DNA of 64,000 nt, taken from positions 585,180 to 649,179 of the forward strand of contig NZ_CH672387.1 in the NCBI RefSeq assembly GCF_000153465.1, in the 5' to 3' direction. The position numbers and the translations under genes are program-made. Shown here piece after piece: positions 1-64,000 of this stretch; position 1 is the stretch's first letter, and each line of letters opens with the position of its first letter. The notes under the pieces were generated by a model, which worked only from the letters and a program-made list of their open reading frames with translations, did no database searches and had not been told where the DNA came from. The stretch is from Aurantimonas manganoxydans SI85-9A1. Lineage in GTDB: Bacteria; Pseudomonadota; Alphaproteobacteria; Rhizobiales; Rhizobiaceae.

Positions 1-1751
<1,751 letters not shown>

Positions 1752-2076
1752 TTGTGATGGCGAGGAGCCGGAAGGTTGGGCTCCAAAGCCGCAATCCACC
1801 CAGATTGTCGATCCGCAGGCCCGTGGCGAACAGGACGACGATCACGACCAACTCTGCCGCGATCTCCCAGATCGCTGGATTCTGCGTGGGGTCGATCCCA
1901 TTGACGATGTCGGGAAACAGCAGTGAACCCACCATGCCGCAGGCCATGAGAAGCGCCGTTGCAGCAGGCGGCCGCCTCACAAGCAGATGGGGTACCCAGT
2001 ACGAGACGAGCAAACTCGATCCCAGCGCCACGAGCAGGACGTGGTAGGCGTCAAAGCCGAACCGGGCATCTTCCAT
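1752..2076 (-). pseudogene. Cation:proton antiporter, N-terminal fragment cut by IS3
   Basis: About 108 residues of a monovalent cation:proton antiporter (CPA1/NhaP-like, inner membrane) remain. The frame starts MEDARFGFDAYHVLLVALG and shows hydrophobic segments (VLLVALGSSLLVSYWVPHLL; ALLMACGMVGSLLF; IAAELVVIVVLFATGLRID) and the family-like stretch GLRIDNLGGLRLWSPTFRLL. After AITM the frame runs into the IS3 end and stops 12 codons later, so most membrane helices are lost. The rest of the gene may lie on the far side of the IS, outside the window. The family call rests on recognised motifs rather than a search. Confidence 0.65.
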
Positions 2077-2199
2077 GGAGAGACACTTTCATGAGCTGAC
2101 CGGAACGCCTACGCAGTGCGGGCCTTGATGTCGGGCAGCGCCGCACGCGCCGCCGCTGTACGGGTTCCTGTGTCAGGCAACGGAGTCGGGATTACGACC

Positions 2200-2310
2200 T
2201 GCAGGTCCGTTCTGGACATTCGACCACTCGTGGCCCCTGCGATACCAGGACATCGACCTGCCGCAGCTTCGCGACGATCTCTTCAGGCTTGTGCTTCTTC
2301 TGCGGCCTGC
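2200..2310 (-). pseudogene. Relic of an IS3-type transposase OrfA N-terminus
   Basis: On the minus strand, codons at about 2234-2299 read KKHKPEEIVAKLRQVDVLVSQG, the conserved start of OrfA proteins in a different IS3 group (the KPEEIVAKLRQ type). The match ends abruptly on both sides: upstream there is no in-frame start with a ribosome site, and downstream the sequence no longer resembles the helix-turn-helix. It is a short decayed scrap of a second IS3 element. Confidence 0.6.
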
Positions 2311-2834
2311 TCTCGTCCTCCAATGTGCGGCAAGCCATACTTCAGGGAGTACCACCCCGTGGGGGCCGACCAGGCCAACAGCTCCGGCTGTATTGAGTTT
2401 CCCCCAGGCGGTATTTCCAAATAGACGAGCGATCCGCCTGCATTCTGATACAGGCTAGTGTAATCGAAGAGCCTTGAGCGGGCCGGGCTGCACAACACTG
2501 TTGTGGCCCTGTCCCTGTCCGAGCTTGAAAGTCGCAAGAACAAACCTGTACGTCCGCTGTGCGAACACCCTACATCTGTGTGACATCCAGAACCTTGGCT
2601 GCTGGCAAGGCACGGACACGATTGCATCAGATGCGATCGGGAATGGTATCGCGTGAGCGTCGAGATCCTTCACCTATTTCCGCTCAACGGTAAATGAGCC
2701 GGCACAGGCGATCTCTTAGCTTCTGATTAAACTCTTATTGTCATCAATGGCACCAACAGAGTCACTCGGAAGCGATATATGCGGTTCGCATGCGAAGAGA
2801 AATATGTGTTCCGAAGCTTGCGGGTTACTAGAGT
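2311..2834. other. Intergenic region upstream of flagellin
   Basis: No coding frame here is convincing: the open frames are short, overlap on both strands and have no recognisable motif. The stretch just upstream of the flagellin gene is AT-richer than the surroundings and holds a perfect 12-base palindrome, TTCGCATGCGAA (2785-2796), about 38 bases before the flagellin start. It may contain the flagellin promoter, but no -35/-10 or -24/-12 pair could be assigned with confidence. Confidence 0.4.
2785..2796. promoter_or_regulatory. 12-bp palindrome ahead of flagellin gene
   Basis: A perfect palindrome TTCGCATGCGAA lies 38 bases upstream of the flagellin ATG. Its position would suit an operator or 5'-leader element. 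There is no second copy in the region to support a function. Confidence 0.2.
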
Positions 2835-4103
2835 ATGACGAGCATTATAACCAATTCTTCGGCAATGACCGCGCTGAAGACATTGAGCGCGACCAATGCG
2901 GCACTGTCGGCTACTCAATCCCGAATTTCCACCGGCTTCCGCGTCGCCGTAGCGGCGGACAACGCGGCCTACTGGTCGATTGCTACGACGATGCGGTCAG
3001 ACAACAACTCACTGTCAGCCGTTCAAGACGCACTTGGGTTAGGCATGGCGAAGATCGACACTGCTTATACCGGCATGACGGCAGCGATCGATCTGGTTGA
3101 CGAAATCAAGGCGAAGCTGGTCGCGGCACGCGAACCGGGCGTCGACCGGGCGAAAGTACAGTCTGAGATCACCCAACTCCAAGAGCAGTTGATCTCGACT
3201 GCTGCGGCGTCGTCATTCTCTGGTGAAAACTGGCTGTCGGTTAATAGCGACGACACGGGCTATAATGCAACAAAGTCGATCGTGTCATCCTTCAACCGGT
3301 CATCTTCTGGAGCCGTATCTATCGGAACCATAGATATAGATGCTTCGAGAATCGCACTTTTCGATGGGTCGGCGACAGCGGATGGATTGCTTGACGCGGG
3401 GGCTGCGACGGGGCCGCTGTCGAGCATTGGTGGACTTGTAGAAGACTCGGGAACCGGAGTTCCGGGGGTCAGGTTCAACTTCTCCTCATTCGCGCTCAGT
3501 GCTGCTGAAACCGTTAATTTTGACTTGGCTTTGGGAGCCAATCCGGCACGCACCATCACGATCGACAAGGCGCTGATCGACGCCACACTTGGCTCGTCCG
3601 ACGGCACAGTCTCGACAAGCGCTGCCATGAAGAGCGTGTTGGATGCTGCATTTACAAATGCTGGATACGTTAGCTGGGGCGACTTCGATAACGTTGATCT
3701 TGGCGGCGTTATCGATATCAACAATATGCCTGCATCGGGGCCGGTTGCGATCACCAACCTGACGCTAACCGCAACGGGCACGTCAGGCATTACTGCCATC
3801 GACATCACAAATGCGAGTTCGATCGAGATCGAAGGTCATATCTCCAGCGTCGACGCGATGCTCGGCAAGATGATAACGGCGGCTGCCGACCTTGGCGCGG
3901 CGAGGAAGCGCGCTGAAAATCAGTCAACCTTTGTGTCCAACCTGAAGGATACGATCGACCGGGGCGTCGGCACGCTGGTTGACGCTGACATGAACAAGGA
4001 GTCGACGCGCCTCAAAGCATTGCAGGTTCAGCAGCAACTTGGCGTCCAGGCTTTGTCGATTGCGAACGGTAACTCCCAGTCGATTCTCTCACTATTCCGC
4101 TGA
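2835..4103 (+). CDS. Flagellin
   Basis: Structural subunit of the flagellar filament, exported through the flagellar type III system. The 422 residues have the two conserved ends that form the D0/D1 coiled-coil core: N-terminal MTSIITNSSAMTALKTL followed by the ISTGFRVAVAADNAAYWSIA block, and C-terminal LKALQVQQQLGVQALSIANG ending SILSLFR. The middle (about 140-330) is variable, Gly/Ala/Thr/Ser-rich and surface exposed. There are no cysteines and no signal peptide, as expected. The short D0 start and the AAYWSIATTMRSD motif are typical of rhizobial flagellins. The gene stands alone among IS remnants with no other flagellar gene nearby, so it may be a transferred or extra flagellin. The ribosome site ahead of the ATG (GGGTTACTAGAG) is weak. 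Confidence 0.93.
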   Translation: MTSIITNSSAMTALKTLSATNAALSATQSRISTGFRVAVAADNAAYWSIATTMRSDNNSLSAVQDALGLGMAKIDTAYTGMTAAIDLVDEIKAKLVAAREPGVDRAKVQSEITQLQEQLISTAAASSFSGENWLSVNSDDTGYNATKSIVSSFNRSSSGAVSIGTIDIDASRIALFDGSATADGLLDAGAATGPLSSIGGLVEDSGTGVPGVRFNFSSFALSAAETVNFDLALGANPARTITIDKALIDATLGSSDGTVSTSAAMKSVLDAAFTNAGYVSWGDFDNVDLGGVIDINNMPASGPVAITNLTLTATGTSGITAIDITNASSIEIEGHISSVDAMLGKMITAAADLGAARKRAENQSTFVSNLKDTIDRGVGTLVDADMNKESTRLKALQVQQQLGVQALSIANGNSQSILSLFR

Positions 4104-4149
4104 GGAAATTGGTAATCTGAGGTGCCTCTACGGGCCATCAGTGCAAACG

Positions 4150-4900
4150 TTGGACGGCAAACTCTCTCCCTCCCGGCCGGTTTCCGATTTGAAAGATTCG
4201 GGATCTTGGCTGTCCCCGCCCTTAATCCGGTAGAGCATCGAGCGACTGCTGACACAGGCGAGCGTGCATAGGGATTTTCGCGAGAGCGTCCAACGGACTG
4301 CGCCAGTTCGTAGAAGCGGCGACCAGCAGAAGGCCACGCCGGTATCCGGCATAGCCTCGAACTGTAGGATCCCGACGAAGTCCAGCAGATTTCGGAATGG
4401 CTGTTCGGCCTTACGATCGGGCGTATAGAGGTAGGCAACGCCGGGCGGACCGATCCCGCCCCAGGGGGCATCATCGCGTGCATAGGCGAACAACTGTGCC
4501 GTCTTGGTGCGGCAGCGCCGCGATCGAGCACTGGCGCTGTCGTCGCGTCGGCAAAGAGTTTGTCTGAGGCTTTCAGCCGCTCGAACAGCCTCCTCTGGAC
4601 CGGCCGGAGCAGGAAGGCTGCCTTGCCAACCCAGTCGGCGAGCGTCGAGCGGTCCAGGTTAAGGCTCTGGCGGCATAGAGTTGCGCCTGACGGTATAGCG
4701 GCGGTGATCGACGTATTTGCTGACCAGCACATGCGCCACGGTGCGGCCAATGCACCACAATCTCCTCGCAAGTCTGGCCGGCATATTTCAGACGGCGCAT
4801 GATGATGACGAGGAACTGGGTTTCGAAATCAGAAATCATTTCCGGGAGCCAGCATTTGGTCGACGAAGCAGTGGCTCGTCTCACGTTGACGTCGGCCCCT
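4150..4900 (-). pseudogene. IS66-family transposase TnpC remnant with several frameshifts
   Basis: Pieces of an IS66 TnpC are readable on the minus strand in three different frames, in family order. A zinc-binding-like segment reads MRRLKYAGQTCEEIVV (about 4800-4750). Then come PPLYRQAQLYAA; LDRSTLADWVGKAAFLLRPV with ERLKASDKLFADATTAPVLD (about 4660-4520); AYARDDAPWGGIGPPGVAYL with TPDRKAEQPF (about 4490-4400); and finally RRFYELA (about 4310). Family members have one continuous frame through these motifs, so at least three indels separate them. The terminal inverted repeats were not found. It is a dead element. Confidence 0.8.
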
Positions 4901-4929
4901 AACCAGGGCACAGAAGTGGCGCCCATCGC

Positions 4930-5280
4930 GTGGCTGGAGCCGGAACCAACATTGTTTACAGAGACTTGACCGTCCTCTGGCTGGGGATCCAGGTTCCCCA
5001 GCCAACGCTCTCCCGATCACTGATTTCATTGCCAGATTCCCTCTCACTGGGAACCCCACTCGCTGCCAATGTCCGGTTTGATGCACCAAACTGAGGCACA
5101 GGACTGGGGCACAAGCTGCCCGGTCCCTGGTAGGGCGCACGTAGGCAATGGCCGTACGACATCATGTTTCCAATCTCGTTCAGCGGGGCAATGTCTATCA
5201 CTGGCGACCAAGACTTCCGGCCGGCAAGGACAATTGCGGCCGTAGGAAGCACCTATCGCTAAGTCTGAGAATCACCGCCC
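4930..5280. other. Intergenic stretch with one strong stem-loop
   Basis: No convincing gene. A 98-codon open frame on the minus strand (4956-5252) shows no motif and no good ribosome site. An inverted repeat GGCTGGGGA (4979-4987) / TCCCCAGCC (4995-5003) with a 7-base loop could form a stable hairpin, but no T-run follows on either strand, so it is not a standard terminator. Confidence 0.35.
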
Positions 5281-5841
5281 ATGCGCGGCCATGTCCCTGG
5301 CCATGCAGTTGAACGCGCGATTGGAAGGCATTCAGTCGATGGTCATGACGAAAGCGTGGAACGCCGAGCACTCGCCATCCTGTTTCGCGAGGAGATCTCG
5401 CGGGCGTTGGCCGAACTCGAGAGCTTCGCCGTCGCCGGGCGTCGGGTCGGATCGCGATCGGAGGATCAGCTCGTAGCGGATGAGGACGTGGGATGGGCCT
5501 ACCGGTTGATTTCGGTGTTCGGAGCGCGTCGCAGCCTCGACTTCATCGGTGATTGTCCCGGCCTGCGCTATCTCCACCGGCTTGGTGTTCCGCCGAGCCG
5601 GTTTCCCTTCGTCATCGATACGTTTCGACAAGAACAGCGGTATTGCCGCTCCCCGAGCTTCGACAATCAGACGCGGGACCGTCTGCGGAACGCTGGCCTC
5701 GACGGCGGTCCATTGATGCGCAAGCGCGAGCGCGACGGATTTGGCGAGGCGCATGCCGACGTTCTCCTCAATAGTCGCTCCTTCTATCCCGATCTCGCTG
5801 CTCTCGACGAAAGGCGCTCGAGAGCGGCTGATCGAAGGTAG
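5281..5841 (+). CDS. Unresolved open frame (either strand possible)
   Basis: An unrecognised 186-codon frame starts MRGHVPGHAVERAIG. From about residue 33 the codon use looks coding (high GC at third positions; ILFREEISRALAELESFAVA). Its first 30 codons do not, so a frameshift or a different start is possible. The opposite strand also has an open frame (5332-5949, 205 codons, starting MKKAKMVIVAAIEAAVPVFS) with similar third-position GC. No domain can be named for either, and the two cannot both be genes over their full length. It lies between the IS66 remnant and the aromatic operon. Confidence 0.2.
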   Translation: MRGHVPGHAVERAIGRHSVDGHDESVERRALAILFREEISRALAELESFAVAGRRVGSRSEDQLVADEDVGWAYRLISVFGARRSLDFIGDCPGLRYLHRLGVPPSRFPFVIDTFRQEQRYCRSPSFDNQTRDRLRNAGLDGGPLMRKRERDGFGEAHADVLLNSRSFYPDLAALDERRSRAADRR

Positions 5842-6082
5842 GCTGGCCCTCTCTCTGGATCGAGGCCGCCTACCTGAAGGTCCGCCGCTGCTGAAGACGG
5901 GCACCGCGGCTTCGATCGCGGCAACGATGACCATCTTCGCCTTCTTCATACTGTGGCTCGTCGTGGAGTCCCGACGCCGATCGGCACGCTATGCCACTGA
6001 TCGCACCAAAACCGGGGTCACTACGTAGGGTTGGATGATAGTGGATTTCACGTGTTGGCATTTGAAAGCAAACCAAATCGAC

Positions 6083-7195
6083 TTATCCGCGTGCGAACAC
6101 TCGACCATCGAAAAGTTTCCGTGCGGTGCGCAACGTACCCGCACCGATTGTGACGCCTGTCTCGTCCCGTTCGATGAGGACTTCGACGGCGCCTGTAGGA
6201 TGTTCGATCATGAACCGGCCATCAGGGTGCGAACCGACCATCTCGCTGGCCGGCGTCCCCTCCAGCGCGCAGGCCGTCGCAACTGAGACGGCGGCGAAGA
6301 CGCCGATCGTCGCATGGCAACGATGGGGAATGAAGCTGCGGGTCGAGATCGTGCCGCCGGCTGTGGCGGGCGAGACCAGCGTCATCTTCGGCACGGATTT
6401 TCTGGTCACGTCGCCGAGATTCATCATAGGCCCGGCCTTCAGCCGGATCGCTTCGAGACGTGCCTTCATGCTGGCGTTGGCTTCCAGCACTTCGCGGCTT
6501 TCGGAGCCGTCGATCCCTAGATCGCTCGCCCGCATCACGACGATCGGCATACCGTTGTCGATCAGCGTCGCCTCGATGCCGTCAATGACATCGACCATGT
6601 TACCGGTGGGGAGCAGGGCGCCGCACATCGAACCGGCAATGTTCCCGAACATCAGAGGCACGGCTGCATGATGGCCCGGCACGCCGTCGATCGAAGCCTG
6701 GCCGGCGTAGGATACGCGACCGTTTGGCGTCTGGACACGGGCGTTGGCGACCTCGCCGGTGTTGATCATGTGAATGCGGACGGTCGTCTCCTCACCTGCG
6801 ACGCAGACGAGACCGCGCTCGATCGCCGCCGGGCCGACGCCGGCGAGGATGTTGCCGCAGCCTTGGACGTCCGAAACCAGCGCCTGATCGACGAAAACCT
6901 GGAGGAAGAGATAGTCGACGTCGGCGTCTTCGCGACTTGATAGCGAAAGGATCGCAACCTTGGAGGTCAAAGGATCGGCGCCGCCGATGCCGTCGATCTG
7001 ACGCTGGTCGGGTGACCCCATGATCCGCAGGAGAAGGTCGTTGCGCTCGGCCTCATCCGCCGGAAGATCTGTACTGACGAAATAAGCGCCTTTCGATGTG
7101 CCACCGCGCATCCACAGGCACGGAATGCCGTCATGCAGCGGATCGGAGCCGACCGCATCGTGAGTCGCCGTCCCTGGACCGGGCGTCTCATACAT
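6083..7195 (-). CDS. galD: 4-oxalomesaconate tautomerase (GalD/PrpF family)
   Basis: Isomerase of the PrpF/diaminopimelate-epimerase fold, predicted to convert the two tautomers of 4-oxalomesaconate in the cytoplasm. In the gallate and protocatechuate 4,5-cleavage routes it feeds the hydratase. The 370 residues show the family signature [11 protein letters not shown] near the N-terminus, [18 protein letters not shown], the nucleophile region [19 protein letters not shown] and the C-terminal [15 protein letters not shown]. It is the last gene of a four-gene operon and overlaps the upstream aldolase gene by 8 bases. The N-terminus has about 20 extra residues before the family start, so a later start is possible. 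PrpF-type 2-methylaconitate isomerase is the main alternative, but the neighbours argue for GalD. Confidence 0.85.
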
Positions 7196-7895
7196 ATTTC
7201 AGGCCCTTTGCGACCAGCCGTTCGCGCATGGAATAGATGTCGAGGCCGAGTTCGCCGGCGGCGAGGCGCAGGCGCTTGGCCTCCTCGTTGTCGGTTCGGG
7301 CTTTGGCTTTTTCGGCGACCGAGGCGGCATCGGCCCGCCTGACGACGCAGACGCCGTCGTCGTCGGCGACGATGACGTCCCCGGCCTCGACCAGTTGGCC
7401 GCCGCAGATGATCGACACGTTCACCGAGCCGAGCGTCTCCTTGATCGTGCCCTGCGAGGAAACCGCCTTCGACCAGACCGGGAAATTCATCGCCTTCAGA
7501 TCGGCGACGTCGCGGACACCGGCCTCAATGATCAGGCCGCGGCAGCCGCGGGCCTTGGCGCTCGTCGCCAGCAGATCGCCGAAGTAGCCGTCGTCGCTGG
7601 GGCTGGTCGGCGCCATCACCAGGATGTCCCCGTCCTTCAACTGCTCGATTGCCACATGCAGCATCCAGTTGTCGCCGGGAGCCGAGGAGATGGTCACGGC
7701 CGAGCCGGCGACGCGCACGCCTACCTGGATGGGACGAAGCCCGCTGCCAAGATAGCCGATCCGCCCCTGCGCCTCGTGGACCGTGGAGGTGCCGGCTTCG
7801 GCGAGGCGGGCGATCACCGATGGATCGGCACGCTGGACGTCCTGGACCACGTAGCCGGGCGTGTTGGGTGATATGGCATGGATGTTGAAGGCCAT
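7188..7895 (-). CDS. ligK: 4-carboxy-4-hydroxy-2-oxoadipate aldolase / oxaloacetate decarboxylase (LigK/ChaA type)
   Basis: Last enzyme of the 4,5-cleavage route: it splits 4-carboxy-4-hydroxy-2-oxoadipate to pyruvate and oxaloacetate with a divalent metal. The 235 residues belong to the RraA-like/HMG aldolase family: [39 protein letters not shown] and the Asp/Arg region [17 protein letters not shown], where the R-D pair binds substrate and metal. The start at 7895 ([14 protein letters not shown]) was chosen because the family begins there and a GAGGGA site precedes it. The frame is open further upstream, but only into the dioxygenase gene. It lies 14 bases after the dioxygenase and overlaps galD. 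Confidence in the function is strengthened by the presence of galB and galD in the same operon. Confidence 0.88.
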
Positions 7896-7909
7896 GACGT
7901 TGCGTTCCC

Positions 7910-8872
7910 TCAGGCTTTGACCGGCGGGGTGCCGTGGGTGTGGAATGTCTCGATGGTCTTGAGGCCCCAGGCCTGGCCCTTCTTCCGATCGGTCTCGGTC
8001 CAGACGACTGGTTGCCAGTCGGGAGCGAGGATGAGCCGGGCGCCGGCATTTGCAAGTTCGACCCGGTTGCCGGCGGGCTCCCAAACATAGAGAAAGAAGG
8101 TGCCCTGGATCGCATGCTTGTGAGGGCCGGTCTCGATGTGGACGCCGTTCTGCAGGAAGATGTCGGCCGCCCGCAGAATGTCTTCGCGCTGGTCGGTGGC
8201 GTAGGTGACGTGGTGGAACCGGCCATGGCTTTTGCCATGCTCCTCGGTGCAGGCGAGGTCGTAGGTCTTGTTGTTGACGGTGAACCAGCAGCCGCCGATC
8301 CGGCCGTTGTCGAGCTGTATGTATTCCGTCACGCGGCTGCCGAGGCAGGTTTCCATGAAGCGGCGGAACTCGGCGACGTCTACAGCGAGAAGGTTCAGAT
8401 GGTCGATCCGCCGCGGCGCAGCGCCGGTGAAGGCCGACGCCATGTTCTTCAGCGGATGCGCCTCCGCCGCGTCCCGGGGCCTGTACCAGACGGTGTCGTA
8501 GTAGATCTCGAAGACGTGGCCGAACGGGTCCTCGAAGCGGAAGGCGCGACCGTGGCTCTCGTCGCCGTCGATCCAGCCATGGGTCTTGTAGGCCGATGTC
8601 TCAATCGCGGCGACGCGGCGCTCCAGCGCTTCCGGCGAGGCGGCACGATAGGCTACATGGCCGACGCCGGTCCGGTCCGAGCGCGTCAGTTTCAACGAGC
8701 AGTGCTCGTAGTCGTCCCAGGCGCGCAGATAGGCCGAGGTCTTGTCCTGTTCGGAGAGCTTCAGCCCATAGACCCGCGTGAAGAAGTCGAGGCTCTCGTC
8801 GAAGCGATCGGTGAACATCTCGACATGGCCGAGATGGGCGATGTCGAAGCTGGTGGTCGTCGGCGTGTTCAT
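7910..8872 (-). CDS. Type I (VOC) extradiol ring-cleavage dioxygenase, catechol 2,3-dioxygenase-like
   Basis: Predicted Fe(II)-dependent dioxygenase that opens the ring of a catechol-type compound. The 320 residues form two vicinal-oxygen-chelate halves. The N-half has [10 protein letters not shown] and [13 protein letters not shown]. The C-half carries the metal ligands as expected for the family: His158 (RRIDHLNLL), His220 or His221 ([10 protein letters not shown]) and Glu272 ([10 protein letters not shown]). Length matches catechol 2,3-dioxygenases. It sits between the hydratase (37 bases) and the aldolase genes of an oxalomesaconate pathway, where the ring-cleaving enzyme is normally LigAB, DesB or GalA (type II, unrelated fold). 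Its real substrate is therefore an open question; protocatechuate, gallate or a methoxylated or carboxylated catechol are candidates. Confidence 0.88.
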
Positions 8873-8909
8873 GTGGTCTCACCTCCCAAGTGGTCTTGGC
8901 CGAGGTCGC

Positions 8910-9644
8910 TCAGAGTTCGTCCACCGTCCGAGGGAAGACGGATTCGAAGCCTTCGGCATATCGGCAGTCCCGCCCGCCTGACTGGCCGCCGGAATTGCGC
9001 TTGAAGTGGTTGGCGCGGTTGATGGCGACGCGGGTGTAGTATTCCCAGAGATGCTCCTGGCCCTGCATGGCCTCGATCGCCGCACGCTTCTTCTCCCAGA
9101 CCGGCGTGATGTCGAGGAAGGTGTCGGGCTTCCATCCCATCTGCTCGGTCTGGTGCGGCTCGAAGAGATAGAGTTGGGGCGCGCCGAGCACCTTCTCGCC
9201 CGGATTGTGCCCCCAGGCTTGGGCGATCATCCGGCATTCGAGCACCGCCTGCATCGTGTTCATGTGGTCGGTGTTGTAGGGGTCGTAGCGCGAATGGGAG
9301 AGCATGAAGGCTGGCTGCACCCGCCGGATCACGTCGACGATCTTCATCTTGTTGTCGCGAGAGAACTCGAGCGGATAGTCGCCGAGGTCGAGGCAGACGA
9401 GGTCGTGGACGCCGAGCGCGCTTGCGGCCTCCTCGGCCTCCTTGCGGCGCTCGTCCTTGACCCTCTGAAGCGTCATGTCCTCCTTTTTCCAAAGCTTGGC
9501 GCTCTCGCCGCGCTCGCCGAAGGAGAGGCAGAGGACCGTCACGGCATAGCCTTTGTCAGCGTGAAGCGCGATCGCCCCGCCGCAGCGCCAGACGAAATCG
9601 GCGGCATGGGCGGAGATAACGAGAGCGGTTTTCTGGGCGGACAT
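8910..9644 (-). CDS. galB: 4-oxalomesaconate hydratase, PIG-L/LmbE family (GalB-like)
   Basis: Zinc-dependent hydratase of the PIG-L fold, predicted to add water to 4-oxalomesaconate giving 4-carboxy-4-hydroxy-2-oxoadipate. The 244 residues show the metal motif as SAHAADFVW (His13, Asp16) in place of the usual HPDD of deacetylases, a variant associated with GalB. They also have HSRYDPYNTDHMNT (His117, Asp126, His127) and QTEQMGWKPDTFLDIT. The start at 9644 (MSAQKTALVIS) has AGGAG eight bases upstream; an ATG 15 bases earlier has none. It is the first gene of the operon and diverges from the DUF1932 dehydrogenase. A true N-deacetylase is the alternative, but the pathway neighbours make the hydratase more likely. 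Confidence 0.83.
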   Translation of the reverse strand: MSAQKTALVISAHAADFVWRCGGAIALHADKGYAVTVLCLSFGERGESAKLWKKEDMTLQRVKDERRKEAEEAASALGVHDLVCLDLGDYPLEFSRDNKMKIVDVIRRVQPAFMLSHSRYDPYNTDHMNTMQAVLECRMIAQAWGHNPGEKVLGAPQLYLFEPHQTEQMGWKPDTFLDITPVWEKKRAAIEAMQGQEHLWEYYTRVAINRANHFKRNSGGQSGGRDCRYAEGFESVFPRTVDEL

Positions 9645-9722
9645 GGCCGTCTCCTGCATTGTTCTGGCAGCGACCTTTCACCCCCGCCCGATTCGCAGCA
9701 ATTCGGAAGCAAGCGCGACGAC

Positions 9723-9743
9723 ATAAGTTGACGCTATAGCTTC
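9723..9743. promoter_or_regulatory. Possible LysR-type site between divergent operons
   Basis: The intergenic region between galB (minus) and the DUF1932 gene (plus) contains ATAAG (9723-9727) followed by ATAGCTTC (9736-9743). The same two words recur before the TRAP genes at 11851-11868 with different spacing. Shared words at two promoters next to a LysR gene suggest a binding site, but the spacing difference keeps this weak. Confidence 0.25.
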
Positions 9744-9804
9744 TCCTCTTCCGCGCGTGTCCGTGCAAAGGTGGCGACGAGTGAGGATAAGAGGGAATGA
9801 TGCA

Positions 9805-10692
9805 GTGAACGGACGGATCGCCATCATCGGCTTCGGCGAGGCAGGTCGGACGATCAGCGCCGGTTGGCCAGTTGCTCGGAGGACCCTTGCGGCTTTTGAC
9901 GTCAAATTGGCGTCGAGCGAAACCCGCGAGGCGATGGCGGCGCGGTGTCGGGAGGCCGACATCGCGGGTTATTCTTTGGCTGCAGATGCGCTTGCCGGTG
10001 CGGCGACCGTGTTTTGCTTAGTGACTGCGGACCAGGCGGTGGTCGCGGCGCGCCACGCTTCGGCGTCTGTCGTCCCCGGCACGCTCTGGTTTGATGGCAA
10101 CAGTTGCAGCCCAGACAGCAAGCGGCAGGCGGCCGCCATCGTCGAAGCCGCCGGCGGGCGCTACGTCGACATGGCGATCATGGCGCCGGTGCATCCGAAG
10201 AAGCACCGCGTTCCCGTCCTTATCGCCGGCCCGCATGCCGAAGCCGGGCTTGCCGTTCTTACGGCACTCGACATGAATGCCGCCGTCGCCGGGATGGAGG
10301 TGGGACAAGCTTCGGCCATCAAGATGTTGCGGTCGGTGATGATCAAGGGTCTTGAGGCGCTGACGGCCGAATGCATTCTCGCAGCCCGCCGGGCAGGCGT
10401 CGAAGCCCAGGTCCTCGCCTCCCTGCAGGCGTCCGATCCGGGTTTCGACTGGCAGGCCCGTTCGAGCTACAATCTCGAACGGATGACGGCCCACGGAAGC
10501 CGCCGTGCGGCCGAGATGGAGGAGGTCGAGAAGACGGTCGCCGCGCTCGGCCTGCCACCCCGCATGAGCGTGGCCATCGCCGCTTGGCAGCAGCAGATCG
10601 GCGCGCTCGGCCTCGCCTTCGAAGACGAGGATCCGGCTGCCGGAGACCACGGGCTGGCGACCCGCGCCGACGCCGTCTTGAACCGCTTGTGA
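9805..10692 (+). CDS. NAD(P)-dependent oxidoreductase, 3-hydroxyisobutyrate dehydrogenase-like with DUF1932 domain
   Basis: Cytoplasmic dehydrogenase of the 6-phosphogluconate/3-hydroxyisobutyrate superfamily. The N-terminal Rossmann motif is GRIAIIGFGEAGRTIS. FDGNSCSPDSKRQAA is the substrate-loop region, YVDMAIMAPVHPKKHRVPVL follows, and the catalytic-lysine helix is ASAIKMLRSVMIKGLEALTAE. The C-terminal part matches DUF1932. GTG at 9805 was chosen as start because AAGAGGG lies nine bases upstream and family alignment begins there; an ATG at 9757 would add 16 residues without support. It overlaps the LysR gene by four bases (GTGA). It may replace LigC as the dehydrogenase for a ring-cleavage semialdehyde, but its substrate is not shown by sequence. 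Confidence 0.78.
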   Translation: MNGRIAIIGFGEAGRTISAGWPVARRTLAAFDVKLASSETREAMAARCREADIAGYSLAADALAGAATVFCLVTADQAVVAARHASASVVPGTLWFDGNSCSPDSKRQAAAIVEAAGGRYVDMAIMAPVHPKKHRVPVLIAGPHAEAGLAVLTALDMNAAVAGMEVGQASAIKMLRSVMIKGLEALTAECILAARRAGVEAQVLASLQASDPGFDWQARSSYNLERMTAHGSRRAAEMEEVEKTVAALGLPPRMSVAIAAWQQQIGALGLAFEDEDPAAGDHGLATRADAVLNRL

Positions 10693-11864
10693 ATTCGCGC
10701 AACCTGCGCCACTTGCGACTGTTTCTCGCGGTCGCCGATACCGGCAAGCTCACCCTCGCATCCCAGGCCGCCCATGTCTCGCAGCCCGCGGTGACGCAGG
10801 CGATCGGCAAGCTCGAGCGGGACTTCGGTGGCCCGCTTTTCGACCGGACGAGGCAGGGTTTCTTCGTTACGCCTCGGGGAGGCGCTCTCGTCGACCGGCT
10901 GCGGAGAGCCTTCGATCGCCTCGATCCGGCGCTTGCGGACATCTCGCCGCGCCTGAAACTCACGGCGACCATGGCCCAGTTGCAAGCGCTGGCCGCCGTC
11001 GTCGAAACAGAGAACGTGACGCTGGCCGCCCGCCGGCTGGACCTCGCGCAGCCCACCGTCCACCGGGCGATTACGCTGCTCGAGCGGGAGGCAGGGCGCA
11101 GGCTGTTCGAGCGGGTGTCCTTCGGCATGGTCGCCACGCGCCAGACGACGGCGCTGGCGCGTGCCGTCCTCCTGGCATTTCGCGAGTTCGACCAGGCGGA
11201 GGCGGATCTGGCGGAATTCGACGGGCGCGACGCCGGGCGCATCGTCATCGGCGCGCTTCCGCTCGCCCGCTCGGCTCTGCTACCGCAGGCGCTCGTGGCC
11301 TTCCGTTCCGTCCGTCCGGGACAGAGGGTCCTCGTCGTCGACGGCCTCTACGACGAACTCCTGACGGGGCTCCGGCGCGGCGACATCGACGTCATCGTCG
11401 GTGCGCTTCGCCAGCCGGCGCCGATCGGCGACGTCGTGCAGGAACAGCTTTTCGACGACCACCTGACGATCATCGCCGGCAATGATCATCCGCTCGTCGG
11501 GCGAATCGGCGTATCTCGCGAGGCGCTGTCTGCCTTTCCGTGGGTGGTGCCGCGCGAGGGGACGCCCGCGCGGCTTCAGTTCGACGCCTTCTTTCAGAGT
11601 ATCGATCTGCCGGCCGGCATCATCGAGGCCGGCTCGATCCTCCTGATGCGCGAGATCGTGGCTGCCAGCGAGCATCTCGGCTGCATCTCTGGGCAACAGG
11701 CTCTTGCAGAGATTTCGAAAGGACTCGTCGCCGAAATCGATGTCGGCACGAGTTGGCCCGGTCGCCCAATCGGGCTGACTTATCGCGAAACCTGGGCTCC
11801 GACACGGGCGCAGTCGATGCTTCTCGAACTCATTCGAAGCCGGGCCGTTCATAAGGCATCATAG
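10689..11864 (+). CDS. LysR-family regulator with two N-terminal HTH domains
   Basis: Predicted effector-responsive activator of the surrounding aromatic genes. It is 391 residues long, about 80-90 more than a usual LysR protein. Residues 1-58 form one LysR HTH (LRHLRLFLAVADTGKLTLAS...AHVSQPAVTQAIGKLE). After a short linker, residues 95-150 form a second one (MAQLQALAAVVETENVTLAA...LDLAQPTVHRAITLLE). A normal substrate-binding domain follows (GRIVIGALPLARSALLPQAL; DDHLTIIAGNDHPLVG). The GTG start overlaps the upstream stop, so translation is coupled to the dehydrogenase. A longer upstream reading exists only as antisense-like Arg-rich sequence within the dehydrogenase gene. Duplicated-HTH LysR proteins are known but are a small minority. 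Confidence 0.88.
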   Translation: MNSRNLRHLRLFLAVADTGKLTLASQAAHVSQPAVTQAIGKLERDFGGPLFDRTRQGFFVTPRGGALVDRLRRAFDRLDPALADISPRLKLTATMAQLQALAAVVETENVTLAARRLDLAQPTVHRAITLLEREAGRRLFERVSFGMVATRQTTALARAVLLAFREFDQAEADLAEFDGRDAGRIVIGALPLARSALLPQALVAFRSVRPGQRVLVVDGLYDELLTGLRRGDIDVIVGALRQPAPIGDVVQEQLFDDHLTIIAGNDHPLVGRIGVSREALSAFPWVVPREGTPARLQFDAFFQSIDLPAGIIEAGSILLMREIVAASEHLGCISGQQALAEISKGLVAEIDVGTSWPGRPIGLTYRETWAPTRAQSMLLELIRSRAVHKAS

Positions 11865-11876
11865 CTTCATCTTATG
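11850..11876. promoter_or_regulatory. Inverted repeat ahead of TRAP operon, possible LysR operator
   Basis: CATAAG (11850-11855) and CTTATG (11871-11876) form a 6-base inverted repeat separated by 15 bases, overlapping the stop of the LysR gene and 109 bases ahead of the dctQ start. The size and symmetry suit a LysR recognition site. It is a single copy, so evidence is limited. Confidence 0.3.
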
Positions 11877-11984
11877 GAGCTCCCTGTGGTTTGGATTGGG
11901 CATTGGGGACCAGCGGCGGCTAGTGAGAGGATCAAGCAGCCCCTGCGAGGGAGGACTTCGTCTCGGGACTGCGAGGGAGGAATC

Positions 11985-12485
11985 ATGCTGAAAGGACTGG
12001 AACGCCTGTCCAGCCGCCTGGAGAAGGCGACGATCGGACTGACGGTGATCGGCGGCCTTTGCCTCCTCGGCGTCGTAGTGGTGGTGACGGCGGGCGTGGT
12101 GTCGCGCTACGCCTTCGGAGCGCCCCTGCTTGGGGTGAACGAGATCGTCGAACTGACCGCCGTCGCCCTGGTCATGTCGGCGCTTCCCTATTGCACGGCT
12201 CGCGGCGACCATGTCGCCATCGACGTCTTCGATCCAATACTCGGGGCGTGGGGCCGGCTGATCGGCGACGTCCTGTCGCGCGCCATCGCGATCGTGATCC
12301 TCGCCGTCCTGACCCACCGCGCGGCGCTGAAGGTGCTCGACGCTCTCGAATGGGGCGACGCCACCAACATGCTGCGGATGCCGCTCTGGCCCTATTACGC
12401 GATCCTGGCGGCGGGCGCGGCCCTTTGCGCGCTCGTCTTCGCGGCCCAGTTCCTCGTCCTGATCGCGAAAGGCCCGCAGCAATGA
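11985..12485 (+). CDS. dctQ: TRAP transporter small permease (DctQ)
   Basis: Small membrane subunit of a tripartite ATP-independent periplasmic transporter, working with DctM and the binding protein to import carboxylates using an ion gradient. The 166 residues have four hydrophobic segments (IGLTVIGGLCLLGVVVVVTA; IVELTAVALVMSALPY; ...AIAIVILAVLT; YYAILAAGAALCALVFAAQF) and the family pattern GVNEIVELTAVALV with TARGDHVAIDVF. The ATG at 11985 is preceded by GGGAGG four bases away. The frame is open from 11874, but that part has no family match. It overlaps dctM by four bases. Co-location with the aromatic operon suggests an aromatic acid substrate. Confidence 0.88.
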   Translation: MLKGLERLSSRLEKATIGLTVIGGLCLLGVVVVVTAGVVSRYAFGAPLLGVNEIVELTAVALVMSALPYCTARGDHVAIDVFDPILGAWGRLIGDVLSRAIAIVILAVLTHRAALKVLDALEWGDATNMLRMPLWPYYAILAAGAALCALVFAAQFLVLIAKGPQQ

Positions 12486-13786
12486 CGCCGGTCACCGTCG
12501 GCCTCATCGGCATCGCCTGCTTGTTCGGCCTTCTCATCATCAGGACGCCGGTCGCCTTCGCCATGCTGGCCGTCGGCTTCTTCGGCTATTGGACTTTGGA
12601 GGGCTCGCGCAGCGCCGGCGGCGTGCTCTTGACCGAGAGCTATTCCGCCGTCGCGAACTACAATCTCATCATCGTGCCGATGTTCGTGCTTCTCGGCAAC
12701 ATTTCGGCGGTGTCCGGCTTCAGCCGCGGCCTCTATGACGCCGCCTTCGCCTGGGTCGGCCGGTTCAAGGGCGGGCTCGCCTCGGCTTCGGTCCTCGGAT
12801 GCGCGGTGTTCGCGGCCGTCTCCGGATCCTCCGTCGCGACGGCTGTGACCCTTGGCCGGGTCGCGCTGCCGGAGATGCGCCGCCTCGGCTACGCGCCGAG
12901 CCTTTCCACCGGGGCCATCGCCGCGGGCGGCACGCTGGGCTTCTTGATCCCGCCCTCGACCGGCTTCGTGCTTTACGCCGTCCTCACCGAAGAATCGATC
13001 GGCCGCCTGTTCATGGCCGGCATCCTGCCGGGGCTGCTCCTGACCGGGCTGTTCATGGGCGCGATCTGGATCGTCGCGACCCTCGATCCGAAGGCCGGGC
13101 CGCGCGGCGAGCCGGTGCCGCTCGGCAAGCGCTTCCGTGTTCTCGGCCAGGCCGCGCCGCTTCTGGCGATCATCGTCATCTCGATCGGCGGCATCTATGC
13201 CGGTGTCTTCACCCCGGTCGAGGCTTCGGGCGTCGGTGCAGCACTCGTCATCCTTCTGGCTCTCACTCGCCGGCGGCTGACCTTCGCCGGCTTCAGGGAA
13301 GCGGTGCTGAATACGCTCAGCACCTCGGCGATGCTCTACATGATCGTCATCGGCGCGAATGTCCTCAACCCGTTCTTCGCCATCACGCGGATCCCCGAGG
13401 CGCTCGGCGACAGCCTCGTCGAACTCGGGTTCGGCGCCTATGGCACGCTCTTCGTCATCATCATCGCCTATCTCATCCTCGGCATGTTCATGGACGGGCT
13501 GTCGATGCTGGTCGTCACCATCCCGATCGTGTTCCCGGTCGTCGTCGCCTTCGGCTTCGATCCGATCTGGTTCGGCGTCGTCGCGGTGATCGTCATCGAA
13601 ATGGGGATGATCACGCCGCCGGTGGGGCTCAACGTCTTCGTCGTGCGCGGCGTCGCCGGGGACGTGCCGCTGACGACCATCTTCCGGGGTGTGATGCCCT
13701 TCCTGATCGCAATGATTCTCGGCCTCTTGCTGATCATCGCGATACCCGGAATCGCGCTCCTGCTTCCCAATTCGATGTTCGGTTGA
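12482..13786 (+). CDS. dctM: TRAP transporter large permease (DctM)
   Basis: Main membrane channel of the TRAP transporter, 434 residues and about 12-13 hydrophobic segments. Family motifs include IRTPVAFAMLAVGFFGYW, LIIVPMFVLLGNISAVSGFS, VFAAVSGSSVATAVTLGRVA, ALPEMRRLGYAPSLSTGAIA and GGTLGFLIPPSTGFVLYAVL, plus YAGVFTPVEASGVGA and EMGMITPPVGLNVFVV near the C-terminus. The start is ATG at 12482 within the ATGA overlap with dctQ. It is full length. A non-coding gap of 69 bases precedes dctP. Confidence 0.93.
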   Translation: MTPVTVGLIGIACLFGLLIIRTPVAFAMLAVGFFGYWTLEGSRSAGGVLLTESYSAVANYNLIIVPMFVLLGNISAVSGFSRGLYDAAFAWVGRFKGGLASASVLGCAVFAAVSGSSVATAVTLGRVALPEMRRLGYAPSLSTGAIAAGGTLGFLIPPSTGFVLYAVLTEESIGRLFMAGILPGLLLTGLFMGAIWIVATLDPKAGPRGEPVPLGKRFRVLGQAAPLLAIIVISIGGIYAGVFTPVEASGVGAALVILLALTRRRLTFAGFREAVLNTLSTSAMLYMIVIGANVLNPFFAITRIPEALGDSLVELGFGAYGTLFVIIIAYLILGMFMDGLSMLVVTIPIVFPVVVAFGFDPIWFGVVAVIVIEMGMITPPVGLNVFVVRGVAGDVPLTTIFRGVMPFLIAMILGLLLIIAIPGIALLLPNSMFG

Positions 13787-13855
13787 CGGGGCTGACGCCT
13801 CCGCGCAAGCCGCGCCTCGCACCCCATCAACGCATGTCAAACAGGAGGAAAAGAC

Positions 13856-14845
13856 GTGTTCAAGACAGTATTGCAGGCGGCCATCACGGCAGCGGTACTC
13901 GTGGCGGCGCCGCTTGCGTCCGCGCATGACCTGAAGCTCGCCGACTTCCAGCCGCCGAGCCACTTCGTCGTCGGCTCGGTCTACGAGCCGTTCAAGACGT
14001 CCGTGGAGACGGCGACGGGCGGGGAGGTCACCGTCACCTTCTACATGGGCGGCGAACTGGGGCCCGGGCCGTCCGAGCAGTACAACCGGACCGTCGAGGG
14101 CGTCACCGACATCGCCTTCGGACTGCCGGGCTACACCGCGGCCAACTTCCCGAAGACGCTTTTGACTGAGCTGCCCGGCGTGATCGACGCGGCCACGGGA
14201 ACGGACCACATCCTCGCGAACATGGACATGCTGTCCAACGAGTATCGCCGCGTCGCGCTGCTCGGGCTGTGGAACAACGCGCCGAACCTGCTCCTGTCGG
14301 CCAGCAAGCCGATCGGGACCCTCGAGGACCTCCAGGGCATGAAGATCCGCGTGCCGTCGCGCAATGCCGGGCTCGTGGTCGAGGCCTGGGGCGCGACGCC
14401 GGTGTCGATGCCGGCGCCGGAGATCTACAATGCGATGCAGACCGGCGTCATCGACGGCGCGATGATCGACGCGACGGCGCTGAAGGCGTTCAAGCTCGGC
14501 GAGGTCACCAAATTCGTGACGCAGGGCATGAAGACGACGATCTCCAGCTTCTTCCTGATCATGAACCGGGACGCGCTGGGCGAGCTGACCGACGAGCAGC
14601 GCCAGGCCGTGACGGAGGCCGGACGCCAGGCCGCGCGCCACGGCCATGACGCATGGCAGTCGACGGCGGAGACGGTGCTCGCCGATTTCGGGTCGACGGA
14701 CGGCAAGGAAGTCATCACTCTGCCCGCCGGAGAGGCCGCCAAGTTCGACGCCGGGTCGGCTCCGGTGGTCGAGCGCGTCATTTCCGAGGCGGACGGCTCC
14801 GGTATCGAGGCGACGGCCTTCGTCGAAGCGCTGAAGAGTAACTGA
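13856..14845 (+). CDS. dctP: TRAP transporter solute-binding protein (DctP family)
   Basis: Periplasmic receptor of the TRAP system, 329 residues. A signal peptide (MFKTVLQAAITAAVLVAAPL, cleavage after ASA) is followed by the DctP fold: FYMGGELGPGPSEQYNRTV, LEDLQGMKIRVPSRNAGLVV with the conserved Arg that binds the substrate carboxylate, and GATPVSMPAPEIYNAMQTGV, the family signature. The start is GTG at 13856 with AGGAGG seven bases upstream. It is last in the dctQMP operon and is followed by a strong terminator. The ligand is likely an aromatic or other organic acid, inferred from position only. Confidence 0.93.
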   Translation: MFKTVLQAAITAAVLVAAPLASAHDLKLADFQPPSHFVVGSVYEPFKTSVETATGGEVTVTFYMGGELGPGPSEQYNRTVEGVTDIAFGLPGYTAANFPKTLLTELPGVIDAATGTDHILANMDMLSNEYRRVALLGLWNNAPNLLLSASKPIGTLEDLQGMKIRVPSRNAGLVVEAWGATPVSMPAPEIYNAMQTGVIDGAMIDATALKAFKLGEVTKFVTQGMKTTISSFFLIMNRDALGELTDEQRQAVTEAGRQAARHGHDAWQSTAETVLADFGSTDGKEVITLPAGEAAKFDAGSAPVVERVISEADGSGIEATAFVEALKSN

Positions 14846-14868
14846 ATGCCGGACCATTCCGGTTCATC

Positions 14869-14905
14869 AAAAGGCCCGGCCGCTGCCCTGCGGCCGGGCC
14901 TTTTT
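14869..14905 (+). terminator. Strong bidirectional Rho-independent terminator
   Basis: A near-perfect stem pairs AAAAGGCCCGGCCGC (14869-14883) with GCGGCCGGGCCTTTTT (14890-14905) around a 6-base loop. The T-run on the plus strand and the A-run at the other foot let it act for both convergent operons, dctQMP and mobA. Confidence 0.92.
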
Positions 14906-15015
14906 GCGCCGGACCTTCCGGCATCGACGGTGCCGGGCGCTCCCACAAGCCGACCCGCACCCGCGTCTTCGTCTGAGGGGACGGGACGGGCCCGGAAGGA
15001 GTCGCAAGCCCCCGA

Positions 15016-16980
15016 TCAGGCGGCGGCCGTTTCGGACCCGGGTATTCGGGCAGCCGTGGCGGGCAGCAGGACGCCGGCAAAGAAGCGGGCGAGCTCTTCA
15101 TGGGCGTTGAACGGCAGAACGTGCGCGACATACTGGTCGGGGCGTACGATCACAAGGCAGCCGTTCTGCCGGTCGATGCCTCTCAGCTGAAAGATGTCCC
15201 GGCCCGGAGCGTCGTCTCGGCGGAAGTTCTTCTCGTAGTCGACCAGGCCCAGGAGCCCCTTGTTCGGCAGCAGGATCGGCGGCAGCGTCTCCAGAGCGAG
15301 ATCCTTCGCCGCCTGTTGGAAGACCACCCGGACATCGATCGTCGCATCGACGTCGGAACCCGCCGGTGTATGGCTTAGGATCGGCGAGGCGGGATCCGAC
15401 GCCAGATAGTCGCACAAGGACCGGGTCGCCGATCCTTCGGCTGCCGGGTCCGCCGCGGGAGCGAAAGCATAGAGCCGCCAGCGGGCGTCGGCCTGGATGG
15501 TCTCGCCGAGTTCCATGGGCTTGGCATCCGCGAGGCGGATCACCGGGGCGGAATGAAGTCGCTCGCCGATGGGAAAGCCCGGAGCCAGGGACTGCCACGT
15601 GGCCTCTCCCGTCAGTACCGATGGCTTGTAGGCGACGGACATGCCAGCGGTGTAGCGGCCGTGCTCGACGAAATAGCGCTGGAACTTAGGCGTCTCGCCC
15701 GTGTCGGCTGCGTCCGCGCTCGCCCGCTCGCTCATGATCCGGGACCATTCCCGGTCGAAGTCGATGAGATCGCGCGCCACCGCCTGGCGCTCCTCAGAAT
15801 AGGTCGAGAGCAGCTCCGGCGCCGAGCGGCCGGTCAGCACTGAGACGAGCTTCCAGCCGAGATTGAAGGCGTCGCCCATGGAGACGTTCATCCCCTGGCC
15901 GGCCTTGGGGCTATGGGTATGGCAGGCATCGCCCGCGATGAATATCCGCGGAAGCCGTGCGCTGCCATCGGCCACGTCGTCGAACCGGTCCGTCAGTCGC
16001 TGGCCGATCTCGTAGACCGACCACCAGGCGACTTCCTTCACCGCGAAGTCATAGGGCCGGAACGTCCGCTGCACGGCCTCGATGAGCCGGTCGACGGTGA
16101 CCTCGTCCCGGGCAAGGCGCTGACCGGCGCCGAGCGCGCCCAGCTCGACGTAAAAGCGCAGGAGATAGCCACCTTCGCGGGGAATGATGATGATGTTGCC
16201 ACCCCCCGAAGCCTGGATCAACGTCTTGCAGCGGATGTCGGGAAAGTTCGTCACCGCCAGGATGTCCATCACGCCCCAGGCCTGATTGGCGAAGTCGCCC
16301 TTCAGCTCGAGGCCGATGGCGCGGCGCACGCCGCTGCGGGCCCCGTCGCAGCCGACGACGTATTTCGCACGCAGGATGATGGTTTCGGCGGCATCCGCGA
16401 CACCAACCTCCGCCGTCTCGGCGACCCGATTCAGCGTGACCGTGACGGGATAGTCGCTCCCCTGCGGATCGGTCGTCACGTCGACGACTTCGAGGCCGTA
16501 GTCCGGCACCAGCCGCGACTGCGACCTGGCCATCACCGACAGATACATGTCGTGGACACGGGCCTGGTTGAGGATCATGTGGGGCATCTCGGAAAGCCCG
16601 TCCTCGACGTCCTGCACCCGGCCCGTGCGTACGATGTGCTCCGGGCGCTCGGGATCGGCTTTCCAGAACGTCGTCTCGTTGACCCAGTAGCCCTGGCGCT
16701 TGACCGTATCGGCGAAGCCGAAGGCGTTGAACATCTCCATCGAGCGGCACGAGATGCCGTCCGCCTGGCCCTTCTCGATCGGCCCGGGCTTGCGCTCGAC
16801 GATCCGCGTCGAGATTTCGGGAAAGGCGGCGAGTTGCGCGGCGAGCGTCAGTCCGGCCGGGCCGCAGCCGACGATGAGGACGTCGAGGCAGTCGGGAAGC
16901 TGCGATGCGGCCGGCCGGCCCGGCTCAGGGGCGAAAGTTTCCGGATCGCCGGCGCGAAAGCCGTGAAGATGGTACTGCAT
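15016..16980 (-). CDS. mobA: 3-hydroxybenzoate 4-monooxygenase (MobA-like flavoprotein)
   Basis: NADPH- and FAD-dependent hydroxylase predicted to turn 3-hydroxybenzoate into protocatechuate. At 654 residues it is the size of MobA and phenol 2-monooxygenase. The dinucleotide site is VLIVGCGPAGLTLAAQL (G38-G43). It also has the DG motif YVVGCDGARSGVRRAIG and the flavin GD motif RIFIAGDACHTHSPKAGQGM. The C-terminal thioredoxin-like domain ends LRGIDRQNGCLVIVRPDQYV. The N-terminus MQYHLHGFR and segments such as QADGISCRSMEMFNAFGFAD strongly recall Comamonas MobA. It diverges from a MarR gene, the same arrangement as mobA-mobR, with two palindromes between them. Another hydroxylated benzoate is a possible substrate. 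Confidence 0.87.
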   Translation of the reverse strand: MQYHLHGFRAGDPETFAPEPGRPAASQLPDCLDVLIVGCGPAGLTLAAQLAAFPEISTRIVERKPGPIEKGQADGISCRSMEMFNAFGFADTVKRQGYWVNETTFWKADPERPEHIVRTGRVQDVEDGLSEMPHMILNQARVHDMYLSVMARSQSRLVPDYGLEVVDVTTDPQGSDYPVTVTLNRVAETAEVGVADAAETIILRAKYVVGCDGARSGVRRAIGLELKGDFANQAWGVMDILAVTNFPDIRCKTLIQASGGGNIIIIPREGGYLLRFYVELGALGAGQRLARDEVTVDRLIEAVQRTFRPYDFAVKEVAWWSVYEIGQRLTDRFDDVADGSARLPRIFIAGDACHTHSPKAGQGMNVSMGDAFNLGWKLVSVLTGRSAPELLSTYSEERQAVARDLIDFDREWSRIMSERASADAADTGETPKFQRYFVEHGRYTAGMSVAYKPSVLTGEATWQSLAPGFPIGERLHSAPVIRLADAKPMELGETIQADARWRLYAFAPAADPAAEGSATRSLCDYLASDPASPILSHTPAGSDVDATIDVRVVFQQAAKDLALETLPPILLPNKGLLGLVDYEKNFRRDDAPGRDIFQLRGIDRQNGCLVIVRPDQYVAHVLPFNAHEELARFFAGVLLPATAARIPGSETAAA

Positions 16981-16997
16981 GGATTCTCCCAGATTAA

Positions 16998-17009
16998 TAT
17001 GTCTACATA
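16998..17009. promoter_or_regulatory. MarR-type operator, copy 1
   Basis: The palindrome TATGTCTACATA (arms TATGT/ACATA) lies 18 bases upstream of the mobA start in the divergent mobA-marR region. It matches copy 2 in the same order and surroundings (ATATGTnTACATACTATnCC). MarR repressors usually bind such short palindromes. Confidence 0.65.
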
Positions 17010-17042
17010 CTATACCCGCCGGATGTGGCTATATCAAGTTGA

Positions 17043-17054
17043 TATGTGTACATA
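17043..17054. promoter_or_regulatory. MarR-type operator, copy 2
   Basis: The palindrome TATGTGTACATA is a direct repeat of copy 1, with centres 45 bases apart, and lies 37 bases upstream of the MarR ATG. The spacing suits separate or cooperative binding that represses both divergent genes. Confidence 0.65.
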
Positions 17055-17090
17055 CTATCCCGTCGAGGGACATGAACGAGGTAATGGCTG

Positions 17091-17549
17091 ATGCCGAAGG
17101 AGAGGACGGGAACGACGAGCCTGACGATGCCGGGTCATCTGATCCGCAGGCTGCATCAGGTGTCGACGATGGTGTTCCACAGCCGCGTCGAGGCGGCGGG
17201 ATACGACATCACCCCGGTTCAGTTCGCCGCACTCGACGCGCTCGCCCACAATCCGGACATCGACCAGAAGGGGCTTGCGAAGCTCGTCGCCAAGGACCGG
17301 GCAACCCTCGGCTCCGTCCTGGTGCGGTTGGAGCAGAAGGGTCTCGTCGACCGCCGCGTCAGCCCGCAGGACAAGCGGGCCCGTGTGCTCGCTCTGACCA
17401 GCGAGGGGAAGGCGGTGCTCGCCCGGCTGCTCCCGGTGGTCATGGCTCTCCAGAAGGAGATTCTTCCGGGGCTCGACGACGAGGAGTACCGGCAGTTCAT
17501 TGCGCTCGCGTCGAAGGTCTCGAGCGTCGCATCCGCAGAGGAGGGCTGA
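17091..17549 (+). CDS. mobR: MarR-family regulator (MobR-like)
   Basis: A 152-residue winged-helix regulator, probably a repressor of the divergent monooxygenase gene that is released by its aromatic substrate. The MarR core is clear: HLIRRLHQVSTMVFHSRVEA, the recognition region LAKLVAKDRATLGSVLVRLE, the wing with QKGLVDRRVSPQDKRARVLA and the dimer helix LTSEGKAVLARLLPVVMAL. A later ATG (residue 13) is possible as start; the first was kept because GAGGT lies upstream. Two identical-type palindromes lie in the 110-base divergent region. The C-terminus converges on the class II aldolase gene 38 bases away. Confidence 0.86.
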   Translation: MPKERTGTTSLTMPGHLIRRLHQVSTMVFHSRVEAAGYDITPVQFAALDALAHNPDIDQKGLAKLVAKDRATLGSVLVRLEQKGLVDRRVSPQDKRARVLALTSEGKAVLARLLPVVMALQKEILPGLDDEEYRQFIALASKVSSVASAEEG

Positions 17550-17587
17550 CCGGCCTGGCCGATCATGCCTGCGCTTTTCTGCCCGGA

Positions 17588-18328
17588 TCAGATCCCGCCG
17601 AAGCCGGCACGGGCGGTCCAGTAGTCCCATGCACGGGCAACCGGCATCGGGCTGAGAAGCATCGCACTCGCCTTGTCGATCTCGCCATCCGTGAGATAGG
17701 TGACAGCCCCGAGAAGGCGCGTCGCCTGGATCAGTTCGGCATTGTCGCGCAGGCCGATCGAAATCATGACGACCGACTTCAGGTCCGTGGCGGCACAGAT
17801 CGCGCCGTGGCCGCGGAGAAGCGCCACCCGGTTTGCGCCGAGCGCACGCGACAGCGAGTGCCCCATCGCCATCGAATCGACCAGCATGTTGGTGTCGCCG
17901 AACTCGTCCTGGCTGTCCCAGACGGGGATCTCGGCGCCGATCACCGAAGCCATGTGGAACATCGGGCGGAGCGAGGCGTCGCACATGGTGAAAGGCAGCA
18001 CGGAGCGCGCATGGTGGTGCGTGACGGCGTGAACGTCCGGCCGGTCCTTATAGATGGCGCCGTGAATGTGTCGCTCGGCGTAGGGCTTGCGCGGGTCGTC
18101 GCCGATCTGCTCGCCCTCCAGGGTGAATTCCATGATGTCGTCGCGCGTGACGATCTCCGGGCTGCGCGAACGCGACAGGAAATAGCGATCGGGGTTCAGC
18201 GGATGGCGCACGCTGACATGGCCGAAATTATCGATGATGGTCTCGCGGGCGAGGATGCGATTGGCCATCACCAGCGTAGTCAGCGTGGCCTCGATGACGT
18301 TCTTCTCTCGGATTGCTTCAGCAGACAT
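17588..18328 (-). CDS. Class II aldolase/adducin-family protein, candidate aromatic decarboxylase (module A)
   Basis: Cytoplasmic metalloenzyme of the fuculose-aldolase fold, 246 residues. The metal site is visible: His104 and His106 (VTHHHARSV) and His174 (LLRGHGAIC), with a conserved acid at Glu85 (AERHIHG). Relatives include sugar-phosphate aldolases and the decarboxylases of 3,4-dihydroxyphthalate and of HCOMODA-type ring-cleavage products. SVRHPLNPDRYFLSRSRSPE is typical of the decarboxylase-like branch, where the catalytic phosphate-binding residues differ. It is last in the operon tctC-tctA-tctB-(DHPDC-like)-this gene, 56 bases after its partner. A second family member (25321-26064) pairs with a second DHPDC-like gene. 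The exact substrate is inferred, not shown. Confidence 0.8.
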   Translation of the reverse strand: MSAEAIREKNVIEATLTTLVMANRILARETIIDNFGHVSVRHPLNPDRYFLSRSRSPEIVTRDDIMEFTLEGEQIGDDPRKPYAERHIHGAIYKDRPDVHAVTHHHARSVLPFTMCDASLRPMFHMASVIGAEIPVWDSQDEFGDTNMLVDSMAMGHSLSRALGANRVALLRGHGAICAATDLKSVVMISIGLRDNAELIQATRLLGAVTYLTDGEIDKASAMLLSPMPVARAWDYWTARAGFGGI

Positions 18329-18384
18329 TCTTACTCTTTCTGAGACGATACTTCATCAGTTTCGGCTGCGCGCGCCGTGGCTGG

Positions 18385-19446
18385 TCAGACCTTGACGCTG
18401 GAGCGAACTTCCGGCGGGAAAAGCTCCTCTGGTTCCATACGCCGGTCGGTGATGCCTTGAGCATGGCCGAAGCGGCAGAAGGCTTCCAGAGTTGGCCGGT
18501 TGGCATCTATACCGTAGGGCCAGAAATCCTCGCCGAAGCTCCGCTGGACCTCGCTGGCGAAGCTCGCGATCCAGGGCAGCGGGATGCGCGACACGGCGAC
18601 ATCGAGGGTGCGCTCGATCCCACGACGCTTGGCGTCCTCGAACGCCTTGACTAGGCTGGTGCCGATCCAGGGATGGCGTTCGAACACGTGGCGGCGGACC
18701 GAAATGGTATGCATGATCGGGAAGATGCCGGTATCTTCCCAGTAGCGGCGCTCTTCGGCCTGGGGATCGGCGAACAGCCGGCGGATCCTCTCGTTGCCCT
18801 CGGCGAAGGCTCTCGGCGGGCGCGCCGTCGCAATCGCGTCGATCTCGCCGGAAAGCAGCATATCGTTGAGGCAGCTGTCCGGGCGACTGGAATAGCGGAT
18901 GCCGTTCGGCAGGTTCAGGCGGACCTTCTCCTCTCGCCCGGCCTGGTTCACCCCGGCCTGCACCCAGTCGACCGAGGCGAGGTCGAGGCCGTAGCTTTCC
19001 TGCAGCATGCCGCGGACGTAGATGCCGGCGGTCTGTGCCCACTCCGGAATACCTATGCGCTTGCCGTTCAGCTCTTCCGGAGAGCAAATCTTCGAATCCG
19101 AGCGCAGATAGATCGCCGAATGGCGGAACACCCGCGAAGGGAACACCGGGATGCCGACCATCGGCGCATTGCCCTGCGCGGTCAGCGCCAGGAACTTGGC
19201 GAAGGACACTTCGGAGACATCGAATTCCTGATGCTTCAGGAAGCGGTAGAAGATCTCCTCGACGGGCAGGAGCAGCGGCGTCAGCGTGATGCCTTCGGGC
19301 TGGATTTCGCCATTGGCGAGATCGTGCACGTGGTCGTAGTCGGCCATTGCCAGGGTCAGCTGAAGCCGGGCGGTGCCGCCGCATCGGATGAACTCCGGTT
19401 GGCGGGCAAGGGATCCGGCGGCCCCGGCGGATGCATCGATGGTCAT
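18385..19446 (-). CDS. 4,5-dihydroxyphthalate decarboxylase-like protein (module A)
   Basis: Member of the Pht5/DHPDC family, which has the type 2 periplasmic-binding-protein fold but acts as a cytoplasmic decarboxylase in phthalate breakdown. The 353 residues show LTLAMADYDHVHDLANGEI, LLPVEEIFYRFLKHQEFDVS, VGIPVFPSRVFRHSAIYLRS, LNGKRIGIPEWAQTAGIYVR, GIFPIMHTISVRRHVFERHP and the C-terminal WPYGIDANRPTLEAF with MEPEELFPPE, in the family's order. No signal peptide is present, arguing against a transport receptor. The start at 19446 was preferred because the extra N-terminal residues of a longer start at 19497 have no ribosome site. It lies 57 bases after tctB. Substrate assignment is inference. 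Confidence 0.82.
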   Translation of the reverse strand: MTIDASAGAAGSLARQPEFIRCGGTARLQLTLAMADYDHVHDLANGEIQPEGITLTPLLLPVEEIFYRFLKHQEFDVSEVSFAKFLALTAQGNAPMVGIPVFPSRVFRHSAIYLRSDSKICSPEELNGKRIGIPEWAQTAGIYVRGMLQESYGLDLASVDWVQAGVNQAGREEKVRLNLPNGIRYSSRPDSCLNDMLLSGEIDAIATARPPRAFAEGNERIRRLFADPQAEERRYWEDTGIFPIMHTISVRRHVFERHPWIGTSLVKAFEDAKRRGIERTLDVAVSRIPLPWIASFASEVQRSFGEDFWPYGIDANRPTLEAFCRFGHAQGITDRRMEPEELFPPEVRSSVKV

Positions 19447-19503
19447 GGCAGGCTTCTTTCGGATGAATGGGGAGGGCTGGATGACGAGCAAGCGCATCGG
19501 GCC

Positions 19504-19926
19504 CTAGCGGAGGAGGGGGGCGATAAGCCAGCCCCAGTGAAAGCTCAGGCTGAGAACCCGGACGAACAGGATCTCGATCACCGCCGCGATCCCGATCGCA
19601 ACAACAAGTGCGACAAACGGGCCGGTCCGGCGGGCGATGGCGTAGACGAAGCCATAAGCCGGCAGCCCGATCCGGAACCCGAGGAGGTAAATCAGCGGCA
19701 GGGCAGCCAGAAGCCAAAGGATCGCCGACCAAGTGATCGCGGCGTGGTCGTCGTTCGGCGGCTCGCCGCGCATGGCCATGAGCCCGAACAGCAGGACGCC
19801 GCCGGCGGCGATCGCCGGAAAGACGTTGGCGCTCGCCGGATAGTCGCCGATGGTCATGCCCCAGATGACGAGGGCGCAGACGCCGAGGATCGTCCCCGCG
19901 ATCAAAAGGCGGTCACTGCGGATCAT
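19504..19926 (-). CDS. tctB: Tripartite tricarboxylate transporter small subunit (TctB family)
   Basis: Small inner-membrane subunit of a TTT uptake system, 140 residues with four hydrophobic segments (LLIAGTILGVCALVIWGMTI; VFPAIAAGGVLLFGLMAM; AILWLLAALPLIYLLGFRIG; FVALVVAIGIAAVIEILFV). The second segment contains the family's PAIAA pattern. Its start overlaps the end of tctA by four bases. Between it and the decarboxylase-like gene there are 57 bases and no terminator, so they are probably co-transcribed. Confidence 0.86.
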   Translation of the reverse strand: MIRSDRLLIAGTILGVCALVIWGMTIGDYPASANVFPAIAAGGVLLFGLMAMRGEPPNDDHAAITWSAILWLLAALPLIYLLGFRIGLPAYGFVYAIARRTGPFVALVVAIGIAAVIEILFVRVLSLSFHWGWLIAPLLR

Positions 19927-21398
19927 GTGAGCCTCTTGCGCAGGCGCGGCCCGATCTTAGGCGCCAGCAGCGCCAGCACCATCAGCACGATCAGCCCGAT
20001 GCAGATTGGCCGCAGCAGGAAGCCGGGGCCGTAGATGTTGAGCGAGATCTCGAGATAACGCTCGACTGCAGGGCTGAGAACGAAACCGAGCAGCAACGCC
20101 GCCCGGTTGAAGCCGTAGCGGACGCAGGCGATGCCAACGGCGCCGAAGACGAAGGTGAAGACCACGTCCTGCATGTTGTTCTCGGTGGAATAGGCACCGA
20201 GCAGTGCGAGGGTCAGAAGGAAGGGTACGAGCAGCCGCGGGGGAACGCTGACCACCCGTGCGAGGAGCGGCATCAGCGCGAACATCAGCCCGGCGGCCAG
20301 GACGTTGACGATGGCGAGCACCAGGACGAGACCGAGACCGATGTCGAGATGGTCACGCAGAAAGTTCGGACCGGGCTGCAGGCCGAGGACGAGGAAGGCG
20401 CCCAAAAGCAGCGCCATGCCTGAACTCCCCGGAACGCCGAAGACGAGCGTCGGAACCAGCGCGCCGCCTTCCTTGGCGTTGTTGCTTGCTTCAGGCGCGA
20501 TCACGCCCTCGATGATGCCGGTGCCGTAGCGCTCGGGATTCTTGTCGGACTGGCGGGCGGTCGCATAGGCGACGAAGGGCGCGGTTTCGCCGCCGACGCC
20601 GGGGATGATGCCTATGATCGAGCCGACGGCCGAGCTGCGAAAGACGAGCCCCATCCGACCGAAGACGGCCTTGAAGCCGTTGAGGAGCTGGCGGCCGGGC
20701 AGTTCGCCCTTGGACTGCTCCAGCGAGCGGCCGGAGGCCAACGCCACGAGTTCGGGAATGGCGAACAGGCCAAGCGCCAGCGGAATGAGGCGGATGCCGT
20801 CGAGCAGATAGTCGTAGTCGAACCAGTAGCGCGGCACGCCGCTGACCGGCTCGTAGCCGACGAAGCTGATGAAGATGCCGAAGGCGCCGGCGACGAGGCC
20901 TCTGGCCGGCGAACCGGCGCCGACCGCGGCGAGGAAGGTCAGGCCCATCAGCGACAGAAGGAAGGTTTCGGCCGGGCCGAAGGCGAGAACGACGGGCCGC
21001 AGCACCGGCAGGAGCACGAGAAGCACGAGGGCGCCGAACACCCCGCCCACCGCCGATGCGGTCAGGGCAGCTCCGACGGCGGTGCCGCCGAAGCCAGCAT
21101 TGCGCAGCGGCACTCCGTCGATGAGCGTTGCGGCATTCGCCGGCGATCCGGGAATTCCGAGCAGGATCGCGGTGACGGAGCCGCCGGTGGAGACCACGGC
21201 ATGCGCGGTCAGCAGGAAGGCGAGACCGGCAAAGCCGTCCATTCCGTAGACGAAGGGAATGAGCACGGCCATTGCTGTCAATCCGCTGAGGCCCGGCAGA
21301 AGTCCGAACAGCAGGCCGACGGGCAAGGCCGTTGCCACCGCCCAGACGACGGCGGGCTGCAGGGTCTGGCTGCCCGCACTGATCAATGCATCCCACAT
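19923..21398 (-). CDS. tctA: Tripartite tricarboxylate transporter large permease (TctA family)
   Basis: Main membrane subunit of the TTT system, 491 residues with about 12 hydrophobic segments. Signature stretches: FGLLPGLSGLTAMAVLIPFV, AILLGIPGSPANAATLIDG, LLSLMGLTFLAAVGAGSPA and GVIAPEASNNAKEGGALVPT with LVFGVPGSSGMALLLGAFLV, the two glycine/proline loops typical of TctA. The protein is complete. It lies 15 bases after tctC. TTT systems import citrate-like and also aromatic dicarboxylates such as terephthalate; the neighbouring decarboxylase-like genes make an aromatic di- or tricarboxylate plausible. Confidence 0.93.
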   Translation of the reverse strand: MWDALISAGSQTLQPAVVWAVATALPVGLLFGLLPGLSGLTAMAVLIPFVYGMDGFAGLAFLLTAHAVVSTGGSVTAILLGIPGSPANAATLIDGVPLRNAGFGGTAVGAALTASAVGGVFGALVLLVLLPVLRPVVLAFGPAETFLLSLMGLTFLAAVGAGSPARGLVAGAFGIFISFVGYEPVSGVPRYWFDYDYLLDGIRLIPLALGLFAIPELVALASGRSLEQSKGELPGRQLLNGFKAVFGRMGLVFRSSAVGSIIGIIPGVGGETAPFVAYATARQSDKNPERYGTGIIEGVIAPEASNNAKEGGALVPTLVFGVPGSSGMALLLGAFLVLGLQPGPNFLRDHLDIGLGLVLVLAIVNVLAAGLMFALMPLLARVVSVPPRLLVPFLLTLALLGAYSTENNMQDVVFTFVFGAVGIACVRYGFNRAALLLGFVLSPAVERYLEISLNIYGPGFLLRPICIGLIVLMVLALLAPKIGPRLRKRLT

Positions 21399-21413
21399 AG
21401 CCGTGCGCTCCGG

Positions 21414-22448
21414 TCAGAAGTACTTGGACAGGAGCACGTCGCGGACCGCCGAGAGCTGGTCTTCCGGGAGGTTGCCGAAGATCTTGCCAACGGTGTCCTG
21501 CACGTCTTCACCGGAGGCGTAGTCGATCGGCAGTCCGCGATCCTCGGCCGATTTCACGAAAGCCGGATCGGCCAAAATCGTCTCGAACGCCTCGCGCAGA
21601 TAGCTGATGCGCTCATCGGGGGTGCCAGGCGTGGTAATGAGGGCCCGGCCGATGTCGACGATGCCGGCGCGGAAGTCGATCCAGAAAGCTCCTTCCTGCG
21701 GAACGTCGACCGCCTCAAAGATCGTCGGCACGTCCGGCAGGAGCTGCGAGCGGTTGTGGCCGATCACCGCGACTGGGATGAGCGAGCCATCCTGGGAATA
21801 GTCGCGGGCACTCCTGTCGGTGATCGCGATGCCGGTGACGTCGCCGCGGATGGCCGCGAGCGACGCTTCGCTCGAGCCCTTGAAGCCGACGACGAGGTTG
21901 CAACTAAGCTCCAGGGCCTCGCAGACGACTGCGGCGGTGTCGGTCGGACCATCGACGCGTCCAAGGCCGGAGAAGCTCAAGGTCTTGCCGGCCTTGCTGG
22001 CCTCGACGAGGTCCTTCAGGCTCGTATAGCCGGAGTTCTTGCTGACCAGCAGTACCCAGGGCTCGGCCGCGACGCGGCCGACGAAGGGCAGGTTCTGCAA
22101 CTCGAAGCGAACGGCCGGCGCCTCGGTGATCTGTCCGAGCGCGGCCGGCACGCCGTTGATCAGCATCACGCTGAGTCCGTCCGGATCGGCGCCGGCGACC
22201 TGGTTGATCGCCGTGATGCCGCCGCCGCCGGGGCGGTTCTCGACCACGACGGTGGCGCCTGTAACCTTGCCGAGTTCCGGCGCCAGCAGCCTGGCATACT
22301 GGTCGAATCCGCCTCCGGGGCCCGTTCCGACGATGAGACGCACCGTCTCGTTCTTGTAGAAATCGGCAGCCGCACCGCCCTCGGCCGAGGCGGCGAAGCT
22401 CGAGCCGAGGAGCAGCGCTCCTGCGAGCAGAGCCTTGGTGATCTTCAT
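21414..22448 (-). CDS. tctC: Tripartite tricarboxylate transporter binding protein (TctC/Bug family)
   Basis: Periplasmic receptor of the TTT system, 344 residues, first gene of module A. A signal peptide (MKITKALLAGALLLGSSFAA) is followed by Bug-family motifs: VRLIVGTGPGGGFDQYARLL, VVVENRPGGGGITAINQVAG and DGLSVMLINGVPAALGQI. The C-terminal domain ends in a normal helix. It diverges from a LysR gene with 144 bases between, the likely control region. Bug proteins bind di- and tricarboxylates and aromatic acids through two carboxylate-binding loops; the ligand here is not known. Confidence 0.92.
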   Translation of the reverse strand: MKITKALLAGALLLGSSFAASAEGGAAADFYKNETVRLIVGTGPGGGFDQYARLLAPELGKVTGATVVVENRPGGGGITAINQVAGADPDGLSVMLINGVPAALGQITEAPAVRFELQNLPFVGRVAAEPWVLLVSKNSGYTSLKDLVEASKAGKTLSFSGLGRVDGPTDTAAVVCEALELSCNLVVGFKGSSEASLAAIRGDVTGIAITDRSARDYSQDGSLIPVAVIGHNRSQLLPDVPTIFEAVDVPQEGAFWIDFRAGIVDIGRALITTPGTPDERISYLREAFETILADPAFVKSAEDRGLPIDYASGEDVQDTVGKIFGNLPEDQLSAVRDVLLSKYF

Positions 22449-22592
22449 GCTTTTCCTCCCGTTTGCATGTTTGCCCGGACGCTACAGCCCAGCCTGCCGG
22501 AGAACAAAATCCTTGCGCCGCTGGCAGCTAGAGCATTTACTTATATCGACCGACCCGAGGACGGGCGTGTAAACACGGCGTTGGGAGGCGGC

Positions 22593-23585
22593 GTGAACCT
22601 GAAGCAACTCCATTATTTCGTGGCGATTCTCGACGCCCGCAGCTTCACGCGCGCTGCCGAGCATCTGGGCGTGGCGCAGCCGGCGCTCGGCCAGCAGATC
22701 AGGAAGCTTGAGGACGAGCACGGTGTCCGACTGCTGCGGCGCCATTCCCGTGGGGTGGAACCGACCGAGGCGGGAACGCTGCTTCTTGATCATGCGCGCA
22801 GGATCATCAAGCAGGCCGAGGAGGCCGCCGCCGCTCTGCGAGACTTTTCCGCCCTGCCGCGCGGTCGGCTCAATCTCGGACTGACGACCATGATGAGCGG
22901 CATGCTCGCCGGCCCGTTAATTCGCCGCGCGGCCCAGGAGCTCCCCGGCGTGCAGGTGTGCATCGTGGAGGAGATGTCTTCTGTGCTCATGGAATGGGTC
23001 GCCGAGGAGAGGCTTCAGATCGCGCTGGCCTTCAACGTCGCGAGTGCGCCGGGCCTGCGCTGGGAGCCGGTGCTGCAGGAAAGTCTCTATTTCGTCGAGA
23101 GCGCCGAGCAGGGCAAGGCGAGCGGTGGCACGATCACCTTTGCGGAGGTCGCAACCCATCCTCTGGTCGTTCCCGCCTCGCCGCACAGCATCCGTGCACT
23201 GATCGAGGAGAAGAGCATCGAGGCGAACGTATCCCTGAACATCGTCTACGAGGTACATGCGGTCTCGACAGTGCGCGATTTAGTCTCGCAACACATGGCC
23301 GCCACCGTTATGCCCTACGGCGCGGCGCGCCAGGAGATCGAGGCGGGCAAGCTAATCGCGAAGCGCATCGTCGATCCGGACGTCAAGCGAGACCTGTTCT
23401 TCATCCACACCGAGCGGCGGTCGCTGTCGAAGGCGGAACTCGCCCTCAAGGCGATGCTCCTCGACATGCTGGACGGCGAGATGCGGCGCAGTGACGAATG
23501 GGCCCCAATCTCCGACCGGCAGGCCTCGATCGCCGCCTTGCAGCGTCGCTCGACGCCGCTCGGGCGAGGATGGTTCGCCGTTTAG
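22593..23585 (+). CDS. LysR-family regulator of module A
   Basis: A 330-residue LysR regulator. The N-terminal HTH is NLKQLHYFVAILDARSFTRA with LGVAQPALGQQIRKLEDEHG, followed by the linker helix and an effector domain (GRLNLGLTTMMSGMLAGPLI; VQVCIVEEMSSVLMEWVAEE). GTG at 22593 was chosen because GGGAGG precedes it by four bases and the family begins there; the frame stays open much further upstream only as antisense of tctC. It diverges from tctC, so it probably controls the transporter and decarboxylase genes. It resembles the LysR of module B (24213-25163) in length and in the AQPALG recognition helix. Confidence 0.9.
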   Translation: MNLKQLHYFVAILDARSFTRAAEHLGVAQPALGQQIRKLEDEHGVRLLRRHSRGVEPTEAGTLLLDHARRIIKQAEEAAAALRDFSALPRGRLNLGLTTMMSGMLAGPLIRRAAQELPGVQVCIVEEMSSVLMEWVAEERLQIALAFNVASAPGLRWEPVLQESLYFVESAEQGKASGGTITFAEVATHPLVVPASPHSIRALIEEKSIEANVSLNIVYEVHAVSTVRDLVSQHMAATVMPYGAARQEIEAGKLIAKRIVDPDVKRDLFFIHTERRSLSKAELALKAMLLDMLDGEMRRSDEWAPISDRQASIAALQRRSTPLGRGWFAV

Positions 23586-24212
23586 ATCGTCGACCCGTCG
23601 ATCGATCCCGCCGATCCCCCCCTCCTAGTTAAAGCCAAGGTCATGGACGCAACGCCCGCCGGCGGCAAATCCTTGAAGGTATCAAGTCTGGCTGAGTGGT
23701 CGCCGGTTAGATCTGCTACGGATTGCGACATTGCGAGCCGAATATTTGACAGCCATGCGGCGGCAGCTGTCGATTTCGAGCCGCGACCTATGCCAGCAAA
23801 GTACCCCCGTGCAGACCGGACAATAATGGATATCCAGACAAGGGGCCCGACGCGCCAGCGCGGTGATAGCCTCTAGTTTCAACGTCCGGCCAGATAAGCG
23901 CGTCTTTATAGTCGTATGCCTGGAAGTGCCCCGTACCGGCCGAATATGGGCACTACATGCGACGATCGACCCTGGATTGCCTTCGAGGTTCAACAAATGG
24001 AACCAGTGACAAGAGTCCAGAGCACATCTCCAGGCCACTCGCGAAAAGAAGGTGCTTCGATCCTAAGCCCTTGATGGCAATTTCTGAAATGGGCATCTGC
24101 CGACCGGCCCGTCTGTATGGTGCCAATAGCTGATGCCGCTGCGTCATCCAATGCCGGCAGCCAGAAGAACTGGTGGGCGAACATTGCGATCGAGCAGGGT
24201 CCGGATCGGTGT
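23586..24212. other. Gene-free gap between the two LysR genes
   Basis: This 627-base stretch separates two convergent LysR genes. Short open frames exist on both strands, but none has a ribosome site, a motif or coding-like codon use. The base composition is lower in GC than the flanks. No repeat, hairpin with T-run or RNA gene was recognised. Confidence 0.45.
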
Positions 24213-25163
24213 TCATTTCGGCTCGCTGACGATGAGTGCCGAGCCGGGCGCCGTAAAGGCAGGGTGCTCTTGACACATTACGGCGAGAAGTTCTTCGATG
24301 ATCGTCGCTAACTGCCGTTCCTGCGGCGCCGGCGCGACGTCCTTGCTCCAGACCATCGACAGTGTCCGAGTGATGGCGGGCGAGACAATAGGCCGGACGG
24401 TCAGAATGCCGGCCTCCAATTCGCGCGCAATCGTGCCGAACGGCAGGATGCCGCAGGCCATGCCGCGCGCGATCAGCTCCTTCATCGCCTGCATGGACTC
24501 GACCTGATAAGGGACCTTAAGCGTCATCCGGTTCGCCGCCATTGTCTCCTCGACGAGCTGGCGCACGAAGTCCCGCTCGCTCGGCATCACGAAATTCGGT
24601 TCGGTCAGGTCGGCGAAGGGCAAAGGCTGCGGATGGTCGAAGGGCGAGCCAGGAGCGCAGACGAAGAAGAGCACCTCCTGCAGCAGCGGCTTGCGCCGCA
24701 GCTTCAACCCGTCCGGCACCGAATAGGCGAGGGCGAGGTCGAGGTGGCCGCGGCCGAGCCGGTCGAGCAGCGTATGACTGAACTCCTCGAAGATCTGCAG
24801 CCGCACGTTCGACAGTCGCTCGGGCACGATCTCGAGGAGACGGCCGGTCAGAACGGTCGTCAGGCTCGGCGTCAGGCCGAGCGTGATCGTGCGCGGCTGG
24901 CGCCCGGCAAATTCGCGCAGGCGCCGCCGGACTTCGCTGAGGCGCCTGATGATGTGCCGGGCTTCCTCCAGAAAGATCACGCCGGCTTCGGTAGGGACCG
25001 CTCCGCGCCGCGTGCGCTCCAGGAGAACGACGCCGAGCTGGTCCTCGAGTGACTTGAGCTGGAGCCCGAGTGCCGGCTGCGCGACGTTGAGCCGGGCCGC
25101 CGCCTGGGTAATGCTGCCGGTCTCGCAAACCGCGACGAAGAATTCCAGCTGCCTGATGCGCAC
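24213..25163 (-). CDS. LysR-family regulator of module B
   Basis: A 316-residue LysR regulator, divergent from the class II aldolase gene that begins module B. HTH: RIRQLEFFVAVCETGSITQA with LNVAQPALGLQLKSLEDQLG. Linker: RHIIRRLSEVRRRLREFAG. Effector domain: TITLGLTPSLTTVLTGRLLE and the C-terminal MACGILPFGTIARELEAGIL. It resembles the module A regulator across the protein, including the MPYGA/LPFGT region near residue 245. The 157-base divergent region probably carries its operator, but no clear T-N11-A palindrome could be fixed. Confidence 0.92.
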   Translation of the reverse strand: MRIRQLEFFVAVCETGSITQAAARLNVAQPALGLQLKSLEDQLGVVLLERTRRGAVPTEAGVIFLEEARHIIRRLSEVRRRLREFAGRQPRTITLGLTPSLTTVLTGRLLEIVPERLSNVRLQIFEEFSHTLLDRLGRGHLDLALAYSVPDGLKLRRKPLLQEVLFFVCAPGSPFDHPQPLPFADLTEPNFVMPSERDFVRQLVEETMAANRMTLKVPYQVESMQAMKELIARGMACGILPFGTIARELEAGILTVRPIVSPAITRTLSMVWSKDVAPAPQERQLATIIEELLAVMCQEHPAFTAPGSALIVSEPK

Positions 25164-25320
25164 CGACCGCTCCTCCCGGGCGGAAGCTCCACCGGAATGC
25201 TTCGCCAGTCAAACCATTTCGGTATGACCGCACAAGAAACATGTCTTGGACAGCCGCGCGGTTCTGCTCTCTTCTGCCGGTACGAGAAGGGCGACAGCCC
25301 CGGCATGGGAGGAGAGTGGC

Positions 25321-26064
25321 ATGGGGCAGACGCCGAATGCTGTGCGAGATCTTGTTCTGGCGAACCACATCCTGGCACGCGAGGATGTGTTGGACGCGTT
25401 CGGCCATGTCAGCATTCGCGATCCCGAAAACCCCGAGCAATATCTCATTGCCCGCGCCCGCAGCCCGGAGGTCGTCGAGGAGGCCGACATCCTGCGCTTC
25501 ACGCTGGACTCCAACCCGGTCGACCCGGCCTCGCCGGCAAGCTATTCCGAGCGGGTGATCCACGGCGCGCTTTACCAGTTGCGGGCCGATATCGGGGCCG
25601 TGTGCCATTTCCATGCGCCCGCCATCATGCCCTTCTGCATCACCGGCCGCGAGATCGTTCCAGTCTCGCATCTCGGCGCGACCGTCGGCCCGATCCACCG
25701 CTGGTCGAGCCGTACCGATTTCGGCGCTACCAATCTCTTGGTGGCGAGCCCGGAGGAGGGCCTGTCGCTGGGGCGGGCAATGGGCGCCGACTTTGCGGTG
25801 CTGCTCGCCAATCACGGCGGCGTCGTCGCCGGGCGGACGCTGAAGGAGGCGGTGTTCCGCACGATCCAGCTCTGCCGCAATGCCGAATTACAGATCGCAT
25901 CCCTGCAGATCGGCGATATCGACCCGCTGACGGACCGGGAGATCGAACTCGCAGGTGAATTCAATCTGCGCGCACCGGTGCTCGATCGCGCGTGGGACTA
26001 CTGGAGCCGGCGCGCGGGGGAGGACTACCGCGCCACGGCTTCGCTCAGGGCCGTCGCCGGCTGA
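25321..26064 (+). CDS. Class II aldolase/adducin-family protein, candidate aromatic decarboxylase (module B)
   Basis: A paralogue of the module A enzyme, 247 residues. The metal site is complete: His96 and His98 (AVCHFHAPA), His165 (LLANHGGVV) and Glu78 (YSERVIHGAL). GHVSIRDPENPEQYLIARAR matches the module A protein's GHVSVRHPLNPDRYFLSRSR closely, placing both in the decarboxylase-like branch rather than among fuculose-phosphate aldolases. The start is ATG at 25321 with GGGAGGAG upstream; a longer open frame begins at 25246 but lacks a ribosome site. It is first in a nine-gene polycistron that continues through a ThDP enzyme, an ABC transporter, an aldehyde dehydrogenase and a DHPDC-like gene. 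Confidence 0.8.
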   Translation: MGQTPNAVRDLVLANHILAREDVLDAFGHVSIRDPENPEQYLIARARSPEVVEEADILRFTLDSNPVDPASPASYSERVIHGALYQLRADIGAVCHFHAPAIMPFCITGREIVPVSHLGATVGPIHRWSSRTDFGATNLLVASPEEGLSLGRAMGADFAVLLANHGGVVAGRTLKEAVFRTIQLCRNAELQIASLQIGDIDPLTDREIELAGEFNLRAPVLDRAWDYWSRRAGEDYRATASLRAVAG

Positions 26065-26099
26065 CTGATGCGCCGCCTCGAGCGGCATGGAGGAAATCG

Positions 26100-27911
26100 A
26101 TGACGATGCAAGACTTGGGTCTCCCCGGCGGCCAGGACGTGTCCCGGCTGATCGAACGGCCGGTGGAGCATCGCGGCAATGCGATGTTCGGCAGCGACGT
26201 TGTGGCGGAGACGCTGCGCGCCTTGGACATCCCCTACATCGCGCTCAATCCGGGTGCGAGCTTCCGCGGCCTCCACGACAGCCTCGTCAACCACCTCGGC
26301 AACGAACAGCCGCAGATGCTGCTCTGTCTGCACGAGGAGCATGCCGTTGCGATCGCGCAAGGGTGGGCCAAGGTGACCGGCAAGACGATGGCCGTGGCGG
26401 TGCATTCGAATGTCGGACTTTTCCACGCCACTATGGCAATCTTCAACGCCTGGTGCGACCGCATGCCGATGCTGGTCATCGGCGCCACCGGCCCGGTCGA
26501 CGCGGTCAAGCGCCGGCCTTGGATCGACTGGATCCACACCGCCAAGGACCAGGGCGCCATCGTCCGGGACTACGTCAAGTGGGATGACCAGCCGGCTTCG
26601 CCGGGCGCTGCCCGCGAGGCGCTGGTGCGGGCGAAATGGATCGCCGAGACGCTGCCGCAGGGGCCGACCTACGTCAATCTCGATGCCGGCATGCAGGAAG
26701 AGCCGCTAGAAGCGCCGCTGCCGCCGGTCGAGATCGGCCGGCTTATGCCGGCGGTATCCTACGAGCCTGGCGAGGCGGTTGTCCGCGAGATCGCCACGGG
26801 CCTCAGGGCGGCCCGGCGGCCGGTGATCCTGGTCGGGCGGGTGTCGCGGTCGCAGGAAGGTTGGGCGCAAAGGATCGCGCTCGCCGAGGCCACCGGCGCG
26901 CGGGTGCTGACGGATCTGAAGATCGGCGCCGGCTTTCCCACCGACCATCCGCTGTCCCTCGCCGGCCCAGGGGTCTTTCCTATCCCGGCGGCGCAGGCGG
27001 CGATCGACGAGGCGGATTTCGTCCTCAGCCTCGACTGGGTTGCATTGCACGGCGTCCTGCCGGCGGCAAAGCGGCCCGGAGCCTTCATCGCGCAAGTCTC
27101 GGTGGACCATCACGTTCACAATGGCTGGAGCATGGATCACCAGGGCCTGAGCCCGGTCGACCGGTTCGTGCCCGCCGATCCCGATGCTTTGGTCGCGGCC
27201 CTCTGCCGAAGCATGGAACTGCAGCCGGCCGGCGACTACGAGCCGGTTGCCCCGCCGGTCATCGTGGTCGGCGACGATCCGGCTGCGCCGCTTACCGTGC
27301 CGGACCTTGCCAAGCAGCTGCGGCAGGCGGTCGGCGAGCGACCGGTGTCGCTCCTGCATCTGCCGCTCTCTTGGGACGGCGATTTCTGGCCGTTCCGCCA
27401 CCCGCTCGACTTCCTCGGCTCGGATGGCGGCGGCGGCCTGGGCGGTGGCCCCGGTATTTCGGTCGGGGCGGCGCTGGCGCTGCGCAGCTCGGGCCGGCTG
27501 CCGGTCTCGATCTGCGGCGACGGCGACTTCCTGATGGGCGCCACCGCGCTCTGGACGGCCGTCCACTATCGGATCCCGCTGCTTATCGTCGTCGCCAACA
27601 ACCGATCCTTCTTCAACGACGAGGTGCATCAGGAGCGCGTCGCCCGGATGCGTGAGCGGCCAGTCGAGAACAAGTGGATCGGCATGCAGATGAGCGATCC
27701 GGAGATCGACCTTGCCGCCATGGCGCGGGCGCAGGGTGCTTTGGGCTTCGGCCCGGTCACCAGCCGCGCGGCCATGGATCAGGCCTTCGCCGAGGCCATT
27801 GCCGCGGTTGAAGCCGGCAGCGTGGCGGTCGTCGATGTCCGGGTGCAGCCCGGTTATACGCCGGCGATGGCCGGTGCCCTGACGCGCGAAAGCGGAGGTG
27901 GCGAGAAATGA
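26100..27911 (+). CDS. ThDP-dependent enzyme, acetolactate synthase/benzoylformate decarboxylase-like
   Basis: Predicted 2-oxo acid decarboxylase or carboligase, 603 residues in three domains. The N-terminal pyrimidine domain has the catalytic-type Glu79 (LLCLHEEHAVAIAQGWAKVT). The central domain starts around VVREIATGLRAARRPVILVG. The C-terminal diphosphate domain has the cofactor motif GDGDFLMGATALWTAVHYR...ANN (Gly473 to Asn500-501) with the usual spacing. GSDGGGGLGGGPGISVGAAL precedes it. The ATG at 26100 has GGAGG seven bases upstream. It overlaps the ABC ATPase gene by four bases (ATGA). With the aldehyde dehydrogenase downstream it could turn an aryl 2-oxo acid into an aldehyde and then an acid, as in mandelate catabolism, but this is inference. 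Confidence 0.85.
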   Translation: MTMQDLGLPGGQDVSRLIERPVEHRGNAMFGSDVVAETLRALDIPYIALNPGASFRGLHDSLVNHLGNEQPQMLLCLHEEHAVAIAQGWAKVTGKTMAVAVHSNVGLFHATMAIFNAWCDRMPMLVIGATGPVDAVKRRPWIDWIHTAKDQGAIVRDYVKWDDQPASPGAAREALVRAKWIAETLPQGPTYVNLDAGMQEEPLEAPLPPVEIGRLMPAVSYEPGEAVVREIATGLRAARRPVILVGRVSRSQEGWAQRIALAEATGARVLTDLKIGAGFPTDHPLSLAGPGVFPIPAAQAAIDEADFVLSLDWVALHGVLPAAKRPGAFIAQVSVDHHVHNGWSMDHQGLSPVDRFVPADPDALVAALCRSMELQPAGDYEPVAPPVIVVGDDPAAPLTVPDLAKQLRQAVGERPVSLLHLPLSWDGDFWPFRHPLDFLGSDGGGGLGGGPGISVGAALALRSSGRLPVSICGDGDFLMGATALWTAVHYRIPLLIVVANNRSFFNDEVHQERVARMRERPVENKWIGMQMSDPEIDLAAMARAQGALGFGPVTSRAAMDQAFAEAIAAVEAGSVAVVDVRVQPGYTPAMAGALTRESGGGEK

Positions 27912-28771
27912 ACAGTATCCCGGCAAGCTTCAAGATCGATGCTGCATCTTCCAAGGATGCCGCGCCTTCGATCCTCACCGTCGACGACGTCGTCAAGCGC
28001 TTCGAGACCCCGGACGGCCCGCTGATCGCCGTCGACCACATGTCGCTCGATGTCCGAGAGGGCGAGTTCGTGTCGGTCATCGGCCCGTCCGGCTGCGGAA
28101 AGTCGACCCTCTTCAACCTGATCGGCGGGCTGCTTTCGCCGAGCGAGGGGCAGATCACCGTTGCCGGCGAGGAGGTGCGCGGGCCGCATCCCTCGATCGG
28201 CATGGTGTTCCAGGAGGAATCAACGTTTCCCTGGCGCACCGTCGAGGAGAACGTCGCTTTTTCACTGGAGGTCCAGGGCGTCGGTAAGGCCGAGCGGCTG
28301 GAACGGGCGCACCACTTCATCGCCATGGTCGGGCTGCGGGGCTTCGAGAAGAGCTATCCGACGGAACTCTCCGGTGGCATGCGCCAGCGTGTCTCCATGG
28401 CGAGGACGCTGGCCTTCGAGCCGAAGCTGCTTTTGATGGACGAGCCCTTCGCCGCCCTCGATGAGCAGACCCGGCTCCTTCTCGGTGACAAGGTCCTGCA
28501 GATCCAGCAGGAGCTGAACCAGACGGTGGTGCTGATCACCCACAACATCACCGAAGCGGTGCAGCTATCCGACCGCATCCTGATCATGACCTACCGACCG
28601 GGGCGCACCAAGCGCTTCGTCGAGATCAAGCTGCCGCGCCCGCGCAGCTCGGAGATCGTCGGCAGCGACGCCTTCGGCCACTACGTCGCAGAGATCTGGA
28701 ACGATCTGCGCGAGGAGGCGAGCAAGGGCATGCAGGACGAGGAGATGACGGTGCAGAGGCGGCGGCGATGA
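27908..28771 (+). CDS. ABC transporter ATP-binding protein (NitT/TauT/SsuB family), module B
   Basis: ATPase that powers import through the two permeases encoded next. The 287 residues contain Walker [10 protein letters not shown] (59-67), the Q-loop GMVFQEESTFPWRTVEENVA, the signature LSGGMRQRVSMAR, Walker B LLLMDEPFAALDEQTR and the switch His in VLITHNITEAVQLSDRI. EESTFPWRT is typical of nitrate/sulfonate/taurine-type systems. It overlaps both neighbours by four bases, so translation of the operon is coupled. Confidence 0.94.
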   Translation: MNSIPASFKIDAASSKDAAPSILTVDDVVKRFETPDGPLIAVDHMSLDVREGEFVSVIGPSGCGKSTLFNLIGGLLSPSEGQITVAGEEVRGPHPSIGMVFQEESTFPWRTVEENVAFSLEVQGVGKAERLERAHHFIAMVGLRGFEKSYPTELSGGMRQRVSMARTLAFEPKLLLMDEPFAALDEQTRLLLGDKVLQIQQELNQTVVLITHNITEAVQLSDRILIMTYRPGRTKRFVEIKLPRPRSSEIVGSDAFGHYVAEIWNDLREEASKGMQDEEMTVQRRRR

Positions 28772-29526
28772 GAGCCATCGACCGCTTCGGCCCGGCCACG
28801 CTCGGCCTTGGCGCCTTCATCATGTTTCTCGTCGTCGTCGAAATCTTGATCCGCGCCGGCGTCATCAACGGCTACATCGTGCCGCTGCCGTCCGCCGTCG
28901 TTGTCGCCCTGGAGCGGGTGGTGACAGAGGAGGGCGTCGTGCCGCGCTTCGTCCTGACCGCAGGGGAAGCGTTCGCCGCCGGCCTTCTGGTTGCCGGCAT
29001 CGGCATCCCCGCCGGCATCCTGTTGTTCAGCGTCAACCTGTTGCGGCGGGCGACCGAGAACTGGGTCGCGGCCTTCGCCGCCGCCCCTGTAGTCCTGGTC
29101 TATCCGCTGTTCCTGGTGATTTTCGGCCGCAGCTCCTGGACGATCATCGCCATCGGCACCGTCGCCGGCCTGCCGCCGGTAATCCTGAAGACACTGGAGG
29201 GGCTATCCGGCGTGCGGCCGGTGCTGATCCGGGTCGGGGCGAGCTTCAACCTGACTCGCTGGCAGCAGTTTCGCACGATCCTCTTCCCGGCCGCCGTCCC
29301 GACGATCTTTGCGGGGCTCCGGCTCGGCCTGATCTTCGCGATGATCAATGTTGTCGGCGTCGAGTTCCTGATCAATTTCGGCGGCCTCGGTCCGCTGATC
29401 AACGAATTGTCCGAGCGCTACGACATGCCCGGCACCTATGCGGCGATCTGCTTCGTGGTGCTGGTCAGCGTGCTCTTCTTCCTCTTGGTCGAAAGGGTGG
29501 AAAAATGGCTACGACCGGCGTCCTGA
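28768..29526 (+). CDS. ABC transporter permease (NitT/TauT family) 1, module B
   Basis: Inner-membrane channel subunit, 252 residues with about six hydrophobic segments (LGAFIMFLVVVEILIRAGVI; FAAGLLVAGIGIPAGILLF; VVLVYPLFLVIFGRSSWTII; GLIFAMINVVGVEFLINFGG). The EAA-type coupling loop that contacts the ATPase is at LIRVGASFNLTRWQQFRTIL...AAVPTIFAGLRLG. The start lies in a four-base overlap with the ATPase gene. The end overlaps the second permease by 22 bases. Confidence 0.92.
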   Translation: MRAIDRFGPATLGLGAFIMFLVVVEILIRAGVINGYIVPLPSAVVVALERVVTEEGVVPRFVLTAGEAFAAGLLVAGIGIPAGILLFSVNLLRRATENWVAAFAAAPVVLVYPLFLVIFGRSSWTIIAIGTVAGLPPVILKTLEGLSGVRPVLIRVGASFNLTRWQQFRTILFPAAVPTIFAGLRLGLIFAMINVVGVEFLINFGGLGPLINELSERYDMPGTYAAICFVVLVSVLFFLLVERVEKWLRPAS

Positions 29527-30299
29527 CCCGGCCGGCGCCAAGCTGGCGCCCCGATGCGGTCACCCTCGTACGGATCGCGATCATCGCGGCGATCCTTATC
29601 CTGTGGCAAGCTCTCGCCCTTTCCGAACTGCTCTATCAGGACGTGGTCCCGCCGCTGCAGGCGATCGTGAGGGCGCTCGCCCGTCTCCTCGGGAGCGCAG
29701 AGTTCTACGTCAATCTCTGGGCAAGCCTTTACGAGACCGCGGTAGCGCTTCTCGTCGGCGGCGGGGCGGGGCTCTTCGTCGGCATCGCGCTCGGCGGCAG
29801 CCGCTTCCTCGGCCGCGCCTTCGAGCCGTATCTTTATTACCTCGGCCCGACGCCGAAGATCATCTTCTTCCCGATCATGATCATGTGGTTCGGCGTCGGC
29901 CCGGGCTCCAAAATGGCGATGGGCGCCATGTCCTGCTTCTTTCCGGTTGCGCTCAGTGTCGCCGTCGGTATGCGGGCAATCCCGTCGATCCTCATCCGCG
30001 TCGGCCAGAGTTTTCGGGCTAGCCAGGCTCAGATGGTGACGAAGATCTACCTGCCGGCCATGCGCGAACCGGTGGTGAACGGGTTCCGGCTGGGCTTCGG
30101 CATCGCCCTCATCGGTGTGCTTCTTGCTGAGACCAAGCTCTCCAACCAGGGCCTCGGCTTCCTGGTGATCCAGAACTACCAGCGCTTCGATATGCCGGCG
30201 ATGTACGCGCTTCTGATCGCCGTCTTCGCCCTGTCGATTCTGGCCAATGCCGGCATCAGCCGGCTGACCCGGCCGGGCGGCGGCAGGGCCGGCAAATAG
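29505..30299 (+). CDS. ABC transporter permease (NitT/TauT family) 2, module B
   Basis: Second channel subunit, 264 residues, related to the first and probably forming a heterodimer with it. It has six hydrophobic segments, FEPYLYYLGPTPKIIFFPIM with the WFGVGPGSK turn, and the EAA loop ILIRVGQSFRASQAQMVTKI...AMREPVVNGFRLGFG. The overlap of 22 bases with permease 1 is unusually long but both frames are intact. A GC-rich stem-loop follows before the first binding-protein gene. Confidence 0.92.
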   Translation: MATTGVLTRPAPSWRPDAVTLVRIAIIAAILILWQALALSELLYQDVVPPLQAIVRALARLLGSAEFYVNLWASLYETAVALLVGGGAGLFVGIALGGSRFLGRAFEPYLYYLGPTPKIIFFPIMIMWFGVGPGSKMAMGAMSCFFPVALSVAVGMRAIPSILIRVGQSFRASQAQMVTKIYLPAMREPVVNGFRLGFGIALIGVLLAETKLSNQGLGFLVIQNYQRFDMPAMYALLIAVFALSILANAGISRLTRPGGGRAGK

Positions 30300-30304
30300 C
30301 CATC

Positions 30305-30334
30305 CCGCGGGCGGGGGAGACGCCCGCGGTTATT
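30305..30334 (+). terminator. Intercistronic stem-loop between permease and binding-protein genes
   Basis: CCGCGGGCG (30305-30313) pairs with CGCCCGCGG (30321-30329) around a 7-base loop, followed by TTATT. The T-run is weak, so this is more likely a partial terminator or an mRNA-stabilising hairpin that sets the level of the binding-protein message. Confidence 0.5.
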
Positions 30335-30354
30335 CTACACACAGGGAGGAATAC

Positions 30355-31308
30355 ATGAAAACGACGACACTTATCCTTGCAGGGCTGCTCGCCTCTGCGA
30401 TGGCGGGCGAGGCCATTGCTGCCGATAACCTTAAGCTCGCGGTCGGACAGCGCGGCAACTGGGACACCGCGGTCGCCGAGCTCGGACAGCGCGCCGGCAT
30501 CTTCGCAAAGCACGACCTCGAGCTCGACCTGCTCTACACCCAAGGCGGCGGCGAGACGATGCAGGCGGTGATCTCCGGCAGCGTCGACATCGGCGTTGCG
30601 GCCGGCACCCTTGGTGTCCTCGGCGCCTTTTCCAAGGGCGCCCCGGTCCGCATCATCGGCGCCGAGGCGACCGGCGCAGCGGACTTCTGGTACGTGCCTG
30701 CCGACTCCAAACTGCAGTCGCTGAAGGACGCCGACGCCGACACGACGATTGCCTATTCGACCAACGGCTCGTCGACCAATTCGATGGTGCTCGGCTTCAT
30801 CAACGAATACGGCCTGAAGTCTCAGCCGGTCGCGACCGGCAGTCCCGCGGCGACCTTCACCCCGGTGATGACCGGCCAGGTTGATGTCGGCTGGTCCTCG
30901 CCGCCCTTCGGCTTCGATGCCCTCGACGAGGGCAAGATCCGCATCATCGCCCGCGGCAACGACATTGAGGCGATCCGCAACCAGTCGATCCGCACCCTGA
31001 TCGCCAACCAACAGTTCATGGCAGAGCGTCCGGACGAGCTGCAGCGCTTCATGGCTGCCTACCGCGAGACGATCGACTGGATGTATTCCGGCGACGAGGC
31101 ACTCCAGACCTATGCCGAATTCGCCGACACCGACGTCCCGACGGCGAAGCGCATCCGTGATGAGTTCTTCCCGCAGTCACTGATCGACCCGGACGAGATG
31201 TCCGGCATGCCTGCGTTGATGGAGGATGCCGTCAAGCACAAGGTGCTGACGGAGAAGCTGTCCGACGCGCAGCTGGCAGAACTCATCCAGATTCCGGCGC
31301 GACAGTAG
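30355..31308 (+). CDS. ABC transporter substrate-binding protein (NitT/TauT family) 1, module B
   Basis: Periplasmic receptor, 317 residues. The signal peptide is MKTTTLILAGLLASAMAGEA with cleavage near AIAA. The type 2 binding fold begins DNLKLAVGQRGNWDTAVAEL, then GIFAKHDLELDLLYTQGGGE, TMQAVISGSVDIGVAAGTLG and VATGSPAATFTPVMTGQVDV. It is preceded by AGGGAGGA at a good distance. It is closely similar to the next gene product across its full length, a tandem duplication. The ligand is unknown; the operon suggests an aromatic acid. Confidence 0.93.
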   Translation: MKTTTLILAGLLASAMAGEAIAADNLKLAVGQRGNWDTAVAELGQRAGIFAKHDLELDLLYTQGGGETMQAVISGSVDIGVAAGTLGVLGAFSKGAPVRIIGAEATGAADFWYVPADSKLQSLKDADADTTIAYSTNGSSTNSMVLGFINEYGLKSQPVATGSPAATFTPVMTGQVDVGWSSPPFGFDALDEGKIRIIARGNDIEAIRNQSIRTLIANQQFMAERPDELQRFMAAYRETIDWMYSGDEALQTYAEFADTDVPTAKRIRDEFFPQSLIDPDEMSGMPALMEDAVKHKVLTEKLSDAQLAELIQIPARQ

Positions 31309-31316
31309 CGCTATTG

Positions 31317-31348
31317 CCTGCCGGCGGGGGAGGTCCGCCGGCAGGTTT
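31317..31348 (+). terminator. Intercistronic stem-loop between tandem binding-protein genes
   Basis: CCTGCCGGCGG (31317-31327) pairs with CCGCCGGCAGG (31335-31345), an 11-base perfect stem with a 7-base loop followed by TTT. It has the same layout and a similar loop (GGGAGGT against GGGGAGA) as the hairpin before the first binding-protein gene, so the pair may have been duplicated with the gene. Confidence 0.55.
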
Positions 31349-31379
31349 CTGGGCAACAAACCAAACGGGAGGAATGACA

Positions 31380-32348
31380 ATGCGCAGGACATTTCTGAAG
31401 GTCTGCCTGGTGCTGGCTTCGACGCTGTCGGGCGGCACGGCCATGGCCCAGGAACTCGACATGCTGAGGCTGGCCATCGGCCAGCGGGGCAACTGGGAGA
31501 ACTCTCCGGCTGAACTCGGGCAGCAGGCGGGCATCTTCGCCAAGCACGGGTTGAAGCTCGACATCCTCTACACGCAAGGCGGCGGTGAGACGATGCAGGC
31601 GGTCATTTCGGGGAGCGTCGACATCGGTGTGGGCGTCGGAACCTCCGGCATCCTCAGCGCCTTTTCAAAGGGCGCGCCGGTTCGGGCGATCGCCAACTCC
31701 ACCACCGGCGCCAACGACCTCTTCTGGTACGTGTCGGCGGACTCGCCGGTGCAGTCCTTCAAGGACGCCGGCGACAAGACTGTCGCCTTTTCCTCGAATG
31801 GCTCCTCCACCAACACTATGGTGCTCGGGCTGATGCAGGAATTCGGCATCGAGGCTGAACCGGTCGCGACCGGCAGCCCAGCCTCCACCTGGACCCAAGC
31901 GATGTCGGGCCAGGTCGACATCGGCTGGTCGGCTCCGCCGAGGGGTGTGCAGGAACTGCAGGACGGCAAGATCCGCGTCATCGCGCGCGGCAGCGATGTC
32001 CCATCCCTCCGCAATCAGACCGTGCGTCTTATGATCACCTCGGCGTCGGTCCTTGAGGCAAAGGAGGACGAGATAAAGCGCTACGTCGAAGCCTATGCCG
32101 AGACGCTCGACTACATGTATTCCGATCCGAAAGCGGTGGAGGCCTATGCCAAGTGGGTCGAGGTGCCGGTCGAGGTGGCGGAGAAGACCCGCGACGACTT
32201 CTACCCCAAGGAGAACCTGCGGATCGATAGGCTCAGCGGCATGGACGACGCCATGGCCGATGCCGTCCGGCTGAAGTTCATCCCCAAAGTGCTGACCGAG
32301 GCGCAGCTGGACGAGCTGATCCAGTATCCCGCCGGCCATAGCGAATAA
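31380..32348 (+). CDS. ABC transporter substrate-binding protein (NitT/TauT family) 2, module B
   Basis: Second periplasmic receptor, 322 residues, a paralogue of the preceding one. The signal peptide is MRRTFLKVCLVLASTLSGG with AMA cleavage. Matching motifs are LRLAIGQRGNWENSPAELGQ, GIFAKHGLKLDILYTQGGGE, TMQAVISGSVDIGVGVGTSG and VATGSPASTWTQAMSGQVDI. The ATG at 31380 was chosen because GGGAGG lies seven bases upstream; the ATG six bases earlier is too close to it. Two receptors with one permease/ATPase set suggest a transporter that accepts two related ligands. Confidence 0.93.
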   Translation: MRRTFLKVCLVLASTLSGGTAMAQELDMLRLAIGQRGNWENSPAELGQQAGIFAKHGLKLDILYTQGGGETMQAVISGSVDIGVGVGTSGILSAFSKGAPVRAIANSTTGANDLFWYVSADSPVQSFKDAGDKTVAFSSNGSSTNTMVLGLMQEFGIEAEPVATGSPASTWTQAMSGQVDIGWSAPPRGVQELQDGKIRVIARGSDVPSLRNQTVRLMITSASVLEAKEDEIKRYVEAYAETLDYMYSDPKAVEAYAKWVEVPVEVAEKTRDDFYPKENLRIDRLSGMDDAMADAVRLKFIPKVLTEAQLDELIQYPAGHSE

Positions 32349-32411
32349 ATCCCGCGCGCCGGCTGCTCGCGGCCGGCCGCTCACTTTTGCATTGCCGATT
32401 TCGGAGGCAGC

Positions 32412-33920
32412 ATGCTAGACGAGCCGAACGACCCCATCACCACCCTCTTGCCCAGCCAGCGCGGGCTCTACGTCGCCGGCGCCTGGCGCGAGCCCGCGTC
32501 CGGCCGGCATGTCGAGCTGACCAGTCCCGGCACGGGACAGTCCCTCGGAACTGTCGCCGAAGCCGGCGCCGCGGATGCCGAGGCGGCGATCGCCGCGGCC
32601 AAGGCGGCCTTCCGGGAGTGGCGCGACGTCACGCCGAACGAGCGGGCGAAAATCCTGCGCAGCATCGCGGCCATCGTCCGTGAAAACGCCCGCGAACTCG
32701 CCACCATCGACGCCGCCGACTGCGGCAACCCGATGACGGCGATGCTGGGCGATGCCGATATCGCCAGCGCCCAGCTGGACTTCTTCGCCGGCCTCGTCAC
32801 CGAGATGAAGGGCGCATCGATCCCCATGGGCCCGGGTTCGGTGAATTTTTCGCTACGCGAGCCGCATGGCGTCGTCACCAAAATCATGCCCTTCAACCAT
32901 CCCTTCATGTTCTGCGCCGGCAAGATCGCGGCGCCTCTCGCCGCCGGCAACACCGTGGTGGTCAAGCCGCCGGAGCAGGCGCCGCTCTCCTCACTGCGCT
33001 TTGCCGAGCTGATCGACGGGCTGCTCCCGCCAGGCGTCTTCAACCTCTTGCCGGGCGGGCGCGAGGTCGGCGAGGTGCTGTCCGGCCACCGCGACGTCGC
33101 CATGGTCTCGCTGATCGGCAGCGTGCGCACCGGCCAGGCGGTGATGCGGTCGGCGGCCGAGACGATCAAGCCGCTTCTGCTCGAACTTGGCGGCAAGAAC
33201 GCGCTGATTGCCTATCCCGACGCCGATCCACGTGAGGTGGCGCGGGCGCTGGCCGCAGGCATGAACTTCACCTGGTGCGGCCAGTCCTGCGGCTCGACCA
33301 GCCGCGGCTTCATCCACGCGGCGATCTACGAGGATGTGCTCGCCCACCTCGCGGAAGCCTGCGCCGCCTACCGGCCGGGGATCCCGACCGATCCGTCTAC
33401 CACCATGGGCGCAATCGTCAGTCGGATGCAGTACGAGCGGGTGAAAGAGTTCATCGCAGCGTCGAAGGCGGAAGGCGCTCGGCTCGTCGCCGGCGGCGGC
33501 CATCCAAGTGATCCGGCGCTGGAGGACGGCTTCTTCATCGAGCCGACTGTCTTCGCGGACGTTACGCCGACGATGCGGATAGCCCGCGAGGAGGTGTTCG
33601 GTCCGGTGCTGGCGATCGCGCCCTGGCGCGACGAGGCGGCGATGCTGGAAGAGGTCAACGCCGTCGAGTATGGGCTGACCTGCTCGATCTGGACCGACGA
33701 TCTCCATCAGGCGCATCTCACCGCCCGCGAGGTCGAGGCCGGCTATGTCTGGATCAACGACGTCTCCAAGCATTTTCTCGGCGCGCCCTTCGGCGGCGTC
33801 AAGCAGTCCGGCCTCGGGCGCGAGGAATGCCTCGAGGAACTCCTCGCCTATACCCGCGAGAAGAACGTCCATCTGCGCCTGAACCCTAGCCGCACTCGGC
33901 TCGTCAGAGGCGCGGTCTGA
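32412..33920 (+). CDS. NAD(P)-dependent aldehyde dehydrogenase, module B
   Basis: Oxidises an aldehyde to its acid in the cytoplasm; 502 residues. The ALDH fold is complete. The cofactor region is KIMPFNHPFMFCAGKIAAPL with VVKPPEQAPLSSLRFAELID. The general base is Glu258 (LLLELGGKNALI), the nucleophile is Cys293 (TWCGQSCGSTSRG), and the C-terminal EVFGPVLAIAPW and FGGVKQSGLGREECLEEL are present. GGAGG precedes the ATG. GQSC at the active site and the length are close to benzaldehyde/betaine-aldehyde-type enzymes. Placed with the ThDP enzyme it is a good candidate for an aryl-aldehyde dehydrogenase, but substrate choice cannot be read from sequence. Confidence 0.92.
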   Translation: MLDEPNDPITTLLPSQRGLYVAGAWREPASGRHVELTSPGTGQSLGTVAEAGAADAEAAIAAAKAAFREWRDVTPNERAKILRSIAAIVRENARELATIDAADCGNPMTAMLGDADIASAQLDFFAGLVTEMKGASIPMGPGSVNFSLREPHGVVTKIMPFNHPFMFCAGKIAAPLAAGNTVVVKPPEQAPLSSLRFAELIDGLLPPGVFNLLPGGREVGEVLSGHRDVAMVSLIGSVRTGQAVMRSAAETIKPLLLELGGKNALIAYPDADPREVARALAAGMNFTWCGQSCGSTSRGFIHAAIYEDVLAHLAEACAAYRPGIPTDPSTTMGAIVSRMQYERVKEFIAASKAEGARLVAGGGHPSDPALEDGFFIEPTVFADVTPTMRIAREEVFGPVLAIAPWRDEAAMLEEVNAVEYGLTCSIWTDDLHQAHLTAREVEAGYVWINDVSKHFLGAPFGGVKQSGLGREECLEELLAYTREKNVHLRLNPSRTRLVRGAV

Positions 33921-33960
33921 TACTCGGCCCGCTTCAGGGCAGTTCGAACGGAACCATCAC

Positions 33961-34953
33961 ATGAGCAAGCTGAAACTGTCCATCGCCGTTGGCGATTACG
34001 ACCGCACGCGTCCGCTGATCGACGGCACCGTCCAGATCGACGGCGTCGACCCGGTCTTCATGACACTCGATCCCGAGGAGATCTTCTTCCGGGCCTTTCG
34101 GCATGCCGAATTCGACGTCTCCGAGCTGTCGTTGAGTTCGTTTTCGGTTAAAACTGCGCGGGACGACTGTCCCTATGTCGGGATCCCGGTGTTCCTGTCC
34201 CGGGCCTTCCGCCACACTTCCTTCTATGTCAACGCTTCGGCTGGCATCACCAAACCGCAGGACCTGCGCGGCAAGCGGGTCGGCGTGCCGGAATACCAGT
34301 TGACCGCCTGCGTCTGGGGCCGGGTAATCCTCAAGGACGAATACGGGCTGGATCCCAGCGAGATCACCTGGGTGCGTGGGGGCATTGAGCAGCCGGGCCG
34401 GCCGGAGAAGATCGCGATCGATCTGCCCGAGGGCGTCCGGTTGGAGAGCGCGCCGGAAGGTCGCTCCCTCTCCGACCTCCTCCTTGCGGGTGAGATTGAT
34501 GCAATTCTGACGCCGCGCGCACCTTCAGCGTACGATCGGGGCGAGGCGGGCGTGCGATGGCTTTTCGAAGATCCGACCCGGGCAGCCACCGACTACTACG
34601 AGCGCACCGGCATCTTTCCGATAATGCATCTCACCGGCCTGCGTCGTGAGTTATCCGATGAGCATCCCTGGCTCGCGGGCGCTCTGTTGAAGGCCTTCAC
34701 GCAGGCCAAGGTTGTCGCACAACGCCGGCTTAGTGATACGTCCGCCACCAAGGTGACGCTGCCTTTTGTGGAAGAGCGCCTGCGCGAAGCGCACCAGCTG
34801 ATGGGCGCAGATTTCTGGTCCTATGGCTACGCCCGAAATCGCGAACAGCTGGACATTTTTCTCGACCACCATCATGCTCAGGGCCTGTCCTCGCGCCGCC
34901 TCGTGCCCGAGGACCTCTTTCATCCATCCAGTCTCGAAACACATCTGATCTGA
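33961..34953 (+). CDS. 4,5-dihydroxyphthalate decarboxylase-like protein (module B)
   Basis: A second Pht5/DHPDC-family protein, 330 residues, no signal peptide. It begins [19 protein letters not shown], then [80 protein letters not shown] and [20 protein letters not shown] with [13 protein letters not shown] at the end. These are the same blocks as in the module A protein; VPEYQLTA is closer to authentic DHP decarboxylases than IPEWAQTA of module A. It is the last gene of module B, with an IS630 relic starting about 12 bases later, so anything originally downstream may have been lost. Confidence 0.83.
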
Positions 34954-34964
34954 TATCCTGTCTA

Positions 34965-35276
34965 ATTGGTCAGCCGGTCCTCAAGCCCGGCGACATCGTC
35001 GTCATGGACAATCTCGGCAGTCACAAATCGGCTGCCATCCGGCAGTTGATCCGGTCGGCCGGTGCCAGCCTGCGCTACCTGCCGGCCTACTCGCCCGACC
35101 TCAATCCCATCGAGCAGGCTTTCGCCAAGATCAAGCACTGGATGCGCAGGGCCGAGAAGCGCAGCATCGAGGATACCTGGCGCCATCTCGGCGCCCTGGT
35201 CGAAACCATCCAGCCCGGCGAATGCGCAAACCACTTCGCCAATGCCGGATACGGCTCCGTCAAAACATGAGCCGCT
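34965..35276 (+). pseudogene. IS630-family transposase, C-terminal remnant with right end
   Basis: The last 88 codons from ATG 35004, plus 13 upstream in-frame codons ([13 protein letters not shown]), of an IS630 DDE transposase. [17 protein letters not shown] carries the second catalytic Asp, [20 protein letters not shown] the third acid (Glu in NPIEQ), and the end is [12 protein letters not shown]. The stop overlaps the element's right terminal repeat (ATGAGCCGCTC, to about 35276), nearly identical to the right repeat at 40306-40316. The left part and left repeat are missing. It lies between module B and the truncated-looking oxidoreductase gene. Confidence 0.85.
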
Positions 35277-35316
35277 CTGGCGTGTCGGGGAGCTGTTTCG
35301 CCGTCCGGTCCGCGTC

Positions 35317-36948
35317 TCATCCGCCGGGACCGAAGGTCTCGAAATGGATCCGGCCGGGATCGACGCCGCGGGCTGTCAGGCCCGCATGGATGTCCGCGAG
35401 AAAGCGCTCGGGACCGCAGAGCATGTAGTCGGCATCCGCACCCGCATTGAGGGAGATGAGGTCCGCCGCCGTGATCCGCCCGGCTTTGTCGAAGTGAACG
35501 CCCGGCCCGTCCGAAGCCTCCGGGGCGCTGTAATAGACAAGCCGCTCGATGGGTGCGCCCGTCGCGATAAGCGCGTCGATTTCGGCGGCAAAGGCGTGGC
35601 TGCGCCGGTTTCGGGTGCCGTGGACGAACCGGGTCGGCCGGCCCGAACCGCTTTCCACGGCGGCATGCAGCATCGAGAGCATGGGCGTGACACCGACCCC
35701 GGCGCTGACCAACACCAGCGGGCTGTTGCTGGACGGGGCCTGGAAGGCACCCGCCGGCCGCCCCGTCATGATCGTGTCGCCCACAGCGATCTCATCGTGG
35801 AGGACACGCGAGACGGTGCCCCGGTCCTCCCGCTTGACGCTGATGCGGTAATGTTCGGCCGTTGGGCTGCCGGACAGCGAATAGCTGCGCCGCACCGGGC
35901 CCGCCTGTCCGGGGTCCGTCAGTGCGACCGGAAGATGCATGCCCGGCTGGAACGGCGCCAGCGGCCCGCCCTCCCGGGGGGCGAGATGGAACGAGGTGAT
36001 GGCATCGCTTTCGACGACCTTGTCGATCACCGTCATTTTCAGCGCTTCCAAGCCGTCCCGGCGCCAGCGCAGGGACAGGGCACCTGGACGCTCCACCACG
36101 CGATCGATCGCGACGCGGATCATGCGCCGCGCCTGCGGATCGTCGCTGCCCGCCGCACCCCAGTCGATCCGCGCCCGCCCGGCGATCTGCAGAAGGCTGC
36201 CGGTCTCGAAGGACACGAACAGCAGCCCGACCCTGGGGTCGCGAACCAGATTGCCGATCGTGTTGAAGAAATTGTTGCCGGGATAGTCCGGGATCTGCAG
36301 GGAACCATCCTTCGCGACCTGCACGAAACCCGGCTCGCCGCCGCGATGGGAGGCATCGAAGCCACCTGCCGTGCGGCCGCCGCCGGCCCGGACGCCCGAG
36401 CCGATGAAGAGCGTATCCGCAGCCGCGATCCAGGCCTTGTGGGATGGCTGCAGCCGGTCGGAGAGCCGAGCGGGAGGGGCCTGACGGGCTTCGACCCGGC
36501 GCCATTCGCGCGCGTGGATATATTGCGGGCAATTGCCGAAGCTCTGGTGGACGTGGACGACATATCCCGTCCCCTCGGGCCGGATGAACCCGTTCAGTCG
36601 GTTGCGCCGGCGACTGGCGAGCGCGATGCCGAGCATGCCGATCTCGCTGCCGGCGGCGAGTGTGGCAGCTAGCGGGTCCGCCCGGTCGAGGCTGGCCGCC
36701 AACCGCAATTGGCGCGGGTTCGGCGAGGTGGCGAAGCCTTCCGGCCCCTCCATGATCGACACCCAAGGCTGGCCGGTTTCGTCGCCACTCGCGATGACGA
36801 GGAACGGCAGCGACGCGAAGAAGGCCCGGTGTTGCTCGGGCATCCGGTCGCGGATGAAGCCGGCGGCCGCGGCCGCGGCCGCGACGTCACCGACGCCGGC
36901 CCGGCGCTGTGCTTCCAGTTCGCCGGCATGGAAGGTGGGGGAGTCCAT
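35317..36948 (-). CDS. PNPOx-like domain fused to ferredoxin-NADP reductase-type domain
   Basis: Predicted flavoprotein oxidoreductase of 543 residues. The N-terminal half is a pyridoxamine-phosphate-oxidase-like FMN barrel (FLVIASGDETGQPWVSIMEG; YPGNNFFNTIGNLVRDPRVG). The C-terminal half is a FAD/NAD(P) reductase: RRSYSLSGSPTAEHYRISVK (FAD-binding RxYS), VLVSAGVGVTPMLSMLHAAV (NAD(P)-binding) and YMLCGPERFLADIHAGL. Related fusions usually continue into a C-terminal plant-type 2Fe-2S domain. Here the protein stops at FETFGPGG, 40 bases from an IS630 end, so that domain may have been lost. The start at 36948 (MDSPTFHAGE) has GGAG eight bases upstream. It follows the GST gene on the same strand by 55 bases and probably forms an operon with it. 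Confidence 0.85.
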   Translation of the reverse strand: MDSPTFHAGELEAQRRAGVGDVAAAAAAAGFIRDRMPEQHRAFFASLPFLVIASGDETGQPWVSIMEGPEGFATSPNPRQLRLAASLDRADPLAATLAAGSEIGMLGIALASRRRNRLNGFIRPEGTGYVVHVHQSFGNCPQYIHAREWRRVEARQAPPARLSDRLQPSHKAWIAAADTLFIGSGVRAGGGRTAGGFDASHRGGEPGFVQVAKDGSLQIPDYPGNNFFNTIGNLVRDPRVGLLFVSFETGSLLQIAGRARIDWGAAGSDDPQARRMIRVAIDRVVERPGALSLRWRRDGLEALKMTVIDKVVESDAITSFHLAPREGGPLAPFQPGMHLPVALTDPGQAGPVRRSYSLSGSPTAEHYRISVKREDRGTVSRVLHDEIAVGDTIMTGRPAGAFQAPSSNSPLVLVSAGVGVTPMLSMLHAAVESGSGRPTRFVHGTRNRRSHAFAAEIDALIATGAPIERLVYYSAPEASDGPGVHFDKAGRITAADLISLNAGADADYMLCGPERFLADIHAGLTARGVDPGRIHFETFGPGG

Positions 36949-37003
36949 TGGTGCATCTCCAGACCGCTGCAGAACCACCCGAGGGCGGGCGCGTGCCAAA
37001 GGG

Positions 37004-37645
37004 TCAGGCCAGCGCCGGCGACCGGGGCATGCCGAGGAAGTCCGGGAGCGCCTCGATCCGGGCGAGCCAGGCACGGAGCTGGGGGTAGGGGGCGAGGCTG
37101 ACCCCGCCCTCCGGCGCATGGGCGATGTAGCTGTAGCCCGCGACGTCGGCGAGGGTCGGGCGGTCGGCGGCCAGCCAGTCGCGGCCGTCGAGATGGGTCT
37201 CCATCACGGCGAAGAGCGCATGCGCCCGCGCTTTGGCCAGATCGTGGTCGAGCTTCGCGCCGAAGAGGGGCACCAGCCGCGCTGCGCAGGGACCGGAGGC
37301 GATCTCGCCGGCGGCAATCGACAGCCAGCGCTGAACCTCCGCCGCCTCGACCGGCGTGCGGCCGCTCCACGCCGGGCCGTCGCCGTAGCGCAAGGCGAGA
37401 TAGGTGATGATGGCGTTCGAATCCGCCAGCCTGACGCCGTTGTCCTCGATCGCCGGCACCTGTCCAAGCGGGCTGAGCACCAGGAAGTCCGGCTGCTTGT
37501 GCGCCCCATTCGCCATGTCGAGGTCGACCGTCACATAGGGCCGACCCAGGAAGCGGAGCATCAGCTCCACCCTGTGGCAATGGCCGGATTTCGGGTTGCG
37601 ATAGAGGGTCACCGGTTGGGTGGCTGAAGAGCTGTCCTGGCGCAT
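37004..37645 (-). CDS. Glutathione S-transferase family protein
   Basis: A 213-residue cytosolic GST. The thioredoxin-like N-domain is VTLYRNPKSGHCHRVELMLR with the glutathione-binding VPAIEDNGVRLADSNAIITY. The helical C-domain includes RPTLADVAGYSYIAHAPEGG (N-capping box) and ends LPDFLGMPRSPALA. The start at 37645 (MRQDSSSATQPV) has AAGGA nine bases upstream. The frame is open further upstream but only as antisense of the divergent LysR gene. It is likely controlled by that LysR and co-transcribed with the flavoprotein gene, suggesting a role in handling an electrophilic or oxidised compound. Confidence 0.9.
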   Translation of the reverse strand: MRQDSSSATQPVTLYRNPKSGHCHRVELMLRFLGRPYVTVDLDMANGAHKQPDFLVLSPLGQVPAIEDNGVRLADSNAIITYLALRYGDGPAWSGRTPVEAAEVQRWLSIAAGEIASGPCAARLVPLFGAKLDHDLAKARAHALFAVMETHLDGRDWLAADRPTLADVAGYSYIAHAPEGGVSLAPYPQLRAWLARIEALPDFLGMPRSPALA

Positions 37646-37757
37646 GGATCGCGTTCCTTCGGATGGGCGTGGCTTGCGTCTCGCCGACAAGCTAGCGATG
37701 CTCATCTTCCGGAAGAATGGGCGAAGTCTGCAGCGCACTATTGCAGTTTTCGAAGCA

Positions 37758-38666
37758 ATGGAGATCGGGGTGGATCGGCTGCAGTCTCTCAGGATGTTCG
37801 TTGCCGTCGCCGAGGCGGAGAGCTTCGCCGGTGGTGCCCGGACCCTGGGGCTGAGCGGTCCGTCGGCCACGCGGGGCGTCAACGCGCTTGAAGCAAGGCT
37901 CGGCGCACGGCTGTTCACCCGCACGACGCGGCAGGTTCGGCTGACCGATGTGGGGCGGCGATATCTGGCGGAGGTGCGCGAAGTCCTCGCCCATCTGCAG
38001 GCCGCCGACGAGTCCGCCGCCGGGGCGGCCGGCAAACCGGTCGGGCACCTTCGCATCACCTGTCCGCAGGAGTTCGGGCGGATCTACATCGCGCCGTTGC
38101 TGACCGGGTTCCTGGATGTCTTTCCGGGGATGAGCGCCGAGGTGCTGATGGTCGACCGGGTCGTGAATCTCGTCGAGGAAGGGATCGATGTCGCCCTGCG
38201 GATCGGTCCCCTGGCGTCCTCGGATCTCGCCGCGGTGCGGATCGGCCAGGTCCGCCGGGTGGTCTGCGGGGCGCCGGCCTATTTCGCCGAGCACGGAATT
38301 CCGCGAGACCCGGCAGATCTGGCGCGCCACCGCCTCGTCGCGACCATGCCCGACGGTCAGGCCCGGACGTGGCGGTTCGGCCCGAACGGAACCCGGATCG
38401 TCAGGGTGGAGCCGCGCCTGACGGTCAGCAGCGTGGCCGCGTCGATCGCCATCGTGCGCAGCGGCTGGGGCCTGTGCCGGGTGCTGTCCTACCAGATCGG
38501 GCCCGATCTGGAGGACGGAACCCTGCAGACGGTACTCGCCGATCACGAGCCCGAACCGCTGCCGATCCATCTCGTCCATGTCGAGGGCCGCCGCGCCGCC
38601 GCGAAGGTCCGCGCCTTCGTCGACTTCGCCGCCGACCGCCTGCGTCAGGTTGCGGTGCTGAGATGA
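37758..38666 (+). CDS. LysR-family regulator next to GST operon
   Basis: A LysR regulator of 302 residues with HTH RLQSLRMFVAVAEAESFAGG and LGLSGPSATRGVNALEARLG. The effector domain begins GHLRITCPQEFGRIYIAPLL with VNLVEEGIDVALRIGPLASS, typical of the DsdC/AaeR-like branch. The start could be ATG 37758 or GTG 37770; the latter has GGAG upstream and the former a weak site. It diverges from the GST gene, the classic arrangement for control of the neighbour. Confidence 0.88.
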   Translation: MEIGVDRLQSLRMFVAVAEAESFAGGARTLGLSGPSATRGVNALEARLGARLFTRTTRQVRLTDVGRRYLAEVREVLAHLQAADESAAGAAGKPVGHLRITCPQEFGRIYIAPLLTGFLDVFPGMSAEVLMVDRVVNLVEEGIDVALRIGPLASSDLAAVRIGQVRRVVCGAPAYFAEHGIPRDPADLARHRLVATMPDGQARTWRFGPNGTRIVRVEPRLTVSSVAASIAIVRSGWGLCRVLSYQIGPDLEDGTLQTVLADHEPEPLPIHLVHVEGRRAAAKVRAFVDFAADRLRQVAVLR

Positions 38667-38824
38667 TTCAGGCCGTCACCCAACCGCATCTGCTCGCATG
38701 GAGGAGAGACGAAGGCTGATCCGCATCTGTCCGTGAAAGGCCGATCAGACCCAGGCCGCGGACACAGGGCTGCCGGACCGCCCCCGCACTCGAAATTCGG
38801 CAAATGCTGCGGACGACCGGTGCG

Positions 38825-39055
38825 TCAGTCCGTGCGAGCCGTCAGCCACTCCCGGGCCTGCTCTTCGGTCGGGAAGGTCGGATGCGCCGGAGCAGCCACG
38901 TCGCTACCCTGAGCGTCATGAATCGTGTCCTGCCCCCGAAACATGGGCGTCCAGATGCCGTCTGGCTTCCTGATCTCGAATCTGTAGATCGCGCGCTCGC
39001 CCTTCTCGGCAATCAGCGTGTCGTTCCGCGTCTGCTCGACTTCGTGTTCTGCCAT
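38825..39055 (-). CDS. Small hypothetical protein (76 aa)
   Basis: No family recognised. The protein (MAEHEVEQTRNDTLIAEKGE...) is small, acidic, soluble-looking, without cysteine, signal peptide or membrane segment. The C-terminal part (HPTFPTEEQAREWLTART) looks like a short helical domain. The start at 39055 has GGAG six bases upstream; an ATG six bases earlier overlaps that site. Codon use is coding-like and it stands alone between the LysR and DUF2945 genes. Confidence 0.6.
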   Translation of the reverse strand: MAEHEVEQTRNDTLIAEKGERAIYRFEIRKPDGIWTPMFRGQDTIHDAQGSDVAAPAHPTFPTEEQAREWLTARTD

Positions 39056-39252
39056 GGTCATCTCCGCGTTGCGTCGGAGGCTATATGAGTCTGCGATAGC
39101 GACGAGGCCAGCTGCGCCGAGACGATTGTCAGCGCGATGTCGCTGGCCGTCGCCGCCGCTCTGCGCGGACCATTCCGCCGGATCCTGTCCGGTTCGCCAG
39201 CCGATCGGAACAATGCGGCACAGGAGGAATTTCGCTGCAGAAGGAGGACGGA

Positions 39253-39462
39253 ATGGCGAAGTTTTCCGAAGGCGACCACGTCAGCTGGAATTCCGAAGCC
39301 GGTCATGTGACCGGGAGGATCCTCAGGGTCCACCATGCCGATTTCGACTACAAGGGTCACCGTCGCCGCGCGTCGAAAGATGACCCCCAATACGAGATCG
39401 AGAGCGACAAGACCGACCATATCGCGGCGCACAAGGAGAGTGCGCTGACGAAGGTGGATTGA
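39253..39462 (+). CDS. DUF2945 (HVA1-type, Tudor-like) small protein
   Basis: A 69-residue protein of the DUF2945 type: FSEGDHVSWNSEAGHVTGRI, a small beta-barrel start, and the ending YEIESDKTDHIAAHKESALT, which matches the family pattern of YEVKSDKTGHIAAHK. Its biochemical role is not known. GGAGGACGG precedes the ATG. Its stop shares one base with the ATG of the DUF488 gene (TGATG), so the two are translationally coupled. Confidence 0.8.
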   Translation: MAKFSEGDHVSWNSEAGHVTGRILRVHHADFDYKGHRRRASKDDPQYEIESDKTDHIAAHKESALTKVD

Positions 39463-40007
39463 TGGTCGCGCAGTTCACGACCATCGGTCATTCGAACCGC
39501 GACCTCAAGGAGACCATCCGGATGCTGCGGGATGCCCGGGTTGGCCTCCTCGTGGACGTTCGCTCCTTTCCGCGCTCCCGCAGCAATCCGGTCTACAATA
39601 TCGACAGCTTCCCGGATGAGCTCGGACGGGTTCAGATCGGCTATTTGCACGCGCCCGATCTCGGAGGTCGACGTCGCAAACAATCCGGCGTCAATGAATG
39701 CTGCAACGCCATGTGGCGGCTACAGAGCTTCCACAATTACGCGGACTACGCCCTCGGCGAAGCGTTTGCGTCTGCGTTCGAGGACCTTGTGAGCCGTGGT
39801 CGAGATCAGCGTATCGCCATGATGTGCTCGGAGGCAGTCTGGTGGCGTTGCCACCGCCGGATCATCACGGACTATCTCCTGTTCAACGGGCACCGTGTCG
39901 ATCACCTGATGGCCCCCGGCCGCATCGACCCCGCCACCCCGACGCCGGGAGCGGAGAAGACCGCAGACGGAAGAATCGTCTATCCGGCCCAGGCAGATCA
40001 GGATTAG
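39462..40007 (+). CDS. DUF488-family protein
   Basis: A 181-residue protein of the DUF488 family, whose function is unestablished. Recognisable parts are TTIGHSNRDLKETIRMLRDA at the start, LLVDVRSFPRSRSNPVYNID, and MMCSEAVWWRCHRRIITDYL with a Cys-x5-Cys-H-R pattern (MCSE...WRCHR) near the C-terminus. The ATG at 39462 is preceded by AAGGTGG. The stop TAG at 40005-40007 is made by the TA target site and the first base of the inserted IS630 derivative, so the original C-terminus may have been different. The gene may be nearly intact since the known motifs are all present. Confidence 0.82.
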   Translation: MVAQFTTIGHSNRDLKETIRMLRDARVGLLVDVRSFPRSRSNPVYNIDSFPDELGRVQIGYLHAPDLGGRRRKQSGVNECCNAMWRLQSFHNYADYALGEAFASAFEDLVSRGRDQRIAMMCSEAVWWRCHRRIITDYLLFNGHRVDHLMAPGRIDPATPTPGAEKTADGRIVYPAQADQD

Positions 40008-40316
40008 AGCGGTTCATCGGCTGATGGGATCCGTGCGGATCCCGTTGGGGCGTGATGTGTGATTCAAGATGCTGGCTGGAGTCGGAAGCCAGCATCGATG
40101 ACCCGACCTCATTTCCAATGATCTGCGTGAGCGCGTTGTGGATGCGGTTCTGGCGGGCGAGAGTTGCCGGTCAGCCGCCAGTCGGTTCCATGTGGCGGTT
40201 TCCTCGGCGGTGAAGTGGTCGCAGCGCTACCGTCAGACCGGCTCGGTGGCGCCGCGCAAGATGGTGCGCACCGCAAGCGGGTGCTCGATGCGCTTCCGTC
40301 AAAACATGAACCGCTC
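40007..40316 (+). mobile_element. 310-bp internally deleted IS630-type element (MITE-like)
   Basis: It is bounded by inverted ends GAGCGGTTCAT (40007-40017) and ATGAACCGCTC (40306-40316) and flanked on each side by TA (40005-40006 and 40317-40318), the target duplicated by IS630. Inside, after about 90 bases, is the N-terminal part of an IS630 transposase (SNDLRERVVDAVLAGESCRS; HVAVSSAVKWSQRYRQTGSV), which then jumps directly to the right-end sequence TCCGTCAAAACATGAACCGC. The catalytic part is gone, so it can move only with help from a full element. Confidence 0.9.
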
Positions 40317-40561
40317 TAGAAGATTTTCTTCCCGCTGGGAGGCCGTACGTGGTTTGGTCTCTGGACTGGACCGGAGACTTTGCGGTTCCTCTCAGCCGTC
40401 CCGCATCAGCACCCCGGGCGCGGCCTGCCGAGCCCGCTGACTGTAGAAGAGTGGTTTCATCCCTTCACGCCTGCGGCATCGAAGACCTGACAGCGCGCGA
40501 CACCGTTGCCGTGAGATTGCACATGGTGCGGCAATGTCCGGATCGCGTCCGCCCCGATCGG

Positions 40562-41278
40562 CTAGCGCAACAGGCGGTCTTCGACGGAGCGCAGATGGGT
40601 GCGCATGGCGTTCTGGGCGGCGTCGGGGCTGCGCTGGGCGATGGCGTCGACGACGCGGTCGTGTTCGGCGAAGCTGCCATGCTCGGCCGGTGGGCGCGGG
40701 CCCTCGCGCACCACGCGGCCCCAGGACACCATGCGCCGCAGGGTGTTCAGCTGGTCGAACAGCGCCAGAAGCGTGGTCGAGCCGCTGGCCTCGGCGATCT
40801 GGCGGTGGAACTCGTTGTCCAGCGCCTCGTATTCCCGCCATGTCGCGGCCTGCCGCGTGCGGTCCGTGGTCAGTTGCAGCCGGCCGATCGCCGAGGCCGA
40901 GGCGTGCAGCGCCGCGTCGCGGGCGATCGCCGGCTCCAGCGCCGCCCTGGCGCGCATCACGTCGGCGGGGCTGACCTTGCGGGCCAGCTGGTCGAAGGGG
41001 CCGGCGGCGTCATCGGGCTCCTGATCGGTGAGGAAGGTGCCCTTGCCGACATGCCGCCACAGCCGGTTTTCCTGCTCCAGCACGCCCAGCGCCTGGCGCA
41101 GATCGCTGCGCTTCAGTCCGAGTTCGACGCACAGGACACGTTCGGGCGGCAGGCGCTGGCCCGGCTGCAGCCCGCGGTCGGCGATGAAGGCGCGCAATTG
41201 CGCCAGGGCCGACTGGCCCGACAATTGCCCGTCCGGGACATCGGCGCGCTGTGCCGGCGGGCTGGAATCGTCGAGCAT
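40562..41278 (-). CDS. GntR/FadR-family regulator 1
   Basis: A transcription regulator with N-terminal winged HTH (ALAQLRAFIADRGLQPGQRL...ELGLKRSDLRQALGVLEQEN) and a C-terminal FCD ligand domain (MRARAALEPAIARDAALHAS; EYEALDNEFHRQIAEASGST; EHDRVVDAIAQRSPDAAQNA), in which the D-x3-H...H metal-ligand pattern is visible. The start at 41278 (MLDDSSPPAQRA) is uncertain; upstream starts in the same frame lack ribosome sites. It diverges from the first FAH gene and is clearly related to the second GntR (42080-42760), including the unusual LWRHVGKGTFL segment. Confidence 0.88.
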   Translation of the reverse strand: MLDDSSPPAQRADVPDGQLSGQSALAQLRAFIADRGLQPGQRLPPERVLCVELGLKRSDLRQALGVLEQENRLWRHVGKGTFLTDQEPDDAAGPFDQLARKVSPADVMRARAALEPAIARDAALHASASAIGRLQLTTDRTRQAATWREYEALDNEFHRQIAEASGSTTLLALFDQLNTLRRMVSWGRVVREGPRPPAEHGSFAEHDRVVDAIAQRSPDAAQNAMRTHLRSVEDRLLR

Positions 41279-41385
41279 GGCCAAAACGGTCTCTATTGGT
41301 TTGATGATCGCAGATTGATTTCGATTGATTAGCCGGGTGGAATCTGGGATGCAAGGACATCGTTGCTTCAAGGAGAGCCGTCTTC

Positions 41386-42072
41386 ATGCCGAACTACGCG
41401 ATCAATCCGCCCCCGGTCGTCACCCTTCCGATCGAAGGGTCGGACGCGGAGTTCCCCGTTCGCCGCGTCTATTGCATCGGCCGCAATTACGCCGCCCATG
41501 CCATCGAGATGGGGCATGATCCGGACCGGGAGCCGCCGTTCTTCTTCCAGAAGAACCCGAACAACCTGGCGGTCGGCGACAGTTTTCCGTATCCGCCCAA
41601 ATCCGAGGACGTGCATCACGAGATCGAAATGGTCGTGGCGCTCAAGTCGGGTGGCGTGAACATCCCGGTGGATGCGGCGCTCGATCACGTCTGGGGCTAT
41701 GGCGTCGGCCTCGACATGACGCGGCGCGACCTGCAGGGCGAGGCCAAGAAGATGGGCCGCCCCTGGGAAATCGGCAAGGCGTTCGAGGCCTCGGCCCCGG
41801 TGAGCGCCCTGCGTCCGGTGTCGGAGGTCGGGCACCCCGCGTCCGGCCTCGTCGAGCTCAAGGTGAACGGCGAGGCGAAGCAGACCGGCGACCTCAACCA
41901 GATGATCTGGAAGGTGCCCGAGATGATCTCCTATCTGTCGGACTATTTCGAGCTCGCGGCCGGCGACGTCATCATGACCGGCACGCCCTCGGGCGTCGGC
42001 GCCGTGGTCAAGGGCGACGTCATGGAATGCCATGTCGCCGGTGTGGGCGACCTGAAAGTCACCGTCGCCTGA
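41386..42072 (+). CDS. Fumarylacetoacetate hydrolase-family protein (fumarylpyruvate hydrolase-like)
   Basis: Predicted Mg2+-dependent hydrolase of an acylpyruvate, 228 residues. FAH core: RRVYCIGRNYAAHAIEMGHD, FFFQKNPNNLAVG, and the metal acids in VHHEIEMVVALKSG with the later Asp in GYGVGLDMTRRDLQ. It ends ITGTPSG-like with VIMTGTPSGVGAVVKGDVME. Length and the DMTRRDLQ motif match fumarylpyruvate hydrolases (NagK/gentisate pathway). GGAG lies close upstream. No gentisate dioxygenase or isomerase is nearby, so the true substrate may be another 2,4-dioxo acid. Confidence 0.88.
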   Translation: MPNYAINPPPVVTLPIEGSDAEFPVRRVYCIGRNYAAHAIEMGHDPDREPPFFFQKNPNNLAVGDSFPYPPKSEDVHHEIEMVVALKSGGVNIPVDAALDHVWGYGVGLDMTRRDLQGEAKKMGRPWEIGKAFEASAPVSALRPVSEVGHPASGLVELKVNGEAKQTGDLNQMIWKVPEMISYLSDYFELAAGDVIMTGTPSGVGAVVKGDVMECHVAGVGDLKVTVA

Positions 42073-42079
42073 TCCTCCA

Positions 42080-42760
42080 TCAGACCCGCTGTCGGCCCGA
42101 AATGGCCGGCAGCACCCGGTCGCGCACGGAATCGAGATGGACGCGCATGCACTGTGCGGCACCATTGGCATCCCGGGCCTCGATGGCCGCGCAGATCGCG
42201 TCGTGTTCCGGGAAACTCTTGTGGTCGCGGGACGGCAGGCTGGTGGTGCGCGGCTGTCCCCAGACTGTCGACCGCCGCACCACATTCAACATGTCGAACA
42301 GGTGGATCAGCAGCTTGTTGTGGGTCGCCTTGGCGACGGCGTGGTGGAGCTTGTTGTCCCACGCCTCGTAGCTGCGCCAGTCGGAAGCTGTACGACAGCG
42401 GACGCGGCAGGCGTCAATTTCCTCGAAGTCCGACCGCGTCCCGTGGACCGCCGCAAGCCGCGCCAGTTCGGGCTCGACCGCAAGGCGGGCGGCGATCACC
42501 TGGGCGGGGCTCGCCAGTTCGCCCAGATAGGCCATGTCGGCGAGGTTCAGGACGGAGCGCGCGCCGATGAAGGTGCCGCGGCCGACATGCCGCCAGATCA
42601 GGCCGTCGCTCTCCAGTTCGGCCAGGGCCTTGCGCAGTTCGCCGCGGGTGACGCCGAACTCCCGGCTCAGCTCGCGTTCCGGCGGCAGCCGTTCGTTGTG
42701 ACGGAAGCGCCGCTCGGCGATGTACTGCTTGATCTGCTCGGCCAGGGACACGGTGATCAT
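42080..42760 (-). CDS. GntR/FadR-family regulator 2
   Basis: A 226-residue paralogue of regulator 1. HTH: VSLAEQIKQYIAERRFRHNE with FGVTRGELRKALAELESDGL. FCD domain: IAARLAVEPELARLAAVHGT, YEAWDNKLHHAVAKATHNKL, EHDAICAAIEARDANGAAQC. It ends seven bases from the convergent first FAH gene and diverges from the second FAH gene. A perfect inverted repeat lies 14 bases upstream of its start. It probably represses the FAH/ABC genes until an organic acid binds. Confidence 0.9.
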   Translation of the reverse strand: MITVSLAEQIKQYIAERRFRHNERLPPERELSREFGVTRGELRKALAELESDGLIWRHVGRGTFIGARSVLNLADMAYLGELASPAQVIAARLAVEPELARLAAVHGTRSDFEEIDACRVRCRTASDWRSYEAWDNKLHHAVAKATHNKLLIHLFDMLNVVRRSTVWGQPRTTSLPSRDHKSFPEHDAICAAIEARDANGAAQCMRVHLDSVRDRVLPAISGRQRV

Positions 42761-42773
42761 GGCGCGATGCTAG

Positions 42774-42791
42774 ACCAATTGTCGCATTGGT
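42774..42791. promoter_or_regulatory. Candidate GntR operator
   Basis: ACCAAT (42774-42779) and ATTGGT (42786-42791) form a perfect inverted repeat with a 6-base spacer, 14 bases upstream of GntR regulator 2. The same half-site ATTGGT occurs at 41295-41300 upstream of regulator 1. Recurrence next to two related regulators supports a binding site. Confidence 0.45.
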
Positions 42792-42998
42792 TAAATGCGA
42801 AAACTATCCGGCGCCAGAAAACCTGCTAGCATCGCTTCGTCAAGTCAGACGCCTGCCGGGCCGGTCAACAGGGCCCGACACACTGTAATTGCTGTGTATT
42901 CGCCGTGACATAGTGCCTTTTCGTCCGGTGGTCGCCAGTCCGGCATCGTGGCATCGCCAACTGCCTGTACGCCTTCAAAACGATGGACATCTGAACCA

Positions 42999-43931
42999 AT
43001 GCGTCTTGCTACGATCAAGCTCTCTTCGGGACCGGCCTGCGCGGTGGAGATGCCCGCCGGAGGGTATCTGCCGGTGGCGGCCGCCGCGGCGGCGACGGGG
43101 TCGAGCGAGCCGGCGCTGCTGGACGGGCGTCTCCAGGCGCTGGTCGAGGGCGGGGATGCGGCGCTGGCGGCATTGGCCAGGATGGTTTCCGCGGCCGAGG
43201 CTGGCGAGGCGGCGCTTGCGGCCCTGATCGTCGCGTCGGGCGAAGCCGAAATGCTCGCGCCGCTGCCACGTCCGGAAAAGAACGTCTTCTGCGTCGGGCG
43301 CAATTACGCCGAGCACATCGCCGAGGGCGCCCGGGCGCAGAACGCCGTCGTGAACGTCACCGAGGTGCCGGTCTTCTTCACCAAGCCGAGGACGGCGGTG
43401 ATCGGGGAGGGCGCGACCATTCCGCTGTTTCCCCATGTCTCGACCCATATCGACTACGAGGTCGAGCTCGCGGTCATCATCGGCAAGGCGGGCCGCGACA
43501 TCGCCAGGGACGACGCCTACGCGCACGTCTTCGGATACACCATCCTCAACGATGTCACCGCGCGCGACGTGCAGCGCCGCCATGGCGGTCAGTACTTCAA
43601 GGGGAAGGGGCTCGACGGGTCCTGCCCGATGGGGCCGGTGGTGGTGACGAAGGACGCATTCCCCGACCCGCAGAACACCGGCCTGCGGCTGTTCGTGAAT
43701 GGCGAGCGTCGCCAGAACAGCACGACGGCGCAGATGATCTTCGACATTCCCGCGCTGATCGCGTCGCTCTCGGAGGGGCTGACGCTGGAGCCGGGCGATG
43801 TCCTGGCGACCGGCACGCCGTCGGGCGTCGGCTATGCCATGGAGCCGCCCCGCTTCCTGACGGATGGCGACGAGGTGGTCTGCGAAATCGATGGAATCGG
43901 GCGTCTGACCAACACGGTCCGCCCAGCATGA
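42999..43931 (+). CDS. Fumarylacetoacetate hydrolase-family protein 2
   Basis: A second FAH-family enzyme, 310 residues, with the extra N-terminal domain (MRLATIKLSSGPACAVEMPA, roughly 1-95) seen in 2-hydroxyhepta-2,4-diene-dioate isomerase and diketo-acid hydrolase types. Catalytic core: KNVFCVGRNYAEHIAEGARA, FTKPRTAVIGEGATI, the metal acids in HIDYEVELAVIIGKAGRDI and YTILNDVTARDVQRRHGGQY, and GDVLATGTPSGVGYAMEPP. The start at 42999 has no strong ribosome site. It is 62 bases ahead of the ABC binding-protein gene and probably in the same operon. The substrate is unknown. Confidence 0.88.
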   Translation: MRLATIKLSSGPACAVEMPAGGYLPVAAAAAATGSSEPALLDGRLQALVEGGDAALAALARMVSAAEAGEAALAALIVASGEAEMLAPLPRPEKNVFCVGRNYAEHIAEGARAQNAVVNVTEVPVFFTKPRTAVIGEGATIPLFPHVSTHIDYEVELAVIIGKAGRDIARDDAYAHVFGYTILNDVTARDVQRRHGGQYFKGKGLDGSCPMGPVVVTKDAFPDPQNTGLRLFVNGERRQNSTTAQMIFDIPALIASLSEGLTLEPGDVLATGTPSGVGYAMEPPRFLTDGDEVVCEIDGIGRLTNTVRPA

Positions 43932-43993
43932 ACCAACCGGCCGACAGAGCTGGAGGTAGGAGACTGCGCATCTAACATTCTGGGAGGAATGAC

Positions 43994-45022
43994 ATGCTGA
44001 ACAGACGAATCTTCACAGCGCTCTTGGCCGGGGCGATGGCGGCAACACCGTTGGCCATGGCGGGCACAGCGTCCGCACAGGACATGACGAAGGTCACCTT
44101 CGTCCAGCCCAGCCCCTCCGCCATCAACTCGTTCAACGTGTTCGTGGCCATCGGCGAAGGGTATTTCGCGGAGGAAGGTCTCGACGTCTCGGTCGAGGCG
44201 ATCAACGGCTCCGGCGCCGTCCTGCAGGCCCTGTCCTCGGGCCAGGCACAGTTCGGCCGGCCGGGTCCCGGACCTGTCCTCGCCGCCCGCAGCCGCGATG
44301 TCGACGTGGTGTTCATCTACAATTTCGCCGCCCGCTCCAATTTCGGCATCGTCGTGCCGGAAGCCAGCGAGATCCAGGCGCCGGAAGAGCTCAAGGGCAA
44401 GGTCGTCGGTACCGGCACGGCGGATGGGGCCGAGGTCGGATTTGCCCGCAACGTCTTGTCGGGCTCGGGCCTGGAGGAAGGCACCGACTACACCTTCCTG
44501 ACCGTCGGTGACGGCGGCCCTGCCGTCGCGGCCTTTTCGCAGGATGCCATCGCCGCCTATTCGTCCTCGACCGCGGATGCCGCGATCCTGAACCAGCGCG
44601 GGCAGGCGGTGCGCGACATCACCCCGCCGGAATACGCCCGCTTCTTCGGCAACGGCTTCGCCACCACCGGCGAGCTGATCCGCAACGACCCGGAACTGGT
44701 CGAGAAGTTCGTGCGGGCGATCCACAAGGGTCATGTCTTCGCGCTGGATGATGCCAATCGCGACAAGGTGCTGGAGCACATGGCGACCGGCAATCCGCAG
44801 GAGAGCGAGGATCGCGACTTCGCCGCGGCCCTGTTCGATGCGGTGCGCAGCAAGACCGTCCCGGTCGACCAGTCCAAGGGCCTCGGTTACCAGCCGCCCG
44901 AAGTCTGGGAAGAATGGCAGGAGGTCCAGGTCACCGGTGGTGAAATGGCCGAGCCGCTGGCCGAACTGACCGAAGCGTACACCAATGACTTCACGATGAA
45001 GGTCAACGGGAGCGCACAGTAA
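43994..45022 (+). CDS. ABC transporter substrate-binding protein (NitT/TauT type)
   Basis: Periplasmic receptor of 342 residues. The signal peptide is MLNRRIFTALLAGAMAATPL with cleavage after ASA. It then has VTFVQPSPSAINSFNVFVAI, GYFAEEGLDVSVEAINGSGA and GQAQFGRPGPGPVLAARSRD, features of the NMT1/THI5-like branch. GGGAGG precedes the ATG. Its stop overlaps the ATPase gene start by one base (TAATG). It works with the ATPase and single permease downstream. Association with two FAH enzymes suggests an organic acid ligand. Confidence 0.92.
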   Translation: MLNRRIFTALLAGAMAATPLAMAGTASAQDMTKVTFVQPSPSAINSFNVFVAIGEGYFAEEGLDVSVEAINGSGAVLQALSSGQAQFGRPGPGPVLAARSRDVDVVFIYNFAARSNFGIVVPEASEIQAPEELKGKVVGTGTADGAEVGFARNVLSGSGLEEGTDYTFLTVGDGGPAVAAFSQDAIAAYSSSTADAAILNQRGQAVRDITPPEYARFFGNGFATTGELIRNDPELVEKFVRAIHKGHVFALDDANRDKVLEHMATGNPQESEDRDFAAALFDAVRSKTVPVDQSKGLGYQPPEVWEEWQEVQVTGGEMAEPLAELTEAYTNDFTMKVNGSAQ

Positions 45023-45831
45023 TGCAGGCTGCCGCAACCCTGATCGAGCCGACGGAGAGCCGTAGCGAACTCGTCTATCAGCTCCGAAACGTGGGCAAGA
45101 CCTACGCCCGCAATGCGATCACGGCACTGGAAGGGGTCAATCTGACCCTGACCCGGGGCAGTTTCTCGGCCGTGATCGGGTCCAGTGGTTGCGGCAAGTC
45201 GACCTTGCTGAAGATCATGTCGGGACTGATCCCGCCATCCATGGGGCGGGTGGTTCTCCAGGACCGCCCCGTGACCGGCCCGCGCCGCGACATCGGCATG
45301 ATGTTCCAGCAGGCGACCTTGTTTCCCTGGCGCACCACGCTGCAGAACATCGTGCTGCCGATCGAGATCCGCGATGGACGGGCGGCCGCCAAGGCCGCGC
45401 AGGAGCCGGCCCGCGAACTTCTCGAACTGGTCGGCCTGAAGGGCTTCGAGAATTCCTATCCCGGCGATCTGTCCGGCGGCATGGCGCAGCGCGCCTCGAT
45501 CTGCCGGATGCTGATCACCGAGCCCGCCGTCTTGCTGCTCGACGAGCCATTCAGCGCGCTGGACGAACTGACCCGCGACTTCATGAACATGGAGCTGCAG
45601 CGCATCTGCATGTCACGCAACGCGACCGCCTTCCTGGTCACCCACTCGATCCAGGAAGCGGTGATCCTGTCGGACGTGGTCTATGTGATGAAGCCGCGCC
45701 CCGGCCGGATTGCCGAAGTGGTCGAGATCGACCTGCCCCGTCCCCGCACGCTCGACATGATGACGACGCCGAAATTCGGCGAGATCGTCGAACATATCCG
45801 GAGCCGTCTGGACAAGGAGGCATTCATATGA
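45022..45831 (+). CDS. ABC transporter ATP-binding protein (NitT/TauT type)
   Basis: Import ATPase of 269 residues: Walker A GSSGCGKST (53-61), Q-loop GMMFQQATLFPWRTTLQNIV, signature DLSGGMAQRASICRML, Walker B VLLLDEPFSALDELTRD and the switch His in FLVTHSIQEAVILSDVVYVM. The signature reads SGGMAQRA rather than SGGMRQRV, a small deviation. The start lies in the TAATG overlap and the end in an ATGA overlap with the permease gene. Confidence 0.94.
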   Translation: MQAAATLIEPTESRSELVYQLRNVGKTYARNAITALEGVNLTLTRGSFSAVIGSSGCGKSTLLKIMSGLIPPSMGRVVLQDRPVTGPRRDIGMMFQQATLFPWRTTLQNIVLPIEIRDGRAAAKAAQEPARELLELVGLKGFENSYPGDLSGGMAQRASICRMLITEPAVLLLDEPFSALDELTRDFMNMELQRICMSRNATAFLVTHSIQEAVILSDVVYVMKPRPGRIAEVVEIDLPRPRTLDMMTTPKFGEIVEHIRSRLDKEAFI

Positions 45832-46697
45832 CGGGTCTCGAACGGATCGCCGATCGGGCGCCGACGGCGGAGGACGATACCGTCTGGACGGTCCATGTCG
45901 GCTGGCTGGACAGCGTGCCGCGCAGCATCCAGATGCTGTTCGTGTTCGGCGTCTTCGTGCTGGCCTGGGACCTCATCACCCGTTTTGGCCTCGTCAGCCC
46001 GATCATCCTGCCGACGCCTGGCGAGACGCTGGCCGACATGATCTTCGTCGGCGAGAATATCCTGACCGGCGGCTACATGCTGCCGGCGCTCTGGATCACG
46101 CTGAAGGAGGTGTTCTATGGCTTCCTCCTCGCCATCGCGATCGGCTTCAGCCTCGGCGTGATCGTCGGCGAGACGGCCTTCGGGGAGCGGGCAATCATGC
46201 CCTATCTCGTGGCCATCGACACCATGCCCAAGGTCGCCTTCGCGCCGCTCTTCGTCGCCTGGCTCGGCTTCGACATCGACAGCAAGGTGGCCCTGGGCGC
46301 CTTCATCGCGACCTTCCCCATCGTGGTGGGAACAGCTGCCGGGCTGCATGCTGCCGACACCAACAGCCGCAACCTGTTCAAGACGATGGGTGCCACACGC
46401 TGGCAGGCGCTGACCAAGATGAAGCTGCCGATGGCGCTGCCGCAGATCTTCACCGGCCTGAAGATCGGCTCGGTCGGCGTCATGGCAGGGGCGATCACCG
46501 CCGAGTTTCTCGGCGGTGGCAAGGGGTTCGGCGAGCTGATCCGCATCGCGGCCAGCCAGTTGAACACGCCGCGGGTGTTCTCGCTGATCTTCTACCTGTC
46601 CTTCGTGGGGCTCGGGCTCTTCGCCTTCGTGACCTGGGTCCAGCGCCGCTTCGTGTTCTGGCACAAGGAACGGGTCTCGGCCCTGACGGAGGGCTAG
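45828..46697 (+). CDS. ABC transporter permease (NitT/TauT type)
   Basis: Channel subunit of 289 residues with about six hydrophobic segments (SIQMLFVFGVFVLAWDLITR; GFLLAIAIGFSLGVIVGETA; ALGAFIATFPIVVGTAAGLH; IFYLSFVGLGLFAFVTWVQ). The EAA-type loop is NLFKTMGATRWQALTKMKLP...LPQIFTGLKIGSVG. The start is ATG 45828 in an ATGA overlap, with AGGAGG upstream. Only one permease gene is present, so it probably works as a homodimer. The next gene begins three bases after its stop. Confidence 0.93.
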   Translation: MTGLERIADRAPTAEDDTVWTVHVGWLDSVPRSIQMLFVFGVFVLAWDLITRFGLVSPIILPTPGETLADMIFVGENILTGGYMLPALWITLKEVFYGFLLAIAIGFSLGVIVGETAFGERAIMPYLVAIDTMPKVAFAPLFVAWLGFDIDSKVALGAFIATFPIVVGTAAGLHAADTNSRNLFKTMGATRWQALTKMKLPMALPQIFTGLKIGSVGVMAGAITAEFLGGGKGFGELIRIAASQLNTPRVFSLIFYLSFVGLGLFAFVTWVQRRFVFWHKERVSALTEG

Positions 46698-46700
46698 GGC

Positions 46701-47747
46701 GTGGCCGGGGCGCCTGTTCCGGGGGCGGCGCTGGCGGAGTTCGCCGCCCGCGCCTTCACCAGCCTCAAGGTTCCCGAAGGGGATGCTCGGGCGGTGGCCG
46801 AACTGATGGTCGAGGCGGACCGTCTCGGCTACGACACCCATGGCCTGTTTCGCCTGCGCCAATATGTGAACCGCCTGCGGGACGGCGGCTGCAACCCGGC
46901 GGCCAACCCGCATGTCCTGCGCGAGACGGTCGCCACGGCGCTGATCGATGGCGATAACGGCCTCGGCCAACTGGCGATGGCGCAGGCCTGTGACCTCGCG
47001 ATCATCAAGGCGCGACAGGCGGGGATCGGCTGGGTGGGCGTGCGCGGCGGTAACCATGCCGGGCCCGCCGCCCTCTATGTGCGACCCCAGGCCAGGGCCG
47101 GGATGATCGGCATCTGCGCCGCCGTCGGCAGCGCCAACCACGTTGCGCCCTATGGCGGCACCGACCTGCTTCTCGGCACCAACCCCATCGCCTTCGCCGC
47201 GCCGGGCGGGGCGGATCCCTTCGTTCTCGACATGGCGACCACCGTCGCCGCGATGGGCAAGATCAAGACCCTTGCCCAGAAGGGCGAGCCGATGCCCGAG
47301 GGCTGGATGGTCGGCCGCGACGGCAAGCCCCTGACCGACCCGAACCGCAAGGACGAGGGGTTCCTCCTGCCGATCGGCGGGCCCAAGGGCTACGGTCTCG
47401 CCATGGTCATCGGGCTCCTGGCGGGCGTCCTGAACGGTGCCGCATTCGGGTCCGACGTGGTGGATTTCACCAAGGACACCGAGAGCCCCACCAATACGGG
47501 CCAGTTCGTCGCCGCCATCGACATTGCGGCCTTCGGCGATCTTGGCGACTTCACTGCGACAGCGAACCGCGTCTTCGCCGAGATGCGCGCCTCTACGCCG
47601 CTGCCGGGCTATCCGGCCGTCCGCGTGCCGGGCGACGGACGCGAGGCGGCGCGCACGCAGCGCGTCGCCGATGGCATCGCCCTGCACCCGGCGCTGCGGG
47701 CCGAGCTCGACCGCATCGCGCAGGATCTAGGCATCGCCGCGCTCTGA
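46701..47747 (+). CDS. Ldh-family (malate/L-lactate/ureidoglycolate-type) dehydrogenase
   Basis: NAD(P)-dependent oxidoreductase of the Ldh_2 family, 348 residues, unrelated in fold to classical malate dehydrogenase. Family landmarks: EADRLGYDTHGLFRLRQYVN with the catalytic-type His in DTHG, GNHAGPAALYVRPQARAGM, LLLGTNPIAFAAPGG, FVLDMATTVAAMGKIKTLAQ and PIGGPKGYGLAMVIGLLAGV. GTG at 46701 starts three bases after the permease stop, so it belongs to the same operon. It may oxidise a 2-hydroxy acid to the 2-oxo acid used by the FAH enzymes; the substrate is not determined by sequence. Confidence 0.9.
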   Translation: MAGAPVPGAALAEFAARAFTSLKVPEGDARAVAELMVEADRLGYDTHGLFRLRQYVNRLRDGGCNPAANPHVLRETVATALIDGDNGLGQLAMAQACDLAIIKARQAGIGWVGVRGGNHAGPAALYVRPQARAGMIGICAAVGSANHVAPYGGTDLLLGTNPIAFAAPGGADPFVLDMATTVAAMGKIKTLAQKGEPMPEGWMVGRDGKPLTDPNRKDEGFLLPIGGPKGYGLAMVIGLLAGVLNGAAFGSDVVDFTKDTESPTNTGQFVAAIDIAAFGDLGDFTATANRVFAEMRASTPLPGYPAVRVPGDGREAARTQRVADGIALHPALRAELDRIAQDLGIAAL

Positions 47748-47905
47748 GGACGGTTGCTTCGACGCCTTTACCCAGCCTTCCCACTGCTGCACCGACTGCC
47801 AATCGATCGACACGCCGTCCGCACGGCGCGCGATCCGGTGCAATATGTCGCGGATCGTTTTGCCCTCCCGCCCGTTCGATGGTGCGGATTTTCAAAGGGC
47901 GGGAC

Positions 47906-51265
<3,360 letters not shown>

Positions 51266-51384
51266 GCCGGGCCGGGATTTCTCACCGCCGGCGATATTCA
51301 GGGGAGCATACGATCTGATACTGTCTGCCGCCGCCGTTTGCTGTAATCGTTGCGGCCTGCGTCGGCGAATGACGGATTGCCCGA

Positions 51385-52608
51385 ATGAACACCGCTCCTG
51401 CCATGTCCCTGAAGCCCCGGACCTACACGGGCGTTCTGGTCGTTCTGGGTGTCGCGCATCTCCTCAACGACTTGATGCAGTCGCTGATCCCGGCCATCTA
51501 CCCGATCATCCAGCGCAGCTACGGGCTCGATTTCTGGCAGATCGGCATGATCACGCTGACCTTCCAGATCGCCGGCTCGCTGCTGCAGCCGCTGGTCGGT
51601 TTCTATACCGACCGGCGCCCGGCGCCCTATTCTCCGGTCATGGGGATGATGTTCACCCTGTCGGGCCTGCTGGGGCTAGCCTTCGCGACGAGCTACGAAG
51701 CCATCCTCTTCGCCGTGGCGCTGATCGGCATCGGCTCCTCGATCTTCCATCCGGAAGCCACGCGCATGGCGCGCTATGCGGCCGGCGGCCGGCAGGGGCT
51801 GGCGCAGGGCATCTTCCAGGTCGGCGGGCAGGCGGGCGGCGCGCTCGGCCCGGTCTTCGCCGCGCTGATCATCGTGCCCTTGGGGCAGCCCAGCCTTGCC
51901 TGGTTCACCGCCGCGGCGCTGGCGGCGATGCTGCTGCTGACCTGGATCGGCCGGCAACAGGCGGCGATCAGCCGGCATTTCTCCGAACTGCGGGCATCGC
52001 TGGCCGGCCAGCATGCCGATCTGCCGCGACACGGCACGGCGACCATCGCCATCGGCCTGACGGTGCTGACGCTGCTGATGTTTTCCAAGAACGCCTATGC
52101 CGAGAGTTTCCGGTCGTTCTACACCTTCTACCTGATCGAGCGCTTCGGCCTGTCGATCCCGCAGTCGCAGATGATGCTGTTCATCTTCCTGATCTCGGCA
52201 GCCGCGGGCGCGCTGATCGGCGGGATCGTCGGCGATCGTATCGGCCGCTACCGGATCATCTGGATCTCGGTGCTCGGGCCGCTGCCGCTCACCCTGCTGT
52301 TGCCCTATGCCGATCTGTTCTGGACGGGCGTCCTGACGATCGCGATCAACCTCGTGATGGCCAGCGCCTTCGCCTCGATCCTGATCTACGCCATGGAGTT
52401 GCTGCCCAACCGGATCGGCCTCATCGGCGGCCTGTTCTACGGGCTGAACTTCGGCCTGGGCGGCATCGCCGCGGCGATCCTCGGCGGCCTTGCCGACAGC
52501 TACGGCATCGAGACCGTCTACCGCATCTGCTCGTTTCTGCCGCTGGCCGGGCTTCTGGCCTGGTTCCTGCCGCGGCTCGACACCGACCGGTATCGACCCG
52601 CCGGCTGA
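51385..52608 (+). CDS. MFS transporter, Fsr (fosmidomycin-resistance) type
   Basis: Inner-membrane exporter of 407 residues and 12 predicted helices. TVL-type features of the Fsr family are clear: VVLGVAHLLNDLMQSLIPAI at helix 1, LTFQIAGSLLQPLVGFYTDR, GIGSSIFHPEATRMARYAAG (the family's SSxFHPE motif) and GIFQVGGQAGGALGPVFAAL. GTVL-like second-half sequence is GIVGDRIGRYRIIWISVLGP. It exports small drugs or metabolites by proton antiport. Its last 91 bases overlap the antisense end of the crtW frame. It stands alone, with no regulator beside it. Confidence 0.92.
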   Translation: MNTAPAMSLKPRTYTGVLVVLGVAHLLNDLMQSLIPAIYPIIQRSYGLDFWQIGMITLTFQIAGSLLQPLVGFYTDRRPAPYSPVMGMMFTLSGLLGLAFATSYEAILFAVALIGIGSSIFHPEATRMARYAAGGRQGLAQGIFQVGGQAGGALGPVFAALIIVPLGQPSLAWFTAAALAAMLLLTWIGRQQAAISRHFSELRASLAGQHADLPRHGTATIAIGLTVLTLLMFSKNAYAESFRSFYTFYLIERFGLSIPQSQMMLFIFLISAAAGALIGGIVGDRIGRYRIIWISVLGPLPLTLLLPYADLFWTGVLTIAINLVMASAFASILIYAMELLPNRIGLIGGLFYGLNFGLGGIAAAILGGLADSYGIETVYRICSFLPLAGLLAWFLPRLDTDRYRPAG

Positions 52609-53465
52609 CGACTGGCTCCCGCCGCATCAGCGGCGTCACGTCCGCCGGGAACTTGGCGACTTGAGGACGCCTGGCGCTGCCGCCATTGGCTGGGCAGCCC
52701 CCACCACGGCACCCAGGGTTCGGCATGGTGTTCGTGGTGGTAGCCGAAATGGAAGCATGACAGCAGTGAGGCGATGTAGCCGAACTCGTTCGAGCGCGCA
52801 TTGTGCGCGTCGACGAAGTCGTCTTCTTCGTGCCGGTGCGGCCTGAATGTGCCGAAATAGAAGAGCTGCAGCGACGAGAGCAGGGACGGAAGCCCGTAGA
52901 ACAGGACGACGTTGAGCACCGGCGCGCCGAGCACCAGGATGTAGACGGTGACCACCGTGCACACGAACAGGATCGAGCGCCGACCGAAATAGCGCAGGAA
53001 GAAGGCGCGGAACCAGGGCCAGAAGCGGTCGGGCTCGTCGACGAAGAAATCCGGATCGTCGGCCGTGCCCGGCGCGTCGTGATGGGCCATGTGCGCGCCC
53101 CGGACCCGGCGCCAGGCGAAGCCGGCATAGATCGTCAGGATGAAGGCGCCGATGCGGGCGTTCAAGCGCGGCCAGCCGGGAGCGAGCGAGCCGTGCATGG
53201 CATCGTGCGCGACGATGAAGAGCCCGACGGTCAACCAGCATTGCACGGCGATGAGGACGGGCACGACGGGCAGCGTGCGCCACCCGACATCGAGGAAGAA
53301 CACCGCGCCGACATGGATGGCGATCCATGCGGAGATCACGCAGCCCGCCAGCGTCAGGCCGATCGCCGCCTGGAACGGCCGCAGCACCGGTTTACGTGTG
53401 CACGCGGAGAAGGGGGCCTGTCCGGCCGGGATGGCGACGTCGTTCATCGGGGCGAAGCTAGACAT
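52518..53465 (-). CDS. crtW: Beta-carotene ketolase CrtW (membrane fatty-acid-desaturase family)
   Basis: Adds the 4-oxo group to beta-carotene or zeaxanthin on the way to canthaxanthin or astaxanthin. The di-iron histidine boxes are present: His87/His91 (LFIVAHDAMHGSL), His125-His129 (GAHMAHHDAPGTADDPDF), and His239 with His243-His247 (CFHFGYHHEHHAEP). FGTFRPHRHEEDDFVDAHNA and VPWWGLP match CrtW. Family members end within a few residues of PWWxLP. This frame continues about 55 residues (rich in Arg, Ser and Ala) and runs antisense into the MFS gene, so the natural stop has probably been lost or a frameshift has occurred. The start at 53465 is likely, though its ribosome site is weak. Confidence 0.9.
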   Translation of the reverse strand: MSSFAPMNDVAIPAGQAPFSACTRKPVLRPFQAAIGLTLAGCVISAWIAIHVGAVFFLDVGWRTLPVVPVLIAVQCWLTVGLFIVAHDAMHGSLAPGWPRLNARIGAFILTIYAGFAWRRVRGAHMAHHDAPGTADDPDFFVDEPDRFWPWFRAFFLRYFGRRSILFVCTVVTVYILVLGAPVLNVVLFYGLPSLLSSLQLFYFGTFRPHRHEEDDFVDAHNARSNEFGYIASLLSCFHFGYHHEHHAEPWVPWWGLPSQWRQRQASSSRQVPGGRDAADAAGASRQPAGRYRSVSSRGRNQARSPASGRNEQMR

Positions 53466-53657
53466 CCGGACGCCCAGGAAAAGCGGAGTGCGGCGTTTCG
53501 CCCACGCTGCAAGACGCAGACCGGGACGCGCCTCCCAGCCGATCACGGGAGGTGCAAGGCGGCCAGCACCCGATATCCGGAGAATGACGCGTCGGTGATC
53601 GCAACGCTGTCGCATCGGGCGTGACCATTGCGCCAAGCCTCCCATATCCAGGCAGGC

Positions 53658-54263
53658 ATGAAACTCGCCTATCCGAATGCCAGAGACAGTTCGCTCGATG
53701 CGCTCGCCACCACGGGATCCGGAGGTGCGGGCCGGCCGTCGCTCGCGCTCTGCGTGCTCTTGTGCCTGGGCGCGAACGCCCTCGCGGCGCTGTCCCTCTG
53801 GATGTTCGGGCGTCCGGTGGTGCCGGCGCAGGAGCCTCTGCGCCTCTGGTCATCGAGTTTCGAACTGGTGGCGAATTCCCAGCATCTGACCGACCCCTAT
53901 TCGTTCATGCATCTCCTGTTCGGGGCGGGTCTCTATGTCTTCGTCGACGGGCTGAAGCCCGGATGGCCGGCGCGCTCCAAGCTGGTGGTCGTCGTTCTGG
54001 GAAGCGTTGTCTGGGAGATCGTCGAGAACACGCCGCCGGTGGTCCGGCTGTTCAACGAAACGAGCCAGCCGGGGGCCTATGCCGGCGACAGCATCGTCAA
54101 TTCGCTGAGCGACACCGCCTGCGTGGCCCTGGGCTTCTTCATCGCCCGGCTGCTGGGCTGGCGCGCCACGCTGCTTGCGGCCGTCGTGGTCGAGATCGCG
54201 CTGGTCGTGTCGATCCACGACGGTCTGGTGCTCGGCACGCTGCGAGTTCTGGGCGTAGTCTGA
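53658..54263 (+). CDS. DUF2585 (UPF0314) family membrane protein
   Basis: A 201-residue protein with about four hydrophobic segments, one of a family common in alphaproteobacteria and without known function. Family motifs: LWMFGRPVVPAQEPLRLWSS, ELVANSQHLTDPYSFMHLLF, SVVWEIVENTPPVVRLFNET and YAGDSIVNSLSDTACVALGF. The ATG at 53658 has AGGCAGG upstream; an ATG ten codons earlier is possible. It diverges from crtW and precedes crtZ in the same direction, with a weak hairpin between. Confidence 0.82.
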   Translation: MKLAYPNARDSSLDALATTGSGGAGRPSLALCVLLCLGANALAALSLWMFGRPVVPAQEPLRLWSSSFELVANSQHLTDPYSFMHLLFGAGLYVFVDGLKPGWPARSKLVVVVLGSVVWEIVENTPPVVRLFNETSQPGAYAGDSIVNSLSDTACVALGFFIARLLGWRATLLAAVVVEIALVVSIHDGLVLGTLRVLGVV

Positions 54264-54269
54264 GCCGTT

Positions 54270-54295
54270 CGCGCCAGCGCCCTTGCGCGGTTTTT
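54270..54295 (+). terminator. Weak terminator candidate after DUF2585 gene
   Basis: CGCGC (54270-54274) and GCGCG (54285-54289) can pair around a 10-base loop, followed by GTTTTT. The stem is short, so efficiency would be low. Confidence 0.35.
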
Positions 54296-54391
54296 ACGCG
54301 TCCGGCCGGTGCTTGGCAGCGCGGTACCTCCTCGCCATATTGACAGCATGGGCGCGCGCCAGAGCGCGAGCCCGCAACCTGCAGAGCCGCC

Positions 54392-54934
54392 ATGTTGTTC
54401 GAGATTTTCCTCTACGCCCTGATCGTGATCGCCACCGTGGCCGCGATGGAAGCGTTTGCCTGGGCGATGCATAAATTCGTCATGCACGGGCGCAGCGGAT
54501 GGGGCTGGCACAAATCCCATCACGAGGAGACTGAAGGCTTCTTCGAGAAGAACGACCTCTACGCCGTCGTCTTCAGCCTCATGGCCGTCGCCCTGTTCTT
54601 CGTCGGACAGGCGCTTTCGCCCGTTCTCCTTGCGATCGCCTGGGGCATCACGCTCTACGGGCTTCTCTATTTCGTGGCGCATGATGGGTTGGTCCACCAG
54701 CGCTGGCCGTTCCGCTACGTGCCGCATCGCGGCTACGCCAAGCGCCTCGTGCAGGCGCACCGGCTTCACCACGCGGTGGAGGGGCGCGACCATTGCGTCT
54801 CCTTCGGGTTTCTCTACGCCCCGCCGATCGACAAGCTGAAGGCGGAGCTGCGCGCCTCGGGCGTGCTGGATCGCGAGCGGATCGACCGCTCGGTGACGGC
54901 GCAGGGCTCGGCCCATGCGCCCGTCCGCAACTAG
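54392..54934 (+). CDS. crtZ: Beta-carotene hydroxylase CrtZ
   Basis: Membrane non-heme di-iron enzyme that hydroxylates beta-carotene rings at C3. The 180 residues carry the CrtZ histidine pattern: His27 and His32 (WAMHKFVMHG), His40/43/44 (GWHKSHHEETEGFFEKND), His97/His102 (YFVAHDGLVHQRWPFRYVP) and His123/126/127 (QAHRLHHAVEGRDHCVSFGF). Four hydrophobic helices are spaced as usual. With crtW nearby the organism should make ketolated and hydroxylated carotenoids (adonixanthin/astaxanthin type), provided that crtE, B, I and Y are present elsewhere, since none is in this window. Confidence 0.95.
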   Translation: MLFEIFLYALIVIATVAAMEAFAWAMHKFVMHGRSGWGWHKSHHEETEGFFEKNDLYAVVFSLMAVALFFVGQALSPVLLAIAWGITLYGLLYFVAHDGLVHQRWPFRYVPHRGYAKRLVQAHRLHHAVEGRDHCVSFGFLYAPPIDKLKAELRASGVLDRERIDRSVTAQGSAHAPVRN

Positions 54935-55018
54935 GCACCCGACCATGCCGGACCGCGAGACGCGCGGGGCTGCCATCGGCAGTCGGCGATGTGCCCGGCA
55001 CCGGTCCGTGGTGTCGTA

Positions 55019-55369
55019 ATGACGCGGAACGGCAAAGCCGCCACGGCATCGGGAAAGACGTATCCGACGACGCCGGACGGACGCTATTTCGTCGTGCGGG
55101 GCCGGCTCTGGCGAACGAGCGACCCGTCGCTCGATCCCAAATGGCGCCAGAATCTCGTCAACGAGCTGATGTCCGCCCGCCGTGCGGTCCGGGACGCCGG
55201 GGACGATGCCGCACTGAAGGCAGAGGCACGGCAACGCGTGGACGCGGCAAAGACGAGCCTGGGCGAGCGGGGGCCGGTCTGGTGGACGGACGGCGCGCCC
55301 GACCTCAATCGGCGGATGGTGGCGGGGACCGTCTATGCCGAATGGTATCAGAGCCTTGTCGACGGGTAG
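55019..55369 (+). CDS. Conserved hypothetical protein (116 aa)
   Basis: A soluble protein with no assigned function. It has a short beta-rich N-terminal segment (YPTTPDGRYFVVRGRLWRTS), a helical middle (RQNLVNELMSARRAVRDAGD) and WWTDGAPDLNRRMVAGTVYA near the end. Proteins with the pattern RYFVVRGRLWRxxxP...LM are widespread in proteobacteria next to DNA-repair or stress genes. The ATG at 55019 is preferred; an ATG ten codons upstream is less likely. Codon use is coding-like. Confidence 0.72.
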   Translation: MTRNGKAATASGKTYPTTPDGRYFVVRGRLWRTSDPSLDPKWRQNLVNELMSARRAVRDAGDDAALKAEARQRVDAAKTSLGERGPVWWTDGAPDLNRRMVAGTVYAEWYQSLVDG

Positions 55370-55443
55370 CGAAGCCGGGTGCAGTTGCCGTCTTGGCTGG
55401 CGCAACGGCGGGTCTGTCGAGGCGAGACCCGCCGCGTGGCGGG

Positions 55444-55965
55444 ATGATCGACGCCATGGATGAGGCGCCGCTGATCCTGACACTGCGCTTCGATACGGCG
55501 AGCTTTGCGCGTTTCGACCGTGAGCGACGGCAGCATTTTCCGCCGGAGCGCAATCTGATCCCGGCGCATCTCACCCTGTTCCATCATCTGCCGGGCGGGC
55601 GGTACCGGGAGGTTTGCGACGTGCTCGCGGCGCGGGCGGCGGAGCAACCGGGCTTTCCGATGCCCGTGACCTCGCTGCGGTTCCTGGGGCAGGGCACGGC
55701 CTATGCCATCGACAGCCCCACCCTGGCCGCGCTCCGGCAGGATCTCGCCCGGCTCTGGTCCGGGCATCTGACGCGGCAAGACGCGCAGGGCTTTCGCCCG
55801 CACGTGACCATCCAGAACAAGGTCCGGGCTGCCGAAGCCAAGGCACTTCATGCAGCGATGGCGGCAGCGTTCGTGCCGTTCGAGGCGACGGCCACCGGCC
55901 TGCTGCTGTGGCATTATCGGGGAGGGCCGTGGGAGGCCGCCGGGGAGTTTGCCTTTACCGGCTGA
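55444..55965 (+). CDS. 2'-5' RNA ligase / 2H phosphoesterase family protein
   Basis: A 173-residue protein of the 2H superfamily, which acts on cyclic phosphodiester or 2',5'-phosphodiester bonds. Both catalytic H-x-T motifs are present: His42-Leu-Thr44 (PAHLTLFHHLP) and His120-Val-Thr122 (FRPHVTIQNKV), at normal distance. LTLRFDTASFARFDRERRQH is the first strand and helix. The start could be ATG 55444 or 55456. Its natural substrate is unknown. It lies downstream of the hypothetical gene by 74 bases on the same strand. Confidence 0.85.
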   Translation: MIDAMDEAPLILTLRFDTASFARFDRERRQHFPPERNLIPAHLTLFHHLPGGRYREVCDVLAARAAEQPGFPMPVTSLRFLGQGTAYAIDSPTLAALRQDLARLWSGHLTRQDAQGFRPHVTIQNKVRAAEAKALHAAMAAAFVPFEATATGLLLWHYRGGPWEAAGEFAFTG

Positions 55966-56220
55966 CCGCGAACCGGCGCTGCGTTCCAGAGCGTCACCGT
56001 CGCCTCGCAGGCGTTCCGGCCGAGGCCGATGCCAGCCGTAAGGCCGACGGACGATGCCGTTTCAAACGATACCATCTTGCGGTTGCGCCAAGCCGCGCCG
56101 TCGCGGCGGCCAACTCATCGCCGATGGACGTATTGCCGTTCGGGGTTTCCCAAGGCAGACTGGTTCGCAAATCGGAAGAGAGCCGGTCAACGGCCAGTCG
56201 AGTGAACCGGGAGGACCGAG

Positions 56221-57555
56221 ATGAACTATTCGACGACCAGGACGGTACTTGCGGCTGCAACTGCCTTGGCGGCATTCGCCTGGCAGGCGCCGGCCCACGC
56301 CCAGACAACCCTGACGATTGGTACCGTCAACAACAGCGACATGGTCCGCATGCAGGGGCTGTCGTCGGAATTCGAGGCGGCCAATCCCGATATCAAGCTC
56401 GACTGGGTGACGCTGGAGGAGAACATCCTGCGCCAGCGCGTGACGACCGACATCGCCACCAATGGTGGCCAGTTCGACGTCATGACCATCGGCACCTACG
56501 AGGTCCCGATCTGGGCCAAGCAGGACTGGCTGAAGCCGCTGGACGGTCTCGGCGAAGCCTATGACGAGGGCGACCTCATCCCGGCGATCAAGAATGCCCT
56601 CTCGGTGGACGGCACGCTCTACGCCGCACCATTCTATGCCGAGAGCGTCCTGACGCTCTACCGCAAGGATCTGTTCGAGGAGGCCGGGCTGGAAATGCCC
56701 GAACAGCCGACCTGGGACTTCATCGCCGAAGCCGCCGAGAAGGTCACCGACAAGGAGGCCGGCGTCTATGGCCTGTGCCTGCGCGGCAAGCCGGGCTGGG
56801 GCGAGAACATGGCCTTCCTCGGCAACATGGCCCGCGAGTTCGGCGCGAACTATTTCGACGCCGACTGGCAGCCGCAGTTCGAAAGCGAGGGCTGGAAGAA
56901 GGCGGTCACCCTCTATGTCGACCTGATGACCAAATACGGTCCTCCGGGGGCCGCCTCCAATGGCTTCAACGAGAACCTCTCTTTGTTCGGCCAGGGCAAG
57001 TGCGGCATGTGGATGGACGCCTCGGTCGCGGCATCGTTCGTGACCGATCCCAAGCAGAGCCAGGTACCCGATCAGGTCGGCTTCGCACCGGCGCCCTGCG
57101 GCATCGAGAGCTGCCCGAACAACGGTTACAACTGGCTGTGGGCTTGGTCGCTGGCCATCCCGGCGTCGTCGGAAAAGGCCGAGGCCGCGCAGAGCTTCAT
57201 CAGTTGGGCGACGTCCAAGGAGTATCTCGCCCTCGTCGCCGAGAAGGAGGGCTGGGCCAACGTGCCTCCCGGCACCCGTACCTCGCTCTACGAGAACCCG
57301 GAATATACCGAGGCCGCGCCCTTCGCCGAGGCTACCTTGACGGCGATCAACAATGCCGATCCGTCGATGGGTGGCGGCAAGCCCTATGTCGGCCTGCAGT
57401 TTGCCGCGATCCCCGAGTTCCAGGGCATCGGCACCGCGGTCGGCCAGCAGATGGCGGCGGCCCTGTCGGGCTCGGCCACGGTCGACCAGGCGCTGTCTCA
57501 GGCGCAGGCAATCGCGGTCCGCGAGATGACCCGCGGCGGCTACATCAAGAACTGA
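56221..57555 (+). CDS. smoE: Polyol ABC transporter binding protein (SmoE/MtlE type)
   Basis: Periplasmic receptor for mannitol/sorbitol-type polyols, 444 residues. The signal peptide is MNYSTTRTVLAAATALAAFA with cleavage after AHA. It has the family-1 extracellular solute fold: LTIGTVNNSDMVRMQGLSSE, GGQFDVMTIGTYEVPIWAKQ, the NGYNWLWAWSLAIPASSEKA hinge region and YVGLQFAAIPEFQGIGTAVG. First gene of a transporter/dehydrogenase operon, separated from the permease gene by 285 bases that hold stem-loops. It strongly resembles the smo/mtl systems of alphaproteobacteria. Confidence 0.92.
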   Translation: MNYSTTRTVLAAATALAAFAWQAPAHAQTTLTIGTVNNSDMVRMQGLSSEFEAANPDIKLDWVTLEENILRQRVTTDIATNGGQFDVMTIGTYEVPIWAKQDWLKPLDGLGEAYDEGDLIPAIKNALSVDGTLYAAPFYAESVLTLYRKDLFEEAGLEMPEQPTWDFIAEAAEKVTDKEAGVYGLCLRGKPGWGENMAFLGNMAREFGANYFDADWQPQFESEGWKKAVTLYVDLMTKYGPPGAASNGFNENLSLFGQGKCGMWMDASVAASFVTDPKQSQVPDQVGFAPAPCGIESCPNNGYNWLWAWSLAIPASSEKAEAAQSFISWATSKEYLALVAEKEGWANVPPGTRTSLYENPEYTEAAPFAEATLTAINNADPSMGGGKPYVGLQFAAIPEFQGIGTAVGQQMAAALSGSATVDQALSQAQAIAVREMTRGGYIKN

Positions 57556-57840
57556 TCCCGGGCGCAACGCCCCAACGGGTCACGAACAGGCACGGGCGGT
57601 CATGAAACGAGCCGCCCTGCCGGACCGGACGTCCGGGGGGAGGACGACGAGAAGGCCGCCCGACGCGGCTCGCGGATCGTCTCCCTGAGGCCATTTCCCC
57701 CAGATGTCCGATGCCCCCGATCCGTCCGGCGTTCGCGCCTGACGGCGAAGGGCCCGAGATGCCCTGCGAAGCGGTCCGCGCCCCCGGCGACCCTTCGGTC
57801 TTGAGCTCCACGCCGCGGGGGCGGCAGAACGGGTAGTGTC
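57556..57840 (+). other. Structured spacer between smoE and smoF
   Basis: This 285-base gap has no gene. It contains a stem GGGCGG (57594-57599) / CCGCCC (57612-57617) and a perfect palindrome CCGGACGTCCGG (57625-57636). Such structures after a binding-protein gene often protect the upstream message and lower expression of the permease genes. No T-run follows, so full termination is unlikely. Confidence 0.4.
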
Positions 57841-58713
57841 ATGGCCACCTTGCACACCAAAGCCGCGGCCCGCGCGATGATGGCGCCGGCGGTGATCGTC
57901 CTCCTGATCTGGATGATCGTGCCGCTGGCGATGACGCTGTACTTCTCGACGCTGAACTACACGCTCTACAATCCGCTCTCCCATCCCTTCGTCGGCTTCG
58001 AGAACTACAGCTACTTCCTCACCGATCCGACCTTTCTCGCCGCCCTCGGCAACACGCTGGTGCTGGTTCTTGGCGTTCTCGCCATCACGGTGGGCGGCGG
58101 CATTCTGGTCGCCCTGCTGCTCGATCACGACGTCTACGGCGTGAACTTCGTCCGGCTTCTGGTGATCGCACCGTTCTTCGTCATGCCGACCGTGGCGGCG
58201 CTGGTCTGGAAGAACATGATGATGAACCCCGTATACGGGGTGATCGGCCAGTTCCTGACAGGCCTCGGCTTCACGCCGATCGACTGGATGACCGATGTGC
58301 CGCTTCTGTCGATCATCATCATCGTGGCGTGGCAGTGGCTGCCCTTCGCCACGCTGATCCTCCTGACCGCCCTGCAGTCCCTGTCGACCGACCAGAAGGA
58401 GGCGGCCGAGATGGACGGCGCGGGGGCGCTGTCGATCTTCGTCTACATCACCCTGCCGCATATGAGCCGGGCGATCACCGTGGTGATCCTCATCCAGACG
58501 ATCTTCCTCCTGTCGATCTATGCCGAGATCCTGGTGACGACGCAGGGCGGGCCGGGATCGCAATCGACCAACATCACCTATCTCGTGGCGCAGCAGGCGA
58601 CCTCCTACGGCGATATCGGCGCGGCCTCGGCCGGCGGCATCGTGGCGGTGATCCTTGCCAATATCGTCGCCATCTTCCTGGTCCGCCTGATCGGCAAGAA
58701 CCTCGACGCCTGA
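57841..58713 (+). CDS. smoF: Polyol ABC transporter permease (SmoF/MtlF type)
   Basis: Inner-membrane subunit of 290 residues and six hydrophobic segments (MMAPAVIVLLIWMIVPLAMT; LGNTLVLVLGVLAITVGGGI; LLVIAPFFVMPTVAALVWKN). The coupling loop of sugar permeases is EAAEMDGAGALSIFVYITLP. FVGFENYSYFLTDPTFLAAL near the N-terminus is typical of the MalF/SmoF branch. It is 13 bases upstream of smoG. Confidence 0.93.
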   Translation: MATLHTKAAARAMMAPAVIVLLIWMIVPLAMTLYFSTLNYTLYNPLSHPFVGFENYSYFLTDPTFLAALGNTLVLVLGVLAITVGGGILVALLLDHDVYGVNFVRLLVIAPFFVMPTVAALVWKNMMMNPVYGVIGQFLTGLGFTPIDWMTDVPLLSIIIIVAWQWLPFATLILLTALQSLSTDQKEAAEMDGAGALSIFVYITLPHMSRAITVVILIQTIFLLSIYAEILVTTQGGPGSQSTNITYLVAQQATSYGDIGAASAGGIVAVILANIVAIFLVRLIGKNLDA

Positions 58714-58726
58714 GGAGGGCTGCAAG

Positions 58727-59557
58727 ATGTCACGTCGCATGACCACCGGCCGCAAGATCACGATGACGGCCCTCGCATGGTTCGTCGGATTGGTGATCTT
58801 CTTCCCGATCCTCTGGACCTTCCTGACCTCGTTCAAGACCGAACTGCAGGCGATCTCGGTCCCGGCGGTCTTCGTCGGCTTCGAATGGACGCTGGAAAAC
58901 TACCGGACCATCCAGACCCAGTCGAACTACCTCCACTACATGATGAACTCGGTCTATCTGTCGCTGGGTTCGACGGCGCTGGGGCTGGTCTTCGCCATTC
59001 CCGCGGCCTGGGCGATGGCCTTCTCGCCGACCAAGCGGACCAAGGACGTCCTTCTGTGGATGCTGTCCACCAAGATGCTGCCGGCCGTCGGCGTGCTGAT
59101 CCCGATCTACCTGCTGTTCGTGCGCTTCGGCCTTCTGGATTCCCGGCTCGGCCTGATCGTCGTCCTGTTCCTGATCAACCTGCCGATCATCGTCTGGATG
59201 CTCTACACCTACTTCAAGGAGATTCCGGGCGAGATCCTCGAGGCAGCCCGCATGGACGGTGCCAATCTGCGCAAGGAGATCACCCAGGTGCTGGCGCCGA
59301 TGGCGGTGCCGGGCATCGCGTCGACGGTGCTCCTGAACATCATCCTGTCGTGGAACGAAGCGTTCTGGACGCTGAACCTGACGACCTCGAACGCGGCGCC
59401 GCTGACCGCCTTCATCGCCTCGTTCTCCAGCCCGCAGGGCAATTTCTACGCCAAGCTCTCCGCGGCTTCGATGCTTGCCATCGCGCCAATCCTCATCGTC
59501 GGATGGTTCTCGCAAAAACAGCTTGTGCGTGGCCTCACCTTCGGCGCCGTCAAGTAA
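58727..59557 (+). CDS. smoG: Polyol ABC transporter permease (SmoG/MtlG type)
   Basis: Second channel subunit, 276 residues, MalG-like. TALAWFVGLVIFFPILWTFL is the first helix, followed by LTSFKTELQAISVPAVF. The EAA coupling loop is EILEAARMDGANLRKEITQV with LAPMAVPGIASTVLLNIILS and WNEAFWTLNLTTSNAAPLTA. AGGAGG lies upstream of the start. It forms the heterodimeric pore with SmoF. Confidence 0.94.
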   Translation: MSRRMTTGRKITMTALAWFVGLVIFFPILWTFLTSFKTELQAISVPAVFVGFEWTLENYRTIQTQSNYLHYMMNSVYLSLGSTALGLVFAIPAAWAMAFSPTKRTKDVLLWMLSTKMLPAVGVLIPIYLLFVRFGLLDSRLGLIVVLFLINLPIIVWMLYTYFKEIPGEILEAARMDGANLRKEITQVLAPMAVPGIASTVLLNIILSWNEAFWTLNLTTSNAAPLTAFIASFSSPQGNFYAKLSAASMLAIAPILIVGWFSQKQLVRGLTFGAVK

Positions 59558-59569
59558 GGAGCCTCCGCC

Positions 59570-60574
<1,005 letters not shown>

Positions 60575-60696
60575 GACGAGGGCGGGCCGGCGGGACCTCC
60601 GCCGCCCCGCAACCGTTCCTGCCCGAACAGCGTCCTGCCGTTCCAGTGCACGCCGAGCGTCTGGCAGCCGCGACGATCAGCCCGAGGAGACCTGCC

Positions 60697-62169
60697 ATGA
60701 GCGTCCGGCTTTGCGCCGCCAATCTTCCCGACATCGCCGGCAAGGCCGCGGTGCCGAGCTACGACCGCTCGGCCTTGCGGGCCGGCATCGTGCATTTCGG
60801 CATCGGCAATTTCCATCGGTCCCATCAGGCGGTCTATCTCGACGCCCTGTTCGAGATGGGGGAGGGGCACGATTTCGCGATCCTCGGCGCGGGCGTCATG
60901 CCCTCCGACCAGGCGATGCGCGACAGACTGGCGGGGCAGGATTACCTGACCACGGTCGTCGAGCAGGACAATGCCAGCACCAGCGCCCGGGTCACCGGCG
61001 CGATGATCGACATGCTGCCGGTCGGCGACACGCCGGCGATCGTCGAGAGGCTCGCCGACCCGGCGATCCGGATCGTCTCCCTGACCGTGACCGAGGGGGG
61101 CTATTTCATCGACCCCGACGGCAAGTTCGATCCGGCTCATCAGGCGATCGTCGCGGATGCGCAGAACGCCGAGGCGCCGACGACGGTGTTCGGGCTGATC
61201 TGCGCCGGGCTGAAAGCGCGACGTGCGCGCGGTGTTGCGCCTTTCACGGTGATGTCCTGCGACAACATCCCCCACAACGGCAAGGTCTGCGCGGCCGCCG
61301 TCATCGGCATGGCGCGGCTCGTCGATGGCGGGCTGGCCGAATGGATCGCGGCGAATGTCGCCTTTCCGAACGGCATGGTGGACCGGATCACCCCGGCGAC
61401 CAGCCAGCGCGAGATCGACCATTGCCGTGAAACATTGGGCATCGACGATGCCTGGCCGGTCTATTGCGAGGAATTCAAGCAATGGGTGCTGGAGGACGAT
61501 TTTCCCGCCGGTCGGCCGGCTTTGGAGAAGGTCGGCGTGCAGTTCGTGCCCGACGTCACGCCCTACGAGCACATGAAGATCCGCATCCTGAATGGCGGCC
61601 ATGCGATCATCGCCTATCCGGCGGGGCTGCTGGACGTGCATTTCGTCCATGAGGCGATGCAGACCGATCTCGTCGCGCGCTTCCTCGACAAGGTCGAGGC
61701 CGAGGAGATCCTGCCGATCCTGCCGCCGGTGCCCGACACCGATCTCGGCGCCTATTACGCTCTGATCAAGCGCCGGTTCGGCAATCCGAAGATCGGCGAC
61801 ACGATCCGCCGCCTTTGCCTCGACGGCTCGAACCGCCAGCCGAAATTCATCGTGCCGTCGGTGCTCGACAATCTGCGGGCGGGGCGCATGCCCACGGGCC
61901 TGGCGCTCGAAAGCGCGTTGTGGTGCTGCTACTGCCGGGGCGTGACCGATTCCGGCGCGGCGATCGCGCCGAACGATCCCGATTGGGATCACCTGACCGA
62001 ACGCGCGCGGGCCGCTGAAACCGACCCGATGGCCTGGCTGTCGATGGATGCCGTCTATGGCGGGCTGAAGGACGAGCCTCGCTTCGCAGAGCCCTTTGCG
62101 GACTGGCTGCGCATGCTGGCGGCGAAAGGTACGGCCGACACGCTCCGGACTTATCTCGGGCAAGCGTGA
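60697..62169 (+). CDS. mtlK: Mannitol 2-dehydrogenase-type polyol dehydrogenase
   Basis: Zinc-independent long-chain polyol dehydrogenase that oxidises D-mannitol (or D-arabinitol/sorbitol) to fructose with NAD; 490 residues. The Rossmann start is GIVHFGIGNFHRSHQAVYLD, with VMSCDNIPHNGKVCAAAV in the middle. The catalytic triad pattern K-x4-N-x2-H is exact: Lys294, Asn299, His302 (HMKIRILNGGHAIIAYPAG). The ATG at 60697 has GAGGAGA upstream; the frame continues further up only as antisense sequence. It is last in the operon. No separate sorbitol dehydrogenase (smoS) or fructokinase gene is present in the window. Confidence 0.93.
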   Translation: MSVRLCAANLPDIAGKAAVPSYDRSALRAGIVHFGIGNFHRSHQAVYLDALFEMGEGHDFAILGAGVMPSDQAMRDRLAGQDYLTTVVEQDNASTSARVTGAMIDMLPVGDTPAIVERLADPAIRIVSLTVTEGGYFIDPDGKFDPAHQAIVADAQNAEAPTTVFGLICAGLKARRARGVAPFTVMSCDNIPHNGKVCAAAVIGMARLVDGGLAEWIAANVAFPNGMVDRITPATSQREIDHCRETLGIDDAWPVYCEEFKQWVLEDDFPAGRPALEKVGVQFVPDVTPYEHMKIRILNGGHAIIAYPAGLLDVHFVHEAMQTDLVARFLDKVEAEEILPILPPVPDTDLGAYYALIKRRFGNPKIGDTIRRLCLDGSNRQPKFIVPSVLDNLRAGRMPTGLALESALWCCYCRGVTDSGAAIAPNDPDWDHLTERARAAETDPMAWLSMDAVYGGLKDEPRFAEPFADWLRMLAAKGTADTLRTYLGQA

Positions 62170-62743
62170 CGCGTTCCCGGCTTGCGGACGCGGGCGCGTC
62201 CTGCCGAGCTTCCCCATGCAGGTCGATCCGGTCGTTCCCGTAGCCGGCGGATCGCTCTTCATGCCGATTTCCGCATCCCCGGATCAAATCGGCTGGGCTG
62301 TCGGCCCGCAAGGTTTCGCAAGGATTACGGATCGCCATTGGCGGGCGCCGCGAGGCATCGCGTGATTAATCATGATCAGATTTGTCATGTTATGATCCGC
62401 CGCCGGCGATGGTTCATCTTCGACCGCGCTTGATGACGCCCCGCGCGCGGCGCGGTCGGTATAGCCGCGGGCTGCGCGCACATATTCGTATGGGTTACTC
62501 GTCTCCATCCCAATCTGGAAAGTATTGTCGCGCACGCGCACGCGCACGCGCACCGGCTCCGTAGGCACCTATCCGTCCCTCGGCTGCCCTTTCCTTTAGC
62601 CGCACAAGCAACTCGGATGAAACGTTCGACGCGGTCACCGCCTTTCTCGGGTCAGGCAACGAGGAACGCTCGGCTGAGCGATCCGCGCCTTCACCCGCCA
62701 GTTCGCAGGGTGAACCGCGCATGCGCCGACAAAGGAGACGATC
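62170..62743. other. Intergenic stretch with a short hexanucleotide repeat
   Basis: No convincing gene in this 574-base gap. A tandem repeat of GCGCAC, about four copies, lies at 62530-62553. On the minus strand it would give alternating Val-Arg codons in a 94-codon open frame (62284-62568) with no other support. Around 62360-62400 the DNA is AT-rich and may carry a promoter for the ferritin-like gene. Confidence 0.4.
62530..62553. repeat. Tandem hexanucleotide repeat (GCGCAC)n, about four copies
   Basis: Four uninterrupted copies of a six-base unit made of alternating purines and pyrimidines, a pattern prone to slippage and to Z-DNA-like structure. It is far too short and spacer-free for a CRISPR. 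Confidence 0.7.
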
Positions 62744-63193
62744 ATGGTTACGACAGTAGGAACAGAGACGGACATCAAGTCGCTGGTTCGCGATCTCATC
62801 ATCCTCGAGCACGACGCCATCGCGGCATATGAGACCTGCATCGAGAATCTGAGCGACAAGAGCCTTGCGACGCAGGTTGCGGCCTTCCGCAAGGATCACC
62901 AGCAGCATCTCGACGTGCTGCATGAGATGGCACGCGAACTCTCCTTCGATCCGCCCACCTCGGGCGACATGAAGCAGGTCCTGACCACGGGCAAGGTCGC
63001 GCTGGCCGGTCTCATGGGCGACGCCACGATCCTCAAGGCCATGAAGACCAACGAGGACGACACTGTCGCGGCCTATCGGCGCGCCGCCGACCACGGCGAT
63101 GCGGTGCCGAAGTCCAAGGCCTTCTTCGCCAGCGCGCTGGCCGACGAGGAGCGTCACCGCGCCTGGATGGACAGCACGGCGGCCAGCCTCTGA
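62744..63193 (+). CDS. Ferritin-like four-helix protein (DUF2383 / PA2169 type)
   Basis: A 149-residue helical protein related to the ferritin superfamily. The first helix pair is VRDLIILEHDAIAAYETCIE and VAAFRKDHQQHLDVLHEMAR, with E-x2-H and E-H metal-ligand-type pairs (LEHD, DHQQH). A second pair includes DDTVAAYRRAADHG and ALADEERHRAWMDS (EERH). GGAG precedes the ATG. These proteins are tied to stress and may bind di-iron or di-manganese. It lies 66 bases ahead of the Mn catalase, suggesting a shared oxidative-stress role. Confidence 0.84.
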   Translation: MVTTVGTETDIKSLVRDLIILEHDAIAAYETCIENLSDKSLATQVAAFRKDHQQHLDVLHEMARELSFDPPTSGDMKQVLTTGKVALAGLMGDATILKAMKTNEDDTVAAYRRAADHGDAVPKSKAFFASALADEERHRAWMDSTAASL

Positions 63194-63259
63194 CCTCCGG
63201 ATATTCCGGCCGCAGCCGACCCCATTGAACCAGATTCACCGAAACTGAAGGGACAGATC

Positions 63260-64000
63260 ATGTTTCACCATTCGTCCAAGCTCCAGTACACCGTCCGCGT
63301 CGACAAGCCCGATCCGCAGTTCGCCAAGCTCCTGCAGCAGGCGATCGGCGGCATCGAGGGCGAGATCCGCGTCGCCATGCAGTATTTCTTCCAGGCCATG
63401 GGCGCGCGCGGCGACGACCGCATCCGCAACCTCCTGATGTCGACGGCGACGGAAGAGCTGTCCCATATCGAGTTCCTCGGCCACGCCGTCGCGCTGAACC
63501 TCGAGGGCGCACCGGTGAGTGCGCAGGAAGAAGCGGCCAAGGATCCGGTGGTCCACGCCATTCTCGGCGGTGCCAATCCGCGCCATCTCCTGTCCTCGGG
63601 CCTGTCCGCCATGCCGGTAAACGCGAACGGCGTGCCCTTCGACCTCAGCCATGTCTATGCCACCGGCAACGTCGCCGCCGACATGATGGCGAATGTCACC
63701 GCCGAGGCCGGCGGCCGCGTGCTGGCGTCGCGGCTCTACAACTGGACCGAGGATGCCGGCATGAAGGACATGCTGTCCTTCCTGATCGCCCGCGACACCA
63801 TGCACCAGCAGCAGTGGCTGGCCGTGCTGGAAGAGATGGGCGGCCTGACGGCATCGCTGCCGGTGCCGAACTCCACGCCGGAGAGCCACGAGGCGACCGA
63901 GCACTCCTACTACTACCTCAACACGCATCTCGACGAGGACGCCCCGCAGGGTCGCTGGGCCTCCGGTCCGTCCCTGGACGGCCGCGGCGAGTTCTCCGTC
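63260..64000 (+). CDS. Manganese catalase, C-terminus outside window
   Basis: Di-manganese catalase that breaks down hydrogen peroxide. The 247 visible residues include all di-Mn ligands in order: Glu35 (GIEGEIRVAMQYFFQAMG), Glu66 and His69 (ATEELSHIEFLGHAV), Glu149 (VTAEAGGRVLASRLYNWTED) and His182 (ARDTMHQQQWLAVLEEMGGL). The last residues seen, DAPQGRWASGPSLDGRGEFS, belong to the C-terminal tail, so only about 30-50 residues should be missing. GAAGGGA precedes the ATG. The frame reads through to base 64000 without a stop. Confidence 0.95.
   Translation, partial: MFHHSSKLQYTVRVDKPDPQFAKLLQQAIGGIEGEIRVAMQYFFQAMGARGDDRIRNLLMSTATEELSHIEFLGHAVALNLEGAPVSAQEEAAKDPVVHAILGGANPRHLLSSGLSAMPVNANGVPFDLSHVYATGNVAADMMANVTAEAGGRVLASRLYNWTEDAGMKDMLSFLIARDTMHQQQWLAVLEEMGGLTASLPVPNSTPESHEATEHSYYYLNTHLDEDAPQGRWASGPSLDGRGEFSV

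Follow-up and report, generated by a model that had tools for sequence, protein, structure and literature searches.

Two paralogous modules of decarboxylase-like genes in Aurantimonas manganoxydans and their possible role in converting hydroxyphthalates to 3-hydroxybenzoate

Described relatives and layout of the two modules

PhtC, the known 3,4-dihydroxyphthalate decarboxylase, has the class II aldolase fold and carries out ortho-hydroxy aryl decarboxylation. HMPDdc (3-hydroxy-2-methylpyridine-4,5-dicarboxylate decarboxylase, PDB 2z7b) acts on a vicinal dicarboxylate with an ortho hydroxyl, a pattern that matches 3-hydroxyphthalate. DHPDC (Pht5, solved as 9jp7) converts 4-hydroxyphthalate to 3-hydroxybenzoate according to one passage in the literature (PMC10773090), and a passage elsewhere describes its activity on 4-hydroxyphthalate as unspecific (PMC13040137). 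The 3-hydroxybenzoate 4-monooxygenase MobA of Comamonas testosteroni (2dkh) has an adjoining MarR gene. DHPDC homologues also occur together with ThDP-dependent enzymes and aldehyde dehydrogenases in phthalate 4,5-dioxygenase clusters on Marinibacterium pLA6_006 and a Sulfitobacter faviae plasmid.

We analyzed a 64,000-nucleotide stretch of Aurantimonas manganoxydans SI85-9A1, referred to here as the window. It contains two operons, A (17588-22448, minus strand) and B (25321-34953, plus strand), each with its own LysR gene, transporter, class II aldolase-fold gene and DHPDC homologue, and within both operons the spacing between genes is -22 to +74 bases. All of the genes that the original prediction had named in the two modules are in place. 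LysR regulator A (22593..23585, plus strand, with the start chosen inside the ORF 21201-23585) and LysR regulator B (24213..25163, minus strand, matching PF00126 and PF03466) are 34% identical and point at each other, as had been predicted; each may control the module it belongs to.

The module A transporter is of the tripartite tricarboxylate type, with a TctC binding protein (21414..22448, minus strand; PF03401, 94 bits), a TctA large permease (19923..21398, minus strand; PF01970, 401 bits) and a TctB small permease (19504..19926, minus strand), a 140-aa frame that shares 4 bases with TctA and was named from position and hydrophobicity only. Module B encodes a NitT/TauT-type ABC system on the plus strand. 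For its ATPase (27908..28771) the best NCBIfam models, all with scores under the cut-off, are those of taurine, Sao and nitrate ABC ATPases, and its two permeases (28768..29526 and 29505..30299) were named as ORFs by operon position and have homologues in Agrobacterium pAt2. The two periplasmic binding proteins (30355..31308 and 31383..32348; SsuA family, 69 and 83 bits, below cut-off) are 56% identical to each other.

The same two modules, in identical order, are found in Jiella endophytica (L011/L050) and Aurantimonas sp. CSK15Z-1 (L012/L051), whose copies of the module B DHPDC-like protein are 92% and 82% identical to that of the window. These organisms may be close kin of ours, so part of the shared order may reflect common descent. 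A comparison with the same-genus genome G007, made for the far edge of the island, gave no match across the next 60 kb.

The original prediction was silent on the MobA-like gene, the MarR gene and TctB, and on an oxalomesaconate operon upstream (6083-9659). A place for this operon in the system is not supported; its genes have no matches in the Jiella and Aurantimonas loci. When three of its genes plus a DUF1932 gene were checked near DHPDCs, a similar set was found in one locus only (L030), and CHA aldolase matches also occurred in L130, L041, L044 and L055.

The plasmid clusters of Marinibacterium and Sulfitobacter hold Rieske, reductase and Gfo genes, whereas operons A and B contain none of these. 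In the whole genome PF00848 has no matches, and the three PF00355 matches, read by eye, are a ferredoxin-reductase fusion, a nitrite-reductase region and a cytochrome bc1 locus. The predicted lack of a phthalate ring dioxygenase thus holds genome-wide, and we reject a standard phthalate 4,5-dioxygenase operon, as the original prediction also did. As the genome search turned up no Rieske oxygenase of the ring-hydroxylating kind, the substrate is probably hydroxylated beforehand.

Kinship of the encoded enzymes

Class II proteins A (17588..18328, minus strand; PF00596, 85 bits) and B (25321..26064, plus strand; PF00596, 90 bits) are paralogous, as predicted (46% identity, E 2e-65). The best PDB match of both, and their closest solved relative, is HMPDdc (E 4e-46 and 1e-44; 38% and 37% identity). 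They sit with HMPDdc in a 58-row clade (SH-aLRT 99) that leaves out two PhtC-type reference rows, named from the gene context of actinobacterial phthalate-type loci, and 12 control PF00596 rows, which do not form one clade (8 together, 4 in two other groups). Our trees are quick trees with SH-aLRT support only and some long branches, built on loci from several searches with uneven sampling. A metal site of one Glu and three His is kept in both window proteins and in 57/58 family rows. Although the fold is common to PhtC, both proteins score one third or less of the cut-off of its equivalog model (66.9 and 50.8 bits vs 200 for NF053537). A Foldseek search with the model of class II A also returned HMPDdc first, followed by pyruvic oxime dioxygenase and TqaM and then by NovR and fuculose aldolases; we treat this search as supporting only, since the AlphaFold model has a mean pLDDT of just 69. 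Together these comparisons support kinship with a decarboxylase, closer than with the solved sugar-phosphate aldolases, in line with the original prediction. Unlike HMPDdc, the window proteins lie in a benzoate-type gene context, and we propose class II A as a candidate 3-hydroxyphthalate (ortho-hydroxy) decarboxylase. This branch was present in 25/387 alphaproteobacterial genomes searched.

DHPDC-like proteins A (18385..19497, minus strand, with the true start possibly further in) and B (33961..34953, plus strand) form the second paralogous pair (43% identity, E 2e-100), and a search of the genome with A as query returns these two alone at E <= 0.001. Both align with 9jp7 over most of their length (A: E 3.6e-84, 40% identity; B: E 9.3e-134, 58.5% identity), which bears out the family assignment made at the outset. 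DHPDC-B falls inside a clade of 37 rows (SH-aLRT 99) that also holds 9jp7 and copies from phthalate clusters; 16 of these rows come from loci with Rieske and Gfo genes. DHPDC-A lies outside it, in a separate 9-row clade (SH-aLRT 100) where no row has both Rieske and Gfo matches. The setting also differs from that of Pht5, there being no accompanying phthalate dioxygenase here.

The ThDP-dependent enzyme (26100..27911, plus strand; three TPP domains) has benzoylformate decarboxylases (BFDC) as its best PDB matches (E 2e-25) and remains under the BFDC equivalog cut-off of NCBIfam (148 vs 493 bits). Its residues E79 and H102, which we take to be the equivalents of BFDC Glu47 and His70, are invariant in 8 aligned sequences, window included, while its relatives show no conservation at the position of BFDC His281. 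We consider it a candidate (hydroxy)phthalonate decarboxylase. The aldehyde dehydrogenase (32412..33920, plus strand; PF00171, 498 bits) is 60.5% identical to a Marinibacterium protein annotated as PhdK 2-formylbenzoate dehydrogenase, and is a candidate (hydroxy)-2-formylbenzoate dehydrogenase.

Next to module A is a gene for a MobA-type FAD 3-hydroxybenzoate 4-monooxygenase (15016..16980, minus strand). Its product is a close match to 2dkh (E 1.4e-246; 823 bits vs 382 bits, E 5e-113, for the next match, a phenol 2-monooxygenase) and scores 975 bits against the NF006144 cut-off of 560. Asp75, His135, Lys247 and Tyr271, presumably the pocket residues of 2dkh, are all kept in the alignment. Divergent from mobA is a MarR-type regulator gene (17091..17549, plus strand, an ORF named by eye), which by its position we assume to be MobR-like; a MarR homologue adjoins mobA in Jiella endophytica and two Roseibium genomes as well. 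The window gene differs from that of Comamonas in having hydroxyphthalate-type decarboxylase genes as neighbours.

Gene linkage in other genomes

Class II and DHPDC genes lie within 10 kb of each other in 9 pairs vs 1.6 expected if placement were random; the count covers 117 of 118 rows, with one fragment of a split gene in G291 (its second) omitted. The co-occurrence that the original prediction proposed to look for therefore recurs in other genomes; the outcome it had named beforehand as refuting was kinship with sugar aldolases and receptors and no recurring linkage, and what we found was decarboxylase kinship together with linkage. In the wider class II family the link is weak: a DHPDC gene is nearby in 8/40 neighbourhoods vs 2/40 controls (one-sided p 0.04), with p rising to 0.18 once one related group is counted once. 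The 40 family neighbourhoods come from 42 matches other than our own, with G421 (at a contig start) omitted and two matches on contig 14 of G419 taken as one stretch. The controls were hand-picked, spread down the list and away from family members; they are other PF00596 proteins and may not be sugar aldolases. None of the aromatic-pathway markers searched was found in 22/40 family neighbourhoods. For the DHPDCs, 11 of 16 places other than our own were fetched.

Some relatives have much of the gene set together. Agrobacterium pAt2 (L085) carries in one row class II, aldehyde dehydrogenase, ThDP, ATPase, two permease, two binding protein and MobA-type genes, with the class II protein 36% identical to class II A and the MobA-type protein 60% identical to that of the window. 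It differs in having MarR in place of LysR, another class II branch and no DHPDC in the stretch. In genome G520, matches to Gfo, reductase, Rieske, aldehyde dehydrogenase, ThDP, ABC, class II, DHPDC and pcaHG are strung together. Among plasmid records, the distance from a ThDP relative to a listed DHPDC is 15 kb or less in 22/40, counted among the matches listed (40 of 46 ThDP and 60 of 197 DHPDC records), and some of them are within Rieske/Gfo/DHPDC phthalate clusters. No DHPDC, phthalate-type Rieske or Gfo match was found in 22/28 ThDP-family neighbourhoods (L175-L202; 22/30 including L113 and L130).

Class II is without a DHPDC match in the stretches seen of Agrobacterium pAt2, Antarctobacter pSMS3-3 and Phaeobacter pP128_c, and DHPDC is without class II in the stretches seen of some phthalate clusters. 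Because each occurs without the other, the two seem to be position-specific steps that run in parallel.

The 3-hydroxybenzoate hydroxylase gene gives the best indication of what the pathway produces. A-type class II genes occur with mobA in the window, Jiella and Aurantimonas, where in Aurantimonas mobA is downstream of class II A on the same strand with an 81 bp gap. On the Antarctobacter and Phaeobacter plasmids they occur instead with a 3-hydroxybenzoate 6-monooxygenase scoring over its equivalog cut-off. The two hydroxylases have no significant pairwise similarity and share the substrate 3-hydroxybenzoate. A hydroxylase of this substrate is thus linked to A-type class II in 3/6 lineages. 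None was found near the gene in the stretches seen of Salipiger abyssi, G031 and G028, and none is annotated near the partial A-type class II gene of Paracoccus. G007, from the same genus, carries genes for class II, ThDP, aldehyde dehydrogenase and DHPDC; a MobA match is absent from its genome, and the 80 kb read there contain no match to a 3-hydroxybenzoate hydroxylase. The two Roseibium genomes each have mobA and the module on separate contigs. Across the wider class II family (n=40) there is one good case of a nearby hydroxylase (L107) and a poorer match in L120-L122 (213-224 bits), vs 0/40 control PF00596 neighbourhoods by best-match label; we set this statistic aside as weak.

A candidate route and its alternatives

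The island may well break down vicinal aromatic dicarboxylates that are already ring-hydroxylated, funnelling them to 3-hydroxybenzoate, a tentative reading that we would put only slightly below even. The substrates and reactions we infer for the organism from gene content, kinship and linkage would then be these. The NitT/TauT-type ABC system of module B would import an aryl acid, and the ThDP enzyme would convert the arylglyoxylate hydroxyphthalonate (hydroxy-2-carboxyphenylglyoxylate) to hydroxy-2-formylbenzoate, which the aldehyde dehydrogenase would oxidize to hydroxyphthalate; the module A transporter may take up hydroxyphthalate-type acids directly. The metal-dependent class II enzymes would take off the carboxyl group at the ortho position to the hydroxyl, turning 3-hydroxyphthalate into 3-hydroxybenzoate in a carbocyclic counterpart of the HMPDdc reaction, and the DHPDC proteins would take off a carboxyl group para to a hydroxyl (4-hydroxyphthalate to 3-hydroxybenzoate, or 4,5-dihydroxyphthalate to protocatechuate). 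The 3- and 4-hydroxy isomers would meet at 3-hydroxybenzoate, MobA would yield protocatechuate, and ring cleavage would presumably fall to a pair of intradiol dioxygenases whose genes adjoin each other at another place in the genome. Among the proposed steps, our literature search found only the action of DHPDC on 4-hydroxyphthalate and of MobA on 3-hydroxybenzoate.

One alternative is that the island scavenges dihydroxyphthalates, with DHPDC-B acting on imported 4,5-dihydroxyphthalate and class II on imported 3,4-dihydroxyphthalate, both supplied by neighbouring organisms or through demethylation of methoxyphthalates; protocatechuate would be the product and MobA an independent neighbour. The place of DHPDC-B in the Pht5 clade, with its 16 rows from Rieske and Gfo loci, is consistent with this, as is the sub-cut-off match to PhtC (67 bits), but both class II proteins fall outside the PhtC-type clade and under its 200-bit cut-off, and the recurrence of A-type class II with two different 3-hydroxybenzoate hydroxylases would be needless for dihydroxyphthalates, so we regard it as unlikely. 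The original prediction suggested that the two decarboxylases of a module act jointly on one carboxylated catechol (a tricarboxylate). The presence of both enzymes in each operon and their recurring linkage speak for such sequential action, yet within the stretches seen class II alone and DHPDC alone in otherwise similar clusters argue against it, and we think it quite improbable. Its decarboxylase families, recurring linkage and non-standard operon stand; the joint action is not supported.

A hydroxypyridine dicarboxylate of the vitamin B6 or quinolinate type would be the natural substrate if the class II proteins had kept that of HMPDdc, their closest solved relative. However, their identity to it is low, and the genes around them, in the window as well as in related loci, are of the benzoate type (MobA, gentisate and pca genes), which makes this just as improbable as sequential action. 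Very unlikely indeed, in our estimation, are class II proteins that are Fe-dependent oxygenases (of the pyruvic oxime dioxygenase, NovR or TqaM type) or sugar aldolases, with the DHPDC-like proteins as solute receptors. The lower-ranked fold matches of class II A and weak NMT1 and SsuA matches of the DHPDC-like proteins would fit, but HMPDdc clearly leads the matches in both sequence and fold searches, and the DHPDC-like proteins align with the solved enzyme and show no signal peptide by eye at their N-termini.

Also in keeping with the candidate route, the hydroxynaphthoquinone echinochrome A is reported to be oxidized to a phthalonic acid derivative and then to an aldehyde-bearing benzoic acid (PMC7587531). 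It is conceivable, if somewhat doubtful, that the island represents an undescribed route for pigments of the hydroxynaphthoquinone type or similar compounds, in which a ThDP (hydroxy)phthalonate decarboxylase and a 2-formylbenzoate-type dehydrogenase would produce hydroxyphthalates, and a new metal-dependent class II 3-hydroxyphthalate decarboxylase and DHPDC, unrelated and position-specific, would yield 3-hydroxybenzoate from both ring isomers; phthalate plasmids of Roseobacter-type bacteria would then hold, in the same ThDP-dehydrogenase pair, an upper pathway that has gone unrecognised. We found no description of such a pathway in literature on juglone, 3-hydroxyphthalate and phthalonate.

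If true, the hydroxyphthalate reading of the island would assign a role to a branch of class II aldolase-fold proteins that as yet has no name, as well as to the DHPDC-like proteins that current annotation often labels ABC receptors, and would explain why a genome lacking a phthalate dioxygenase has DHPDC homologues. It would also provide a further point of entry to the phthalate and 3-hydroxybenzoate pathways, and would call for caution in taking such clusters as a sign of phthalate-ester degradation.

Gene layout and surroundings of the two operons

The two operons of the original prediction are present in the window as described. Operon A (17588-22448, minus strand) has the order TctC, TctA, TctB, DHPDC-A (a homologue of 4,5-dihydroxyphthalate decarboxylase, DHPDC) and class II-A (a class II aldolase-fold protein), with intergenic distances of -4 to 56 bases. 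Operon B (25321-34953, plus strand) consists of class II-B, a ThDP enzyme (26100-27911), an ATPase, two permeases, two binding proteins, an aldehyde dehydrogenase (32412-33920) and DHPDC-B; here the distances between genes range from -22 to 74 bases. A divergent LysR gene stands at the head of each operon, and the two LysR genes are convergent to one another. The binding proteins (30355-32348) are 56% identical within the same ABC operon, and Agrobacterium pAt2 also has two; perhaps there is one for each substrate isomer.

Adjoining module A, and absent from the original prediction, are a MarR gene and a gene for a MobA-type 3-hydroxybenzoate hydroxylase (15016-16980). The best solved relative of this protein is 3-hydroxybenzoate hydroxylase 2dkh (823 bits), followed by phenol 2-monooxygenase (382 bits), and the alignment shows conservation of four residues of the 2dkh substrate pocket.

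Beyond module B, 95.5% of bases at 40545-50080 are common to a genome of the same genus (G007, locus L234 1-9537). This block contains genes for two FAH proteins, GntR, a NitT/TauT transporter, Ldh_2 and TRCF (Mfd). Directly at its edge G007 has its own version of the module, with a TTT transporter, a DHPDC of 69% identity and class II identity of 44-52%, so that sister species carry different module versions at the same chromosomal place, the one in the window lying 5.6 kb further off. Exchange between genomes may therefore take place here; on the other side there was no match over 60 kb. A protein encoded between module B and the block (35317-37119) combines a PNPOx-type domain with an NAD-binding oxidoreductase domain; its gene is accompanied by LysR and, by eye, GST-like genes.

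A separate row on the minus strand (6083-9659) encodes a 4-oxalomesaconate tautomerase (514 bits, cut-off 440), a CHA aldolase (369, cut-off 179), a PIG-L protein that may be an oxalomesaconate hydratase, and a type I extradiol enzyme resembling catechol-2,3-dioxygenase. To our knowledge, a type I extradiol enzyme is unusual alongside oxalomesaconate chemistry. In a Rhodospirillaceae MAG (L030 1-4046), homologues of oxalomesaconate tautomerase, PIG-L and DUF1932 lie about 6 kb from a DHPDC.

Family placement of the decarboxylase candidates

Among solved structures, both class II proteins match 3-hydroxy-2-methylpyridine-4,5-dicarboxylate (HMPD) decarboxylase (2z7b) best, with E-values of 4e-46 for class II-A and 1e-44 for class II-B, whereas the solved fuculose aldolases are much weaker (best E-values 9e-7 and 9e-10). 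In the tree, the two proteins share with 2z7b a 58-row clade (SH-aLRT 99) that contains neither the 12 PF00596 controls nor the two PhtC-type rows, which originate from phthalate-type loci of actinobacteria. Against the PhtC model they score 67 and 51 bits, under the cut-off of 200. A fold search with the class II-A model (mean pLDDT 69) also gave 2z7b as top match (3.5e-20), with pyruvic oxime dioxygenase (1.7e-13), TqaM (2e-11) and fuculose aldolases (7e-11 and weaker) below it. Among the family rows (those of at least 130 bits, the window proteins and 2z7b), 57/58 retain the Glu and all three His of the metal site, and an extra His (class II-A position 125) is found in 56/58 family rows versus 1/12 controls. 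HMPD decarboxylase is described as Mn(II)-dependent (PMC11841055).

DHPDC-B is 58.5% identical to solved DHPDC (9jp7) and DHPDC-A 40%. A 100-row tree puts DHPDC-B inside a 37-row clade that includes 9jp7 (SH-aLRT 99), 16 rows of which come from loci with phthalate-type Rieske and Gfo matches of at least 250 bits, while DHPDC-A is in its own 9-row clade (SH-aLRT 100), with Rieske and Gfo together in 0/9 rows. Both DHPDC types occur about 3.7 kb apart in a Hyphomicrobiales MAG (L064 9965-14700), with an aldehyde dehydrogenase in between and no class II or Rieske match in the locus. One family of genomes (G147, G237, G313 and G378; loci L098, L100, L102, L103 and others) shows an expansion, each genome carrying 2-4 members of the class II family together with 9-18 matches of DHPDC type.

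The ThDP protein of the window retains residues equivalent to Glu47 and His70 of benzoylformate decarboxylase; in the acetolactate synthase aligned with it, the His is missing.

Gene linkage among relatives

Across the 24 genomes that carry members of the class II family, we observed 9 pairs of a class II and a DHPDC gene within 10 kb, versus 1.6 expected under random placement; once an over-represented family was set aside, 4 class II genes lay near a DHPDC versus 0.44 expected (Poisson p 0.001). The excess is weaker by neighbourhood counts: a DHPDC was found in 8/40 class II family neighbourhoods versus 2/40 controls (p 0.04), or 5/37 versus 2/40 when one group is entered once (p 0.18). None of the aromatic-pathway markers searched was present in 22/40 class II family neighbourhoods, so the family overall may also serve other roles. 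We took 11 DHPDC neighbourhoods of relatives from 16 places; the five with a DHPDC at least 58% identical to DHPDC-B had a class II gene in three and a ThDP enzyme in three, and the remaining six had neither.

The full set of module A, module B and mobA also occurs in Jiella endophytica and Aurantimonas sp. CSK15Z-1, two organisms that may be closely related to that of the window. In CSK15Z-1, mobA follows class II-A by 81 bases on the same strand, with no MarR match in the locus. Agrobacterium pAt2 has a module-B-like gene row with a MobA-type gene last, and its class II gene is on a different branch of the family from those of the window. Close homologues of class II-A on Phaeobacter pP128_c (70% identity) and Antarctobacter pSMS3-3 (73%) lie beside a 3-hydroxybenzoate 6-monooxygenase (scores 559 and 538, equivalog cut-off 459) and genes of gentisate-pathway type by annotation, the gentisate dioxygenase being NCBIfam-confirmed in Antarctobacter only. 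As counter-examples, there was no 3-hydroxybenzoate hydroxylase in the stretches seen of Salipiger abyssi, G031 and G028 (the latter two of class II-A type by score only), or near the partial gene of Paracoccus. Overall, such a hydroxylase is near class II-A in 3/6 lineages, picked by similarity to the window protein, versus 0/40 control neighbourhoods (one-sided Fisher p 0.0013).

For the ThDP enzyme, plasmid records with a relative had a DHPDC within 15 kb in 22/40 among the matches listed (of 46), 8 of the 22 being Phaeobacter. Sulfitobacter faviae and Marinibacterium anthonyi have both genes within full phthalate clusters, and in the latter the aldehyde dehydrogenase is annotated as 2-formylbenzoate dehydrogenase. 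One island (G520) has, in this order, matches to Gfo, reductase, Rieske, aldehyde dehydrogenase, ThDP, ABC genes, class II, DHPDC and pcaHG, and another genome (G227) has the order Gfo, Rieske, binding protein, ThDP, ABC, DHPDC, class II. Two Roseibium genomes and G007 have class II, ThDP, TTT transporter, aldehyde dehydrogenase and DHPDC as a set, with no Rieske or Gfo match in the stretch read. Counting against a phthalate link, 22/28 of the ThDP-family neighbourhoods retrieved had no DHPDC, phthalate-type Rieske or Gfo match. The simplest substrate common to the ThDP loci would be phthalonate, either unmodified or hydroxylated. Chemistry offers a precedent in the oxidation of echinochrome A, a hydroxynaphthoquinone, described as giving a phthalonic acid derivative that loses CO2 to form an aldehyde-bearing benzoic acid (PMC7587531).

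Substrate and proposed route

The window lies on contig C1 of a 4.33 Mb genome with an estimated completeness of 100%. The whole genome has 0 matches to PF00848 and three PF00355 proteins, which by eye resemble a ferredoxin-reductase fusion, a nitrite-reductase region and cytochrome bc1. Lacking a ring dioxygenase, the organism cannot use the known route from phthalate to dihydroxyphthalate, and the substrate probably carries a ring hydroxyl before uptake.

In HMPD, a vicinal dicarboxylate, one of the carboxyls has a hydroxyl in the ortho position, a pattern shared by 3-hydroxyphthalate. By chemical reasoning, removal from 3-hydroxyphthalate of the carboxyl equivalent to that lost from HMPD would give 3-hydroxybenzoate. 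DHPDC is described as converting 4-hydroxyphthalate to 3-hydroxybenzoate (PMC10773090), which for the Comamonas enzyme is called an unspecific activity (PMC13040137); both sources refer to one 1978 paper. Both isomers can therefore converge on 3-hydroxybenzoate, the substrate of MobA, a 3-hydroxybenzoate 4-hydroxylase (PMC3572157). Our results support the original idea of decarboxylases, but not the suggestion that the two act together.

From the island's hydroxyphthalate or hydroxyphthalonate, the route would lead through 3-hydroxybenzoate to protocatechuate, with ring cleavage presumably by the products of two intradiol dioxygenase genes that lie side by side at another place in the genome. 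We found no description of such a pathway in the open-licence PubMed Central literature. Our best reading, with every activity inferred, is that the island serves hydroxyphthalate or hydroxyphthalonate and converges on 3-hydroxybenzoate and protocatechuate, and that it would represent phthalate-type catabolism in a new form.
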